From the NCBI GenBank assembly GCA_037951105.1, contig JBAMJV010008004.1:1-64000 (forward strand): DNA of 64,000 bases, written 5' to 3'. This document shows, one piece after another, positions 1 through 64,000 of the stretch. The stretch's first letter is position 1. Each line of letters starts with the position of its first letter. The position numbers and the translations under genes are program-made. The notes under the pieces are model-generated. The model ran no database searches, was not told the origin of the DNA, and saw only the letters and a list, made by a program, of their open reading frames with translations. The stretch is from Echinarachnius parma. Taxonomy: Eukaryota; Echinodermata; Echinoidea; Clypeasteroida; Echinarachniidae.

Positions 1-640
1 TGATGAAATATATTTCATACTTCTATTGGCACCAGGAAAGCAGCAAGACATGAACGAACCACTATTAACATTCAGGGTGGGTAATTCAGACAAAGATACA
101 AACCATATTTGTACATAATATTGTAGTAAAATTTCATTTTACAATATAATTTACATATTTTTCTCTATGTGCTCTACTGATAAATCAAAACAGGACAAAA
201 CCATTTCGGTCGGTCGAAGAACGGAAAGTCAATCGAGTATGGGTTGGGAAGAGATTCTGACTGGCAGGTTCCTGACAAAAAAAACATGTGAGTTATTTTA
301 CGATTTCCAAGCAAAACTGTATTTCTTAGATTTTTTCTTCACTTTTTTTTAATTGTTAGAATATGTATATATTACCATAAATAACCAAAATAACTTAAAA
401 TCAATGTTTTTGGTTGAAAGCTTATCATCATAGCCTACTAAAATATATTGTAATTGGTCTGCAGAAAGCGTCTAGGAACTGAAGGGACAGTGAGATCGCA
501 GAGCACCAACAAGGCTTCCCATTTATAAACAAAATATGCATGACTTGGATTTCTATGAAAAAGTAGTGAGCAGGAACAACGATATTTCAAATCGCATAAA
601 CTAAGAGAAATTACGTGTTTCATGAAAGGAAAGGCGTCGA
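1..640. other. No gene recognised
   Basis: AT-rich sequence. Short open frames here have no recognisable domain, codon pattern or convincing splice context. I see nothing that supports a gene. Confidence 0.6.
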
Positions 641-1418
641 TACAACGCCTTATATTCCAAAGTTTATGTTGTTATTTGTTTCGCTTCAATCTGACGTAGA
701 TAAAAGGGTGAAACTTAAGGTTAAACTATGATAATAAAACAAGAATTGAAAGATTCATGTTTACCTTATAAAATAGCATGTCAAATGTGCTTGCGTCTCG
801 GTAATTTTTACATCATTAGAAAGAGAAAATTATTGGTTCAGATACTACACCGTTCATATATTCATTCATTTTTTAGAATAGTCAGGAGCTAGCAAAATAT
901 CACAAGATGTTCAAACATTACTGTGAATTTACAAATTCCAGCTCTGTGATTGGCTTATTCAACATCACGCGCGACTTGTGGGCTATTCAACCAAGACCAC
1001 ATGGTGACAAAGCGGGCAATGTCAGGTGCGAATGACTGTTGCTATGGGCCCGTTACCTCAGCAACAGTGCACTGTAAAAAAATCTGGCGTCAGCAGAGTC
1101 GCCAGAAAATCTGCTTTAAAAATACAGGCCGTATGTAATTGTCGCATACATTTTAGATCTGTAATTCAGAAAACAGGTCGTTATGTAACATGGACTAGCA
1201 GAAATATTTTGTAAAAAGTTTCACGTATTATTTATGTAGAAAAACATATTTATGTTAAATCTTTTAACGCAATAGTTTTCATATAATTTACATCATTTGA
1301 TGTGCTTTTTAAATTCTTTCTGTATTTCCGTTTAATGACGCCAATTTTTTAAACAATTGCTTTATTCAGTTTTGACAATTCTGATGTTTTTTAAGATTCG
1401 TTTCTGTATTTACACTGT

Positions 1419-1439
1419 AAAAAAAAAAAAAAAAAAAAA
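1419..1439. repeat. Poly-A tract
   Basis: About 20 consecutive A residues inside the foldback element. There is no sign that it is a retroposon tail. Confidence 0.8.
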
Positions 1440-3109
1440 GAAGCGTTTTTTGGCGGGAAATTCCTGGCAGTTATTTGAACAGTGTAGTCCAATCCTCCTA
1501 GTCCTAATAACCTACCTAATAGCCTACCTAATAGCCTATGAGTACGACATATACATACTGTGCCCTAAGCCTATACCTATCGTTTCTAACCATCTTCCTT
1601 TCTTCACGATTAGCTTATAAACAGTGTACAACACGATGCATGTTTTTTAATGGTTAGTGCTTAAACACAGACTTCAAAACATTGCATTCATGTATTTCCA
1701 TCCAAAAGGGGTTATCAAGAGTCCATTGATAATTTATTATACTAATCTAAATCAAAAATGAATTTCGATAATCATTTTACAAAATAACGGGATTATGAAC
1801 AGATTTTTGTACATTTTGCAAAAGCTCAAACTGGCTCATGAATATTCATGAACCTGTTACAAATTATAATAAATGCTGTGGTTTAACGGTATATTCGTAT
1901 TTAATGTCTACAAGAAACTAGGTTTTTTAACAGGTTTACCTGTTTTTTTTCTTCTTACAGACCTGGGTAGTAAAAGAAACTGCCTGTGTTGTTAGCATAG
2001 GCCGATGTCTACAGGATTGTTTTGTTAAAAAAAAAATTGTCGCTTTTTGACAGGAAAATAAAATAAAAACAGAACCATGCGAACATTTGTACAACAAACA
2101 GGGAAAGTTGCAAATAGTGCGAAAACCCGTTTACTAACAGTTATGAATGTAGGTATTGTAAGTAAAGGATAATTTCCTATAAACTAACAAAATTCCTGTT
2201 ATTTTACAGGAAAAGTTCTGTACGATTGATAAAACGGTGAAAAGTTGTAATTTTAAGGGCAAAAAACCTGTAATTTTACAATTACTTTTTTTACAGTGTA
2301 CGTTTAACAAATGTGATGTTGTAAAAGATCAAAATAGTTCTGCAAAAATCGAAATTTATATAAATTTATGTATCTGAATTTATTGATGCGTTGTTAATAC
2401 ACGTTTAATGTAAATGTACAGGGTAGATTTTCTTGTATAAATGTACTCATAAATGTATTTTTAAGAATTGTTGATTATGTTCTTAAAAGATCTTGAAATG
2501 TAATTTTTTAAAAGAAAACAAAAAAGCCCACTACATGTACAACGGTATTCATCATTTGCAAATGTGCTGAAAAACAATGAACACACATTTTATGATATTT
2601 GCAATTTTCTTGAAAGGAAACATAGGAAAACAAAAAGTAAACTGCTTATAATAGAATTTAAGAAGTTAGATAAACTCGCTTTTATTTTCTGACTTTCTTG
2701 AAAAGATATTAATTTAGGCACACTTCAACAGAAATGACAATATAAAGAGTAGTGTTTTTTTCTTCAGAAAACCTGCCATGGAATTGTTATAAGAAGAACA
2801 AATATTAAAGAACCCTGAAAACACGGTCTATTCGTCCTTGCATGTAAGCCAATCAACATCGAGTAACATGTGTGTCATGAGGTCCTACTGCATATACAAT
2901 AAAGCCTGAAAAATTGTGATCAAACAAATATTAGTCAAAGGAAATCAATATACCCTACAAAAAAGGCCCACTTATGATACAATACTGGCGCTAGGGGTGG
3001 AGAAAAAAACAACACTTTTTTGCATATAGATGGTTCTGGAGTAAGAATCCAAACTACACTTACACAGGAACAAAGCAATCAATATCCCTCTGCTAATGAG
3101 GCACTGCAC

Positions 3110-3110
<1 letters not shown>

Positions 3111-3140
<30 letters not shown>
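3111..3140. repeat. Poly-C tract (30 nt)
   Basis: Uninterrupted run of C inside the foldback element. Tract length is likely unreliable in assemblies. Confidence 0.9.
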
Positions 3141-3971
3141 ACCCCCTCATATAAAGTCCACTTTGGTAAAAGAAAATTCCCACATACAAGTTTGAATATT
3201 ACCTTTCATTTCGTCAGACTCAAATATTTGGTCAGTACAATGTTTGGAAAAAGAACTCAAAATATCCAGTAAAAATAATGTAAATAATAATACTAACTGA
3301 AGTCATCCCTAAAGCTATATATATATCAATATATCAATGGTGGTAAAGAGTAAAGACAGAAAATGCGTCAAAATTGAGTCTCATTTAGTATATGAGTGCA
3401 ACATTTCTATTCAAATCAATTATTAAAGACAGCAACGTTGGAATACGGAATTCTGTAAAAAATGCTACTCATTATTTATGTGAAATAAATTACATGAAAT
3501 GTAAATTTCTATTCAATCAAAACGACATATAAAAACGGAAGTTTGTAAAAGAATCTCAGTTTCTGTATTAAAATTAAGTCACGTCAAAGTAAAACTACAT
3601 CATATGCATTCAATTTAAGAAATCGTTGTTGGAATACAGCCATCTGTAAAAATAAATTAAAGGTAAAACATAAAAACTGTCAAATTACACGAAAACTGTA
3701 TAAATAATCCTTTTTTGCCTTAAAATCACAAGTTTCTGATGTAACTCAGTCTCACAATTAAAAATGAAGTAATTTTACAGGATAAGTGTACAAACTACAT
3801 CAGAATTGCTGTATTTAGTTAAAAACAAAACAATTCTGTATTTTTTTTCCTGTAAAGATACAAATATTTTTCACAGTGTGGTCAATAGTTGAATGAGCCA
3901 ATCACAGAGCTGGATTTTTGGAAATCACAGTTATTTTTTGATCCCGTGTGATATTTTGCTAGCTCCTGACT

Positions 3972-4137
3972 TTAAAGGTACTTCAGATTCGTCAAATCAG
4001 ATGCGCGGCGCCATCTTAAGTACACGTTGCGCACGGTGCGTGATGCACGTTAGCTCAGTGTCATGCGGTGCGCGCAAACTGGCCCAGTTCAAAATGGCGA
4101 CCCGCTGTATAGCATCCCCACGCTTGATGCCCTTTAA
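3972..4137. mobile_element. TTAA-flanked miniature element (family L)
   Basis: This 166-bp block starts TTAAAGGTACTTCAG and ends GATGCCCTTTAA. It interrupts the right arm of the foldback element: the left arm has no counterpart, so it is a secondary insertion. A diverged copy lies inverted at 11107-11213. TTAA at both edges fits piggyBac-type or similar TTAA-specific insertion, but no transposase is present. Confidence 0.6.
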
Positions 4138-4779
4138 TGAATATGCGAATCATTTCTCATGAAAAACGAGACTTTACCCTTTCTAATGATGTAAAATTTA
4201 CGGAGACGCAAGCATTTATAATAAGTTATTTTACGATATAATTGTGTTGAACATTTTTGCTTTTCGTATCCTCTTTTCAACCTTAAAATTCAACCTTTTA
4301 TTTGTGACAAGTTGATACGAAATAAATAATAATATGAACTTTGGAATGTTAGTCGTTTAATGAACCCTTTTCTTTCTATAGAACATTCGATTTATCCTAG
4401 TTATTTCGATTTAAACATCGATGTTTTAGCTCAGTACGTAGGAAAATGACACGTACAGGTCGGTCAATTAACTATAAATTCTTCAATTCTGGCTCATTAT
4501 CTCGGCGAGTGCATTCAAGCTGGGGATCGTTAAGTTAATGTTACAAAGGAACCATACATGCTTCTGCAGACCCAGGAATGTTTTTTTTAATGTTTATAAA
4601 GTTTGAATTCAAATATTTCTGGAGACGCATATTTCTATTGATTCTGGTGGAATGGATTACTAAAACTACCTATAATCATATCATATCATAATTAAATCCA
4701 ATGATTATTTGGGGGTATTGGTTTTCTTTAAAATCAACATCTTCATAATGGCTGCTTGGTTGTGCCACTTATATCTTAG

Positions 4780-4937
4780 ATATCAAAACTACAATAACAT
4801 CTCCAAGTAAAGATGTCCAGGATGAAGCCGAGAAGAATGTACTGAAAGCGATCGAGAACACTGGAGAGCATCAATTTCACAGGAAACTAATCGACAAGAC
4901 AAGCAAGGCGGGGAAATACGAGCCCCGGAAGTTGAAG
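4780..4937 (+). CDS. SAMD9-like gene: first recognised coding exon
   Basis: Acceptor is ATATCTTAG before 4780 and donor is GTAACT after 4937. The 158 nt read as 2 bases plus 52 codons and end on a complete codon. The peptide is helical and charged (contains KDVQDEAEKNVLKAIEN). It precedes the TRADD-N-like exon and probably supplies that domain's first helices. No in-frame ATG follows the upstream stop near 4747, so an earlier coding exon must exist; I could not find it. Confidence 0.65.
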
Positions 4938-7900
4938 GTAACTCTTAGCATGTGGGTACAGGCAATACTTTTGTCCAAATATCATCCTTCCGTACTTCAC
5001 CACCGTATTGATCATTTCGCCACAGAATGAGAATATTATCCCCAAAGTGAGAATATTTTGCTCGAAATAATATATTTTTGTTCCCTGTTCAGATGAATTG
5101 ACATGATTATTTGATGATTTAGCCCAAATATGGTATGCCTTTTGCCCAAATATTGGGGGTTTTCATGTCTCGCCCTGTACGCCTATGTCCATGATCATTA
5201 TACGTTATAGCCTTGTTGATATACTATGTTTGCAAAATCACCTTGCATCTAATTAGAAAATGTTGCGAATTATTAAACCAATGCTTAATAACTTAGAAAT
5301 GAACACAATCCTCTTATTCCTCTTCTGATTAGTCTGCCTCCTTCATTCCGGAAGATTCTTGCAGATGTTTTGCAAGAACATAATCAAGAATACCAAGCGT
5401 AATATAATGGTCATATCCACCTTGGCGCTTTTTACGATTGTATGCAAGTTTCTGTATTTTTTTTAAAAATACGGATCCAGACTATCTAATAAACTACATA
5501 AGACAAATCTAAAATGATATAATTTAGTTTTCCAGAATACAGAAACATTAACAGTAAACACTTAATGTATTATTTTTAAGATGGATTCCATTCATTTGGA
5601 CTTTGCTGTCTATTCGCGTGATGGGGTAAAATGCCTCCAGCAGGCTATCTCGACTGGAGAGCTTGGGCAAACACTAGCGGGAATCTTCCTGTCAGAGAAC
5701 ACCTTGACCACCTTGACGGCAGATGGAGATGTTACCTTGTCTGTAGCAGTGACCCACGAACGCGCATTCGATCAGGCGCTGGAATATTTCGACAAGATTG
5801 GTAATTTACTTTCAAAGTTATGGTCTATAAAGATTATTGAGTAGGGAGGTTAAAGAGGGAACAATTGCAGAATATCCCTATATTTATGCTGAGTTTATGG
5901 TAATTGCATGGTGAAACATTAATTGGATTAATAAGGGTCATTTTACACTGATCAAATAATGCAGTTGCGAATATCTGGAGAAGAAATGAAATGTACTTGG
6001 TTTCACTGTAACTTGATGAAAGGGAACAATAGCCTTCAAGAGCAGAAGTGGTGCAAATATTGATTTAAAAAATAGGAAATATAAAACAACGCAGCATCAG
6101 CAATACAGTAACTGAATAATATGTGTTATGTGCCCGGCCAATATTTCAGAAATGCTAATTTTATCAATTTGTACCATCCTTTGAACACTGTCAACAAATA
6201 AAATGACCTAGAGTTATGCACAGTACTATAGCGAAGTTATCGATTCTATTTTGTAAGATGAAACCAAGTGTCCAATGTACTTGTTGATACTTTTGTTTAC
6301 AAAATATTTCAGTACTGACGCATAACAAAGCATAAAATGAAAGAAAATGTACGCGTCCATTCTGGATGTAAATTTATTATGCTTTGCTCTAATGATACAT
6401 GAACCTATGGAAAAGGCATGAAGACTTGACCGCACGAGGTCGTTTTGAATTGGGCCGAGGATATGGTCAAGCTGCCCAAAGATATTTCAGTAAATGTTAA
6501 TTTATTATGTTTTGTTCAATTGATACCAGGAGCCTATGAAGAAGGCATGAAGACTTGGCCGCACGAGGTCGTTCTGAATTGGGCCGAGGATATCGTGAAG
6601 CTGTCCAAGGAGGCTCTCCAGAAGCTGCAAGGAGTCGACGGGTGTCTTCTGAGCATGTATCGCAAGGATCACATGAAAGAGGATACTGGACTGTCACCCA
6701 TTCTATGCACAAAGTTGCTACGCTTCCGGGATGCACATCTGATGAAGCAAGGTACACAATTCTTGTTCTTACCTTTTTAAATCTTTACACTGATTTACAT
6801 GCAGATCTACAATTATTGCTTCGAATTGTGAATAGTCTTTTTGATATTTCTAGAACACCGACATATTATTTCCGATTGCAATGTAAAACATGAATGTACT
6901 TTTTACCAATAAAAGATAAACTTTCCGAGAAACAATGAAACGGAATTAAAGACACGATCTTTCTTTCTTAAGGAGACATGACGAACAAGTCGTTTGTTTC
7001 TTATTTGTCCTATCTTGTCCTTTCATTTCTAGTTTTCGTCGATGAGTACAAACTTCATGAGAGGGACATGGAAAATTGGGACGCTGGTACCGTGAAGACA
7101 TGGCTGCAAGAGGTAAGCGTTACTGACGATGTTGCATCCTTGCTAGAAGATGTAGATGGCGAGGTACTCAAGAACACTACCCTACAAGAATTCCACGAAG
7201 ATACGGGCATCACCCTTCTCCAAAGCAGAAAACTTGTCTATCTTCGGGAGTCTTATTTGGAGAAGGTAGCAGCCCCACGCAATGATGAGGCTAAAATTTC
7301 GAGGACGGAATCTACTTCATCTGATTCTGAGTCTAGCGACTCTTCCAGCACTGTATCGGATATGTCCGTACCACACACTCTTGCTAGCGCTGATGTTGAA
7401 TCACTAGCAGGATCTTTTGTATCTGCAGGAAACGATGAGAGTTTGTCTGTGAGTTATGTCGATGACTCCCTCTTGAGAGGCCAGAGTGCTTTCAAAGACA
7501 TAGTTCTTACCTATGAGGAACAAGACCAAGTGCAGCGATTACTCAGTGGTACTGAAGCTGGCTTCTTCGATTCCTCATATTTCCCTGTTCTTGTTGCAAG
7601 TGGTACTGAAGAACGACAGTCATTTCAAGAAAGGTTCAATTTCTTGTCTGTTGTCGACTGGTGTGCTGTCTTCGACTTTGATGCACGGTCTAATATGTCA
7701 GGATTGTGTGCTTTCATCGAAACAAAGCGACCTGTCAAGAAGCAAAGCCTCAGTTTGTTCAAGGATGTGAAGAACACAGAACAACTTAGGAGCGACGTGG
7801 AGTTTCCAGACATACCACTCTGGTTGTTTGCTAACGGAAGAGAAGACTTGGCATTACCAGCGATGGAAGGGAACATGAAGGACGAGGACCTGATGCCACA

Positions 7901-10900
7901 ACATCTTGGAGATGAAGACTGGATGCAAAAGAGGAGTCTCTTTGCATCCAATTCGGCTCGCTTCCTCACAGATCCGAAGGTTATTCCTCCTGGAAGAGAG
8001 AGATTTCTGTTTTTGCTGATGTCAGACCAAGATGTATTCATCATGAGTCAGTTGTTCAGAGAGTTTGTCATGGCCCGCCCCGATCTCAATTACACGATCC
8101 TTGCAGAGAATGCAGATGTTTACGAAAAGTGGAAGGCTAACGTCATCGCCAGCAAAATATGCAGTGCAACCCAGATAGACGAGAGAAGCATAGTGCACGG
8201 AAAATTGGTGAGCATCAACGAAGAAATCGAACGGCAGATTGGCGACATTGAAATGGCACCTCTCCAGTGGCCTCTAGATACCGAGTCCAAAGTGGATATC
8301 CAACGGGGAGAACGCGAGAAATGGACGGACCTGACTGTCACTGGAAGCAATCACTGCCGCAACACAGCTATGACGAAAGAGTGTCCTCGATATAAAGACT
8401 TCATGAAAGAGAAAGAAGAGCATTTCTACAAGGGCAATAAGGTCGACCCATGGAATTTCAGTTTCACTGAAGACGGCAACAACCAGGTTCTGAAGAGAGA
8501 TCCTCACTCGAAGCTCTACAGATCGATCACAAAACTTAGAAATGAACATATCCGACATAGTAACATAGAAAGAGTTGAGACAGAGATTGTGACCATATTC
8601 CATCAGCCTGGTGCAGGAGGAACCACGCTTGGGAAGCAGATGTTGTGGGATTTCCGGGAAGAGTTTCGTTGCATCACTGTAGAGAGGTTGACTTCGAATA
8701 CTGTTGATCAACTAATCCAGTGTGTAAGACACGGCCTCGAAGGCGCAGAACGAACCTGTCCCCTGCTAGTTCTTCTTGATAACATCGATCCACCTGTTCT
8801 TCGCCAACTCATTGTAGATACCAAACAACAAGCAAAGAATGACGGTGTCTCGGGTGCAACCATCGTGTTTTTGCACTGCAAGAGTTCAACAGACCCTACT
8901 AATGAAGGGCAGAATGAAGCGAACGAACCTTGTGTCTGTCTTCAGCACAAGCTTTCTAAGAAAGAACGACATTGGTGTGACGCTAAGCTGCGTGAGCTTG
9001 AGCAAAATACATCGAGAGAGACGTCTGTTGATAACCTACTAGGATTCATGGCCATGAAAGAAGAATGTAGGGAGGCGTACTTTGATGACGTCGTCCGTCG
9101 AATGTTGCCGTCTAATGTTACAAAAAGTACATCTCGAGCTATAAGCTTACTGAAGTACATTGCAATCATCCAAAGGTACATACCTACATTTGCACTTCCA
9201 GTGGCTTTGTGCGACGACTTCATGCCACGAGCCCATAACCGTAAGAAAAGTCCTGCTACCTGGGAAAAGAATCGGCCAGATTTCCTCCAAGTCTTGCTAG
9301 TCGAGAAGGATGAAGCCAAAATCAAAAGCACTGCTACCGTAAGTCAAAACCTAGCTGTGGCGATTGTAAAGCAGTTAGAGTCAACTCTTGGTGAGACGAA
9401 AACTGATATGGTAACTGACCTGCTCAATTCAGACATCCTCAAATCCCAGGCACAAGGAAAGGACGTATTACTGAAGTCCATCAGAGATCTCTTTGTTCAC
9501 CGAGAGGATAGTCCAAGCGGCAGAGGGAAAGCGACACGATTTTCTGTCTTCGTTGAGGAAGGACGGGTGAGTGATACAAATGCAACGTGTACACTGATGC
9601 AGATGGCAATCTGCAAGTTGGACAACGACTCGTCTATAGGCCAACAGCTAGCAAGAGTCTACCTTGCACTGGATGATTTTGACAGTGCAATAGAGGCAAT
9701 TGACCAAGCTTTATACGAGAGTGACAATCAGTTCTTCTGGGATACGAAGGGAAGGATATTCTCTCGGAAGCTGTCACTGATCAAAGAAGGAAAGAAGTTA
9801 CTCGACAAAGAAGAAGTGATTGAGGTGTGCACTCTTCTAAAAAATGCTATAGAGGCATTTAAACAGAATCAGAACAGAACAGGAAATGTCAAAACGGAAT
9901 CCAACTATGGATATGAAGGGGAAGCGGATGTGATCTTCACCGTTTTGGACATTTTCCTTACGCAGGTCGATCCCTTTGCAAATAACCAAAATGGTCAGAA
10001 AGAACTTTCTCGTTATTTGACAGACGTCAAATTCATCCCGCAGAGATTGACGCTTCCATCTGAACAACACAAGTTCATAAAAGAACTTTCCTTACTCATC
10101 GACAATGATGTTAACCACCTTGAAGACGTCCTGGTTCAAACTAATACCAAGCGAAGTAAAACAGATCGGTCGGTCATTAAAAAACTTCACAAAAACAGAA
10201 ACAAGTTCTTTCTCACAGAAGATTCCAGATCGATATCAGACGACCATCGGCGTAGAGTCAAATCGAAGGAGCTCCTTAGTAGTCATCAGTACGAATATAT
10301 CTTTGTACAAGCTAAAGATGCGACCAAAGTGAAAGCTCTCCTTGAGGTTCGTGACTTATTGTCAAAGAACGAATCCCTCAGTCTGGACGATCTACGCACA
10401 CTGACATTCGTGTCGTTTGCACTGGCATCTCTACAAGGGTATGCTCTCCCCGTAGAAATTACGGAATGGGTGAAGAAATTGACATCGCTGGAAAAGCAAA
10501 GCAAGGGGACGTACGGGCCTTTCTTTGATTTGCTACTTAAGTGGGTATCACCAAATCCTCATGCGAATGTCCTGAACAAGCTCACCATTGATTTGGTAAG
10601 TAAGTGGAATGCTCGCTATTCGAACGAAGAAGTACACAGAGATCATGGCCGAGGATTTGTTGTCCGCCCACCCAGAAAGACGTCATCCGTTGAATTCTAC
10701 TTGGGAGAGATTAAAGACAAACGCACCAAATGCCTGGTGCACAGGACCAAGAAAAACAATCCCTACTTAAGACTTGACGGTCTTCTGTACGACAGAAACC
10801 ATCTCATGTATCGTGTTCCCGGTTCAGAACCAATCAAGATCAGACTTGAGGGTCCGCGTAAAGTGGCACCTAGTGTCGAAAAGGTTAGCTTCTCCCTTGG

Positions 10901-11075
10901 TTTTACCTTTTCGGGCCCCAAGGCTTACGATGTTCTTGAAATCCAGACTAGAGTCCCTGTTTTGGAACGACCGGAACCGATTAAGTTCCCTGCATACATT
11001 GCAAAAGCTGGGTTGGCATCTGACGACAGCGGGTTCGAAAGCGAGTCAATCTCTGAATACTCTTTCGGTCCTTAA
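4780..11075 (+). CDS. SAMD9/SAMD9L-like protein gene (5' end missing)
   Basis: Model: exons 4780-4937, 5581-5800, 6530-6751 and 7033-11075, all GT-AG with matching phases (0, 1, 1), giving about 1,545 residues plus an unseen N-terminus. Human SAMD9 is about 1,590 aa, and SAMD9/SAMD9L are cytosolic antiviral and translation-restricting factors. Family features seen in order are a SAM domain, the VDWCAVFDFD and LWLFANG blocks, an EEHFYKGNKVDPWNF block, a glycine-rich P-loop (GAGGTTLGK, about 8610-8636), Walker B LLDNID (8772-8789), a TPR-like helical stretch (about 9580-9790) and the C-terminal FSLGFTFSGPKAYD signature. Odd points: a TRADD-N-like front, two SAM domains, and no recognisable AlbA_2 region between SAM and the SIR2-like part. 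Family assignment is strong; function is inferred from vertebrates. Confidence 0.9.
5581..5800 (+). CDS. SAMD9-like gene: TRADD-N-like exon
   Basis: Acceptor is ATTTTTAAG before 5581 and donor is GTAATT after 5800. The 73 codons plus one base join in phase to the next exon. The pattern is IHLDFAVYSRDGVKCLQ, then a short helix ending in GEL, then a strand region VTLSVAVTHE and a helix RAFDQALEYF. It resembles the N-terminal domain of TRADD and the TRADD-N modules found in many invertebrate immune proteins: alternating strands and helices, with a conserved bulky-residue helix followed by a G-x-L turn. Similarity is by pattern only, so a structure-based search would be decisive. Confidence 0.6.
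6363..6490 (+). pseudogene. Decayed tandem copy of the SAM1 exon edge
   Basis: This stretch repeats 6491-6618 with an offset of about 128 bp, including the end of the intron and the first ~90 bases of the SAM1 exon. The copy has lost its acceptor (CATGAAC instead of CCAGGAG) and has a TGA where the live exon has TGG. It is therefore a non-functional pseudo-exon lying just upstream of the real one. Confidence 0.85.
6530..6751 (+). CDS. SAMD9-like gene: first SAM domain exon
   Basis: Acceptor is TTGATACCAG before 6530 and donor is GTACAC after 6751. The exon starts in phase 1 (completing GGA) and ends in phase 1. The peptide has the SAM pattern: a tryptophan at the start (MKTWPHEVV), helix, LQGVDG, helix, KEDTGLSP, then a long basic helix. 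It aligns with the second SAM in the next exon, sharing W, VDG and EDTG. The intron before it contains the decayed copy described at 6363-6490. Confidence 0.8.
7033..11075 (+). CDS. SAMD9-like gene: large last exon
   Basis: The open frame extends upstream to an ATG at 6978, but the first 18 codons are a pyrimidine-rich tract ending in CATTTCTAG. Splicing at 7033 keeps phase with the previous exon, so the hydrophobic start is probably intron. Contents in order: SAM2 (about 7068-7270, MENWDAGTVKTW); a serine-rich acidic linker (about 7300-7370); SIR2-like region (about 7500-8250); P-loop NTPase with GAGGTTLGK (8610-8636) and LLDNID (8772-8789); a helical winged or TPR-like region (to about 9800); and a C-terminal OB-like segment with VEFYLGEI and FSLGFTFSGPKAYD (about 10690-10945). 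The stop is TAA at 11073-11075. A single uninterrupted 4-kb exon is also typical of vertebrate SAMD9. Confidence 0.92.
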
Positions 11076-11106
11076 ATATTGTCATGCGTGGGATTGCTAT
11101 ACTGCA

Positions 11107-11213
11107 GGTCGCCATTTTTTAACTAGTCTACTGTTGTGCGCACTGCATTTAATACGCACCATGCGCAGGGCATTCGCAAAACAGCACCGCGCATCTGATT
11201 TACGAGTCCAAAC
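11107..11213 (-). mobile_element. Diverged copy of family L in the 3' UTR
   Basis: Read on the minus strand it matches the element at 3972-4137 (ATCAGATGCGCGG, then GGTGCG, then GGTCGCCATTTT). It starts about 30 bp after the SAMD9-like stop codon, so it is probably inside the 3' UTR. Confidence 0.6.
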
Positions 11214-11442
11214 CCCCTAATGCCACTGCGACGTCAGCACAGAGCGGCGGCGTGAGATGTAACACGTATTTCCACGATTAATTAACTCTCAAATTCGTCG
11301 AACATTCATGAATATTTTAATTGTTACGGTGTATATATATACATTAGGTGTTGATTCTTCCTTTCACAGCATTTCTATTTTTGCGAGAAACACGTTCCTA
11401 AATCTAATATGAATGTCTTCGATTCTGTTAACATCTTATCAA

Positions 11443-11448
11443 AATAAA
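11443..11448 (+). promoter_or_regulatory. Candidate polyadenylation signal
   Basis: AATAAA 368 bases after the SAMD9-like stop codon. It is the first AATAAA seen downstream in this AT-rich flank, so chance is possible. Confidence 0.4.
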
Positions 11449-11639
11449 ACGTAATCCCCGTTTGGCTCTGACTCACACTCGCTTACATTACACTTTTGAT
11501 TCTAATGAAACAGGCAACATTAACTTAAGTTACAGCATGCAGTATCAAACGAAAACCCATGGTCATTAAATTAAAGCCATCACACTGCAGTTTTGCAGAA
11601 CAATGTCAACTTCCCAGAGATTATACAGACAGCAATGAA

Positions 11640-11900
11640 CTACGAAGGATGTTTATTAGCTCATGATCAGTGGTTGACTGCATGAGGACATTGCAGAACG
11701 CAATTCTATAATACCACCAGCGAACATGCTGGCGCCTATTGCCATACTTGAAATTTGAGCCAATGTGTGTTAACGTGCCTCCACATGCGAGAGGTCCCGG
11801 GTTCGACTCCCGGACATGCCCCCAACTTTGACACGGCAGGTCCCTGCATATGTCATGCGATCGAACGACAACTACCAAATCACGCGAAAATAGCCCAAAA
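11640..11900 (+). mobile_element. tRNA-derived SINE remnant
   Basis: A B-box-like GGGTTCGACTCCCGG sits at about 11796-11812, with a plausible T-arm and a weak anticodon-like stem before it. No clean A-box or acceptor stem is seen, so it is a decayed SINE head, not a tRNA gene. Confidence 0.45.
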
Positions 11901-14365
11901 TGTCGGGGCAAACTTCAAAATGGTATCAACTTTGTGTTGCAAGACTTTATGCACAAATCAGTGAGTTTCGCCTACAATGCTCTCTCACTCACAACTACAA
12001 TATTTATTTGTAAAGAGATATTCATGAGATTTTCATGAATATTCATTACAATATGCAGCCAAAATCACTGATGAAAAATATAGTTCCTCGGATAGGACGA
12101 TAAATAAAGGTCCGGTGCATGAGACAGGAGTTCATGCAACATACCATATACGTAATATACGCAATAAGCATAAGTAAGGTGGTATCAGGTATGGATCGGA
12201 CAAATCTGAAAAAAGGGTATATTTGTAAACACATCAACCGACACTAACATATCGGACAGACATGGGCGTACGGCACATTTTGTCTCCTGCTACTCCGTAT
12301 AGATTAGCCTGTTGGACAATAATGCATACAAAGTAACTGAATGTTTGCTGTGGTGGTTCAAACGAAGGGACAGTATGTACGTAGGTCTTAGGAAGTGGTA
12401 CGTGGTACATCTAGTCTATGCGTATCTATTTAGTGTTTTATTTAATTCGTTATAAATAATTGAGATTTGTGTTCCTTGTACCTATTTTCGCTTATTCCTA
12501 CAGTATGTCAACAGTCATGTATCATATAATCAGTAACCATGGTAACTGACTATGAAATGTTTGACCGCTCGTCTTTTGTTTTGTGTGTAAGAAGAGTATG
12601 CTTACTCGAGCAGATATGACATACAATATATACGGTACTTATTATTGTGTTTATGAGTTATACATTGTACCACTGTAAATACACTATTGTTCCATTTGCA
12701 TTATGAAAACTTTGTAACATTCCAATGATGAAAGTACAAATTATATTGTTGTTTATCATTTGTTTTGTTTTATATACATTGGAACTTAATTAAGATAAAC
12801 TACGTTTCTGGATAAGGAAGAAGTATTCAAAAAACTTTGTATAAATACTTAAGTATTTGTGTCTATTATGCTTGTTAATTTACATTGATACAACTTAAAC
12901 TTTGTTACATTTTGTATTACTTTAAAAGGTGTTGATCGTGTGAGGGAAATTGGAATTACACACGGATTGCCTATTGTCAAATACTCAGTTGCAATCAACT
13001 AATGAACAGCTTCATGATAAAAAACAGACTTAAAGCAAAACAAAAACAAAAACAACTGGAAAAGAAGAACACCCACGTGATTGGGTGTACATTACGTGTG
13101 TTATTGTGTGGTTTTCAAATCTACTGTATGTTACTTGGATTTTGAATAATATGGTTGGAATTGTAGTAAATTAAAATTAATTTTAGATTACAATTCATTA
13201 GAATGAAATTCGTAAATAACGATAATTTTGTTTATTATATTATGTCTATATAGTAAATACCATGTAAAGCTTTGAACATTGATTGAACTTTCCTATCTAC
13301 TAGTTTGATGTCTATATCGTTATGTATATTGTAACTTGGAGGTATAGTTTTGGTCGGGTGTGTCAATTTCGTATTAATAATCACGTTATGAGAAAAGAAT
13401 TCATTCAAACTTATTTGCAATCCGTTTATATAATATAGTTTGGTCATTTAGGTGTGAACTGAGGTACATAATAAAATATATTAGATTGTCTGAACATAAC
13501 TAGGCACTCAATATGAAAACAAGATTGCATTGTATACAAATATCTTAATCTTGTTTTGCAAATATTGTTTATTATAATGTATCTGAAACTGGTAATGGAT
13601 ATGTAGTACCAAACAATGTGTATGATTGGTATATAATAATGATAGAATTGTCAATATACAAAGAACACATTATTGTCTTTCATGAATGTTTTATTTGTAT
13701 AACATACAAAATGAATCGTCATACTTTAGGGTTGTCAGTGTAATTTGTTTTGTTGTACTATATTGTTTGGTGAATCGAACGTTAAACAGTGTATGCACTA
13801 ATAATGGATATTTTCCGATTCAAATTTTAGTAAATGATGTTGTAGTGAATTGTTTTACATCCAAATTATGGAATGTATTGTACATACTAGTATAATTCTC
13901 CTTGTTAACCTGTTTCATGCAAAGTTTGCAATTTCCATAGAATTAATATAATTATAGAACCCACATTACATTGGGGGTTATACAACAATAATAATATATA
14001 TCATGTTTTAATTTGGGACCCCCTAAAAATATGTATGGTTGTAAATATTGTTCGCTTTATCTGTATTCAACCGTTCACACACATATTTTAGCTCATTTGG
14101 TCGTTCATACTTTATTTTTCTATGTTCATGATGTGAAAGTGGAATTTGCGGATTGTACTCTTTATATTATAATGTGCTTTTGTATTTGTCATACTGCATA
14201 ATTGGGATGAGAGTGATAATTTGTTTAATATTCATTTTTACTTTATTTGTATTATATGATATGTATTCGCAATACGTACATTTGCTCTAATCTACGTAAG
14301 AAAAAGAAAATCATTATCTTGTGTTGAATTATATAAGATTAAATTATACAGAGCAAAGTAATGGA
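11900..14365. other. Gene-free AT-rich stretch
   Basis: Very AT-rich sequence with scattered short frames, none with a domain, signal peptide or splice support. I see no confident repeat family here. Confidence 0.6.
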
Positions 14366-14437
14366 ACTTAACCAATTTCCTTTGAGATTCTGGAATCCCC
14401 ATAGACTTTGTGCATATCCGGCCAGTTTGAAAGGGGT
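14366..14437. repeat. Short repeat J
   Basis: A roughly 72-bp unit beginning TTAACC and ending GGGGTTAA, sharing CCATAGACTTTGT with copies at 18017-18905 (interrupted) and 23350-23402. Confidence 0.5.
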
Positions 14438-15003
14438 TAATTGAAACCCGACCTGCAATCTTCGGACAACGTACGAGTAATTTTTTCAAATGTTCATTTT
14501 CTTCATTTCAGACATTATAATAATAGCGACACTTTGAGTTTGAAAGATAGTTAGTTTTCAAAACATAATGATGACGATGATGTACGTATAGTTCATGAAG
14601 TCATGTATTAATTAAATAACATATCGTGCATGACAATGTTTCTGTAAACATTGGTAATTTAACGGAAGGACGACTATTTCCATGTTTGCTGATGACAATT
14701 TTTCTTTCTTTCAAAAAGACTGCAAACAAAGATAATTTTATATTTGTTATCCAACAGTGCTATGTACAGACAAACCATGTACATGTACCTTCTAGAATTA
14801 CATGTTTAATTATTGTTGTGATTGTTTACATGAAAATGGTGAATTAAAAGGGACAATGTAAAAGAATTTGTTTTCTTTCTGGTATATGTTTTGGTGCGAT
14901 GTCATATATTAAAAAAGTGAGGGTTAGAGTGAAAGAGAGAAGGGGATTGGGAAGAGGGGGAGAAAGAAAGGTTGAACGATGTATATATACAGTCAAACAT
15001 GTC

Positions 15004-15135
15004 TTAGCTGCCACCTGTCTATAGCAGCCAATCTGCCTATAGTGACCACCAAAAGTGGAACCTGTCTATAGACATCACCTGTCTACAGTGGCCACTCTTC
15101 CTGTTTCCCCTGGTGGTCACTACAGACAGGTTTCA
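15004..15135. repeat. Degenerate minisatellite (CCTGTCTATAG units)
   Basis: Repeated CCTGTCTATAG/TGTCTACAG plus CCACC motifs with a period of roughly 20-40 bp, ending with an inverted version (GGTGGTCACTACAGACAGG). It has no coding content. Confidence 0.6.
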
Positions 15136-15429
15136 TTGTGATTGTTAACTTGTACCTGTAATTACAATAATTGACAACTTATTAATTTGAGATTTGAGTT
15201 CGAGTTTGCTGTGGGCAAAGTACAAATTTATTTTAGTAAATTTATGCAATAGATGACAAAACACCCAAGACACCTTCGATAAACAATCATTAGATCCGCT
15301 ATATACACATATATAGTATTAAACATTAATAGATAGATATTCAAATCTGGGAAAAACATGTTTGATTCCATATTGACAAAGTACTGGCTTAATGATGGCT
15401 CGAATTCTCATACATTATGAGAGGATTAT

Positions 15430-15784
15430 TTAAAGGTGCACCTTTAAAGTGTCAGATATTGCCCAAAATGACATTTGAGACTTCAATCCTATACCAAAAT
15501 CATCGTGTCCTAATGATGTGTGAAAGTTTCATTGAAAAAGAACACTGCTTTCCTGGTTAATAAAGCAAAAATTTGCGTCAGCTTTTAAACTCATTACAGT
15601 ATGACGTTTTAGACATTTATGACCGTTTATAAATGCTCTTGAGCTGAATGATTATCAATGATATATAATGTCATACTAAAGGGGCATTTGAAAAGATCTA
15701 ACCCTATTTTATTCTTCTCTTACAAACAACACGATAGAAGAGAAATATGGAAGCTCAAATACATTTTTTACAGGTGCACCTTCC
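15430..15784 (-). mobile_element. Miniature element family B, copy 1
   Basis: It begins TTAAAGGTGCACCTTTAAAG and ends ACAGGTGCACC; the terminal TTAA on the right is lost. It shares its interior (CTCTTACCATAAGCC-type palindrome, TTGGGCAATATCTGACAC) with copies at 33772-34202 and 43186-43573. Confidence 0.75.
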
Positions 15785-16225
15785 AGGAATGTTGTCTCAC
15801 TGTTAGTCATGTAATATCAAATACAATTTCAGTTCATTCATTAAATTCAGTCCGTGAACGAATGTGAGACAACAAAATGTAATTAAATTGGAGCTAGATT
15901 TAACCAACAATTGAGGATTCTTGCTTGAGATTAAACTAGACAAATCCATGGACAAAGCATGGATACCCAATAATTGCAAATATATATTTCTTTCACAACA
16001 CGTATAACTCACAGAGAAGTTAAACATTCCTTCTATTCTTCAGAAAAGAAGAAAATGTGAAGAAGTTCTTGCACCCTACATGTATAAAGTACAGTCACAA
16101 ACAAACTTAGTGAACAAACTTAGTTAACTAACATGATAGCAATAAGCAATATGGAAATGTCACTGCTTTTTAGTTGAATTCAAACAGAGGAAACTGACTA
16201 GAAATATTTTTAAATCATTCAAAAT

Positions 16226-16320
16226 GAGCTAAGAAAAATAGGCTTTGCCAGGAATCAAACCAGAGACCTTCAGATTGATAGACCGGTGCTCAACCCATTG
16301 AGCCACAAAGACTCTTGAAT
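16226..16320 (-). mobile_element. tRNA-derived SINE head
   Basis: On the minus strand it reads TGGCTCAATGGG (A-box-like), then GAGCACCGGTCTA and GGTCTCTGGTTTGATTCC (B-box). The ends CTTTG and CAAAG could pair like an acceptor stem. The same GAGCACC and GGTCTC blocks occur at 49283-49345, so this is a repeat family rather than a tRNA gene. Confidence 0.65.
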
Positions 16321-16322
16321 GT

Positions 16323-16340
16323 GGGGGGGGGGGGGGGGGG
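16323..16340. repeat. Poly-G tract
   Basis: Eighteen consecutive G residues next to the SINE head. Confidence 0.9.
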
Positions 16341-18016
16341 CAATTCCCATGAAACCTTTTTATGGCTCCATTAGTCAGAAGCTATCAAGTTATCTAGTTT
16401 GGGATTATGGTCACAGTAATACAAATCATAGGAGGGTAATTACTAAAATGTAGACAAAGGTTAAATGTAATTGGGTGAACCCAAATAAGACTAGAATTCA
16501 TTAATATTGATTTAACTAAATACTTTTAACTTTACCTCATTACAAATTGGCGAGGGAATGAATGAACATGTACAATATGGGACATAACACATACTTGACA
16601 ATATAATACTTATAATAGCTTGCGAGCTAATTTAAAGGGGATCAGATACTGACAATTTTCCCCTCCAAATCATGCAGCTGCATAGGAGAAATAGTCAGAC
16701 AGTTAGAGGAAAAAACAAATCCCTTCTTGAAAATAAGTCATTTATTCATATAGGGCAATGTAAATTGGCTCTCCATATGTTTTGTACACAATTTTTGATC
16801 TAAAATATATTTCCTTTTCTCAAATGCTTTCCGTAGTTAAGTTTCAAATATGTTATGCAGACCAGCTGAATATATTTCAACATAACATATCATGACTGAC
16901 TATGAAGAATGGAAAATTGTGTCTATGAAGGTTATTGAATAACAAAATAGACATTTCAGTAAAGAAAAAAACATGAATGAAGTTGTAAACAAATTTGTGA
17001 GAGAGACAAGCATATTTGAATCCCCATACTTAAATAATCTTAAAGGTTTATCTTTTTACCAATTTTTCCTCAAACTTTCAGAGTTCCTCCTATTCCACTT
17101 AATATATCTAAACAAATGAATATATATGACATTAATATAACTGATTTCAGATTGCAATTGTTAAATACTTCTCCTTTTCAAGGAATTTATTGCATCTAGA
17201 AGAAAAAAGAGTGTTGGTTTGGAAAGGATTTTATATGCATTTTCAGAACAAGGATCTCTCTAGATGAATCAAATAAATAAATATAATTATTCCAATATAA
17301 GAGTTTATAAACTACAACATAAATGTGATCAGCTACACCGAAACCCTCTAGTTATTTGCAATGGTCAAAGTAGGTTTTTCTAATAATATTGATTGAAATC
17401 TTATCTAAAAAATGACAGAATTTAGATCAATAAGCGGAGTTTTCATAATTCTGTTGACACATTCAGTTAATATACCAAAACCAGAATATCAAAGATTATG
17501 AATCAAAGTTTACTGGACAAACTTATTTGGAAGCCAATGTCTCAATCGATGACAGCAATTCATGGACAAATATAGGAAAAATATGCATCGCAAGGTACTT
17601 ACAGATGAACAGTTTACAAATAATTAATCCCATACACATCAGAGATTCAAGAAAAACAGCAGTGGTTGGAAAATAAGTGCTCTTTGACTAAATAACACAA
17701 TTATTTGATGACGTTGAGCCAGGTACCAAAGTATCATTAGCAGATGATGTCAAATATATGATGTACACTTCATCAGTAGAGTCCCATCATCCTAGGTGTA
17801 TCCCACCCATAATTACACATTGATTTTATGCCATTTAAGAGGAAAAGATTGCAATCTCTTTGATAGCCGGGACTCCCATTTTCACAATGTTAGTATTATT
17901 TGCATAGAACTAGCATCTCTCTATCTTTTAGCTCAACCTCTCAATGACTATCTGAGAAAAAACAGGCATCCTTTTGCAGTTTCTACTTGATACATTTCTT
18001 TAACATTCTTTTGCTT

Positions 18017-18905
18017 AACCCATTCCCTTCAAGATTCTGAAATCTCCATAGACTTTGTACACAACCCACCAGGTTCCCATACTGTATGAGCCGTTAATTT
18101 CACGAGGGTTTTATTTTCGCAAATTTCGCGAATCAGTAGAGAGACGCATTCGCATGCACTTGGTCGGCCAGTCCCCCGGCAGACATCAAGTAGTGGTCTG
18201 GTAGCTACTGCAAGAAAGAAAGCAGCTGTCGAAGCTCAATTTATCTAGATCTAACCTGAACTAGAACTTCATCTCAATCTATTTCCTCTGCTTACGTGAC
18301 TGCATAGAATTTGGGAACAATAAAGAAAACATGTGCACAAAAACAAGAAAAAAACAGAGCCAGGTCTGATTCGCATCGTATCGATTGTTGCATGCACTGC
18401 ACCCTCCCTGTATACGTACATATGTATTTCGCTGCTGCACTTGCACATGAAGTTGAACTTCGTAATATTAATAGAAATTAAATTGTACCGGAGTCATCGC
18501 CTCATTGCATGTACACAATGATAATCGGCAAGTTGTAAATGAATGACGCTAGTTGTCAGAAAATTGCCCAAAATAGCGGCGCTATGACTAGGAAATTTGC
18601 CAAAATGTGATGAAGACACGATCGGCCACCGAGGCCTTTTATGTCCTATTATCGTAGGAAATTTTGTTATCGAGGTAAACCTGAACAGTATGTCACCATA
18701 TTTCCGTTAAAAAGTGTCAGCAATGCTAATACTGTAAGTAATTTACAAATATGATGTATCTTTGAAGATGATTTATTGTCATAAATTGTCACTACTTTTT
18801 GAGTGAACCAGCGGCTTGACGATCGCGAAATCAACAACACGCCAAAATGTTGGTTACCCTCTCATTCACGAAAATATTTGCGTATACAGTAGTCAAGGGG
18901 TTAAG
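18017..18905. repeat. Repeat J interrupted by element M
   Basis: J starts TTAACCCATTCCC at about 18017 and runs to CAGGTTCCCATA, then resumes after the M insertion as TAGTCAAGGGGTTAAG. The uninterrupted copy near 23380-23402 (GGTTCCCATAGCC) shows the empty site. Confidence 0.6.
18082..18889. mobile_element. TA-flanked miniature element M
   Basis: About 808 bp with weak terminal inverted repeats: CTGTATGAGCCG at the left and the complement of GCGTATACAG at the right, followed inward by TTTCGTGA and TTTCGCG motifs. It is flanked by TA on both sides, and a related empty site (GGTTCCCATAGCC) is seen at about 23385. TA duplications are typical of Tc1/mariner-type insertion; there is no transposase. 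Confidence 0.6.
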
Positions 18906-19772
18906 AAGTGGATTTTGCCCATGTCACATCTCTCTGATAGCCACTGCTACACCAGCATGATCATTCCACCCGTCGGCTTTAACATATCATGTGTCCTTTT
19001 TCACAGCACATTCAACATTTTATGATATCTCCTTTTGTGGATTCTTCTCAATTCATTTCTTTGACGCTTGTTTGCTAAAGACGCAGATTGTGCAAACAGC
19101 CCAACCGCATTGATAGCCACCACTACACCATCATATTCAATCAGCCTTCCTAGCTTACACATTTAATGTGTCCTTTTCCGGAGCACCTCATTTGACATTT
19201 TCTGAGTTGCAACATATACCTCCTTTTGTGGTTTTGTCTCAATACTTTTCTTTGATGCTCGTTTGCCAAAGAAGCAGATTGTGCCAACAGCCCACGCTCT
19301 CTATTAATAGCCATCGCTGCACCAATATAATCGATCCACCTGCCTGGCTCACACATTAAATGTGTCCTTTTTTGGTGAACCTTCTCCAATACTTTCTAAA
19401 TTTGGAATAGAGATCTCCTTATTGCAGAGTCCTTAATTACTGATTTAAACATCTCGTAAAGTTTATCTGCTAAAAGAGCTGATTGCCCCCCCTTTTGAAG
19501 CCACCGCTAGGCCAATGAGATTCTCCTGATTGTCAACTGCAATTCATTTGACAGTAAAACTTCATTTATCTTTTGGGGGTTTCGGCATCTCCTCTACTTT
19601 CTGAGTTTGTCAAAACAGACATCTTCACTTGCAGTTTCGTCTCAATGCGCTTTATTAACGCACGTCCGCTTTGAATGCTTGTCAGCTAAAGATGCTGATG
19701 GCGCCCTTTTTGGAGCCACTGCTAAATCAATATTATTCTCGGGAATCTCATCCGCAATCCATTAGTACAACT
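18890..19772 (-). pseudogene. Decayed tandem copies of the syntaxin-17 last exon
   Basis: Five degenerate units of about 190-215 bp follow the syntaxin-17 stop codon. The segment GCTCGTCCGCTGATGAAGCC of the live exon (about 19868) has counterparts near 19676, 19462, 19257 and 19065, with a shorter trace near 18930. Each is followed by an AGCCAC-type block. The stop-proximal part (TTCGGCATCTCC, ACTTTCTGAGTTTG) is also repeated near 19584. All copies have indels and no long frame, so they are dead. Confidence 0.8.
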
Positions 19773-20018
19773 TCATTTGTCTTTCTTGGGTTCGGCATCT
19801 CCACTACTTTCTGAGTTTGTTAAAACGGACATCTCTATTTGCAGTTTCTTCTCGTTGCGTTTTTTTAATGCTCGTCCGCTGATGAAGCCAATTGCACTGC
19901 CTCCGAGAGCCACAGCAGCGCCCATCTTCACCCCGGCAACGAAACCAACCGGACCGCCCACAATGCCTCCAATAAGGGCGCCCCCTAGAGGTAGCATGGC
20001 TGCTTTGTAGGTAGATGC
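19773..20018 (-). CDS. STX17: STX17 exon 6 (membrane hairpin and stop)
   Basis: Acceptor CCTTCCTAG; the exon starts ASTYKAAMLPLGG in phase 0 and ends PKKDK before the stop at 19773. It encodes both glycine-zipper membrane segments and the cytosolic tail. A TTTATT at 19651-19656 (AATAAA on the minus strand), 117 bases past the stop, is a possible polyadenylation signal but lies within the decayed exon copies. Confidence 0.9.
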   Translation of the reverse strand, partial: ASTYKAAMLPLGGALIGGIVGGPVGFVAGVKMGAAVALGGSAIGFISGRALKKRNEKKLQIEMSVLTNSESSGDAEPKKDK

Positions 20019-23000
20019 CTAGGAAGGATAGAATAGTTAATAATAATATGGGTGTTTCTAAGCACGACTTACGGTACCTAACAACTAATATGTGTGGTAC
20101 CTAAAATCAATTACTGTTACTACTTAGCCAAACAAATACGAAAAAGATAGTGAATGACATCAACATTTCATGTGAAGGTTTATAATAGTGCTAGAAATTT
20201 AAAAATTGTGGGAGATAATAATCCCCAAAGTCCTTAAGGAACACAGAAACTAGAGAGAGATAGTGAAACGAAACTCTGTATGACACAAATATCCTCCTTT
20301 CAGTAAAGTACATATAAAGACAGTTTGCAGAGAGCTGCACCTTTTTAAATGTTTATGTAAATGATTATAATGCTCAATATTTTACCACAAACACAATGCT
20401 GGGATGATTGCCCATTTGGGCAGATTTGGATAAAAACGTCTGCTCATTTTGGTTGCCTAATTTGGCAAGTTCGATTTGACAAATTTGTCACATTTTAATG
20501 GCCAAAATAAAACAAACGTTCAATTTTGTAGCCAGCGGGCCAGTGCTTATTATAAGTCCTGGGGATAAAAGGTTACATTGTATACATGTACCTTGAGTAA
20601 ATGCTTCACTCCTTTCGACACATTCCCCTGCGCTGCATCAATGTTATTCTCTATGCTGTCAACTTTCTCTTGTTGTGCCTGAGAGTAAAATCAAAATGAT
20701 ATTGAAATAATGCCTTTGTATTTTCTTTGGTGTAAAAATCCCAATTATATGACAAGAATGACTGCACAGATATTGGCAAAAGCAGCTTACATAAATTGTG
20801 ACTTTAATTTTAGGCTTATTTGGATACATTCCCTGCGCTGCATCAATATTATTCTCTGTCAACTTTCTCCTGTTGTGCCTGTGAGAAAAACAAAATGATA
20901 TTCAAATCATTCATGTTTACATTCTAAGGGGTAGAAATCACAGTTAGATAGCAAGAATGATTGCACAGCTATGATGGCCCGGATTCACAAAGCAGGTTTG
21001 TACAAACCATGGTTTATCCATGGTCTACCTCTATGGAGTGCCATTTGTAAACTGATGGAGTAAGAATGTAAACTCCTTACTTGTTAACAATGTTGATGGT
21101 ACACATTTACAAAATGCACCAAATAAATGTTTGTCTTCTCACATGGTGAAATTTGCTGGTAAGCAAGCACTAACAGTCATATCATTAGAAATTATAAACT
21201 GTTTTACTTGTATACGAGCAGCACTCCATAGATGTAGAGCATGGATAAACCGTGGTTTGTACAAACCTGCTTTGTGAATCCGGGCCGATATGTTTTACAA
21301 TATTTAAACTGTGCATGATTAAACATGGCACAGATAGTATTATTAATAAATAATGTAGATGATCGCCAATAGGTACTAGTGCAAAACAGTTTACAACGTA
21401 TTTGGACACATTCCTCTGTGCTGTGTCAATATATACCCTAAAATCATGCAGGAATTAATAGGCATACCTTTGCATTGCAAGAAGAAGGCGTGTTGCAATT
21501 GTACTACAACATACCAACCTTTATTTGGATCATCCATGGAATAATACACCTGTCTAATCCCCTTTTTACTGACTAATCCCCCTTCTCAAAGATGGTCTAA
21601 TGCGGAAAACAAACCCTGGACATTGTCCTAGATTTGTTACTGTGGTTGCTCCAAATGGAACCAATCATATCAACCTTGTATTCAAGATGGAATTGGAGGG
21701 ATATAAGGTGCTTTTCTATTGTGTGGATGCAGCGTCAACCCTCTCCATTCGCTACATGTATCTTTTAACCCCTTACAATTTTAGCCGATACACGGTTTCA
21801 ACATACTCTCCACAAAATCACCCACATTGATAACATCCTAGGTGAAAATGAGGTACAAGATTTTGGACGAACCCAAACCTTGCATGAACATGTTCTCAGT
21901 TCTGGCAGAAAACATGTAAGAGAACTGGATGCATGCGCAAACTGCTTAAATGACGTCACCGTGCGTCTACTTCAACATGACAATAAAAAAGCCCTTAATG
22001 TTTCAGCCAGGGAGGACAAAAACAAATGAATCCTAAAAACCCAGCAGTGTACTCTCACCTGTACTTGGGCAGAAAAGTTGTGCGTCAGACTGTTGAGTTC
22101 CACCAGCTCATCCCTGAGATCATCCCACGAGTCCTGGACTTCTTGCGACGGTCCCACTTCCTGCACTTGTTGCTGCTGCTTTGTCAGGAAAGCCTCGGTG
22201 GAGTTATCATTAGAGAGTTGTTCTGATAATGGATCAGTCAAATCGCTGGACGAACTGGGAGTACTTGCTGTATTTATAGGGATGAATAAGAGAAACAACA
22301 AAATAACACATGTATGCTGCTGCTGTTGCTTTGACAGGTAAGCTGCAGTGAAGTTGACAGGAAACAGCGGGTCAGATAACCAATCGGTCATATTGCTAGA
22401 CAAACTTGGAGTACTTGGTGTATTTATAGGGATAAATTTGAGAAACAAAATACACATTTGATATCTATGGTGCTGTTGCTTTGTCAGAAAAGGCTCAGTG
22501 GAGTTGTTGTGGAACACATTTTCTGAGTTTCATTTGACAGAGTCAAACTGAAAATGGATTGAATTTAACTGATTGAAATGATTTGGTTGAATCCATGGTA
22601 TAACTTGAGTTTTTTTTTTATGTGCTGTTTTATGGACGAATTAAAGAACCTAGGGTCTGAATTCAGGATTTTGCCTGAAAACTGGCATTTATGCAGTGAA
22701 CATTGCATACCTTCTAGTGAGTTTCCATGCTTAAATCGTGACCGTAGCCCCTGGCTTTCATCAGAGTCTGACACAAGGATGGATCCGAGGAGGGACTGGG
22801 TCATGACCGGGGGTCGAGGGGCGAGCTCTCTACCCCGCAGAGTTCGATGACCTTGACCACCGCCTGGATGACCTCCTCCTTGACCGGCGACACCTGGTCA
22901 TCGAAGGCTTCAAGGTCAGCTTCACACAGCTGCATTCGCACCTTCTCCATTTCTCTGACGTTGGCCTTCAGTTGCTGTGGATGTATGTGAATGAAAGGTA

Positions 23001-24130
23001 GACCAAGAAAAACAATGAGGAACACATTAATTCACTATTGATGCTTTCTACCCAGGTGTATAAATAGAGACTGAAGAAGGAAAAAAGAAGGTCATAACTT
23101 TTTTCTCCAAAAGTGATATTTAAGACTTCAATCAAATGTACCATGTCATGGAAAAAGAAGGATATTTACCTAGTGAAAAGCTATTATCCCTTATGTCAGA
23201 TTTTATCAACTTCTGCTCAATAATTTTCTACCACAATCTAATTTAAAGCCAAATAACAGTATTGGGAAAGTTTCCGAAAACATCTATATTGGCCTAACTA
23301 ATTTATCAACATTGTTGAATAAGTATATTACAAAATATTCTGAAATATCCATTTAGACTTTAATATACACAACCCACCCGGTTCCCATAGCCACGGGGTT
23401 AAATGGGTATCAACAAACCTGAACCGTTCTCCTGGCATTGATCTGTTCTGCTCTTAGCTTGTCCCATTGCTGCTGGCCTTGCAACTGCAAAAAGAATAAC
23501 ATAAAGACATACATTTCAATGCAAAACAAACTGTAGAGTGTAGAGAGTGCAGTTTTCATGCAGGTAAGCTTGAAAAGTAGCCCCAAACAAATTAATTAAA
23601 ATATTTTCCCTGATGCCAAATGGTTTAATTATCATACAATGTAAATGGTCATACATGTACTACATAGGTAGTATGACCATTTACAAGTATTTAGCACAAT
23701 TTCCTTGTCTCACAGAGTATGTAGACAATTCAAGTGTAAGCATGTGAAAATTAAACACGCACCATACATGTAGATCTACGCATTGAAACAGAATGGTGTG
23801 TATGAGTGGTTTATTACTTGTATAACTTGAACAATTTCCTGGTCATAAAGTGCACATTGACAATGCATGAGTCAGCATGTCCATATTACCTGCTAACTAT
23901 GCATTTTCTAAAGCATTGCCTACGACACACAACAGTACGTTAATGTCTGTATGAGTGCTTTATATCACCTTCTGGATGTTCCTGCAGTGATTAGCGAGCC
24001 GCTCCAGATCTAGGGGGATGGCGATCTTTGTGAAGCGGTTGATGGCCGGCTCGAGCTTCCTGATTGGTTGCTTCATGCTGTCCGACAGCTCTGCAGGGGT
24101 GCTCCTCGGTGCTTCACCAAACTCTGCCAT
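19773..24130 (-). CDS. STX17: Syntaxin-17 (autophagosomal Qa-SNARE)
   Basis: Six coding exons on the minus strand: 24130-23969, 23484-23419, 22974-22711, 22267-22059, 20678-20592 and 20018-19773. The product is about 344 aa (human about 302). It has the N-terminal Habc-like block (KLEPAINRFTKIAIPLDLE), WDKLRAEQINARRTVQ, a SNARE motif (SWDDLRDELVELNS through AQQEKVDSIENN) and the diagnostic C-terminal hairpin of two glycine-zipper membrane segments (GGALIGGIVGGPVG and GGSAIGFISG) with a short basic tail. Known role in the family: recruited to closed autophagosomes, pairing with SNAP29 and VAMP8 for lysosome fusion. Exon 3 needs one extra base to stay in frame (see its entry). All other junctions are GT-AG with matching phases. 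Confidence 0.93.
20592..20678 (-). CDS. STX17: STX17 exon 5 (second half of SNARE motif)
   Basis: It is bounded by TACTCTCAG and GTACAT and contains 29 full codons in phase 0. It begins AQQEKVDSIENN, the second half of the SNARE helix, and ends VKHLLK. A decayed copy starts exactly 200 bp upstream (20878). Confidence 0.9.
20815..20878 (-). pseudogene. Decayed copy of STX17 exon 5
   Basis: The acceptor TCTCACAG is intact, and the exon start GCACAACAGGAGAAAG matches the live exon. A 4-base and a 1-base deletion break the frame, and the donor side is gone. A third trace (ATTTGGACACATTCCTCTG) lies at 21400-21436, separated by element H. Confidence 0.85.
20976..21286. mobile_element. Miniature element H with ~60-bp inverted ends
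   Basis: A 311-bp element beginning GGCCCGGATTCACAAAGC with an inverted copy at its right end; the arms match for about 60 bp. It is flanked by GAT on both sides (20973-20975 and 21287-21289), a likely 3-bp target duplication. It sits inside a decayed third copy of the STX17 exon 5 unit. Confidence 0.85.
22059..22267 (-). CDS. STX17: STX17 exon 4 (start of SNARE motif)
   Basis: Acceptor ATAAATACAG, donor GTGAGAGT. It begins in phase 1 (completing GCA) and ends on a full codon. It encodes a serine/glutamine-rich linker (TPSSSSDL, KQQQQVQEV), then SWDDLRDELVELNSL, the first half of the SNARE helix. Two tandem decayed copies of its 5' edge follow at about 150-bp spacing. Confidence 0.9.
22268..22517 (-). 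pseudogene. Decayed tandem copies of STX17 exon 4 edge
   Basis: The live sequence at 22178-22270 (GCTTTGTCAGGAAAGCC through GAGTACTTGCTG) recurs at 22328-22420 and partly at 22479-22517, spacing about 150 bp. In the first copy the acceptor changed from CAG to CAC, so it should not splice. The long minus-strand frame here is only these copies read through. Confidence 0.85.
22711..22974 (-). CDS. STX17: STX17 exon 3 (with apparent frameshift)
   Basis: Acceptor ATCCACAG, donor GTATGC. The first 47 codons (QLKANVREMEK to VIELCG) match the Habc region. The frame then meets TGA within 40 bases. A one-base gain in the G/C homopolymers near 22807-22836 would continue it as PVMTQSLLGS to HGNSLE and end in phase 1, exactly what exon 4 needs. 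Alternatives are a real frameshift or a 38-nt mini-intron (GTAGAG to CCCAG), which also restores frame but is very short. A sequencing or assembly indel is my preferred reading. Confidence 0.8.
23041..23072 (+). repeat. SINE body fragment
   Basis: CTACCCAGGTGTATAAAT matches the middle of the SINE at 53582-53938. Only this short block remains recognisable. Confidence 0.5.
23242..23280. repeat. Solo end of element family K
   Basis: TTAAAGCCAAATAACAGT and the following AAAGTTTCCGAAA match the right end of the full K element at 40791-41271, read in the opposite direction. Confidence 0.55.
23350..23402. repeat. Repeat J, uninterrupted copy
   Basis: ACACAACCCACCCGGTTCCCATAGCC followed by GGGGTTAA. 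It serves as the empty-site reference for the M insertion at 18082. Confidence 0.5.
23419..23484 (-). CDS. STX17: STX17 exon 2
   Basis: Acceptor CTTTTTGCAG, donor GTTTGT. Twenty-two codons, phase 0 at both ends, including WDKLRAEQINARRTVQ, a conserved part of the N-terminal helical bundle. Confidence 0.9.
23969..24130 (-). CDS. STX17: STX17 exon 1 (start codon)
   Basis: Fifty-four codons from ATG at 24130 to the donor GTGATA. An earlier ATG two codons upstream is out of frame. The peptide starts MAEFGEAPRS, and the KLEPAINRFTKIAIPLDLERL block matches the syntaxin-17 N-terminus. Just upstream TTTTCATAG (acceptor, exon from 24150) indicates an intron in the 5' UTR. Possible decayed repeats of the downstream edge (TGTATGAGTG...TTTAT) occur near 23800. 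Confidence 0.9.
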
Positions 24131-24313
24131 ACCACTGCATCGTCACAAATCTATGAAAACAAGGACATTAATGTCACAAGTAAAACTAAGTTAGAGTGAA
24201 GTAAAAGTTATTTTCAACAGAATATAATCAAATTCAAGCACAGCTATGAAATATATATATATGAGGCAAGAACATTGCTTATTTTCAGGATTTATAAATC
24301 GCGACAGAAATAC

Positions 24314-24470
24314 CTTCAAGAAGAAAAGAAAAAACAACCGTGTACGACTGGTTCAGCCGACTTGTGATCTTGATAGTGTAATTGAACAGCTCCAACTGGA
24401 ACAACACTAAATGTACTTGTAGATGTGGAACAAGAAGAAGAAGAAGGTGCAGTGTAACTAATTACAAGTC
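24314..24470 (-). other. Possible STX17 5' UTR exon
   Basis: A minus-strand donor (CTTGAAG followed by GTATTTCTG at 24313) is compatible with the acceptor before 24150. The start of this non-coding exon is not defined; 24470 is only a guess. Confidence 0.35.
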
Positions 24471-25929
24471 TGTCTAGGCTACAAGGGCGTAAACTGTAAA
24501 ATATACATTAAAGGGTACCACCACCCAAAAATAATATTCTTATAATAAAATGTAATATCTTTAGTAACCCATTCCATCAACAAGTTCACAAAAATATGTT
24601 TCCAACAAAAAAAATATATATTTGGAAAACGCCTCACCATTCTAAAGCATGCGTCTGCATGTACAAAGACTACTTTGTCCAGAGCGAACGAATCGTCTGG
24701 GATTCTATTGTCCAGGGGCGGATCTAGCTTTTTGCTAAGGGGGAGGGGGGGGGGTTTGACCCAATGACGATGCGGATACTGTGTGGGTCTGGACACATGA
24801 TGGCGTTTTTCTATGCACATCACATTTTCAAGGGGGGGGGGGGTTTAAAGTAAACCCCTAAAACCCCCCCCCCCCCTCCTGTAGACCCGCCACTGTTGTC
24901 TCCAAACGTACGCGTGAATAGCATTGGCGCACTCGCAAATGTTTGGTCCATACGGAACCACGAAATAATAGTGGTTCCGTACGTGGTGGTAAGTAATTGC
25001 TTTGTTTATGAATTACACAACCCTTTGCAAAATGTTGGGTATCTATTTGATATCACAAAACGGTACCAAAACATAATTAATGTATGTTTTGTTCTTTGCC
25101 TGGTCGTCCCCTTTAATTAACATAACAGTGCATTCTCTTCCAAGAAATGCCCATGACCATGTCATTACAAAATTAGAGCATCCATTACTAGTATTCCATT
25201 CTTCTTGTGCCTTAATTGGGTGCGTGTGTGGGAGAATAAACATGAAATGAATTGATATTTGTATAAATCCAATTTATCAAAATAAAATTAAAATGATTGA
25301 ATCAAAACTGAAAATCATCACAAACAATTTGGATTTAGACTTAGTTTTCTCAATCCAGCTTTCTTCTCGTCTTCGACTTCGGTACTCAAGTCATGTCATG
25401 TCACACTTCACAATAAGCTTAGTTAAGTATCACGATTCTCACACACAACTGATTTATGTCCAACTCCATTGCAAGATGAAAACAAAATCCAAGATAGACA
25501 TATTCATTAGAATTAGATGCTCGTCAACTCAAAATTCAAATGACAAAAATAATGAAAAGGTTTTGATAAGAAAATAACAATTATTTGACTATTGAGTTCC
25601 CAAGCCAATATTGTTACACATCTAACACAAATTCTTGTATCTACGTCCGATATTCTTACCAAATATACTTGAAATAAAATCAGAATCGTTCAGAAAATGT
25701 CTTGAAAATGGCTTGAAATTGGCTGTGACGTCTGACGAAGAGAGAAAACTCAGCTCAGCTAACTAGATCCGCATTCTTATCGAACATTGGTCGGGCTGAG
25801 ACGGGCAGCTGGCGGGGTAGGTTTACTGTACCGTGCGTCATTGTGTGGGAAATCCCGCTACAAAATGACGGACGATCAAAACAAATCCATCGATTTATTT
25901 TTGTGTTAGTCTATCGCCCTCTACGACGT
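24471..25929. other. Region upstream of STX17
   Basis: It contains one E-family element (24713-24895) and otherwise unassigned AT-rich DNA. A somewhat GC-richer patch near 25720-25870 might hold a promoter for STX17, but no specific motif supports this. Confidence 0.35.
24713..24895. mobile_element. G/C-tract miniature element E, copy 1
   Basis: The ends CAGGGGCGGATCTAG and GTAGACCCGCCACTG are inverted. The interior has a G-tract and a matching C-tract. TTGTC abuts both ends (24708-24712 and 24896-24900), a likely target duplication. Confidence 0.7.
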
Positions 25930-26777
25930 GATTCACTATAATGTGAGAAACTATTTCAATTTTAAAATAATGCTTTATATACTAAATTACATTTTAGTAA
26001 TTTATGTTCTTTTTGTGGTAAATATGAAGAAACTTACGAGCATTTATTTTGTCTGTGAGAAAGTAAAACCAATTTGGGAAGAGTGTGGGAATTTATTTAA
26101 TTTAGTAGAGATTAAAAATATAAATTGGAAAGGTATCCATGTAGGGATAGTTGAGTTAAACATAGGGAAGGAACAGTATTTTGATAAAATATATGATATT
26201 TATAGATAGTAAAAATAAAATAAACCACCAACTCCTTTGGAGATTAAGAAAAGATTATTAGAAAATAGAAAGGAGGAGAAGAAATAAGCTGGGGACAGAG
26301 GTACACTAACATATCATATTAGAAAGTGGGACAATTTAGAATAGCTTCGTGCAGAACAAAATAGGAAAGGCGAATAGAAGCAATGAAATGAACATGGCTG
26401 ATATAATGGTCGAGATTCTTACAAGATGTAGGCATGTTTTCTGTGGATGTGTGTGTGGGTGTCTGTGCACGCGTGTACACGTACGTGTGTTTTTTTTTTT
26501 TTTTTTTTTTTTTTTTTTGGGGGGGGGGGAGAATGGTTTTTCCCTCCTATTTCCCCCTTTTTATGTTCATGCTTTCTTCATGCATGCATGTTTCATGCTT
26601 TATTTGATGTAAAACAGTTAAAGTTAATTTATATTATTTAGAAGTGAATGTAAAATCATATTCTATGTTAACATGCAGATTATTTTATGTACTGATTTTG
26701 TTATTGTTTGTTATTGTTATTTTGTTATTGTCTGTAAAAAGCAATGAAGAAAATAAATATCTTTGAAAAAAAAAAAA
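25930..26777 (+). mobile_element. 3' end of a non-LTR retrotransposon (L1/Tx1-like)
   Basis: The translation, with one frame change near 26055, shows a C-x-x-C...H...C pattern (CGKYEETYEHLF, then CEKVKPIWEECG). This is the zinc-knuckle-like C-terminus found in many LINE reverse transcriptases. After the stop comes a purine-rich 3' UTR, then AATAAATAT and about 12 A residues at 26766-26777. It is a heavily 5'-truncated, inactive insertion. The class is inferred from the motif alone. Confidence 0.55.
26489..26529. repeat. Poly-T followed by poly-G
   Basis: About 29 T residues followed by about 11 G residues, inside the LINE 3' UTR. Confidence 0.85.
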
Positions 26778-27116
26778 TTTAAATTAAATAATGACACCAT
26801 TTAGCAGACTTACGATACATGTAACTTCGATAATCACATTGAGCTAAAACTAAAACAGAACATATTGGAAGCCTACTATAAACACTTCATACTCAAGTGG
26901 TGGGTTTATAATGAATATTACAAGATATAAATAGCCAGTCACAATTATTATAATTTAGGTGGATTATTCTGTTCTTAATGAAGTTGTATCTTTATAGCGT
27001 CAGAGTTCTAACATAATTGCTTTTGTATGTTGGTGCAGACTGGTACCCCGCATTTTAGCTTTATTAATACATTTTAACTTTATATTAGGAACAATGTCAT
27101 GTGGCAAAACAAGTTA

Positions 27117-27673
27117 TTAAAGGGATAGTTGAGTATTGGTCAAACTTAACTTTAGTAACCAAAACCTGCACCATTACGGTACAAAGTAATAGTAAGAATT
27201 TCTCCATGCTCGAAAAGTATACACAATTACAAACGACTAAGTAAAACCCCTGTTATCATTCAAAAAGAGCCGTTACAACTCAAGAGGGCGCTATTAAAAA
27301 AATCACTGCTTTTAGCCATTTTTCATACAAAATTGTGCATTTAATGTTTTGTTAAAATAATGATTCAATAGAGATATCATTAACGACTTTTTAAAAACCT
27401 ATTCAGATTTTTTTCCAAGTTGTCTTTAAGCATTTTTCAATTTTTTTTTCTAAAAAGTCTAAATATCCCCCGGTGATTGCCGGTGAAGAATCTTTTGAAT
27501 ATAAATATACTTATGGATATTTCAGCCGTTTCTGAACCGATTTTGATGAAATAAAGTTTAAGCTGTCATTAAAATTGTATGTTCTTTCAAATTTGACAGT
27601 CAGTTTTTCATTATCTCACATAAAAATATCGGGGGGCACTTCGGGAAATAACAATACTCAACGGTACCTTTAA
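27117..27673 (-). mobile_element. Miniature element family A, copy 1
   Basis: A 557-bp element beginning TTAAAGGGATAGTTGAG and ending with the inverted CTCAACGGTACCTTTAA. The interior has family blocks: AACCAAAACCTGCACCATTA, GAGGGCGCT and TTTCAGCCGTTTCTGAACC. Other copies are at 29749, 33474, 40440, 47533, 57777 and 58424. Confidence 0.85.
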
Positions 27674-29748
27674 CAACACCCTAGCTAAATGTTGTTGTTT
27701 GAATGATGTCTGTCACCCTGGGATCTTTACCGTAATATGTTGAAAATGTTATCAACTCCAAAATATAATAAGAACATTTCGTGCAAATAATGCTTGGTTA
27801 TTGGCTTGATAACAGAAGAGATAAGAAACAGGACAGCTGTATAGGCCTACATCCAATGAAATGAGTTTGCCCGAATTTGACATGGTTCTGCCACTGAAAT
27901 ATAACATGCTTTTGCCCAAATGGTATGACTGTTTTTTGCCCAAATGTGAGGTGCCTTTTGCCCGAATAACGGTCGTTTCCGATTTTTAGGAGGGGCTGCA
28001 GCCCCCCCCCCCCCCCCTCACCTCGTACGCCCAGGGGCCTGACGATTTGTTTAGGGGTGCTGTGCCCGTTTGAGGCAAATGGTTCTCCTGAGGCCTTCGA
28101 TTTAGTCCTCTGAGGCCATCTTGGTCCTGATTGTTTTGTTCACGTTGGAATCCCTAGCTCCACTGTGTATTTTCTTATTTGTAATTCGTTTATTCATGTA
28201 TTTGATTATTTATGTATGTGTTTATTTATTCATTTATTTATTGATTAACTTATCGATTGATTGATTGATTCATGTATGTATGTATTCATTCATTTATATA
28301 CTTTGATTTATTACTAGTAATTTGGTGAAGAACCTTCTTAGTTTTGCTTATACCAGGTGAAAATATTTGCCCCCTCACAAAAATGCAAGCCCCCCATCCG
28401 CCCCTTTCCCTTGCCCCTCAATCCTGCCCAACTGGAAATATACTAACTGGCCTCTACAGGCTCTGCCTCAACATGGTCGGACTAATAAGGGGGGTGGTAG
28501 GGGGGGGGGGGGGGTAGGGGGCACGCGAATTATTGTGGTCACTGTCACAGTATGTATTTCTTTACTTTCACAGATTTTTACGTTTTTTCCCCCAGTGGGA
28601 GGGGAGGCACGTGCCCCAAGGCCCCCCCCCCCCCCCTGTAGCTACGCCCCTGCTATCCGTAGCTACACCACAGACTGCCGTTAGCGCCACTATACTACCC
28701 CGTCAATGGTTGGTCCCGGACGCGTCCCGGAAGGCCAAAGTCACGACTGAGCAAACTTCGAGCAATGTTTACTCAGAGCCGCGAGTCAATAATATTATAC
28801 ACTTGTATACAGCAGAAACGAGCTGGCACGACGAATTGAGCATCAGGCATGTCCAAAAAGCGGTCAGTACATGAGATACAGTACATCATCATAAACATCT
28901 ATAATTTATTACTAATGTAATATTATGTAGTCATGTGGCTGACTCTGGGCTCACACGTGTCCCCAAAGTTTGGGGACTCTCCAAATGTCGGGTTCACACA
29001 CATGGACGTGCACACACATGCCTGTCCAATTACCGACTGTCCCAAAATAAATAAATACAAAATAAAATATTTGTACATGGATACAGAAATCGAATAATCG
29101 ACAGTAACACACGATATTAAAAAAACAACAGGTAGTGTTAGGGTTAATGGATTGACCATCTCTTACAAATCTATAAAAAAACAAAAACAATTAATACATT
29201 AATCTAATTTTGCTGGTAAGCATCCTCCCATAATATTAGTATAATAGTAGTGAACACTCAAATGAACTGTAACCATAATTATAAGCTATGCTAAGCTATG
29301 TTCTAAAATGTTAATTAAACACAAAATAATTTCCTTTCATCTGTTGTTCTATTTGTTTTTACTTTCAGTCAGTGTTTTATCAGTTAGGTGATGATGATAG
29401 AAATTACTATGCTGTTTACTTTTCCCTATCCGCAATTTATCTCGGCAAATCGGAGCTCTTTAATTATTGCTTGATTGCTTTTAATATTTCCGTAAGGTAT
29501 AATAATGTGACACGGCGGACTCCAGTTCAGCTGCAGATTTGCAATGTTTTACTTTGTTGTTTTCCCAACTTTATTCGCTGTCTACAGATTGCACGTATTA
29601 AATTGTCTGCGTCGTTACATCAGAGGGCGTTTTTCAAGTACACATCCACATTATGAACAGACTAGAAGCCCATCTGAAAAAAACATGAAGGTTTTAACCA
29701 CGAATAGGTAGGAACAAGGAATAGCAATGAGAGTTGCAAGTGATTCAT
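27674..29748. other. Gene-free stretch with G/C tracts
   Basis: It contains poly-C/poly-G tracts near 28003-28017, 28499-28513 and 28621-28636, flanked by E-like ends (TACGCCCAGGGG, TAGCTACGCCCCTG) and an ATTC/TTTA-rich simple repeat near 28180-28300. Proline- and glycine-rich frames here are products of the homopolymers. Confidence 0.55.
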
Positions 29749-31063
29749 AATTCAGTTTTGGTTTAAAGGGCGCTTCAAGAAATTATGTTTTGTGAGGTAA
29801 TGAAAAACTAAGTGTAACATTTGTAAAAAAACGCACAATTTTAATGACAGAATTAACTTTGTTTGAACAAAATCGAGTTAGAAACAACTTAAATATCTAT
29901 TTACATGTATATCCAATCGGAATAAATGTTGGGGACCAACTTTTATTCAATAATTTAAGAAAATATTTTGAAATCCTACACAAACCACAATGGATTTTAA
30001 CTTTTTTTGTATTATCTCTCTACTAAATAATGATTTTTTTTTAAAACCAAAAATAACATTCATATTTTAAATAATTATACATGTATACAAAATGGTTGAA
30101 ACTTGAGCTGCCTGGAGTGCGACTTTTTGTGCTTTAATGGAAACAGCCCTGTATTAAACTTAACCGTTTTAAACAGTGTATATTATACCATTCAAGTATC
30201 ATTGAATAACTGATTCTGTCAACAAAGGGCCTTCCTTCTTTTTGAAGATTAAAATATGGCTTGAATGCCTATTACGTTATTACCATTCATGAATTTGGTA
30301 TCATTGGAAAGCGTGAATCCTCTTCTTTACATTGATATAACATTTGCTATGGATATTTGATCATGGAATGTGCATTACATCCGAATGTAGGGCAAAGTAC
30401 AAAATGAAATGTTGCAAAATGCACTGATTTTGTCAACAGTGTGCCTTCCTTTTGTTTGAAGATTAAAATGTGGCTTGAATGCATGACCACCTCACCCCCA
30501 TTCAAGCCAAAGAAGGCACTCTGTTGACAAAATCAGTGCATTTTGCAACATTTCACTTTTGACTTTGCCCTACATTTGAATGCAATGCACATTCCATGAT
30601 AAAATATTCATAGCAAATGTTATATCAATGTAAAGAGGAGGATTCACGCTTTCCAATGATACCAAATTTATGAATGGTAATAGCGTAATAAAAAAGTTAT
30701 TAATGTGCAAACCTCGATTGCGGAACTTTTTGTGTGAGGTATAGTAATGTTATTTCTCTATCTAATCACTATTTCAACAAAGCATCACATGCACAATATT
30801 TTATTCAAAATGGTTGAAACCGATGAGTGTTTAGAGAGCGCCCTCTTACGTTTTAACGGCTCTTTTTTTAATGATAACATGATCTTTACTACGTCATTTG
30901 TAATTTTGTGTTCCTTTCTAGTTAGAACTATTAGTTTGTAAATGATGCAGGTTTTGGTTACTAAAATTCAGTTTCACCAAAACTGTACTCTCCTTACCAG
31001 AACTCAACTATCCCTTTAAGTTACTAAAAATTCTGTTTGACCAAAACTGGACTATCCCTTTAA
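29749..31063 (+). mobile_element. Family A, copy 2, with nested foldback
   Basis: The left end is diverged; the body blocks GAGGTAATGAAAAACTAAGTG and ACAAAATCGAGTTAGAAAC match the family. The right end is duplicated: ACTCAACTATCCCTTTAAG at about 31000-31019, then a second ACTATCCCTTTAAG to 31063. The element is interrupted by the palindrome at 30270-30690. Confidence 0.7.
30270..30690. repeat. Large palindrome with ~180-bp arms
   Basis: The left arm 30270-30450 and right arm 30511-30690 are inverted copies with few mismatches. Shared landmarks are GGTATCATTGGAAAGCGTGA, TTTACATTGATATAACA, CATGGAATGTGCATT and TGCACTGATTTTGTCAACAG. The spacer is about 60 bp. Confidence 0.85.
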
Positions 31064-32784
31064 GTTTAACGGTGAAATTATGATTGCCGTCATTATAATT
31101 TATGGTCGACACCGAAAGGTAAAAAATATTATTTATGTAATTCGTTTTGTGACGTCACGAAAACCGTCAGCAAAATCCCCTCAGCTTCCGGGTTCGAGAG
31201 GAATATAAATTTTGTTTAAAAGCATTTCCAAATACTTCTGTATAGCTATATACTGTATACGCCATACATGCTTTTGAGCTTTTCATAGTCCTGTGCATTG
31301 GATCTATCAAAATTAGTGATTTTCATTAAGCAGCTATTGGTACTTTTAAATAGTGGTTTAATGATTGATTACAAATAGGGAAAGTTGTGTAATTATAGTT
31401 GAGAATACGTCATAAATTCATTGCAGATTCATTAATAGAGCACAGGCGTTGGAGAAAGAGGGCGTGCGCAATTTAATTAAAGTAAATCTCGTACCTAGCG
31501 CACGATTTGTATAGTATACCACTCTGAAAATATATAATAGATCTGTTAGATCACCATTCATCGTGACCGCATAATATTATACCATCATAAACATAACTTG
31601 ACTATCAGTATAATTATACGGGGAACGCGAGAAGAGTCATACGGGAGTCATACACGTAGGCCTACGTTACGTAGTATAGAGTAGCACGAAAACATTGATT
31701 GATCATTAACCGCGGGCGCCGCTGGCTGCTACAGGGTACATCTAAATCATCATAACAATATTACAAGATCAAATAATATTTGTACCGTTATTTTAATATA
31801 ACACGAAGAGCTGGGCAGACGGATATATTACATGTATGTCAAGGAACGGATATGATATGATATGATGCCATTGTCAAGTGCGTGCTTGAACTATATAGTG
31901 TAGGATTCGTACATTTGGAGATAAAACGTTGCAGTTTTCTAGTACATGTACGAGGAAATTGTTTCTACCTTCAGTCTACCACTGGCGAGCCAATGGCACG
32001 TAAGTGAACGAACTACATGAACATGACATTGAATGCTGAACATGACACTGCATGACACTGCATGTCATGCATGTTATAGGTTACAGTATTCATGTGTACC
32101 TGTATACTCATACATGTACCTCTATCGCACGATCAAAGTTATACTGCATACTCCGCAGGCATAAACATGTTTTAGTTATAAATACATATGCACATGACTG
32201 TATATATAGTGCTTTTCACGTGAGATATAATCATTATCATTGTTGCAAAATGCTCTAAAAATATGAATATTTATAACGCAGTTGTAGGCGATACAACATG
32301 CATATCAATTTGTCACTTTTATTATTATGGGATTATGTTTGTACCGATATATATATACAATATAGCATAGAGTACTTAGTCTACTACACGATGTACACAA
32401 CACGCTGACCTACTTTATCATAAAGTTGACATTTGCTGTTTACAAGGTCAATGGTTTTCTTTTTGAAAGCAATACTATTATTTCCTTTGCATTGGATGCT
32501 ACGCTATAATGCTTTTTTACCATTTTAGTAATTCAATGGTTATACCAATATAATTTATGTGCCTTCCTTGTACATGCTAAATAGTATTGGTGAGATATAA
32601 TGTTGTATACCAGATATACAAATGTTATGTTTAATATAAAAAAAACTATTAAAAGATTTGTATAATCCTAGTAAATATGCATAATTTTGTATCATTTATA
32701 TACACAGTGAACGAATTATATATTTTAATAATATGTTACCAGTGTTTCTTATCTTTTTAAAATATTTTTTATAATCAACGATAC
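31064..32784. other. Gene-free stretch
   Basis: AT-rich, with a small tandem CATGACACTGCATGTCATG cluster near 32030-32070. I see no gene or known repeat. Confidence 0.55.
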
Positions 32785-33063
<279 letters not shown>

Positions 33064-33159
33064 ACCCATTCATGAAACACGCATGTCAATCCTTATGATG
33101 TGCCATGTCAACTCCCTCATGAACGCTTCATTCTAGTAGCATGCAACATTATACGTAGT

Positions 33160-33300
33160 CCACTCATTTTACCGAGCCCCGGTTATTCACCTATAGGTAT
33201 GGAACAGAATGGGGTTAATTGAATGTCTTGCAAAGTTTTTGGCATCGAACCTGTGACCCTCTCATTGAAAACGAATACCTTACCTTATTAGCCTCTACAT
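33160..33300 (-). mobile_element. tRNA-derived SINE remnant
   Basis: On the minus strand TGAGAGGGTCACAGGTTCGATGCC resembles an anticodon-T-arm and B-box. It is followed by GCAAGACATTCAATTAACCCC, similar to the body of local SINEs. Decayed. Confidence 0.5.
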
Positions 33301-33473
33301 CATTTCCTAAATTACCAAACATATAACAAGTTAGCTGTGATATATTTGCTTATACATGTACATGCATTTTATTTTGTTGTGACTTAATTTTCAGATATCT
33401 TACGTACCAGCAAGTCGTTATCATGCGTATGCGTAATAATGGGCCTCGGCGCGAGTATAGCCATATTGATTTA

Positions 33474-34440
33474 TTAAAGGTGTATTTCAGTTTTGGTATA
33501 GAGGGCGCTGCACGAAATAATTTGTTTATGAGATAATGAAAAACTGAGTGTAAAATTTGTAAGAGCATACAATTTGAATGGCAGAATAAACTTTCTTTGA
33601 TCAAAATCGGTTCGGAAACGGCTGAAATATCAATACATATATCCGATCGGAATAAATCTGGGCCCCAGATTTATTCGATGATTTTTTATTTTATTTAAAA
33701 AATGCTTACACTTTTTCAAAAATGTTTTTGTTTTTGATGATCGATCTATTGTATAATTATTTTAAAGGCATGCCTGTAAAGTGTCTAACTCCACGAATTT
33801 TTGTTGGAGCTTCCCCGTTTCTCTTCTACCGTGTTGTTTAGCTTATGGTAAGAGAAGAATAACATAGGGTTATATTTGTTCAAATGTACCTTTAGTATGA
33901 AGATAATTATCATTTAAATCTTTTATTTGAAAAGCGTTAGCAAACGCTTTTCAAATAAAGTACAATTGTCGTAGCTGAACACGTCCGGCCAGCGCGCGTG
34001 GGAAACAAATCTACGGCAGGCCATCAGTATTCGGTGATAAAATATGAACTCAATATTCGTTTTTTTCACCAGGTAAACAGTGATCGTTTTCTTTCAAACT
34101 TTCACAAATCTTTCAATTGTATTTTACAATGATATTGATATAGGATTGAAGTCTCAAATGTCATTTTGTGCAATATCTGACGCTTTACAGGTATCACTTT
34201 AACAAAACATTACATGCATATTTTTTTTTTTGAAAAATGGTTGAAACCAATGTTTTTTTTAAAGAGCGCCCTCTTGTGTTCTAATGGCTCTTTTTGAATG
34301 ATAGCAGGCTTTTAACTTAGTCGTATGTAATTTTCTATACCTTTCGAGCATGGTGGAGTTATAACTATTAGTTTGTAATGTTATTGTGCAGGTTTTGGTT
34401 ACTAAAGCTCAGCCTTACCAAAACTGTACTACCCCTTTAA
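33474..34440 (+). mobile_element. Family A, copy 3, containing a family B copy
   Basis: It starts TTAAAGGTGTATTTCAGTTT and ends AACTGTACTACCCCTTTAA, with family A blocks on either side of the nested B element. Both outer ends keep TTAA. Confidence 0.8.
33772..34202 (+). mobile_element. Family B, copy 2 (nested in A)
   Basis: TTAAAGGCATGCCTGTAAAG at the left and CTTTACAGGTATCACTTTAA at the right, with the B interior (CTTCTACCGTGTTGTTTAGC, CAATATCTGACGC). Family A sequence resumes immediately after it. Confidence 0.8.
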
Positions 34441-34841
34441 GGGTATATTATTATTCGATTCTGGTAGACATATTTAAACTGTATCCCATTACATCCAATT
34501 AAACTGTAGTTATTATACTTAGCATAATGCATATTATATAAATATGCGAAACGAATGTGAAAACATGCGTAGTATTGCTACATAAATTGTCAAAATCTAC
34601 ATGTACGTATACCATGACCGATAACTTGTACTGAACAACGAAATGACGAAGAAAACTGTATTGTTATAGACATTGAAGGGAATTCGTCTGAATAAACAAG
34701 CGGCGGACATATATACAACATAATGAGCTATCATTTCTTTTGTGTCCACAAAAAAAATGTTTTTGGGTAAAATCATTTTGCACCTTGAGTGTCAAACTGG
34801 GAGAAATATGAAAAATATGACGCAATAACATTATATTCGAC

Positions 34842-35071
34842 CAGCGGCGTAGCGTGGCCGGACCTGGGGGTGGGGGGAACGCATATTATTGAGGAGCACA
34901 CCTTATGTATTGCTTTATGAGTAAAACAGAATTACCCTTGTTTGTTTAATGATTTTGTTAAATACTTGGGTGGGGGGGGGGGGGGGGTGCCGCTTATTTT
35001 GTAGGGGCACACCTTATGTATTATTTTCTTTATATTGTAAAATTAGTGCCCCTCACGTAGCTGCCCCACTG
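34842..35071. mobile_element. G/C-tract element E, copy 2
   Basis: The left end is CAGCGGCGTAGCGTGG and the right end CACGTAGCTGCCCCACTG, with a G-tract near 34973-34987. The flanks TATTCGAC and TATTTAAC agree at 6 of 8 positions, possibly an old 8-bp hAT-type duplication. Confidence 0.6.
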
Positions 35072-35507
35072 TATTTAACGATCTAATACATTGCATAATA
35101 AGGAGTAGCAATTGTGCTGTTGATATACAGTAGTACTTTTATTATCACTGTTCACTTTTTTTCAATTTCTTTTTTTGGTATTTTTAATCTTTCATCTACC
35201 GTATTACATGTGTTATGTTCTTCTTATGATTACAGCCCTGTTGAAATAAAAAGCTTTTGAGGCTGAAATTGGGCATTCTATCGTTTGTAAAAGGGAACTA
35301 TTATAGTAAATTTGTCCGAATCGACCCACTTCATTCTCTAGTGGTTCTTCCATGTCCTATTGTTGTTTTACCCTTTATAATGAAAATATGAAGCCTGCTT
35401 TGGTTTTTAAATGTTATCTCTGTAATTGAGATATTTGATGAGTAACTTTTAAAAAATCCGGGGGATCATTTTAGCTGTGTATATACAAACTCTTATAGCG
35501 TATAGTT

Positions 35508-35761
35508 AAGGCCCGGTCACATATCACCGGATAGCACAAACGGATACCCAACGAATAGAAAATCAGTTGAGAAATCAAATTATCCGGTAGTAAATGTCGT
35601 CTCCATAGATCCATGCACGAAACCATCCGCCGGATAAAACAACGTACATCGCCTGACAAGGAACGGACAAAAAACGCATACGAACTAGGAGACGAACGGA
35701 TTGAATTTTTACTCTCCGTCGGGCAACCGTTTACGCTATCCGGTGATATGTGACTGGGCCT
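35508..35761. mobile_element. Miniature element I
   Basis: About 254 bp. It starts AAGGCCCGGTCACATATCAC and ends with the inverted GTGATATGTGACTGGGCCTT; the arms match for about 27 bp. TA occurs at both edges. Confidence 0.8.
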
Positions 35762-35829
35762 TAGGCAAATAACACTTCGTGAATTTTTGCTCATTATACT
35801 CCGACATAATTATGATATCTGACATTCAC

Positions 35830-35945
35830 TTAAAGTGAAACCAGTAAAGTGTCTAACTCCACGAAAAGTACTTGGAGCTTCCACATTTCTCTTCTACCGT
35901 GTTGTTTGGCTTATGGTAAGAGAAGAATAAAATAGGTTATATCTG
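35830..35945 (+). mobile_element. Family B, half copy
   Basis: TTAAAGTGAAACCAGTAAAG then CTTCTACCGTGTTGTTTGGC, nearly identical to the first 115 bp of the copy at 43186. The rest is absent. Confidence 0.75.
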
Positions 35946-36078
35946 ACATTCATTTAACATGCCAGAGGAATTGTCCACTCAGTGGACATATCAGAACACA
36001 AATACTATTTATATTAACCCTTTATCAACATATTCGTTTCTCATATGTATTTATTTGTTTATAACTACCTGTTTATAT

Positions 36079-36430
36079 TTAAAGGGATCTAGTAACATCG
36101 ATTAAATCCACAATCTTACTAAGAATTCTAGTACCTCGCTATATTCGTATTACATACGATTTTCGAATTTCCCTTTGTTTAAAAAGATATTTACGATTGA
36201 AGTGTTCGGATTTTTAATTATCCACTGGAAAGTTATAACTATACAAAATCAATGCAACGAGTTAGCTAATATCACTCTGCTTTTTTCACTCATTGCTTGG
36301 CCATAAAATATCCATTTAACGTCAATTTCACACACATTACTCGGTGGACATATCATTTCACAACAATACATATTTCATCAACCATTCATCACTTTGTGCA
36401 CATGTCAACAAAGTTACTAGATCCCTTTAA
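36079..36430 (+). mobile_element. Miniature element family G, copy 1
   Basis: Begins TTAAAGGGATCTAGTAAC and ends GTTACTAGATCCCTTTAA, with an interior containing TCGGATTTTTAATTATCCACTGG. A second copy of the right end lies at 36614-36634, leaving about 200 bp between the two termini. Confidence 0.8.
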
Positions 36431-36894
36431 CGTATAATTGTATTGCGTTTATGTTTTAATTCAAACAAAGGGAAACTGGAGAAACTGATTTTATGACATT
36501 CTTGAACGTTGCAGCCATGATCTTGGCGATGGAACAGCAGCAACATTGCTGACCATGCTATCCCAAATATCTTTGAATAAATATATAAATAAATACATAT
36601 CAAATTAATAAACATAGTTACTAGATCCCTTTAAATATAGATAAACGAACAAAACAAAACAAGCATTGGATCGAGCAGACCACAGCAGATCAGAAGATTC
36701 ACTCTGACTCCGTCCTTGTAATTCCTCCGTCACCAGCCTAGCATATTCTGACTCCATCGTTGTAATTCCTCTGTCACCAGGCTAGCATATTTAGCTCGAG
36801 CTTGCTTATGGCCAGCAAACTGTTGCAAAACTCGAAAACTTTGATATTTTTTGCTATTGCTCAGCCGCTAGCAACGTAAAAACTCTGACCAGGA

Positions 36895-37999
36895 CAGTGG
36901 CGTAGTGTGGTCAGTGGTCACACTGATTAACCCTATTAAGGCCGGGCTATTTGAGGTCTTCAGCAGGCCGGGGGGGGGGGGGGGCATTATGGCCCCCCCC
37001 TAAGATCTCGGCCGCGGAGCGGCCGATCGCCGTAAAAATTTGCACGCGTGATAAGTGAAGTGTATAGAATACAATGGTAATTTTTAAAAATTTTGAAAAA
37101 TTCATTAATTTGCATATTTATGGTAATTTATGCAAATAAGTCATGAAATTCATATTTTTACCCATAAATCATATATTCTTCATAATTAAACTCTGGTTTT
37201 CACTACATATATTCTTTAGAGCATTTGGAATGATACTACAACAAAAAAAATTGGAAGAGCCCGGTTCTTCCTTTTGTTTTCTATTGTTTTATTAATTTCT
37301 TATGTATTTCTTTGTTTTTTTAACTTATGTATTTTATTGTTTTTGTTGTTTATTTTATTTCTAACTATAATTTAACTGTTTTGAACCCCAAAACCAACAT
37401 ATAAAATGTAAACAACACCAAATATCTAATAATACACCTCATTTTATGAAAATTGATATTTCCATATGTTTTGTACACAAATCACGAAATTTAGCGATTT
37501 TCGGGCTGACATGCATAGACAAAAGGTCACGTGACTTTGTAACGGAGGGTCCGATTTTCAAAATTTTTGTTTTAAAACGTGCGCAAGACCCGAAAGAAAA
37601 AAGTCACCAAGCAGCGGCGCGTCATCATGCAGCGTTTTTGAGCAATAAAAAAAATTCCGGAGGGGGGGGCCATTATGCCCCCCCCCCCCGGCCTTATTAG
37701 GGTTAAGGGGTTGGTGCGACATGATTGTACATTATTAGGGGCACACTCTATGTATATTAGCTTTATTCTTAAATAATTTGCCCCTTTTGTTTTGATTTCT
37801 TTGGTCAAATTATTTGGTTGGAGTGATGGGAGGGGGGGGGGGGGGGGGGGCTGGGGCACGCGAATTATTAGGGACACACTCTATGTATTTATTATTACAG
37901 AATTGTTTGCAGAATGTTCCATTTATGTTTTTAATTGTTTTTGTATAATCATTCGGGTGGGGGGGGGGGGGGGGGGGGGATTGTAGCTATCCGCCACTG
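36895..37999. mobile_element. Element E, copy 3, split by element F
   Basis: The left end is CAGTGGCGTAGTGTGG and the right end GTAGCTATCCGCCACTG; the flanks GACCAGGA and GAACAGGG agree at 6 of 8 positions. It carries several G-tracts and a GGGCACACTCTATGTAT block also seen in copy 2. Element F is inserted at 36927-37706. Confidence 0.6.
36927..37706. mobile_element. piggyBac-like TTAA element F (non-autonomous)
   Basis: TTAA at both ends, followed inward by CCCTATTAAGGCCGGG and its near-perfect inverse (one mismatch). TTAA plus a CCCT start is the piggyBac signature. G- and C-tracts flank the interior. The 84-codon frame at 37446 has no transposase motif. Confidence 0.75.
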
Positions 38000-38810
38000 G
38001 AACAGGGGTTATTATTCCGCACATCGAGCACTGGTTTCTGTTTGCACGAGCACGCAGAGTAAAAGTAGTGTGGTTCTTTCATTAGTACTGCAAGAAGGGA
38101 GGGAAAACCCGTATCAGGATTTGCAACCCTCATATCATGCGTGGTAGTTACTCTGAACACGAGCAGAGAAAATCCTAAATCAGTTTTTGTTTGTTTTACT
38201 ATACGCATGCGATAGTTTCTCTCAGTATGTACTACAGTAAACGAACAGAGAGAACAACTTGGTCGGGATTTGTTTCTGTTTTATGGTTCTTGCGTTATGT
38301 TCTACAGAATAAAAACAGAAACTGACCATTCCTTCTAGTTTGGAAACAATGCGCTTTCCATACATGCTTAATACCGACGTTGAAAGACTAAAACGTGACT
38401 AATAAAGGCATAAAAGTGCAATATCGTATCATAATCGCGAAGGGTGAAGGACGGGAGGGGAGGGGGGGGGGGGGGGGGTGCGTGCTTCCCAATAAGATAA
38501 AGGGGTGGGGAAATGACGAAACACCATTATGTGTTCCTAATGACATACATGTAACACTATACTAGAAATCTACATTTTTCTGCCCGGTCGGGCAAGTAAC
38601 ATTGAGACTTGTACAATTTGAATGGCACGAAACAAAAATAAATGTGTGGCCCACATAAACATTGACAAGTCTGTTCATTTTTGGTTGTCCAGTCGCAAGT
38701 AAACATTCATGTCAAACAAATTTGGTGGCCTGAATATCCTTTTAGGGCCCTGGGCCAGCAGGCCTGTGCTAACTTGGAGAATGCATCTCACCATGTTCAT
38801 CATGTGCAGT

Positions 38811-39225
38811 GTAATTAGTAACATTGTCCAAATCCACGGAAATAACTTAGAACTCTAATGGTTCTTTCATAAACCTTCTACCTTCTTTCATATACCTTGT
38901 TGTATTCGTATTACCAATAGAAGTATGGGACGGGTTTGGGGTTTTCAAATTTCCCTTCCGCTAAAAAGATATTTACCATTGAAGCGTTCGGATTTTTAAT
39001 TATCCACTGGAAATTTATAACTGAGTACAAATTCAGTGCAATGAGCTCTCGAATATCACTTTGCAATTGCGCTCATTACTCGGCCATTTAACACTCATTT
39101 AACGTGAAATGTTTACACATTACTCAGTGGACATATCAGATTACAAACATACTGTACATATTTTGTATTAACATTTATCACCTTTTGAGCATGTATGTCA
39201 ACAAAGTTACTATATATCCCTTTAA
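38811..39225 (+). mobile_element. Family G, copy 2
   Basis: TAGTAACATTGTCCAAATCC at the left, GTTACTATATATCCCTTTAA at the right, and the interior GTTCGGATTTTTAATTATCC. The left TTAA is lost. Confidence 0.7.
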
Positions 39226-39786
39226 TCAATATCACTCAATGTGGATTGCGTTACAATTAGGTCAGTATACCATATATCCGTCGAGTAATTTCAACTGTTA
39301 ATATTTAATGTAGCTTTTTTTCTTTCTTTTTTTTCCATGAAATGGTGCAAAGGTTCTCAAAAGTAAACACGTATAGCTCTGTCTGTGCTATTTTGAACAT
39401 TGAGCTCTAATTAAAAGTTACTTTTCTGTTCATGCTCTTAGTATTTGTGTAGCCGGAAACATGATATTAAAAATAAATGTAAACAGTATGCATATTATGA
39501 TAATATAATCATTAAAATGTGCACTGTAGGCTCGACCAAAAATATACAAACTTTAAAATTGTTAGATGTTGGTTTATTAATGTGTACTTATCAAAGCTTA
39601 TACAAACTTAGATGTAAACACATATAATGTTTACAATTATACTAATAATTTATGTATCCAAATTGTCTTGTTTGTGTTGCTTAGTAACAAAGTTAAACAT
39701 ACATTTGTAGAATGTTATTGGGGTTATTGTTATCCTAAAATATGAAGTATAACCGCGACGTTGGACATGTGGGACGCTGGAATATT

Positions 39787-40330
39787 AAAGATATATCGTA
39801 ACTTTGTAGACATGTGCAAACAAAGTGATGAATGGTGGATAAAATGTGTTTGGTTGTGATCTGATATGTCCACTAAGTAATGCGTGAACAATTCACGTGA
39901 AATGATTGATATGGCCGGGTAATAAGCAAACGTGCAAAGTGATATTTGCAGACTCATTGCAGTGACTTTGTACACAGTTATAACTTTCTATTGGATAATT
40001 ACATTTCTGATCACTTCAATCGTAAATATTGTTTTAACGGAAGGGGAAAAGGTTAAGCTTCTATATATTGGCATGATTGGTAATAACATATCTTATATTC
40101 ATGTAACTGATATGATCTTTTGTTCTGTCTACCCTGCCCCATGTCACGTTGAAATGGTTCATTTATTTCATTTGTGACAGTGGACCTGGGTTTCTATGTT
40201 TTACATCTTTTGTTATTTATTTGAATTTAATAAAGATGGTGTAATATAACGAATACAATAATGTATGCGAGAACCATTATAGTTCTGAGTAAGTTTTGTG
40301 GATTTGGACAATGTTACTAGATCCCGTTAA
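39787..40330 (-). mobile_element. Family G, copy 3
   Basis: Opposite orientation to copies 1 and 2: CATGTGCAAACAAAGTGATG near the start and ACAATGTTACTAGATCCCGT at the end. Interior blocks GATCTGATATGTCCACTAAG are shared. It is longer than the others, with unrelated sequence near 40040-40260. Confidence 0.6.
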
Positions 40331-40439
40331 CGTTTTAATGTTTGCGAACTTATACTGCTAACAAAATTATTATTGTTTGCATTCAAATTGTTTTTGTTTA
40401 GCTAAATGACTATAAATGACTATATGCTCAAACTATCGG

Positions 40440-41398
40440 GGGCTATTCATACAGACTGATTCTCAATTCGTGCATGAGCTCAATTTGAAAGAGCACACAG
40501 TTTTATAAAAAACATAATCAACTTTGTTTGATCAAAATCGGTTAAGAAACAGCTGAAATATCAATAAATAATTCCGATTTGAATAAATGATGGGGACCAA
40601 CTTGTATTCAATAATAATTTTTTTAAAGGAAAATATGTTAATATCCTACAGATTTTTTGAAAATATACCATAATTGTTTTAGACTTTTTTTGATGATCTC
40701 TGTATTGAATAATTATTTCAACCAAACAGCTCTGTAACCGTCTGTATGTTTTACTACCATTCAATCATCATTGAATAATAACTGTTAGTATTAAAAGCCA
40801 ATAACAGTACTGGGAAACGCCCCACCCACACAAAAAGAAAACTACGCTTTTATCAACAACCACGTGAAAGAATATCATAACTTAGATGTTAATGTAAAAA
40901 ATTGGCCAACAACTGCTTTGGAATTGACTAAATTGAGCATTAAAATGTTCGAAATAAAACCAACTTTGACACAGATTAAATTGAACCGCATGCTCGCTGC
41001 GTGCAAAACCTATGGCAAATGCTGTGGCTCTACATGCGAACGAGCGTATAGATGTGGCCAGCGTAGACGGGCCAAACTGGCGGTGAATTTAGGCCAAATG
41101 TCAGCGGCGTGCATAAACGTTTCAACTGATATTTCTGTATTTAACTATATACTAAGGCGCGGATTTTTCTACACAAGCCCTTTTTTAATACTTATCCAAC
41201 AATACTGATCAACTAGTTTGGCTAATAAAAATACTTTCGGTAACTTTCCCAATACTGTTATTTGGCTTTAATAATAACTTGCGAAGCCTTGCGAAGCCTT
41301 GCCTCCCGTGTGGACCCCCTACCCCCAATGAGCGAAGCCTTGCCTCCCGTTTTTGGTTACCAACATTCAGTTTGACCAAAACTGTACTACCCCTTTAA
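40440..41398 (+). mobile_element. Family A, copy 7, degenerate, with nested K
   Basis: Body blocks TTTGATCAAAATCGGTTAAG and GCTGAAATATCAATAAAT identify family A. The right end is CAAAACTGTACTACCCCTTTAA at 41398. It is interrupted by K. Confidence 0.6.
40791..41271. mobile_element. TTAA-flanked element K
   Basis: 481 bp, TTAAAAGCCAATAACAGTAC at the left and the inverse of TTAAAGCCAAATAACAGT at the right. The enclosed 114-codon frame at 40864 has no recognised domain; whether it is translated is unknown. A solo K end lies at 23242. Confidence 0.7.
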
Positions 41399-41590
41399 AA
41401 AAAAAAAAAAAAAAAATAACGTGTGCCCCCTTCCCCCAATAAGTTACGTGCCCCGTCCAATCAGTCCAACAGATCGTTGCTACTGATGGCCTTCGTATAC
41501 ATGCATTCAACACGTGACGCATCCAGGTTCAGACTACATTTTGGGGAAAGGGGATGGGGTAGGGGGTCCACACGGGAGGCAAGGCTTCGC
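41291..41590. repeat. 35-bp perfect inverted repeat, 230 bp apart
   Basis: 41291-41325 (starts GCGAAGCCTTGCCTCCCG) is the exact reverse complement of 41556-41590. The left copy is partly followed by a second direct copy. Between them lie the end of family A and an A-tract. Confidence 0.85.
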
Positions 41591-42851
41591 TCATTGGGGG
41601 TATGGGGTAGGGTTTAGGCTGCAAGTTTCTGTATTGAAAATAATTTCTTAATATATTGTATATACTTAATCAATGAGAATGAAATAAAGTTCAATTCAAT
41701 TCAAGTATTACACTTTCCTACTACGGTATATACAGAAGAAGGAATAATCTAACAAGACTTTGGTCATCAATTCCACTCGTTTATACGGACAAAGTAATCT
41801 AATTTTAGACGAACGCATGATTTCCAACAACAAATTCTAATTTTGGGGCAAGCAGGTGATCCAGATTTCTTTTTTCTTTCCTTCCTTTCTGTTTGCTTAA
41901 ATATGCTTAATTAATTTGTAGTTATTTATTTGTTCAGAATCTTTTTGCTTGTCGGTTATAGATAGGAATAATCATTTTATACGGTATTCGGGCAAATCGG
42001 GCTCATCCTTAATACTGGAACTATTTTCTTTACGTCCGTGGTCGAATTATCGAAAATAATGAACGATTTTGTTGTATCATCATAATGATAAATGCATGCT
42101 TCTAGTGAATAAGTAAACCTCGTTGCATTATACAAATATTAATAATTGTATATTAAAATGAAACTCACTCGGGGAAGATTTTACGACATATTATGTTCAT
42201 CATGCGTGACATTTTCACCCCACAAACGTGGATACTATTTTGGTTACAAACGTAAACAAATGCGGCAGATAAAGAACCGAATTAATTGAGTGAATAGAGC
42301 ATGGATTGTAGAGCGCAGACAGTTAGTGTAGATAACAGAATGATAGGGTTATGAACAGAATTGACCACAATGACGAGATAAATACGTTTGCATTATGTGT
42401 AATAAAAAATGTCAATTGATATGAAAAGTACAAACCTCACAGCTGTGAAAAGACGAAATATATATGAATTTTGCCCCCAAACTGCCAAAGCAGATTTAAG
42501 AGCTCGAATTGTTAAATCGAATTTTAATTACTTGGGATATTATGGAGTCCACCCACCATTTCCATTTTCTCATCATAATTGGGGTATCTGAAATCATATA
42601 AGAACGCTCACACAGTGCATCCGCTGATGTAGCATTTTAACCTTTATAATTATTCTGTATTAAACCATGGCCGCTAGTATTACGAATCAAATCAATTACA
42701 AATAACATTTATTCAGAATAAGTTTCAGAATATAATGTTACAATATATGTGCTTTAACCTATTTGCTTTTACCATGTACTGCATTGCATACCAAAGCTCG
42801 TGAAAGCAAGTGAATTAGAATGAGTATAAGGTTACTATGATTATATATGAC

Positions 42852-42890
42852 CAGTGGCGTAGATACGAGAAAGGGGGGGGGGGGGGGGGG
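42852..42890. mobile_element. Left end of an E-family element
   Basis: CAGTGGCGTAGATACGAG followed by a G-tract of about 18. No clear right end was identified. Confidence 0.4.
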
Positions 42891-43185
42891 CGGCGGCATG
42901 GGTGCAGGGTACATGCCCTCCGATAATTTTCTTGAACAATAAAGAATACATCCGTTAAACATACCTTAATACCCAGAGTGTGCCCCCTGCAATAATTCGC
43001 AATAGTCTGTTTAGGGTCAGTGTAAGGTTTATTATTATTTTTTTTAAATACAATATATCAATAGATAATCTCTGTTGGTATATGAACAATTAAAAGCGGA
43101 GCAATTGTCATGCGTGGAACCCCCACCATCTCCGTTGGACCACTGGCTTCATCACTGCCCCTACTTTAGATAATTCATGGCCTTC

Positions 43186-43573
43186 TTAAAGTGAAACCAG
43201 TAAAGTGTCTAACTCCACGAAAAGTACTTGGAGCTTCCACATTTCTCTTCTACCGTGTTGTTTGGCTTAGGGTAAGAGAAGAATAAAATAGGGTTAGATT
43301 TTGTTTAATGCCCCTTTAGTATGACGATATCTATCATTGATAATCATTCAGCTCAAGAGCGTTAATGAACGGTCATAAACCACATACACGTTATACAGTA
43401 ATTCGTTGTAAAAGCTGACGCAAATTTTCGCTTTTTTAACCAGGAAAGCAGTGTTCTTTTTCAATGAAACTTTCACACATCATTCGGACATATCTTAAAA
43501 TGATTTTGGTGTAGGATTGAAATCTCAAATGTAATTTTGGGCAATATCTGACACTTTACAGGTGCACCTTTAA
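43186..43573 (+). mobile_element. Family B, copy 4 (complete)
   Basis: TTAAAGTGAAACCAGTAAAG to CTTTACAGGTGCACCTTTAA, 388 bp, both TTAA ends present. Best reference copy of family B in the window. Confidence 0.85.
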
Positions 43574-44668
43574 ACATTTTCTCCGAGATCTATCGATTCG
43601 TTGAATTCAATTTACAAAAAGACTCCTGACCGATTTTAAGAACACGAACCATTTTCACGTTACCATGGTTACCCAATAAGATGACGTTTTCATCTTCGGT
43701 TATTCCATTATCTCTATGGTAACGCGTAATTACTACAATATTTCATATTTTTACAAAGGCTGTGGGAAATTTGAGCTTTACTTCCGGACATTTGCAATTT
43801 ATAGTATTGAGAGATACCAAAGCCGTATATCATGTCTATGGTGAATAACATGCGTATATATACATTATAAGTTTTAACATCTACATATAACATTTCAATA
43901 CAAATGAAAACATTATAATAATACCGCCTGCTCAGTATGAATGTACAGTTCATCTTCGAAATACAATTATAGCTATGTTTTCACTTGTTGATATATTTTG
44001 GAATAATGTTTGCATTTTTAAAATTTATTATTAATTTCCTCGTGAGAAATGCCATAACCGTTTGTGCTGGATATAACATGAGTAAATTGTATCATCTAAC
44101 ATCTCATTCAAAATGTGAGTATTGCAGTGTTACTCACTCACTATCATATGAATCAATGTAAAATACATCTCCAACATAATATAGAGAAATATAATTATAT
44201 AGCGGACCAATACATACGGCGTTTGCTTCGTCCTATTTAAAAAAAAAATGCAAGGAATAATCATTTACATGATAAGAATCACACATGTATTGTTAATGTA
44301 TTTTTGACGAATTGGTGCATTCTTCAATTACATGTAAATGTAATTAATTTCCTCGATCGACCGTGGAAGGACATGTTTGTACGTATGTGAGAAGCCGCAT
44401 GATATTGCATATTCTTTTCACTCAGACAATCAAACACAAGTTGGGGGTTCCCCGTCATTTGCCCGTGGTTTCGAGTGTACGATTGCAGCCATTTTCGCTA
44501 AATTACACAATTTCCATATCACTTTTCTTCTTCCGCGTTTGCTGCAGAACGTGTCACTGCTCAACATGTATACATTTCTATGTCACTTTTCTCCTCCCGT
44601 CGGGCAGAAATTTTTCTTCATGAAAACACTGTTTTATTATTCATTATTTTTATTTTTTGTTTTTGCAG
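43574..44668. other. Region upstream of the nuclear receptor
   Basis: No coding exon seen. The strong acceptor TTTTTGCAG at 44660-44668 means that a 5' UTR exon lies upstream, here or farther away. No promoter motif is convincing. Confidence 0.4.
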
Positions 44669-44929
44669 ATAGATGACCGTCAATAAAAAGCGCCATAACA
44701 TGCAGGACATGGCGGGTGCTGACGTAAGTTACGAACACCACAGTGACAGCGCGAATACTTCTTGCTCGTCTTCTAATATATTGTCTACTAGTACATCGTC
44801 TTGCTGTGACGTCACGGAAGACGTCATCACGGCCAAACAAGAGAGGCTCGCGGCTTCGCCGGCGTCATGTGGTATTTCGAGCCCGTGCCCCGACCATTCC
44901 GACCACGAATCAGGCGATACAGTATGCAG
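44669..44929 (+). CDS. Receptor exon 1 (start codon, A/B region)
   Basis: The acceptor TTTTTGCAG precedes 44669, ATG is at 44673 and the donor GTAGCT follows 44929. The 85 codons plus two bases encode a serine-rich, acidic A/B region ([18 protein letters not shown]), typical of low-complexity activation regions. Another in-frame ATG four to six codons later could also start translation. Confidence 0.75.
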
Positions 44930-47900
44930 GTAGCTATTAATGTATTAAAGTTATGATTATTATGGTTTACTATACTCATTGATTTTTTTTACGCGTGAAG
45001 AATATATGCGGGTAGATGGACGCGTGTATTAAACCATGATTCATTTCCTCGTGTGACCGGAGAACAATTTTAAAATGAGTATACTAATTACAATATGAAT
45101 ATGGAATATTGATATAGTTAGCATTATTATCATAATGGTATCACAAGGGGCATGTAGTATTCAGGTAACTATGCATTATGTATGGACATTATGAGTTGAT
45201 ATAATTAATTGATTTTGTTACGCGTGAAGAGTGTATACTATTCGGATAGATGTACGCGTGATTATACAATGAGTATAATTTATATTACAATATGATTACG
45301 GAACTATTATAATGTTAGTAGCATTGTTATCATAATTGTATCTCAAGGGACATTCAGTATACAGGTAACCATGGTAACTATACATATATATGATACTTAT
45401 AATGTGAATAATGTATTGATTTTCTTACGCGACTATAATACTTACAATATGCATACGGAATGATTATATAGTTTTATCATTGTGATCATTATTGTATCTC
45501 AAGGGACACCCAGTATGCATGTAACTATATACATATGAATGAAACGTATATGATGTGATTAAATTGATTGATTTGACGGGTGAAGAATGCCTTCAGATAG
45601 AAATGTGTGTGTTCATATTATACAATGGATACACTAATTAATGTATGAATGTGTAATGAGTATAGCGATAGCATCATTACCAACATGATTGTATCTCAAT
45701 AGACATCTACATTTATATTATATGGAAAGTATGTTGTGATATAATTCATTGATTTTGTTACGCGTGAAAGATGCCCTTTAGATACATGAACATATATAGT
45801 TGTACTAACTTGTACAAAGACTATACTTACAATATACTGAATACTGAATATGGAATTATTTTATTGATAGCATCATTATGATCATAATTGTATCCCAAAG
45901 GGACACCCAGTATCCAAGTAACTATATATATGTATGGAACTTATGGGCCCTGTTGCAGAAAGAGATACAATCGATTGTAAGTTGCAATTAATCGTAAGTC
46001 AAATCACGTGTTCTAAATGCGCAAATCTGATTGGTTGAAACGCGTAAATTTTCTGACTTACGATCATTCGTAACTTACAATCGATTGTATCTCTTTCTGC
46101 AACGGGGCCCTGATGTGATATAATTACTGTACTTGATTTTGTTACGGGTGAAGAATGCCTTCATGTAGTAATTCGCGTGTTGATAATTGTACAATGGGAT
46201 AATAATTAAAAATGCGAATATGGAATGATTACAGCGTCATCTTCATTAGTATCATGATTGTATCTCAAGGTACATCAACTATGACATATGTTGAACCAGG
46301 GGCCGCTGAACCGGGGGGCTGGGAGGAGGGGGGGGGGGGGGGGGGGGAGGGGGGGGGGGGCTGCAATCCCTCCCCCCCACTTTTTTGGCTTAAACCAATA
46401 AAATACATAAGCATAAAATAACAATACAAATGTGGTCAGCCCCCCCCCCCCCCACTTTCAAAACCTTTCCGCGGCCCCTGTGTTCTGCCGACACTAATGT
46501 TTGATACGTTTTTATGGCGTTGCATTGTGGACACCATCTCGGATGCGTCCGTTGACGAGCAGTAGTGTACATAATAATATGGCGTTGTGTTACATGCATT
46601 ATGGACTCGATCTTGGATGCGTGCGCCGAGTATGTACTAAGTATATTTATAACTCACGAGTGTTTATTATCGTTATAATATCATTGCAGGAGGTGCGAAT
46701 GTGATAATAACAATTTGGAGCGACCTAAAATGAAGAGATGCAACGGATCGACGACGGACGAAGAACAGAAGACTAGAGGGAGAAGAAAGAAGAGGAGGAG
46801 ACAGAAGGCTCAAGATGAACCGGTCTACTCAGGTACTTTCTTTAAGTGGTCCATTAAAGTAACATTGTCCAAATCCTCAAAACTTACTTGGAACTCCAGT
46901 GGTTCTCTCATACCTTATCATATTCATATTAACAATAAAAGCACGGGACAGGTTTCGGTTTTTCAAATTTCAATTTCGTTCAAAATATATTTAGGATTGA
47001 AGTGTGTCTGTATGAAATTGTCTACGGGATAATTTCATCCGTGTACAAAGTAAGTGCAATGTGTTTTGCTCATATCTCAGCCAAAGGCATCCAATTAACG
47101 TGACATTTTCACACATTACTTTGTGGACATATCATATCACACCAATACACATTTTATTAATCACTCATCACTTTTTGCACTTGTCAACAAAGTTACTAGA
47201 TCCCTTCAACTATATATTTTTTTTCAAAAGTGACATTTGAGACTTCTACCATATACCATTATCATCAGAAGACTTGTTTCAATTATGTGTGAAAGTTTCA
47301 TAAAAAAAGAACACTGTTTACCTAGTGAAAAAAATAGAAAATTTGTGACCGGCTCTGGCAAAACCAGCAACTTTGACACAAAATGTAAAATTGAGCTTTT
47401 GATATGATGTTATCGTGTGGATTTTTCTTTTTATTTTGAGACCATTTTTATGCCGATCGGACAAAAACTGACGAAGTTATGATTTTTAAAATTATTTTTC
47501 TTATTCTGCTAAAACAATGGAGATAATTGAGGTTAAAGGGATAGTTGAGTTCTGGTAAAGAGAGGACTGTTTTGGTCAAACTGAATTTAGTAACCAAAAC
47601 CTGCACCATTACATTACAAACTAATAGTTATAACTCCACCATGCACGAAAGGAATACACAATTACAAACGACTTAGTAAAAAGCCTGTTATCATAAAAAA
47701 GAGCCGTTCAAACTCAAGAGGGCGCTCTCTAAAAACTCATTGGTTTCAACCATTTGAAATAAAATAATGTGCATGTGATGGTTTGTAAAAATAGTGATTA
47801 GATAGAGAGATAATCAACAACTATTAAAACACTTCTTTTGACAATTTTTGAAAAGAGGAAGCATTTAAAAAAAAAATTAACTGTTGGTTCAAAATTATTT

Positions 47901-50900
47901 AATACTTGTGGGGCCCCACATTTATTACAAATGGTTACGTTTATGGATATTTCAGCCGTTTCTGAACCGAATTTGATAAAATAAAGTTTATTCTGTCATT
48001 AAAATATTATGCTCTTTCAAATTTGACACTTAGTTTGTCATTATCTCACAAAAAAGTATTATGTGTAGCGCCCTCTCTACCAAAACTCAACTATCACTTT
48101 AAAGTTCAACACTCAGTTCAAAGTACATGGCATTCTTGATTTTATCCTAAGATATAGCCATTTTCCCGATAATATTTCGGAAGTTTGCATATCTCGATAG
48201 AAACTAGAGAAATTGCTTAACAATATGATACTAAAATTTCCATTTCGTCCCTGAGGTAATTTTTTGACCTTTTCAGGCCATTTACGCAAAATCGTGAATG
48301 TGACGAAGTTCCTGGTTTTGCCAGAGCCGGTCTCATTTATGTCAGTTATCATCACCTATTGCTCATTGATTATTAAATCATCGAACCGCGTTCAGGAACG
48401 GTTTTTAACTATGACTATAATAAGGGAGACGTTGGATTAAGCTACCATATAAAGCCAAACAACATGGTACAAAATAAATGTGAAAGCTTAAATTGCTTTT
48501 AGTTGAATTTGACCAAATGTATGGATCAATTTAATGAAATAAAGATATGATAATAGGGGAAGAAAGAAAGAGGTAAGATGAGAGTGGAGGGAAGGTGGTG
48601 GATGAAATACGAAATAAATGGGGAGAGAAGGGGACGAAGTGGCTCAAGATGAATCGGTCTACTACGGTAAGTACCGCCATTAATGATACATTCTAGAGAG
48701 AAGGAACATGGAAGGAATATATAGAAAGAGAGAGATAGATAATGAAGAGCTTTCTTCCAAAAAGCGCTATATCCACTTTTTCAACTTTCGAGGAAAACAG
48801 GTTTCTTTGTACACGTGCCTATGGGAATATGAAAATTGAACTTTCTATAATGTGATTTTGAGTGAGTAATTTGTCGTAAAATGTGGATTCCTAGATAGCT
48901 ACGTAGCTTATAAATGTAGAAATAAACTCAATTTTTATGGAAAGTGGATTTAGCGCATTTTGGAACTGAGCTCTATATGGAAGGGGGCGGTGGGTGAGAG
49001 ACGAACGTATTGGTGAAGAGAAGAGGACGACACATACTTATGGCATGGATGGCGCAGGATGGTTCCGGCCTAACTAGACAAGTTCCACCAGGAATGGTTA
49101 GGGATGTTCAACATAAAGGGGTTAAATAGGGGGAGGGAGAATTAGGAGGTGGTGGGGGTAGATATTCTATGGGAGCGTGGAAGAGGAGCGGGGGGGGGGG
49201 GGGGAGAGAGAGAGAGTAGAGAACGGACTATTATTATTTTATACATTCCAACATAGCCATGATAGAGGAAACTAACTAGCAATACATTGAATAAATAATG
49301 AGCACCAATCTAGCAATCAGGAGGTCTCGGGTTCGATTATCGGTGGCGGAACTCAATATTCTTTGCTAATATTCCCATAATCATTCTTTTAAAGAGGATC
49401 GTTATTAATATTAACGTAACGAGAAAGAGGGGGGGGGGGGGGGCAGATAGAGGTAGCACAAAATAGGATGAAGAGAGATAGGGAGAGGGGAGGGGTGGTG
49501 AATTATCATTCTTTGATTAAAGTAGGAAAGTTGTCGAGGTAATATACGGGGCGACGTGGTAGATGTGCAAGGTCATTAATGCGGAAAGATAATGTAACTG
49601 GAAAGCACAAAGCATCCAGACAAACATAATTACAATGGGTGAAATAATATATAAAACACCATTCATTGCAATGAAAATAGATGTTTAGTAATTGTATCTC
49701 GTAATTGTTTGGGTGGAGCTTAAAATGTGATTGATGTTTTGTTATCTTATCTTTATATCATATTTCATAGCAGATTTTATAGATTTTGTATAACGGTGAG
49801 AAAATAAAACACAATACATTTATCCGCGTGAGTAGAGTAGCCTACAATTGCATGATTGGAGCTCGACAAAGACGACGCAGATGTCATTATTATGTTGCCT
49901 CCGGGCCCGACAGTACTAACTGGGAAGCGCGCCATTATCATCAGTTCCATATTATGACTCTTCCTTTTAAATATTTAGGATATGAACTATCCCCTACATT
50001 TAAGGGACCGAACTGGACCACAAATCATGAATGAACTCGAGATCATACACGTGTGAATCTGAGTTCATGGAAACGAGTTCATTGTGCTTCTACACTACAT
50101 AGACACACGCCATTTCCAGCTGTATATTATATTTTCAGTAACCAAAATAAAACCCTTTAAATGGATCGAGTAACTGTTATGACATGACTGTGCACAAAGT
50201 GAAAAATAATTGGTACAATGTGAAGTTGTGATCTGAAATGTCCACTGAGTAATGTGTGAAAGTTTCACGTTAAATGGATATTACAATGGCTATAAAGTTA
50301 AAGCGAAAATGCAAAGTGATATTTGATAACTTTTCACAAAGTTATTACTTGCCAGTGGTTAATTAAACATCCATAAACTTCAATCATCAATATTTTATAA
50401 ATCAATAAAGAAAAATTTAAAAAACAGAAACATGTTCCATGCTTCTAATCGGTAATATTAATACAATTAGGTAAATTTTGGGGATTTGGACAATGTTACT
50501 ATATGTAGTAACAAAGTTAACATAATATGTAAATATATTATATGACTATACCTTTATGTACAAGAATATCCAAGGATTATCCAAGGATTCAAACGGCTAG
50601 TTATAGGCTCGTTCTATCGACCACCAAAGTCTGACCCTACAAATCTTCAGGAACTTGAAAGGTCACTAGCTAACATGTATGCTAGATTCAAAGAGACCGT
50701 TGTTATTCTGGGGGTCGACTTCAATCTGGCAGACATTGATTGGACTAACAGAGTGGTAAAACCATACGCTACAGAAGCAACAAAATGCGCCCTGCTACTA
50801 GATATCTGCAATGACTTTTTCCTTGATCAACTGGTTACTGAGCCGACTAGAATATCTGGAAATACAAAGAACATCTTAGACTTGGTTCTAACAAGTCACC

Positions 50901-53900
50901 CTGGTCACATCACCAACTATGAAGTCACAGCAGGCATTAGCGACCATGATGCAGTTACTTTCCTGCTCAACTCTACGCCAAAGCGGACAAAGAAGATGCC
51001 AAGGAACATCTACCTCTTCAGTAAAGCTAATATCCCCAATCTGCAGTCTGCAATCGATACATGGCAGCAGGACTTTCTCAGCAGTAATTTCTGAAGAGTT
51101 TCGCCAAGGATCTAGCACCAGTTTTGTGTTTCATCTTCCAGCAGTCACTGAACACTGGACAAGTACCATCAGACTGGCGCCTGGCGAACATCACACCAAT
51201 TTTTAAAAAGGGAGACAAAAGCACCCCTTCAAACTATCGTCCTGTTTCCGTAACATCGATATGCAGTAAGTTGATAGAACATATCATCTTCAGTCAGATA
51301 ATGCACCACTACGATACCAACAACGTACTACACGACTCTCAACATGGTTTCCGAGCAGGCCGCTCATGTGAGACCCAGTTAATTATGACAGCCGAAGATC
51401 TGGCACGTTCACTGGACCAAAAAGACCAGGTTGATGCGATTGCTCTGGATTTTTCGAAAGCTTTCGACCGTGTCCCCCATGAGCGCCTCTTACTCAAACT
51501 CAGACACTACGGCATCCGAGGCGAACTACAGCAATGGATCAGATCATTCCTCACAGACCGATCCCAGCGGGTGGTTGTAGATGGACAAGCATCTGACACG
51601 ATCCATGTGTCATCTGGTGTTCCCCAAGGAACGGTACTGGGCCACCTATTGTTCATCACATTTATAAATGACATCTCCCGTGGTATCACGTCCAAGCTAA
51701 GGCAGTTTGCAGATGACTGTCTCATATACAGTCATATTCATCTCGGACCACCATGCGCTTCAGCGGGACCTTGACCGCCTTCATCAATGGTCTCTTACCT
51801 GGCAGATGAAATTCAACAAAGAGAAATGTCATCTTCTACGGTTCTCACTCCGCCGAAACAACATTGAAGGCAATTACCTACTGGGCAATACTCAACTTAC
51901 AGCAGTTCAAAACTACAAATACCTGGGTCTTACCTTTTCTCACAACCTATCCTGGCAAAAACACATTGATGGAATTGCATCGAAATCCAACCAAATGCTC
52001 GGGCTTATCAATAGGAATCTACGACGTTCTTCCCAGAAGATCCGACAACAAGCCTTCTTCTCCCTGGTTAGACCTCGCTTGGAATATTGTGCAACAGTCT
52101 GGAATCCATCTACAAAGAAGAGCATCTCAAAGATTGAAGCTGTACAGAGGCGAGCAGCAAGATTCGTTCTTCAACAAAACCGCCATTCTGAGAGTGTGTC
52201 TGCTATGATTCAACAACTTCAATGGAGTACACTGGAAAGACGCAGACACATCTCCTGCCTTAGCCTCCTCTACAAAATTCAGAATGGCATGGTAGCAATT
52301 ACACCTGACCAACTCCTCACACCAATGGCCCCAAGCATCACCAGACAATACCACCCAAATAAGCTCAAGCATATACATACTCGAACTCAGCTTTATCAGA
52401 ACTCCTACTTCCCACAAACTGTAACAGCATGGAATGCGCTCCCCAATAATATCTTGGCTTCTACATCACTAGGAGCCTTTGCGGGAGCAGTTGCCTCAAT
52501 CGGCAATTAATGGGACACCTCACCGGCTCCCCTCGACTCTACGTCCTGACTGATGGACCCTGTCAAGTACCCAAGTAGTAGTAGAAGAGTAACAAATCTT
52601 TACACTTTTAACCTCTGAGCTCGATTAGATGTTGTCGCTTTTCGAAGTAATATGTATGACAAGTCATTGTGACGTCATTATATAAAACTTTGGTTGCGCG
52701 TATTATTTGTTAAAATCGCGCGCGTACGCGCAAACTTTGATAACAAAATTACTTCCAGCATGAGACATAACTCCTGCAATCGATAACATCGTTATACGTT
52801 TGTGCCGTATGTCTAAACTAACATTCTCCTGTATCGATATATCGCGGCTCTGAGGGGTGAGACTAAAGAGCTGTATATAGGAAAATGGGTGAGACATTCC
52901 GTGTAAAATTGAAACCACGTGACTTTGTTAAGCCAATCAGTGACTCGTATTTGACTTAGCCATATAACATATAAATGTATGAAACACAGTTATGTCTCAA
53001 ATCACCCCGGTACCCCACCATGCCCACTGTCCAAAAAAACATCGGTTTGTCATCATGTTATTATTAACTTTTATCTAATGGTCTACTTTGTTGAATTTCA
53101 AACAAAAATGATACACTCGCATTTTTGTTTTCGTCTTAGAATATGGAATAGAAAACCATTGATCTTTTTAATGGATTGTGGTTCGGTTAAACAACTTACA
53201 CAATTCCAGCATTTTGGGATAATTATTTGAAATGTGTCATTTTATTCTTTAAAAAAGTCAATAAAAAAACAAATTATGATGTTTATTTGTTATAATTATA
53301 ATGAATTTTAAACACGCAAGCTTTGTATTATATCTGATTACCATTTTTTCACAATTAGCTGGAAATCATGAATGAAAGCATGGTTTAGAAGCGTCATATA
53401 TGACGCCATTTAAAATCACAATTTATATAGACCCCTGTTTTTATAGAAGATAAAGTGAAACTATTTCATCTTGTGAACAACTGATGTCTTCCGCGACACA
53501 ATCAGTGCAAACAAAACATTTTCTGAACTCAAAATATATTTATATATACTAATTAACAACATACATTTGCATTTGCGTGGATGTGGTGTGGCAACATTGG
53601 TAGAGCGCGCGCTTTCCAATCGTGAGATCCCGGGTTCGAACCCTGCCCACCGCATTTGTCCTTCGGCAAGACAATTCATCCACTATTGCTGCTCTCTACC
53701 CAGGTGTATAAATGGGGACCGGTAGGAGGTGAAAGCCTTTATGTGAACGATCTTCTTGAGCCCACTGAGCGCTTGGAAGGAATAATCCCAGGGAGTGGAG
53801 ATGGTGCACACAATGTGTGCTGGTTCGCATTGTATCCTATGACCGGGGTAATAATAAAATTGTAAAGCGCTTAGGGATGATTATCAATCGTGATAAGCGC

Positions 53901-56900
53901 TATATAAAAATTGGATATTATTATTATTATTATTATTTAGTAGTAGTTTCAGTGGCTGCTTCCTTCATGTCGTTGTTCAGATTCCACAATTCAACACACA
54001 TCACTACGGGGACCGATCATTCAGCGTAACTGCACCCACTCTCTGGAATAATCTATCCCATCACATTCGATCTATGACCTCGTTGGACTCATCATATATA
54101 CAATAATATTCTCTTTAATGTGTAAATTGTCTAATCTCTGTCGAGTAGACAATATGAATTGATTTATATATGTTCTTGTTTTAAATTGATAAAGGCTTAT
54201 GACGTTTTACGGTCTAGCTTGTTTTTAAATTATTATACTTAATCTGAGAATAAGATAATATTATGTGAACTACTAAGTTAATTAATATGTCACTTTCTAG
54301 TGGTCAGTTCCCATCTGAATTAAAATAGCCTTGGTTCAACCACTTTTGAAGAAACCTGGTCTAGAGCCTAGTTTTAGTAACCTTAGACCAATTAGTAATT
54401 TGCCTCTAAGTTAGTTGAGGGTGCTGCCACTCAACAAATTTTGCAACACCTCGTGAGTCATTCACTTTTCCCACCTACCCAATCTGCATACAGACAATAC
54501 CACAGTACTGAGACTACTCTATACTTAGAATAAAAAAATTATCTTCTGATGGCCATGGACCAGCAAAAAGTAAATTTGTGCCGCATTTGACACTATTGAT
54601 CATAGCACATTGTTGAATACACTCCAAAGATCTTTTGGTATAGACGATATTGTTTTGTTATGGATTAAATCATATCTTAGTGATAGATAGCAAAGTATAC
54701 AAATTCATGAAGTTGTTTCTGATGAAATTGCCGTCCCTCATGGTGTGCCTCAAGGTTCACGCCTCGGCCCCTTACTTTTTACACTCTACATGAGTAATTT
54801 GATTGGCCTAAGAAGCATTTTCAAACTGTAAATTGTCACTGTTATGCGGATGATACACAATATTTGTCTCTTTTGCACCAAGCGATATTGAGACGCAAGG
54901 TAGTATTCTAGTTTTGGAAAATTGTATTAAATTTATAAGATCTTGGATGCTTCACAATAAATTAAAGTTGAACGACAGTAAAACAGAATTTTGTATTGTT
55001 GGAACACCCAGACAGGTTTCAAAATTAAACATTAGTGACATTAATGTTGGAAATTCTGTCGTTAGTCTATCTAACAAGGTGATAAATTTAGGTGTGTGGT
55101 TTGATACAGGTCTGAGCATGGAAAAACATATTTCAAATACATGCAAATCTGCCTTTTTTATGATATATAATATTCGTCGTATACGAAAATACTTCGATCA
55201 GAAAAGTGCCGAAACACTTATACATGCATTTATAAGTAGTAAAATTGATTATTGTAATAGTTTGCCTGATACACAATTAATGAAACTGCAGCGGGTACAA
55301 AATGCATGTGCCAGACTTGTTTGTAACTCGTCAAAGTTTTGTCATATCACTCCTTTGTTGAAAACATTACATTGGTTGCCTGTTAAACAACGTATTATTT
55401 TTAAAGTTTTGCTGATTGTGCATTATAAAGCAATGCATGGTCAAGCCCCAAGTTATATAATTGAATTACTTTCGTTGCAATCACATTCTCATTATAATTT
55501 GAGAAGCTCACGTGATACACCTCTTGGAGTTACCCAAATTTTCTGCCAAAACAAAGATAACTTTGGGAGATCATGCATTTGTTTGTGTCGCCCCAAAACT
55601 ATGGAACAGTTTACCATTTTATTTGAGAAAATTGAAACTATTGATACATTTAAGTCTACGTTAAAAACTCATTTGTTTAAGCAGGCCTTTCCATAAGATT
55701 GTTTGTTTGTACGTTCTGGTTCTTGTACGTTTGTTTTTGTTCACTTAAAAAGGAGCTTTTTTTAATCTATTTTTTTAAGCGCAGTAGAGTATATATTCAT
55801 AGTAGCTGCGCTATACAAATGTTCGTATTGTTATTATTATTATTATAACGTGTAATTGTAAATAATTTAAGATGTAATGTATTTTTAAATTTGTATTTAC
55901 AAACTGTATTTTTACAATGTGTGCACAATATATATGTGATTCATATGCAATTCGAATTTCAAACTACGAAACATGAAACCCATAAGTACCATTATATCTT
56001 TCGATCTTTCGAGCCAAAACCAATTCAGTGGTGATGGACTTTGTACAGACTTTTATAATATTATGACAAGTATATACTTAGACTGATATGTCTCCCCTTT
56101 CAACTACAAGAATTGGGCAAAATTGGACAGTATGTTGCCCAACACTGGGCAACATACTGTCCACACAACTATTAGTTAAAATCTGCCCAACTGATGTTCA
56201 CTTGAAGGCTCAATTGGGTAATAATTGCCCAGAATTATGAATATTTTTAACCAACCAACAATTACCCAACTAAATTTACCCAACATTTTAAGAGTGTAAC
56301 ATGACTAATGTTTTTAGCATTACAGTAAAGTTACCATTATTTTAACCCAAACACGTACAGTTTTGTTCAATAAAAAAAACCGCACCAGAAAGGACAATAA
56401 TACATGCATATCACAAGTAAGGGTTAACAAATACATTTTTTGTTCAATGGAGATATCATCATATATGTGGGGACAAGTCGTCGGGTATATAATTAGACTG
56501 ACTCGCCCTTACAACTAACATGACTTATGGTTTATTTTAACAGAGAAGTTACCAGTAAACCTAAACCCGTACGGTTGTGTTCAATACAAAAAAAACATCC
56601 CCAGAAAGGACAATAACACATAACACATGCATATCGTACTTTGTTTTGTTCAATGCAGATATCATCCGATGCCAGATCTGCGGGGACAAGGCGTCGGGTA
56701 TGCACTACGGGGTGTACTCTTGTGAGGGATGTAAGGTAAGTTTGCAGGGTCAACATAATGATTTCAGTCATTCATTAATGATTTAATAGTTTTGTTATGA
56801 ACGCGAAAGCCGCGCCAGTTAAAAGTCGGTACGCCTTTGGATGATACTAAACACAATGATGCATTTCAATATGAAGGTATATTTTAAAAATGATTTTACA

Positions 56901-59900
56901 AGTTTCACATTATTATTTCCTTTTAAATTAAAAAAAAACATTTCATGAGGTTCAATTGCTAATGTATCAAATTGACAACAATTGATGTATTGCGCTTTGG
57001 AACGAAACTCTAAAAATAATATTTGTAACATAGTTATTTATCAATAATTTGTTTATGTTTATGTATTCATTAATCATGCAAATGTATGTATTTGTATTTA
57101 TATTAAATAATGTATATATAATTCATGTATTGTTTTACTATTTGTTTTATTTATTCATTTGTTTATTTATTTATTTTTTTATTCATTTAGTCATTCATTC
57201 ATTCATGCATTCATTCATTCATTTACCGTACTTATATAATTAATTCAAATAATGAACTTATTTATTTATTAATAATAATACAATGTATTTTTATATTTAT
57301 TCAACATGGTAGCCCCATCAACGATCATGTACTATTTGCTAGGGTTGGGGTCCCGTAATGATTACATGTTACATTTCCTTAAATTTAGCCGTGTGGAGGT
57401 ATAGCAGCTGCCAATCTCAATATTATATACAATATAAATCATATTCGCGCGAAAACATATATACGTAGAACCGGACCCCAAGTTATTTTGTTTACAGTGG
57501 CAGGCTTGGAAGGTATTCTGAGCGCGGGTAAATTTGTACTGCAAGTGTTGATTTGAATGAAGCGTGTTGATTCTCTATTTTGAATCATTATAATCACGCA
57601 CAAATGGGGTTCTTTCTTTTTGAGGCAAGTTCTGAATAGTTAAAGGGACTAATACATAACTTACGGGGAAGCGCTACAAGATTTATATACTACTTCTATG
57701 GTTACAACCTTAGCGCAATTTTATACTCGAATAATCAAATGCGCAAAAATAATCAAATGCGCAAAATAATTATGAATTAAAGTTATACTACAGTAATTTA
57801 GAGGGCGCTTCAATAAGAAATGATTCATTTGTGAGGTAATGGACAACTAAGTGTAATATGTGGAAGAGCATATGGTTTTAAAGATAAAACAATCTTTATT
57901 TGATCAGATTCGGTTCAGAAAGAGCTAAAATAAAATAAATATATCTGATTGAAATAAATTTTGGACTCACATTTATTCAACAATAAAAACAAAATTATAT
58001 AATGCCTACACTTTTTTGAAAATATACCAAATATGTTTTAATAGTTGTGAATGATCACTCTATTCATTATTAACTAAACATATATTCACAATTTTGTAAA
58101 ATAACAAATGGTTAAAATCAATATGTTTTTAGAAAGCGCCCTCTTGTGTTTTAACGGCTGTTTTTCATTTTATGATGACAGCATTTTAACTTAGCCTTTT
58201 GGGCATGATGGAATAATAACTAGTCTATAATTATGTGGTGCAAGTTTTGGTTACTGACATTCAGTTTGACAAAAAGTAATCAAAAACTGTACTTTCCCTT
58301 TAACATGTTTAAGCGTGTCATTTGCACCAATCTCGTGGTTTTCATTACAAGTACACATCATCGTTGTTGAAACCAAGTGCGCTCCTTCCAAAGCGCCCTC
58401 TTCAACATGATGACTTCCACACTTTAAAGGGGTAGTTTAGTTTTGGTAGAGAGGGCGTTGCATATCACAATTTTTCTGTGAGATAATGAAAAACTGAGTA
58501 TCGAATTTGAGAGAACATGCAATTTTAATGGCAGTATAAACTTTATTTGGTCAAAATCGGTCCAGAAACGGCTGAAATATCAATAAATATATTTGATCTT
58601 ATAATTATTTGGGGCCCAAATAATTAAATGATTTTTTTCAAAAAAGAACCTCTTGTGTTTTAACGGCTGTTTTTCATTTTATGATGACAGCATTTTAACT
58701 TAGCCTTTTGGGCATGATGGAATAATAACTAATAGTCTATAATTGTGTGGTGCAAGTTTTGTTTCCTATTCCATCATGCCCAAAAGGCTAAGTTAAAATG
58801 CTGTCATCATAAAATGAAAAACAGCCGTTAATACCTCAGTCACATTTGACACGGCGGCCGTACGGTCTAAAATTTCTACGGCCAATTACAAAAATAGGGC
58901 CGCCGTAGAATTTCTACGGTCACATGCATTAGCAGTCACATTTGCACGGCCGCCGCACGGCGTATCTTTAATTTGTGGAGACAGAAAATCTGCGGCTGCC
59001 GTACGGCCTTTGAAGTGATGACGCACGGTCGCCTTAGGGCGTCCCTGCGGTTGCCGTATGTTATTTGAACAAATATCAAGGCAGACGCAAGGCGCCCGCA
59101 AGGCGCCCACAAGGCGACCGCAAGGCGGCCGCAGGGGGGCCATACGGCAACCGTGCGGCCAGACTGACGCTAAAGCTACACCCCTAGAGTATAGGAGTGG
59201 TAGCCACATGTGGCGTGGATAATCGGAACAACATATTACGCAATATAGCGGAGACCTCAACAAACGGGTCGGGGCACTTCCCAAAATAGCGCACAACATA
59301 AAACAAAAAACACTACATATAACCAAAATGACTGTTCATAGTATTGTATTTCATTGAAAAAACACATCTGATGGACGTTATAACTGTTTTTCATTATTTT
59401 GGTAAGTGCCCCTTCTTTTTGGGGGCCATCCTGTATAGTTTGAAGAGTGCCATCAACCACTAATAATACCAACATACATACATCAGGGAATTTCGCAAGA
59501 AATTGTACAACAGTCAACACGTTTTGCACCATGCCTCCCAAGAATAGAGAGAAGGGGAAGGGTGGGAAGGCCAAGAAAAAGACCAATCCAGTCCCAGAGG
59601 AGGAGCAGCCATCCGCGGAGGAGGTAGAGACACAGGACCATGAGCCTGGTACGCTGGAGGATGAGGATGAATCCCCAGCTCTGCCACGGGGGCCGTACGG
59701 ATGGCGTGAGGCGAGCCTACGGGAGCCTTGCGTGGTCCTTGCGTTGCCCGCAGGGTGTGACACACACCGCAAGGCACCGCATCGTACGGGGACAGTTAGG
59801 CCACCGTACGGCGCGCGTAAGGCTGCCCTACGACGCCCGTATAATTCCTGTGGCCGACGCAATTTGTTGGGGATCTGCAAAAGTCAAAAGTAATTCATAG

Positions 59901-62900
59901 ACCCTAGGGCAGCCCCACGGCGCCCGCAAGACCACCGTACGCCGGACGTACGGTCGACGTGGAACCGTTCTACGCCATGGCTACGGCGAGTATAATTGCT
60001 TCGGCGACCGTGGAAATGAAAAAGAGTTATAACTTTTAGTTATAACTCTACGGCGACCCCTACGGCCTGTAAAATATACGGTTACGCCGTACGGGGACCC
60101 TGCGGCCACCGCAGATTTTCTGCGGCCGCCGCACGTTTCTCTCGATTTCGGGGGCGTACGACCGCCGTACGCTCGCCGTAGAGCAAATGTGACTGTAGCA
60201 TAAAACACAAGAGGTTTTTTTTTGGGCCCAAATAATTAAATGATTTGTTCAAAAAATAAAAAAAATGCTTACACTTTTTCAAAAATTATCAAAAGCGTTT
60301 TTTAAATAGTTGTTGATGATCTATCTACTTAATCATTATTTCAATAGAACATCACATGCATTTTTTGGTATGAAAAATGGTTGAAACCAATGCCTTTTTA
60401 TAAAGCGCCCTCTTGTGTTTTAATGGCTCTTTTTTAAATTATGATAACAGGTTTTTTACTTAGTCGTTTGTAATTGTGTATACCTTTCGAGCTTGGTGGA
60501 GTAATAACTTTTAGTTTATAATGTTACTGTCCAGGTTTGGTTACTAAAGTTCAGCCTTACCAAAACTGTACTACCCCTTTAATTTGTAGCGAGATAGCAT
60601 TAACATGTTATCTTGTCATTCCTGTCATTCCTTTTCACTTCATTTACACGTACAGGGTTTCTTTCGACGTACCCAGCGCCTGAAGCTAACGTATAAGCCG
60701 TGCCCCTACTGGGGCCAACCCGACGGGTGCATCATCAACATCGGGTCCAGGAACAAATGCCAGTACTGCAGATACCAGAAATGTCTTTCTCTTGGCATGT
60801 CATCGGAAGGTATTAATGTATACGTTGTGTTAATAACAACATTTAGTTTATGATAGGTATCTATATCATAACGTATTTTAATCATAATTATGGTATTTTG
60901 ATCATGTGGTTGCCTTTACTCAATGTTGTTATTGGTGGCTTTCCATAGTTTATAAGAGATGGAATCAACGCTAAAACAAACCTTTGACATAACAACATTG
61001 CCGGTTATAAAACCCTCTTTGGTTGAATATTCAAGACTTATTAAGCCAACAACCTAAATATTTCACCAATGATATCATCCTTGCATGGGCGTCGATCACG
61101 GGGGGGATCGGGGGGGAGGGGGGGGGGGGGGGGTGGATATATCCCCCAATATTTGAGGTGGGGGGGATGGCCTGTATTATTACCCCCTCCACCCCCCCCC
61201 CCCCAATTTTTGGGCTTCAGATTCTCATTAATAATGTGAACTTAGTACAATAGTCTTCTTTAAACCACATCTTGAGAGGGCTAAACTGCCCAAATCCAAA
61301 ATTGTGTGCTACGTGCAAACAATGCCTGTTGACTTTCGGTGTCATTCGTTTAAAAACTATTTTGTGTCCCCTCCGCCTATGCATCCTTGTTATTATTTCA
61401 CATCGTAAATAATGTTCACAATTAACATGATTAAATACAAAACGTAATGTTTGTCAAATATTTGTCAAATTTGGAGATAGCAATCAAACAACGTAATAAA
61501 AGACAGCATTATAAATGTGTTGTATACACTCTATTAATTACCATTGTATTTTAATCCCCCAGCTGTTCGGATGGGCCGGGTGCCGATCAAGGAGGTTCGA
61601 CGAATCAAACAGGAGCTGGATGAGGAGGCCAGCGAGTCGAACCCCAGCGAATGCGATCAGACCTTCATGTCGTACGTAGGCAACATGGCGGACAAGTTCA
61701 ACACCATGGTGTGTACCATCACCAAGCAGGATGTCGACAAGTTCTGGAAGAAATGCTCCTCGGTAAGTTGACCAGGTACTGTCGTAGTAAGTCCTGGAAC
61801 TGCGACGGTAATTCAGGTGCATAACAAAAGGATTGTTACAAGGGATCCAAATATTGTATACAACATTGTATTATGGTGTGAACCATCACCAAACTGGACG
61901 GCGACAAGTTCTGGAAGAAATAATATTCGGTAGGTAGACCAGGAATAAGGAACTTTGGTAGTAAGTCTGTCAGGTGTCTAATATAAATATTGGTTAAGTG
62001 TTGGCAGCTTGCTCAAGTTCTGAGTACCGACAAGTTCTAGAATAGAATTCTTTAGTAGGTCATGTATAGGTTGGCAAAGATAATTGGTTGTAAGTCCTAG
62101 GATCGCGCCGATAGTGTAGATGCATACAATTATAAACAAATACAAGTTCTTAAGAACTGTACTCCAGTAGTAAATTAAGTTGACCAGAACGGTAGTAGTA
62201 AGACCTGGACCCGGGGACCTGGAACAGCGCAGATAGTTCAGGTGCACAAAAAGAACAAGAACAAGTACATGTTCTGGAAGAATATAGTTCCTTGAAGGGT
62301 TGACCAGGTTTTTTTGTAAGTAAGCCCGGGTACTGCGCAAATAATTAATGTGCATACGAAACACGATCAAATAATATGTTTAAGGTTTGCCAGCAAGTTC
62401 TTGAAGAATGTCCTACTATTGGTTGACCAAGTAAGGCAAAAATTGCTAGAACAGGCAACATGATCCATGCATTGTGGTAGTTATTTTGGCCGTAGCTTGC
62501 CTTCGATGTTCATCTCGGGGTTCATCCGTTCCTATAATATTCCTTTCCCTGATTAATTTGTATAAAATATTTGTTTCCCTTCGCTTTCATCTCCAGCCTT
62601 TCAGGAGTTACATGCCGAACGGTTCGTTTATCGTCGATGGGATGCAGCTGGACCTCGAGGGTCCACCCCGCGAGATCACCAGCCGGGCGGAGATGGCCAA
62701 ACAGTGCTTCGTCAGTATGGAGGTGACCATCGAGAAATTCGCGGCGTACGCCAAGGAGCAGGATGAGTTTCGGCGGCTATCGGCGGCGGACCAGCTGATC
62801 TTGTTCAAGGGCGCCGCCCTGGAGGTGTGCGCCGTGCTCAGCGCGGGAAGATACTACCACGGTGTCTACAGGTAGGAACTAATTATGTGTAGAAAAGCTT

Positions 62901-63866
62901 TGCAAATGTTTAACCTACTGTATAATGGTCAAAGGTCGATTATGCTATAAATATCCATTTTTTATGTTGGTATCGCTAATCAAAGTTTAACTTGGATTAT
63001 AAGGTTTCACTAATTTTGCCGCCCTTTTAAAGAGAAGTAGTTACCCCAGTATCGAAGACCACACCCTCACTGTTGGTAGGCAAATGTGTTAATGCCACGA
63101 GCGAGAGAAGACCCATCACCCTCTAATGACACTTACACCATCCCCTCCTTGCTCCTGTCTATAATGTGTTCAGATTAAACTGGCAAAGATTTTCAGATAA
63201 GTTCTTTTGTTCAGCGCAGGTGAGTAAAAAGTTCATCTCCAGACCTGAATAAAAAAAGAAACTTAACAAAACAAAAGAAGCACAGTTCAAGATCTACATC
63301 AGCTAGTTCCCAGATTTCCCGAGATCAACATAAATGTACCAGCACGTGACGTGGCTGAGAACTCTTCGTATGAAAGGATCTCCATGTACATCAAGGCGGT
63401 AAAGTTCTTCTAATCGTACCCGATTAATAATCATTTCCAACAATTCAACATGTACAGCTATCAAATATACAACATCCATGATTATTTGTATGATTGGGTG
63501 ATAAATTCTTTCTACCCGATTTCATTCCCGACTTCTGTTTGTCCAGATTTCCAGAGATCAACACGTACATCCTGAGGAGATTATGTTCTATCGACTCTCC
63601 AAGTTGCCAACAATTCAACATGTTCAACCTCAAATATACAATGTCCAAAATTTGTATGATTCGTGATAAATTATTTCCACCCGAATTTTGTATGTCTAGA
63701 TTTCCTGAGATAAACACGTATATCCGACGCGATGTGGCTGAAAACTCCCCATTTGGGAAAGTCACCACATACATCGACGAGATGATGTTCTACGAGATGT
63801 TCAACAGACTAGACATATCGGAACTGGAGAGGGCGGTCTACTGCACCTTTCTGCTTTTTACACCAG
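44669..63866 (+). CDS. NR1-type (PPAR-like) nuclear receptor gene, 3' end beyond window
   Basis: Coding exons: 44669-44929 (ATG 44673), 46690-46832, 56659-56735, 60656-60809, 61563-61762, 62597-62871 and 63700-63866. All are GT-AG and join in phase. The product is a ligand-regulated transcription factor type: A/B region, C4 zinc-finger DNA-binding domain ([41 protein letters not shown]), hinge ([14 protein letters not shown]) and the first part of a ligand-binding domain ([17 protein letters not shown]). The DBD resembles PPAR and NR1 relatives, but the second finger has eight residues between its first two cysteines, unlike five in most receptors and three in PPARs. Helices 10-12 lie outside the window. 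The ligand is unknown. A divergent invertebrate NR1 subgroup is likely. Confidence 0.9.
44930..46290 (+). repeat. Decayed tandem copies of receptor exon 1 edge
   Basis: The exon end and donor (ACAGTATGCAG then GTAGCTAT) recur as GTAGTATTCAG-GTAACTAT near 45166, TCAGTATACAG-GTAACCAT near 45363, CCAGTATGCAT-GTAACTAT near 45517 and CCAGTATCCAA-GTAACTAT near 45913. Each unit of about 155-230 bp also carries TTGATTTTGTTACGCGTGAAG and ATTGTATCTCAAGGGACA. At least two copies keep a usable-looking GT donor, but the exon part has lost its frame. Confidence 0.85.
45945..46110. mobile_element. Miniature element D with long inverted ends
   Basis: 166 bp, beginning GGGCCCTGTTGCAGAAAGAG with an inverted right end. 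The arms match over about 60 bp (includes ACAATCGATTGTAAGTT). It is inserted in one unit of the exon-1 edge array. Confidence 0.85.
46297..46480. mobile_element. G/C-tract element E, copy 4
   Basis: CAGGGGCCGCTGAACC at the left and CTTTCCGCGGCCCCTG at the right, G-tracts on one side and a C-tract on the other. Imperfect flanking repeat TGTT. Confidence 0.6.
46690..46832 (+). CDS. Receptor exon 2 (basic hinge-like A/B exon)
   Basis: Acceptor ATTGCAG, donor GTACTT. It completes AGG from exon 1 and ends in phase 1. Very basic: [19 protein letters not shown], a possible nuclear localisation signal ahead of the DNA-binding domain. A G-family element begins 21 bp after the donor. Confidence 0.8.
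46854..47210 (+). mobile_element. Family G, copy 4
   Basis: TTAAAGTAACATTGTCCAAAT to GTTACTAGATCCCTTCAAC. Interior matches family G (TGACATTTTCACACATTACT). It lies in receptor intron 2, adjacent to the donor. Confidence 0.75.
47347..48332. mobile_element. Element C with 21-bp perfect inverted ends
   Basis: 47347-47367 and 48312-48332 are exact inverted repeats beginning GACCGGCTCTGGCAAAACCA. A complete family A element (47533-48102) is inserted inside it. Confidence 0.85.
47533..48102 (-). mobile_element. Family A, copy 4 (nested in C)
   Basis: TTAAAGGGATAGTTGAGTTC to CCAAAACTCAACTATCACTTTAA, 570 bp, with all family blocks in order. It is the cleanest family A copy in the window. Confidence 0.85.
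48590..48666 (+). pseudogene. Decayed copy of receptor exon 2 3' edge
   Basis: GTGGCTCAAGATGAATCGGT then CTACTACG followed by GTAAGT closely matches the live exon end (GGCTCAAGATGAACCGG, CTACTCAG, GTACTT). The donor here is stronger than that of the real exon. No acceptor or frame upstream makes it a full exon. A weaker third copy may lie near 49045-49080. Confidence 0.75.
49283..49345 (+). mobile_element. tRNA-derived SINE head
   Basis: GAGCACCAATCTAGC, AGGAGGTCTCGGGTTCGATT: the same blocks as the SINE head at 16226-16320 (opposite strand). Followed by unrelated sequence. Confidence 0.6.
50157..50520 (-). mobile_element. Family G, copy 5
   Basis: TTAAATGGATCGAGTAACTG to TTTGGACAATGTTACTATA; interior TGATCTGAAATGTCCACTGAG is shared with copy 3. 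Confidence 0.7.
50560..52590 (+). mobile_element. Non-LTR retrotransposon, broken (Jockey/CR1-type)
   Basis: A 5'-truncated endonuclease part (50600-51093; DFNLADIDW and SDHDAV motifs) is joined directly to a reverse transcriptase part (from about 51100), so the endonuclease C-terminus and linker are deleted. RT motifs: [35 protein letters not shown] and FADDCL (about 51706-51725). The frame changes just after FADD near 51730. The C-terminal part then stays open to 52510 ([31 protein letters not shown]). It ends near a short GTA repeat (52575-52585). Inactive. It lies in receptor intron 2. Confidence 0.85.
53582..53938 (+). mobile_element. Complete tRNA-derived SINE with ATT tail
   Basis: The head has a tRNA-like A-box (TTGGTAGAGCGCGCG) and B-box (GGGTTCGAACCC). 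The body has GGCAAGACAATTCATCC and CTACCCAGGTGTATAAATGG, a type common in marine invertebrates. The 3' end is AAGCGCTATATAAAAATTGG followed by ATT repeats. That 3' end resembles the end of the nearby LINE at 54290-55850. Confidence 0.85.
54290..55850 (+). mobile_element. Non-LTR retrotransposon, broken (CR1/L2/Rex-like)
   Basis: RT fragments in several frames: [14 protein letters not shown] (near 54370), [18 protein letters not shown] (near 54740) and CYADDTQY (near 54850). Stops and frameshifts precede an open frame of 260 codons (54914-55696) with [31 protein letters not shown] and [14 protein letters not shown], the classic C-terminus of these elements. The tail is GCGCTATACAAATG then ATT repeats. 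It is 5'-truncated and inactive. Confidence 0.85.
56125..56162. repeat. 38-nt perfect hairpin
   Basis: GGACAGTATGTTGCCCA, four-base loop ACAC, then its exact complement. It is within intron 2, beside further TTGGGCAA/TTGCCCA motifs at 56110-56290. Confidence 0.85.
56300..56500 (+). pseudogene. Decayed copy of receptor DBD exon 3 edge
   Basis: This stretch matches 56500-56705 unit for unit: CAGAAAGGACAATAA, ACATGCATATC, TTTTGTTCAATG, AGATATCATC, GGGGACAAG and GTCGGGTAT. The exon part carries substitutions and indels that remove the cysteines, and the acceptor is GGAG rather than GCAG. Spacing is about 205 bp. Confidence 0.85.
56659..56735 (+). CDS. Receptor exon 3 (first zinc finger)
   Basis: Acceptor TTCAATGCAG, donor GTAAGT. 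It encodes [15 protein letters not shown] and CEGCK: the four cysteines of finger I and the start of the P-box. Phase joins to GFFRRT in the next exon. The intron position between the fingers is a common one in this family. Confidence 0.95.
57777..58303 (+). mobile_element. Family A, copy 5
   Basis: TTAAAGTTATACTACAG to AACTGTACTTTCCCTTTAA. Contains GAGGGCGCTTCAATAAG and GCGCCCTCTTGTGTTTTAAC, used here as the empty-site reference for the Harbinger-like insertion in copy 6. Confidence 0.8.
58832..60200. mobile_element. PIF/Harbinger-like GC-rich non-autonomous element
   Basis: 1,369 bp. The ends TACCTCAGTCACATTTG and CAAATGTGACTGTAGCA are inverted. It is flanked by TAA (58829-58831 and 60201-60203). 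Removing it plus one TAA restores GCCGTTAAAACACAAG, exactly as in family A copy 5, so this is a true 3-bp target duplication. Three-base TWA duplications are the PIF/Harbinger hallmark. The interior is far more GC-rich than its surroundings and full of GCCGTACGG motifs. Confidence 0.8.
59447..59893 (+). CDS. Frame inside the Harbinger-like element, unknown product
   Basis: A 148-codon frame. The ATG at 59531 starts a plausible protein beginning [17 protein letters not shown], followed by an acidic stretch ([16 protein letters not shown]). The C-terminal half is arginine- and proline-rich and mirrors the CCGTACGG repeats, so it may be non-coding. Not a recognised transposase or DNA-binding domain. 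It might be a remnant of the element's second protein or a captured host segment. Confidence 0.25.
   Translation: MPSTTNNTNIHTSGNFARNCTTVNTFCTMPPKNREKGKGGKAKKKTNPVPEEEQPSAEEVETQDHEPGTLEDEDESPALPRGPYGWREASLREPCVVLALPAGCDTHRKAPHRTGTVRPPYGARKAALRRPYNSCGRRNLLGICKSQK
60656..60809 (+). CDS. Receptor exon 4 (second zinc finger)
   Basis: Acceptor TTTACACGTACAG, donor GTATTA. It encodes [16 protein letters not shown] to [10 protein letters not shown]. Finger II is C-x8-C-x9-C-x2-C, with PYWGQPDG in the D-box instead of the usual five residues. Ends in phase 1. Confidence 0.95.
61084..61215. repeat. G- and C-tracts (E-like)
   Basis: G-tracts near 61097-61132 and C-tracts near 61191-61204 around a short spacer. 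Similar to the E family interior, but the ends are not clear. Confidence 0.5.
61563..61762 (+). CDS. Receptor exon 5 (hinge)
   Basis: Acceptor AATCCCCCAG, donor GTAAGT. It completes GCT and continues [20 protein letters not shown], the C-terminal extension of the DBD and hinge, then an acidic stretch and [16 protein letters not shown]. Ends on a full codon. Confidence 0.9.
61763..62440 (+). repeat. Decayed tandem copies of receptor exon 5 3' edge
   Basis: The live junction (GACAAGTTCTGGAAGAAATG, CTCCTCG, GTAAGTTGACCAGG) recurs in decayed form with junctions near 61929, 62054, 62172, 62295 and 62421, spacing about 117-167 bp. Each copy keeps part of ACAAGTTCTGGAAGAA, GTTGACCAGG and AGTAAGTCCTGG...CTGCG...TTCAGGTGCAT. 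Frames are lost. Confidence 0.85.
62597..62871 (+). CDS. Receptor exon 6 (ligand-binding domain, helices 1-5)
   Basis: Acceptor TTTCATCTCCAG, donor GTAGGA. Begins [11 protein letters not shown] and includes the NR signature [17 protein letters not shown], then [12 protein letters not shown]. Ends in phase 2. Markedly GC-richer than the surrounding introns. Confidence 0.92.
63314..63420 (+). pseudogene. Decayed copy of receptor exon 7 (first)
   Basis: After CCCAG the sequence reads FPEININ, then a DVAENSS-like stretch, a MYIKAVKFF stretch and a stop. It matches the start of the live exon ([19 protein letters not shown]) but is truncated by the stop. Confidence 0.8.
63547..63699 (+). pseudogene. 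Second copy of receptor exon 7 start, open and in frame
   Basis: It follows TTTGTCCAG and reads [13 protein letters not shown], then unrelated sequence (about 51 codons) straight into the live exon without a stop. It is a tandem copy 153 bp upstream of the real acceptor. Use of this acceptor would lengthen the exon by 51 codons in frame. Probably decayed, but alternative splicing is possible. Confidence 0.7.
63700..63866 (+). CDS. Receptor exon 7 (ligand-binding domain, middle helices)
   Basis: Acceptor GTATGTCTAG, donor GTAATA. It completes AGA and reads [19 protein letters not shown], then [20 protein letters not shown], consistent with LBD helices 6-9. Ends in phase 1. The remaining helices, including the activation helix, are beyond 64000. 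Confidence 0.9.
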
Positions 63867-64000
63867 GTAATAATGGTTGGACACTTATTTCAGTTCTGTG
63901 GATAATATTAATATTTTAGACCTTGTTCATAACAGCTTGATATTGATTAAGGTCAGTGTTGTTTGTGAATGATAGGACATCACGTTTGCATGAAACTGTT

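Follow-up and report, generated by a model that had tools for sequence, protein, structure and literature searches.

Introduction

Mirages, as a kind, are described as leaving normal splicing undisturbed, and the Adh3 mirage of the lancelet is reportedly subject to somatic instability. Lancelet mirages are described in Adh3, the globins BflGb6 and BflGb9, troponin C and PGBD5, with units of 150–160 bp in the globins and of 60 and 108 bp in PGBD5 (PMC3087553, PMC3902484). The BflGb6 mirage was found with six units in one haplotype and three in another, and the authors of the globin study considered that mirages are possibly more general in cephalochordates (PMC3087553). Small tandem duplications can also be generated by fill-in of break ends, a process attributed to CST-Pol alpha-primase and end joining (PMC8355091).

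The window analysed here covers positions 1–64,000 of contig C7992, from an echinoderm assembly of 1.2 Gb in 14,790 contigs. On contig C14600 of this assembly, COX1 is followed by tRNA-Arg and by reading frames recognisable as ND4L and COX2; its single AAA codon aligns with an Asn, and its ATA codons mostly with Ile or Leu, in the best-matching solved COX1 chain. Such a mitochondrial gene order and code are typical of echinoderms and make a lancelet origin improbable. The window contains three genes, a SAMD9-like gene (+ strand), STX17 (− strand) and a nuclear receptor (+ strand), and several of their exon edges are accompanied by decayed copies of themselves. The features in common with lancelet mirages are the tandem repeats across exon–intron boundaries, on either side, and the frequent conservation of splice signals (PMC3087553, PMC3902484).

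Results

Decayed copies at the exon edges of the window

The SAMD9-like gene model matched solved SAMD9 chains with an E value of about 1e-64, and the nuclear receptor model produced a zf-C4 match of 92 bits. The STX17 model was matched by a human STX17 probe, and its SNARE match of 25.8 bits lies just under the Pfam cut-off of 26.8. STX17 exon 6 starts at position 20018 and its stop codon is located at about 19773–19775 (− strand). The window also includes two reading frames (50546–52510 and 54854–55696) that we take to be reverse-transcriptase-like, of the non-LTR type, a TAC repeat of ~95 units at 32782–33063, and a small element at 20976–21286 whose inverted ends, of 66 bases, are 95% alike, which is found in an STX17 intron and adjoins the exon 5 copy.

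Twenty-five splice junctions of the window were probed with sequences comprising 60 exon and 60 intron bases. Copies were detected at six of them, the acceptors of SAMD9-like exon 3, STX17 exons 4 and 5 and receptor exons 3 and 7, and the donor of receptor exon 5 (Table 1); the probes located three copies at the last of these and two at the receptor exon 7 acceptor. The best scores at the six junctions were 75–130, and 100 single-base shuffles reached at most 23–30 there. At receptor exon 1 the donor fell under the probe cut-off, and in BLAST it begins an intronic array with only ~9 exon bases in the unit; the junction CAG/GTAAC is kept in two copies of this array (by eye). No copy was found with the 60 + 60 base probes at either edge of receptor exon 2, nor at the 17 further junctions probed beyond the positives and receptor exon 2. 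At the confirmed exon edges the offsets were about 128–235 bases and the identity was 67–86%, and the AG or GT was kept in five of the nine copies located by the probes and lost in the other four. A sequence-only reading of the window had named nine exons with the same arrangement, a duplicated splice junction. Probes and BLAST confirmed it at seven of the nine; the STX17 exon 6 copies are real but include no splice junction, and receptor exon 2 has no copies. Besides its AG, the outer copy of receptor exon 7 (63312–63400) has a GT-like end, as judged by eye. The intron preceding receptor exon 2 has a weak duplication of ~84 bases at 46516–46640 that does not reach the exon (by eye).

Table 1. 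Positions of authentic exons or exon edges and of their copies in the 64,000-base window
Feature	Positions	Strand	Observations
Decayed copy, SAMD9-like exon 3 acceptor and exon start	6366–6482	+	86% vs 6494–6611, offset 128; AG lost; one in-frame stop; also on C6655
Authentic SAMD9-like exon 3 acceptor region	6494–6611	+	Exon start 6530; open exon, AG and GT borders
About three decayed units 3′ of STX17 stop codon	18935–19382	−	74%, offset 176; kinship with exon 6 tail by eye
Decayed copy, STX17 exon 6 coding tail and 3′ UTR, without splice junction	19463–19670	−	77% vs 19679–19880, offset 216
Authentic STX17 exon 5	20592–20678	−	Human STX17 probe; AG and GT borders
Decayed copy, STX17 exon 5 acceptor and exon	20819–20972	−	80%, offset 206; AG kept, frame broken; also on C6655
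Authentic STX17 exon 4	22059–22267	−	Human STX17 probe; gene model; junction probe
Decayed copies, STX17 exon 4 acceptor	22318–22506	−	74%, offset 150; AG changed to AC in best copy
Multi-unit array, about six units by eye, from receptor exon 1 donor	44921–46282	+	Last exon base 44929; almost wholly intronic; 66–86%, offsets from 157 up
Palindromic element inside receptor exon 1 array	45945–46110	.	Self-inverted, 77%
Decayed copy, receptor exon 3 acceptor and exon start	56297–56488	+	73%, offset 219; AG kept
Authentic receptor exon 3, first zinc finger	56659–56735	+	zf-C4 match
Authentic receptor exon 5 end and donor	61706–61776	+	Last exon base 61762; gene model
Three located decayed copies, receptor exon 5 donor	61873–62356	+	GT kept in first only
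Outer decayed copy, receptor exon 7 acceptor and exon	63312–63364	+	39/48 exon sites identical; AG kept, frame broken
Inner decayed copy, receptor exon 7 acceptor	63434–63581	+	75%, offset 170; AG kept
Authentic receptor exon 7	63700–63866	+	Gene model

Tandem Repeats Finder, which is too insensitive for these arrays, reported a single exon-edge array in the window. Comparison of the window with itself identified 13 local direct-repeat clusters after low-complexity pairs were removed. Nine are located at gene edges, two of them being the STX17 3′ arrays, and four (30209, 34866, 37731 and 58140) are away from gene edges; those at 30209 and 58140 overlap palindromic, mobile-element-like sequence. 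Duplications cover 21.6% of the window sequence within 500 bases of the 13 listed exons, 16% at 500–1000 bases and 1.65% beyond 1 kb, a contrast that is sharper than in the other loci.

A second version of the region

Contig C6655 contains a largely colinear second version of positions 6.2–36 kb of the window and is apparently the other haplotype. The copies at SAMD9-like exon 3 and STX17 exons 4, 5 and 6 are also present on C6655, in colinear arrangement, and the presence and number of arrays at STX17 and the SAMD9-like gene are the same on both contigs. While the genic pieces compared differ by 0–6% between the contigs, the STX17 and SAMD9-like copies are 14–26% different from each other. 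These results indicated that the arrays in both genes are real and older than the two contig versions. The sequence-only reading had raised the possibility of an assembly error; the recurrence of the copies on a second, apparently allelic contig makes this unlikely at STX17 and the SAMD9-like gene, and it was rejected for the copies found there.

Other stretches of the two versions are less alike, with some intergenic pieces sharing only 67–79% identity. The SAMD9-like region 6237–11144 is 99.1% identical between contigs over 4.9 kb, and most neighbouring stretches are 67–95% identical. Alignment of the two versions is broken by gaps that measure from hundreds of bases up to about 2,500, some of them reaching near exons. 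In STX17, the intron that joins exons 5 and 6 (20050–20588) is almost entirely replaced on the other contig, to within a few bases of exon 5.

Local duplications in random loci

A random sample of 20 stretches (196.8 kb) was analysed in the same assembly. One of them was dropped as satellite (L024:1–6267, unit of ~196 bases over >6 kb), leaving 19 loci and 188 kb. Repeat pairs were discarded when they were shorter than 45 bases, had an offset outside 60–600 or were of low complexity. The 19 loci contained 66 local duplication arrays, while dinucleotide shuffles, one per locus, contained none. Coding sequence in these loci was predicted by a codon-usage score rather than annotation and includes some mobile-element frames; with this definition, 52 of the 66 arrays were clear of predicted coding and 14 overlapped it, compared to 11.3 expected. 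Outside sampled repeats the overlap was 14 of 51, compared to 10.4 expected (p 0.10). In L008, four of the five arrays overlap predicted exons of one apparent coiled-coil gene (by eye).

Repeats were judged solely by matches within the fetched sample, and on this basis 16 of the 66 arrays, a lower bound for repeats, had matches elsewhere, as compared to 118 of 300 random segments. One of the random-locus arrays tested is low-copy (itself, a 98% match and an 89% match). The background of duplications is mixed, other arrays being part of multicopy sequence. A 167-base tandem duplication at L022:483–817 is inside a multicopy element, the whole query being matched at 25 places with 93–100% identity. 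The 216-base duplication at L007:8900–9650 belongs to a multicopy family and is apparently single in many of the related places, which carry a repeated unit of ~230 bases.

Excess of duplications at exons

The exon sample consisted of 30 of the 134 kinesin-domain matches, taken from the top of the table with one per apparent allele pair. These exons are not independent, several sharing a gene and L029 and L046 overlapping, and the binomial p values are therefore generous. Counts of exon copies taken from the protein-family table detect only strong cases and were left out of the rates. A local duplication overlaps 13 of the 30 kinesin exons, compared to 21% of random segments and to 24% (95% range 17–34%) of segments clear of both predicted coding and sampled repeats (p 0.017). 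When the duplications were separated by age, the young ones (≥85% identical) overlapped 5/30 exons and 13.7% of background segments (p 0.39), and the older ones (<85%) 8/30 exons and 10.6% of background segments (p 0.011). Coverage by duplications at the kinesin loci was 24% in the exon and 17–26% within 300 bases, with 12–13% in the random loci; farther out it was the same. In about 10 of the 13 kinesin cases the copy extends across the splice junction, usually with the signal kept (by eye; the junctions of L041 and L055 were taken from flanking sequence). In a separate instance, G000:C1237:166421–166907, two same-strand myosin matches to the same profile start are 185 bases apart and are likely an exon-edge copy.

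Duplication is thus widespread, and against this dense background exon edges carry an excess that is modest and found mainly among older duplications. The sequence-only reading had offered two origins for the copies. The high genome-wide rate of short tandem duplication agrees with the 66 arrays in 188 kb, with the 52 of them off predicted coding and with the young duplications free of exon excess. The other origin, a process that prefers splice junctions, is weakly favoured by the kinesin exons, in older copies only, and the two overlap counts in random loci are 14 of 66 and 14 of 51. As the main cause, targeting of splice junctions was set aside for now because no exon excess exists among young duplications.

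Unit size and spacing

Offsets were 158–266 in the 13 kinesin arrays, 128–214 in the nine window gene-edge arrays and 61–373 in noncoding arrays. A range of 125–270, set after the data were seen, includes all of the kinesin and window gene-edge arrays and 13 of the 14 coding-touching random arrays, as compared to 22 of the 52 noncoding ones. The receptor exon 1 array was entered with an offset of 194 and its shortest offset is 157, both within this range. A KS test on exon-edge offsets gave 0.002 against all noncoding arrays and 0.11 when multicopy arrays were left out; for the kinesin offsets without multicopy arrays it gave 0.09. The young copies in L027, L038 and L049 are separated by a spacer without detectable similarity, so that not all arrays are strict head-to-tail duplications.

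Allele differences and fate of the copies

Of the 13 kinesin exons carrying a duplication, four had a likely allele in the table and were used for an allele comparison. The pairs are apparently allelic, judging from their 83–97% identity and matching structure, although recent paralogy is possible, especially for L042/L059. The presence or number of arrays differs in three of the four pairs. In L027/L057 and L042/L059 the array is found on one contig only, and L030/L058 have two and three copies, respectively, while the array is common to both members of L054/L060.

The fate of the copies was assessed in 24 exon copies, 13 from kinesin exons, seven from the window and four from L008. A stop or frameshift is present in 13 of them and absent in 11. 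Protein-changing differences between copy and exon amount to 124/259 (0.48), compared to 0.72 expected if both copies were free and to ~0.59, by our rough estimate, if one is free and the other constrained. Since the observed value is below ~0.59, the copies may have had slight protection, either through being used or through gene conversion, although the indication is weak. L040 has seven silent and no protein-changing differences. For the best copy at the six window junctions, 252/286 exon and 246/287 intron positions are identical (local alignments, gaps omitted). These nearly equal values give no clear backing to the proposal that the copies are visible at exons owing to constraint on one of them. 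As the only cause, such constraint is unsupported, since exon parts would then be more alike than intron parts.

Discussion

We consider it probable that the arrays are mirages, i.e., local direct duplications, mostly tandem and some spaced, whose unit spans an exon edge by chance. Direct duplications with offsets of about 60–370 bases occur widely, both inside and outside predicted coding. The process may start with faulty repair in which a short segment is duplicated where it lies, possibly the fill-in of staggered breaks and end joining, and the number of units in an array would later change by unequal exchange. Copies spanning a junction would be tolerated, since they leave the outer authentic exon intact, and most of the extra splice sites are presumably passive. 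The confinement of the excess to older duplications suggests that old copies persist or stay recognisable longer at exon edges, either because one copy is held or because nearby DNA is replaced more slowly. Several observations stand against this explanation. The equal divergence of exon and intron parts is not predicted if one copy is held, and the replaced STX17 intron between exons 5 and 6 is one case against slower turnover beside exons. The sharper contrast in the window, the narrower offsets of exon-edge arrays compared with noncoding ones, the protein-changing share below the estimate for one free copy, the spaced young copies and the mixed background also count against it.

An alternative is that exon edges are true hotspots, at which some process tied to nucleosomes, transcription or splicing produces duplications of ~130–270 bases. 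This reading is favoured by the overlap at 13/30 kinesin exons compared to a background of 24%, by the concentration of exon-edge and coding-touching offsets in the post hoc range of 125–270, by the clustering of L008 arrays on the predicted exons of apparently one gene and by the coverage of 21.6% near window exons versus 1.65% beyond 1 kb. However, young duplications show no excess (5/30 versus 13.7%), the KS value for kinesin offsets is only 0.09 without multicopy arrays, and predicted coding in random loci is overlapped barely more often than by chance (14 versus 10.4, p 0.10; 14 versus 11.3). We regard true hotspots as rather unlikely, and it is doubtful that a distinct exon-edge process with a unit of ~130–270 bases, a nucleosome scale, acts atop the genome-wide background and steadily supplies spare splice sites.

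It could also be proposed that selection retains some of the copies because they serve as alternative exons or as decoys in splicing. The 11 of 24 copies free of stops and frameshifts, the protein-changing share of 0.48 compared to 0.72 for two free copies, the seven silent and no protein-changing differences in L040 and the splice junction carried by about 10 of 13 kinesin copies (by eye) are in line with this idea, which we nonetheless find improbable: 13 of 24 copies are broken, AG or GT was lost in four of nine window copies, and the value of 0.72 assumes two free copies when one of them is the real exon, which should bring the value down. An artefact of assembly, for instance the collapse or stacking of haplotypes, could be suspected from the existence of two versions of the region in the assembly, some intergenic pieces of which are as far apart as the copies. 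Around STX17 and the SAMD9-like gene, however, the versions are 93–99% alike and the copies, 14–26% apart, are colinear on both contigs, making this origin extremely improbable.

If the arrays are mirages, as we favour, they can be compared with the systems described before. Like the duplications produced by break-end fill-in, they are short, in place and abundant in natural genomes (PMC8355091); unlike the fill-in insertions of <100 bp described there, most offsets are longer here, and fill-in is a putative mechanism for these arrays. As in intron gain by tandem duplication (Rogers) and in internal gene duplications, duplicated splice signals are raw material (PMC3087553), and the exon-edge copies could be a possible route to new splice sites, as the sequence-only reading had stated. 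Unlike Rogers-type intron gain inside an exon (PMC3087553), the window copies are located in existing introns or in the 3′ flank; no new intron separates two exon copies, and each authentic exon is single, with its copies to the intron or 3′ side. Recognition by Tandem Repeats Finder, a trait of minisatellites, is limited to 22233–22506 among the exon-edge arrays, and the open frame that characterizes mutually exclusive exons is seen in 11 of 24 copies.

The closest resemblance is to lancelet mirages. Tandem or near-tandem copies that span the boundary are found at seven of the nine named window exons and at about 10 of the 13 kinesin exons with copies (by eye). Both kinds of boundary are represented, with acceptors at SAMD9-like exon 3, STX17 exons 4 and 5 and receptor exons 3 and 7, and donors at receptor exons 1 and 5. 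Variation in length between haplotypes was observed in three of four apparent kinesin allele pairs, while STX17 and the SAMD9-like gene show none. Among the matches listed in a literature search, covering titles and abstract openings and with most subscription journals outside its scope, there was no report of mirages or exon-boundary repeats in an echinoderm. Local duplications overlap roughly four in ten of the kinesin exons sampled and differ between apparent alleles, which suggests that mirages may be common across invertebrate deuterostomes; how new splice sites, alternative exons and introns arise thereby becomes testable within one population. Unlike lancelet mirages, which are described gene by gene (PMC3087553, PMC3902484), those described here have an echinoderm host, include old copies in the window and have a measured frequency (13/30 kinesin exons, ~10/13 at the junction by eye). 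They apparently represent a known kind of structure in a new group, common in this genome.
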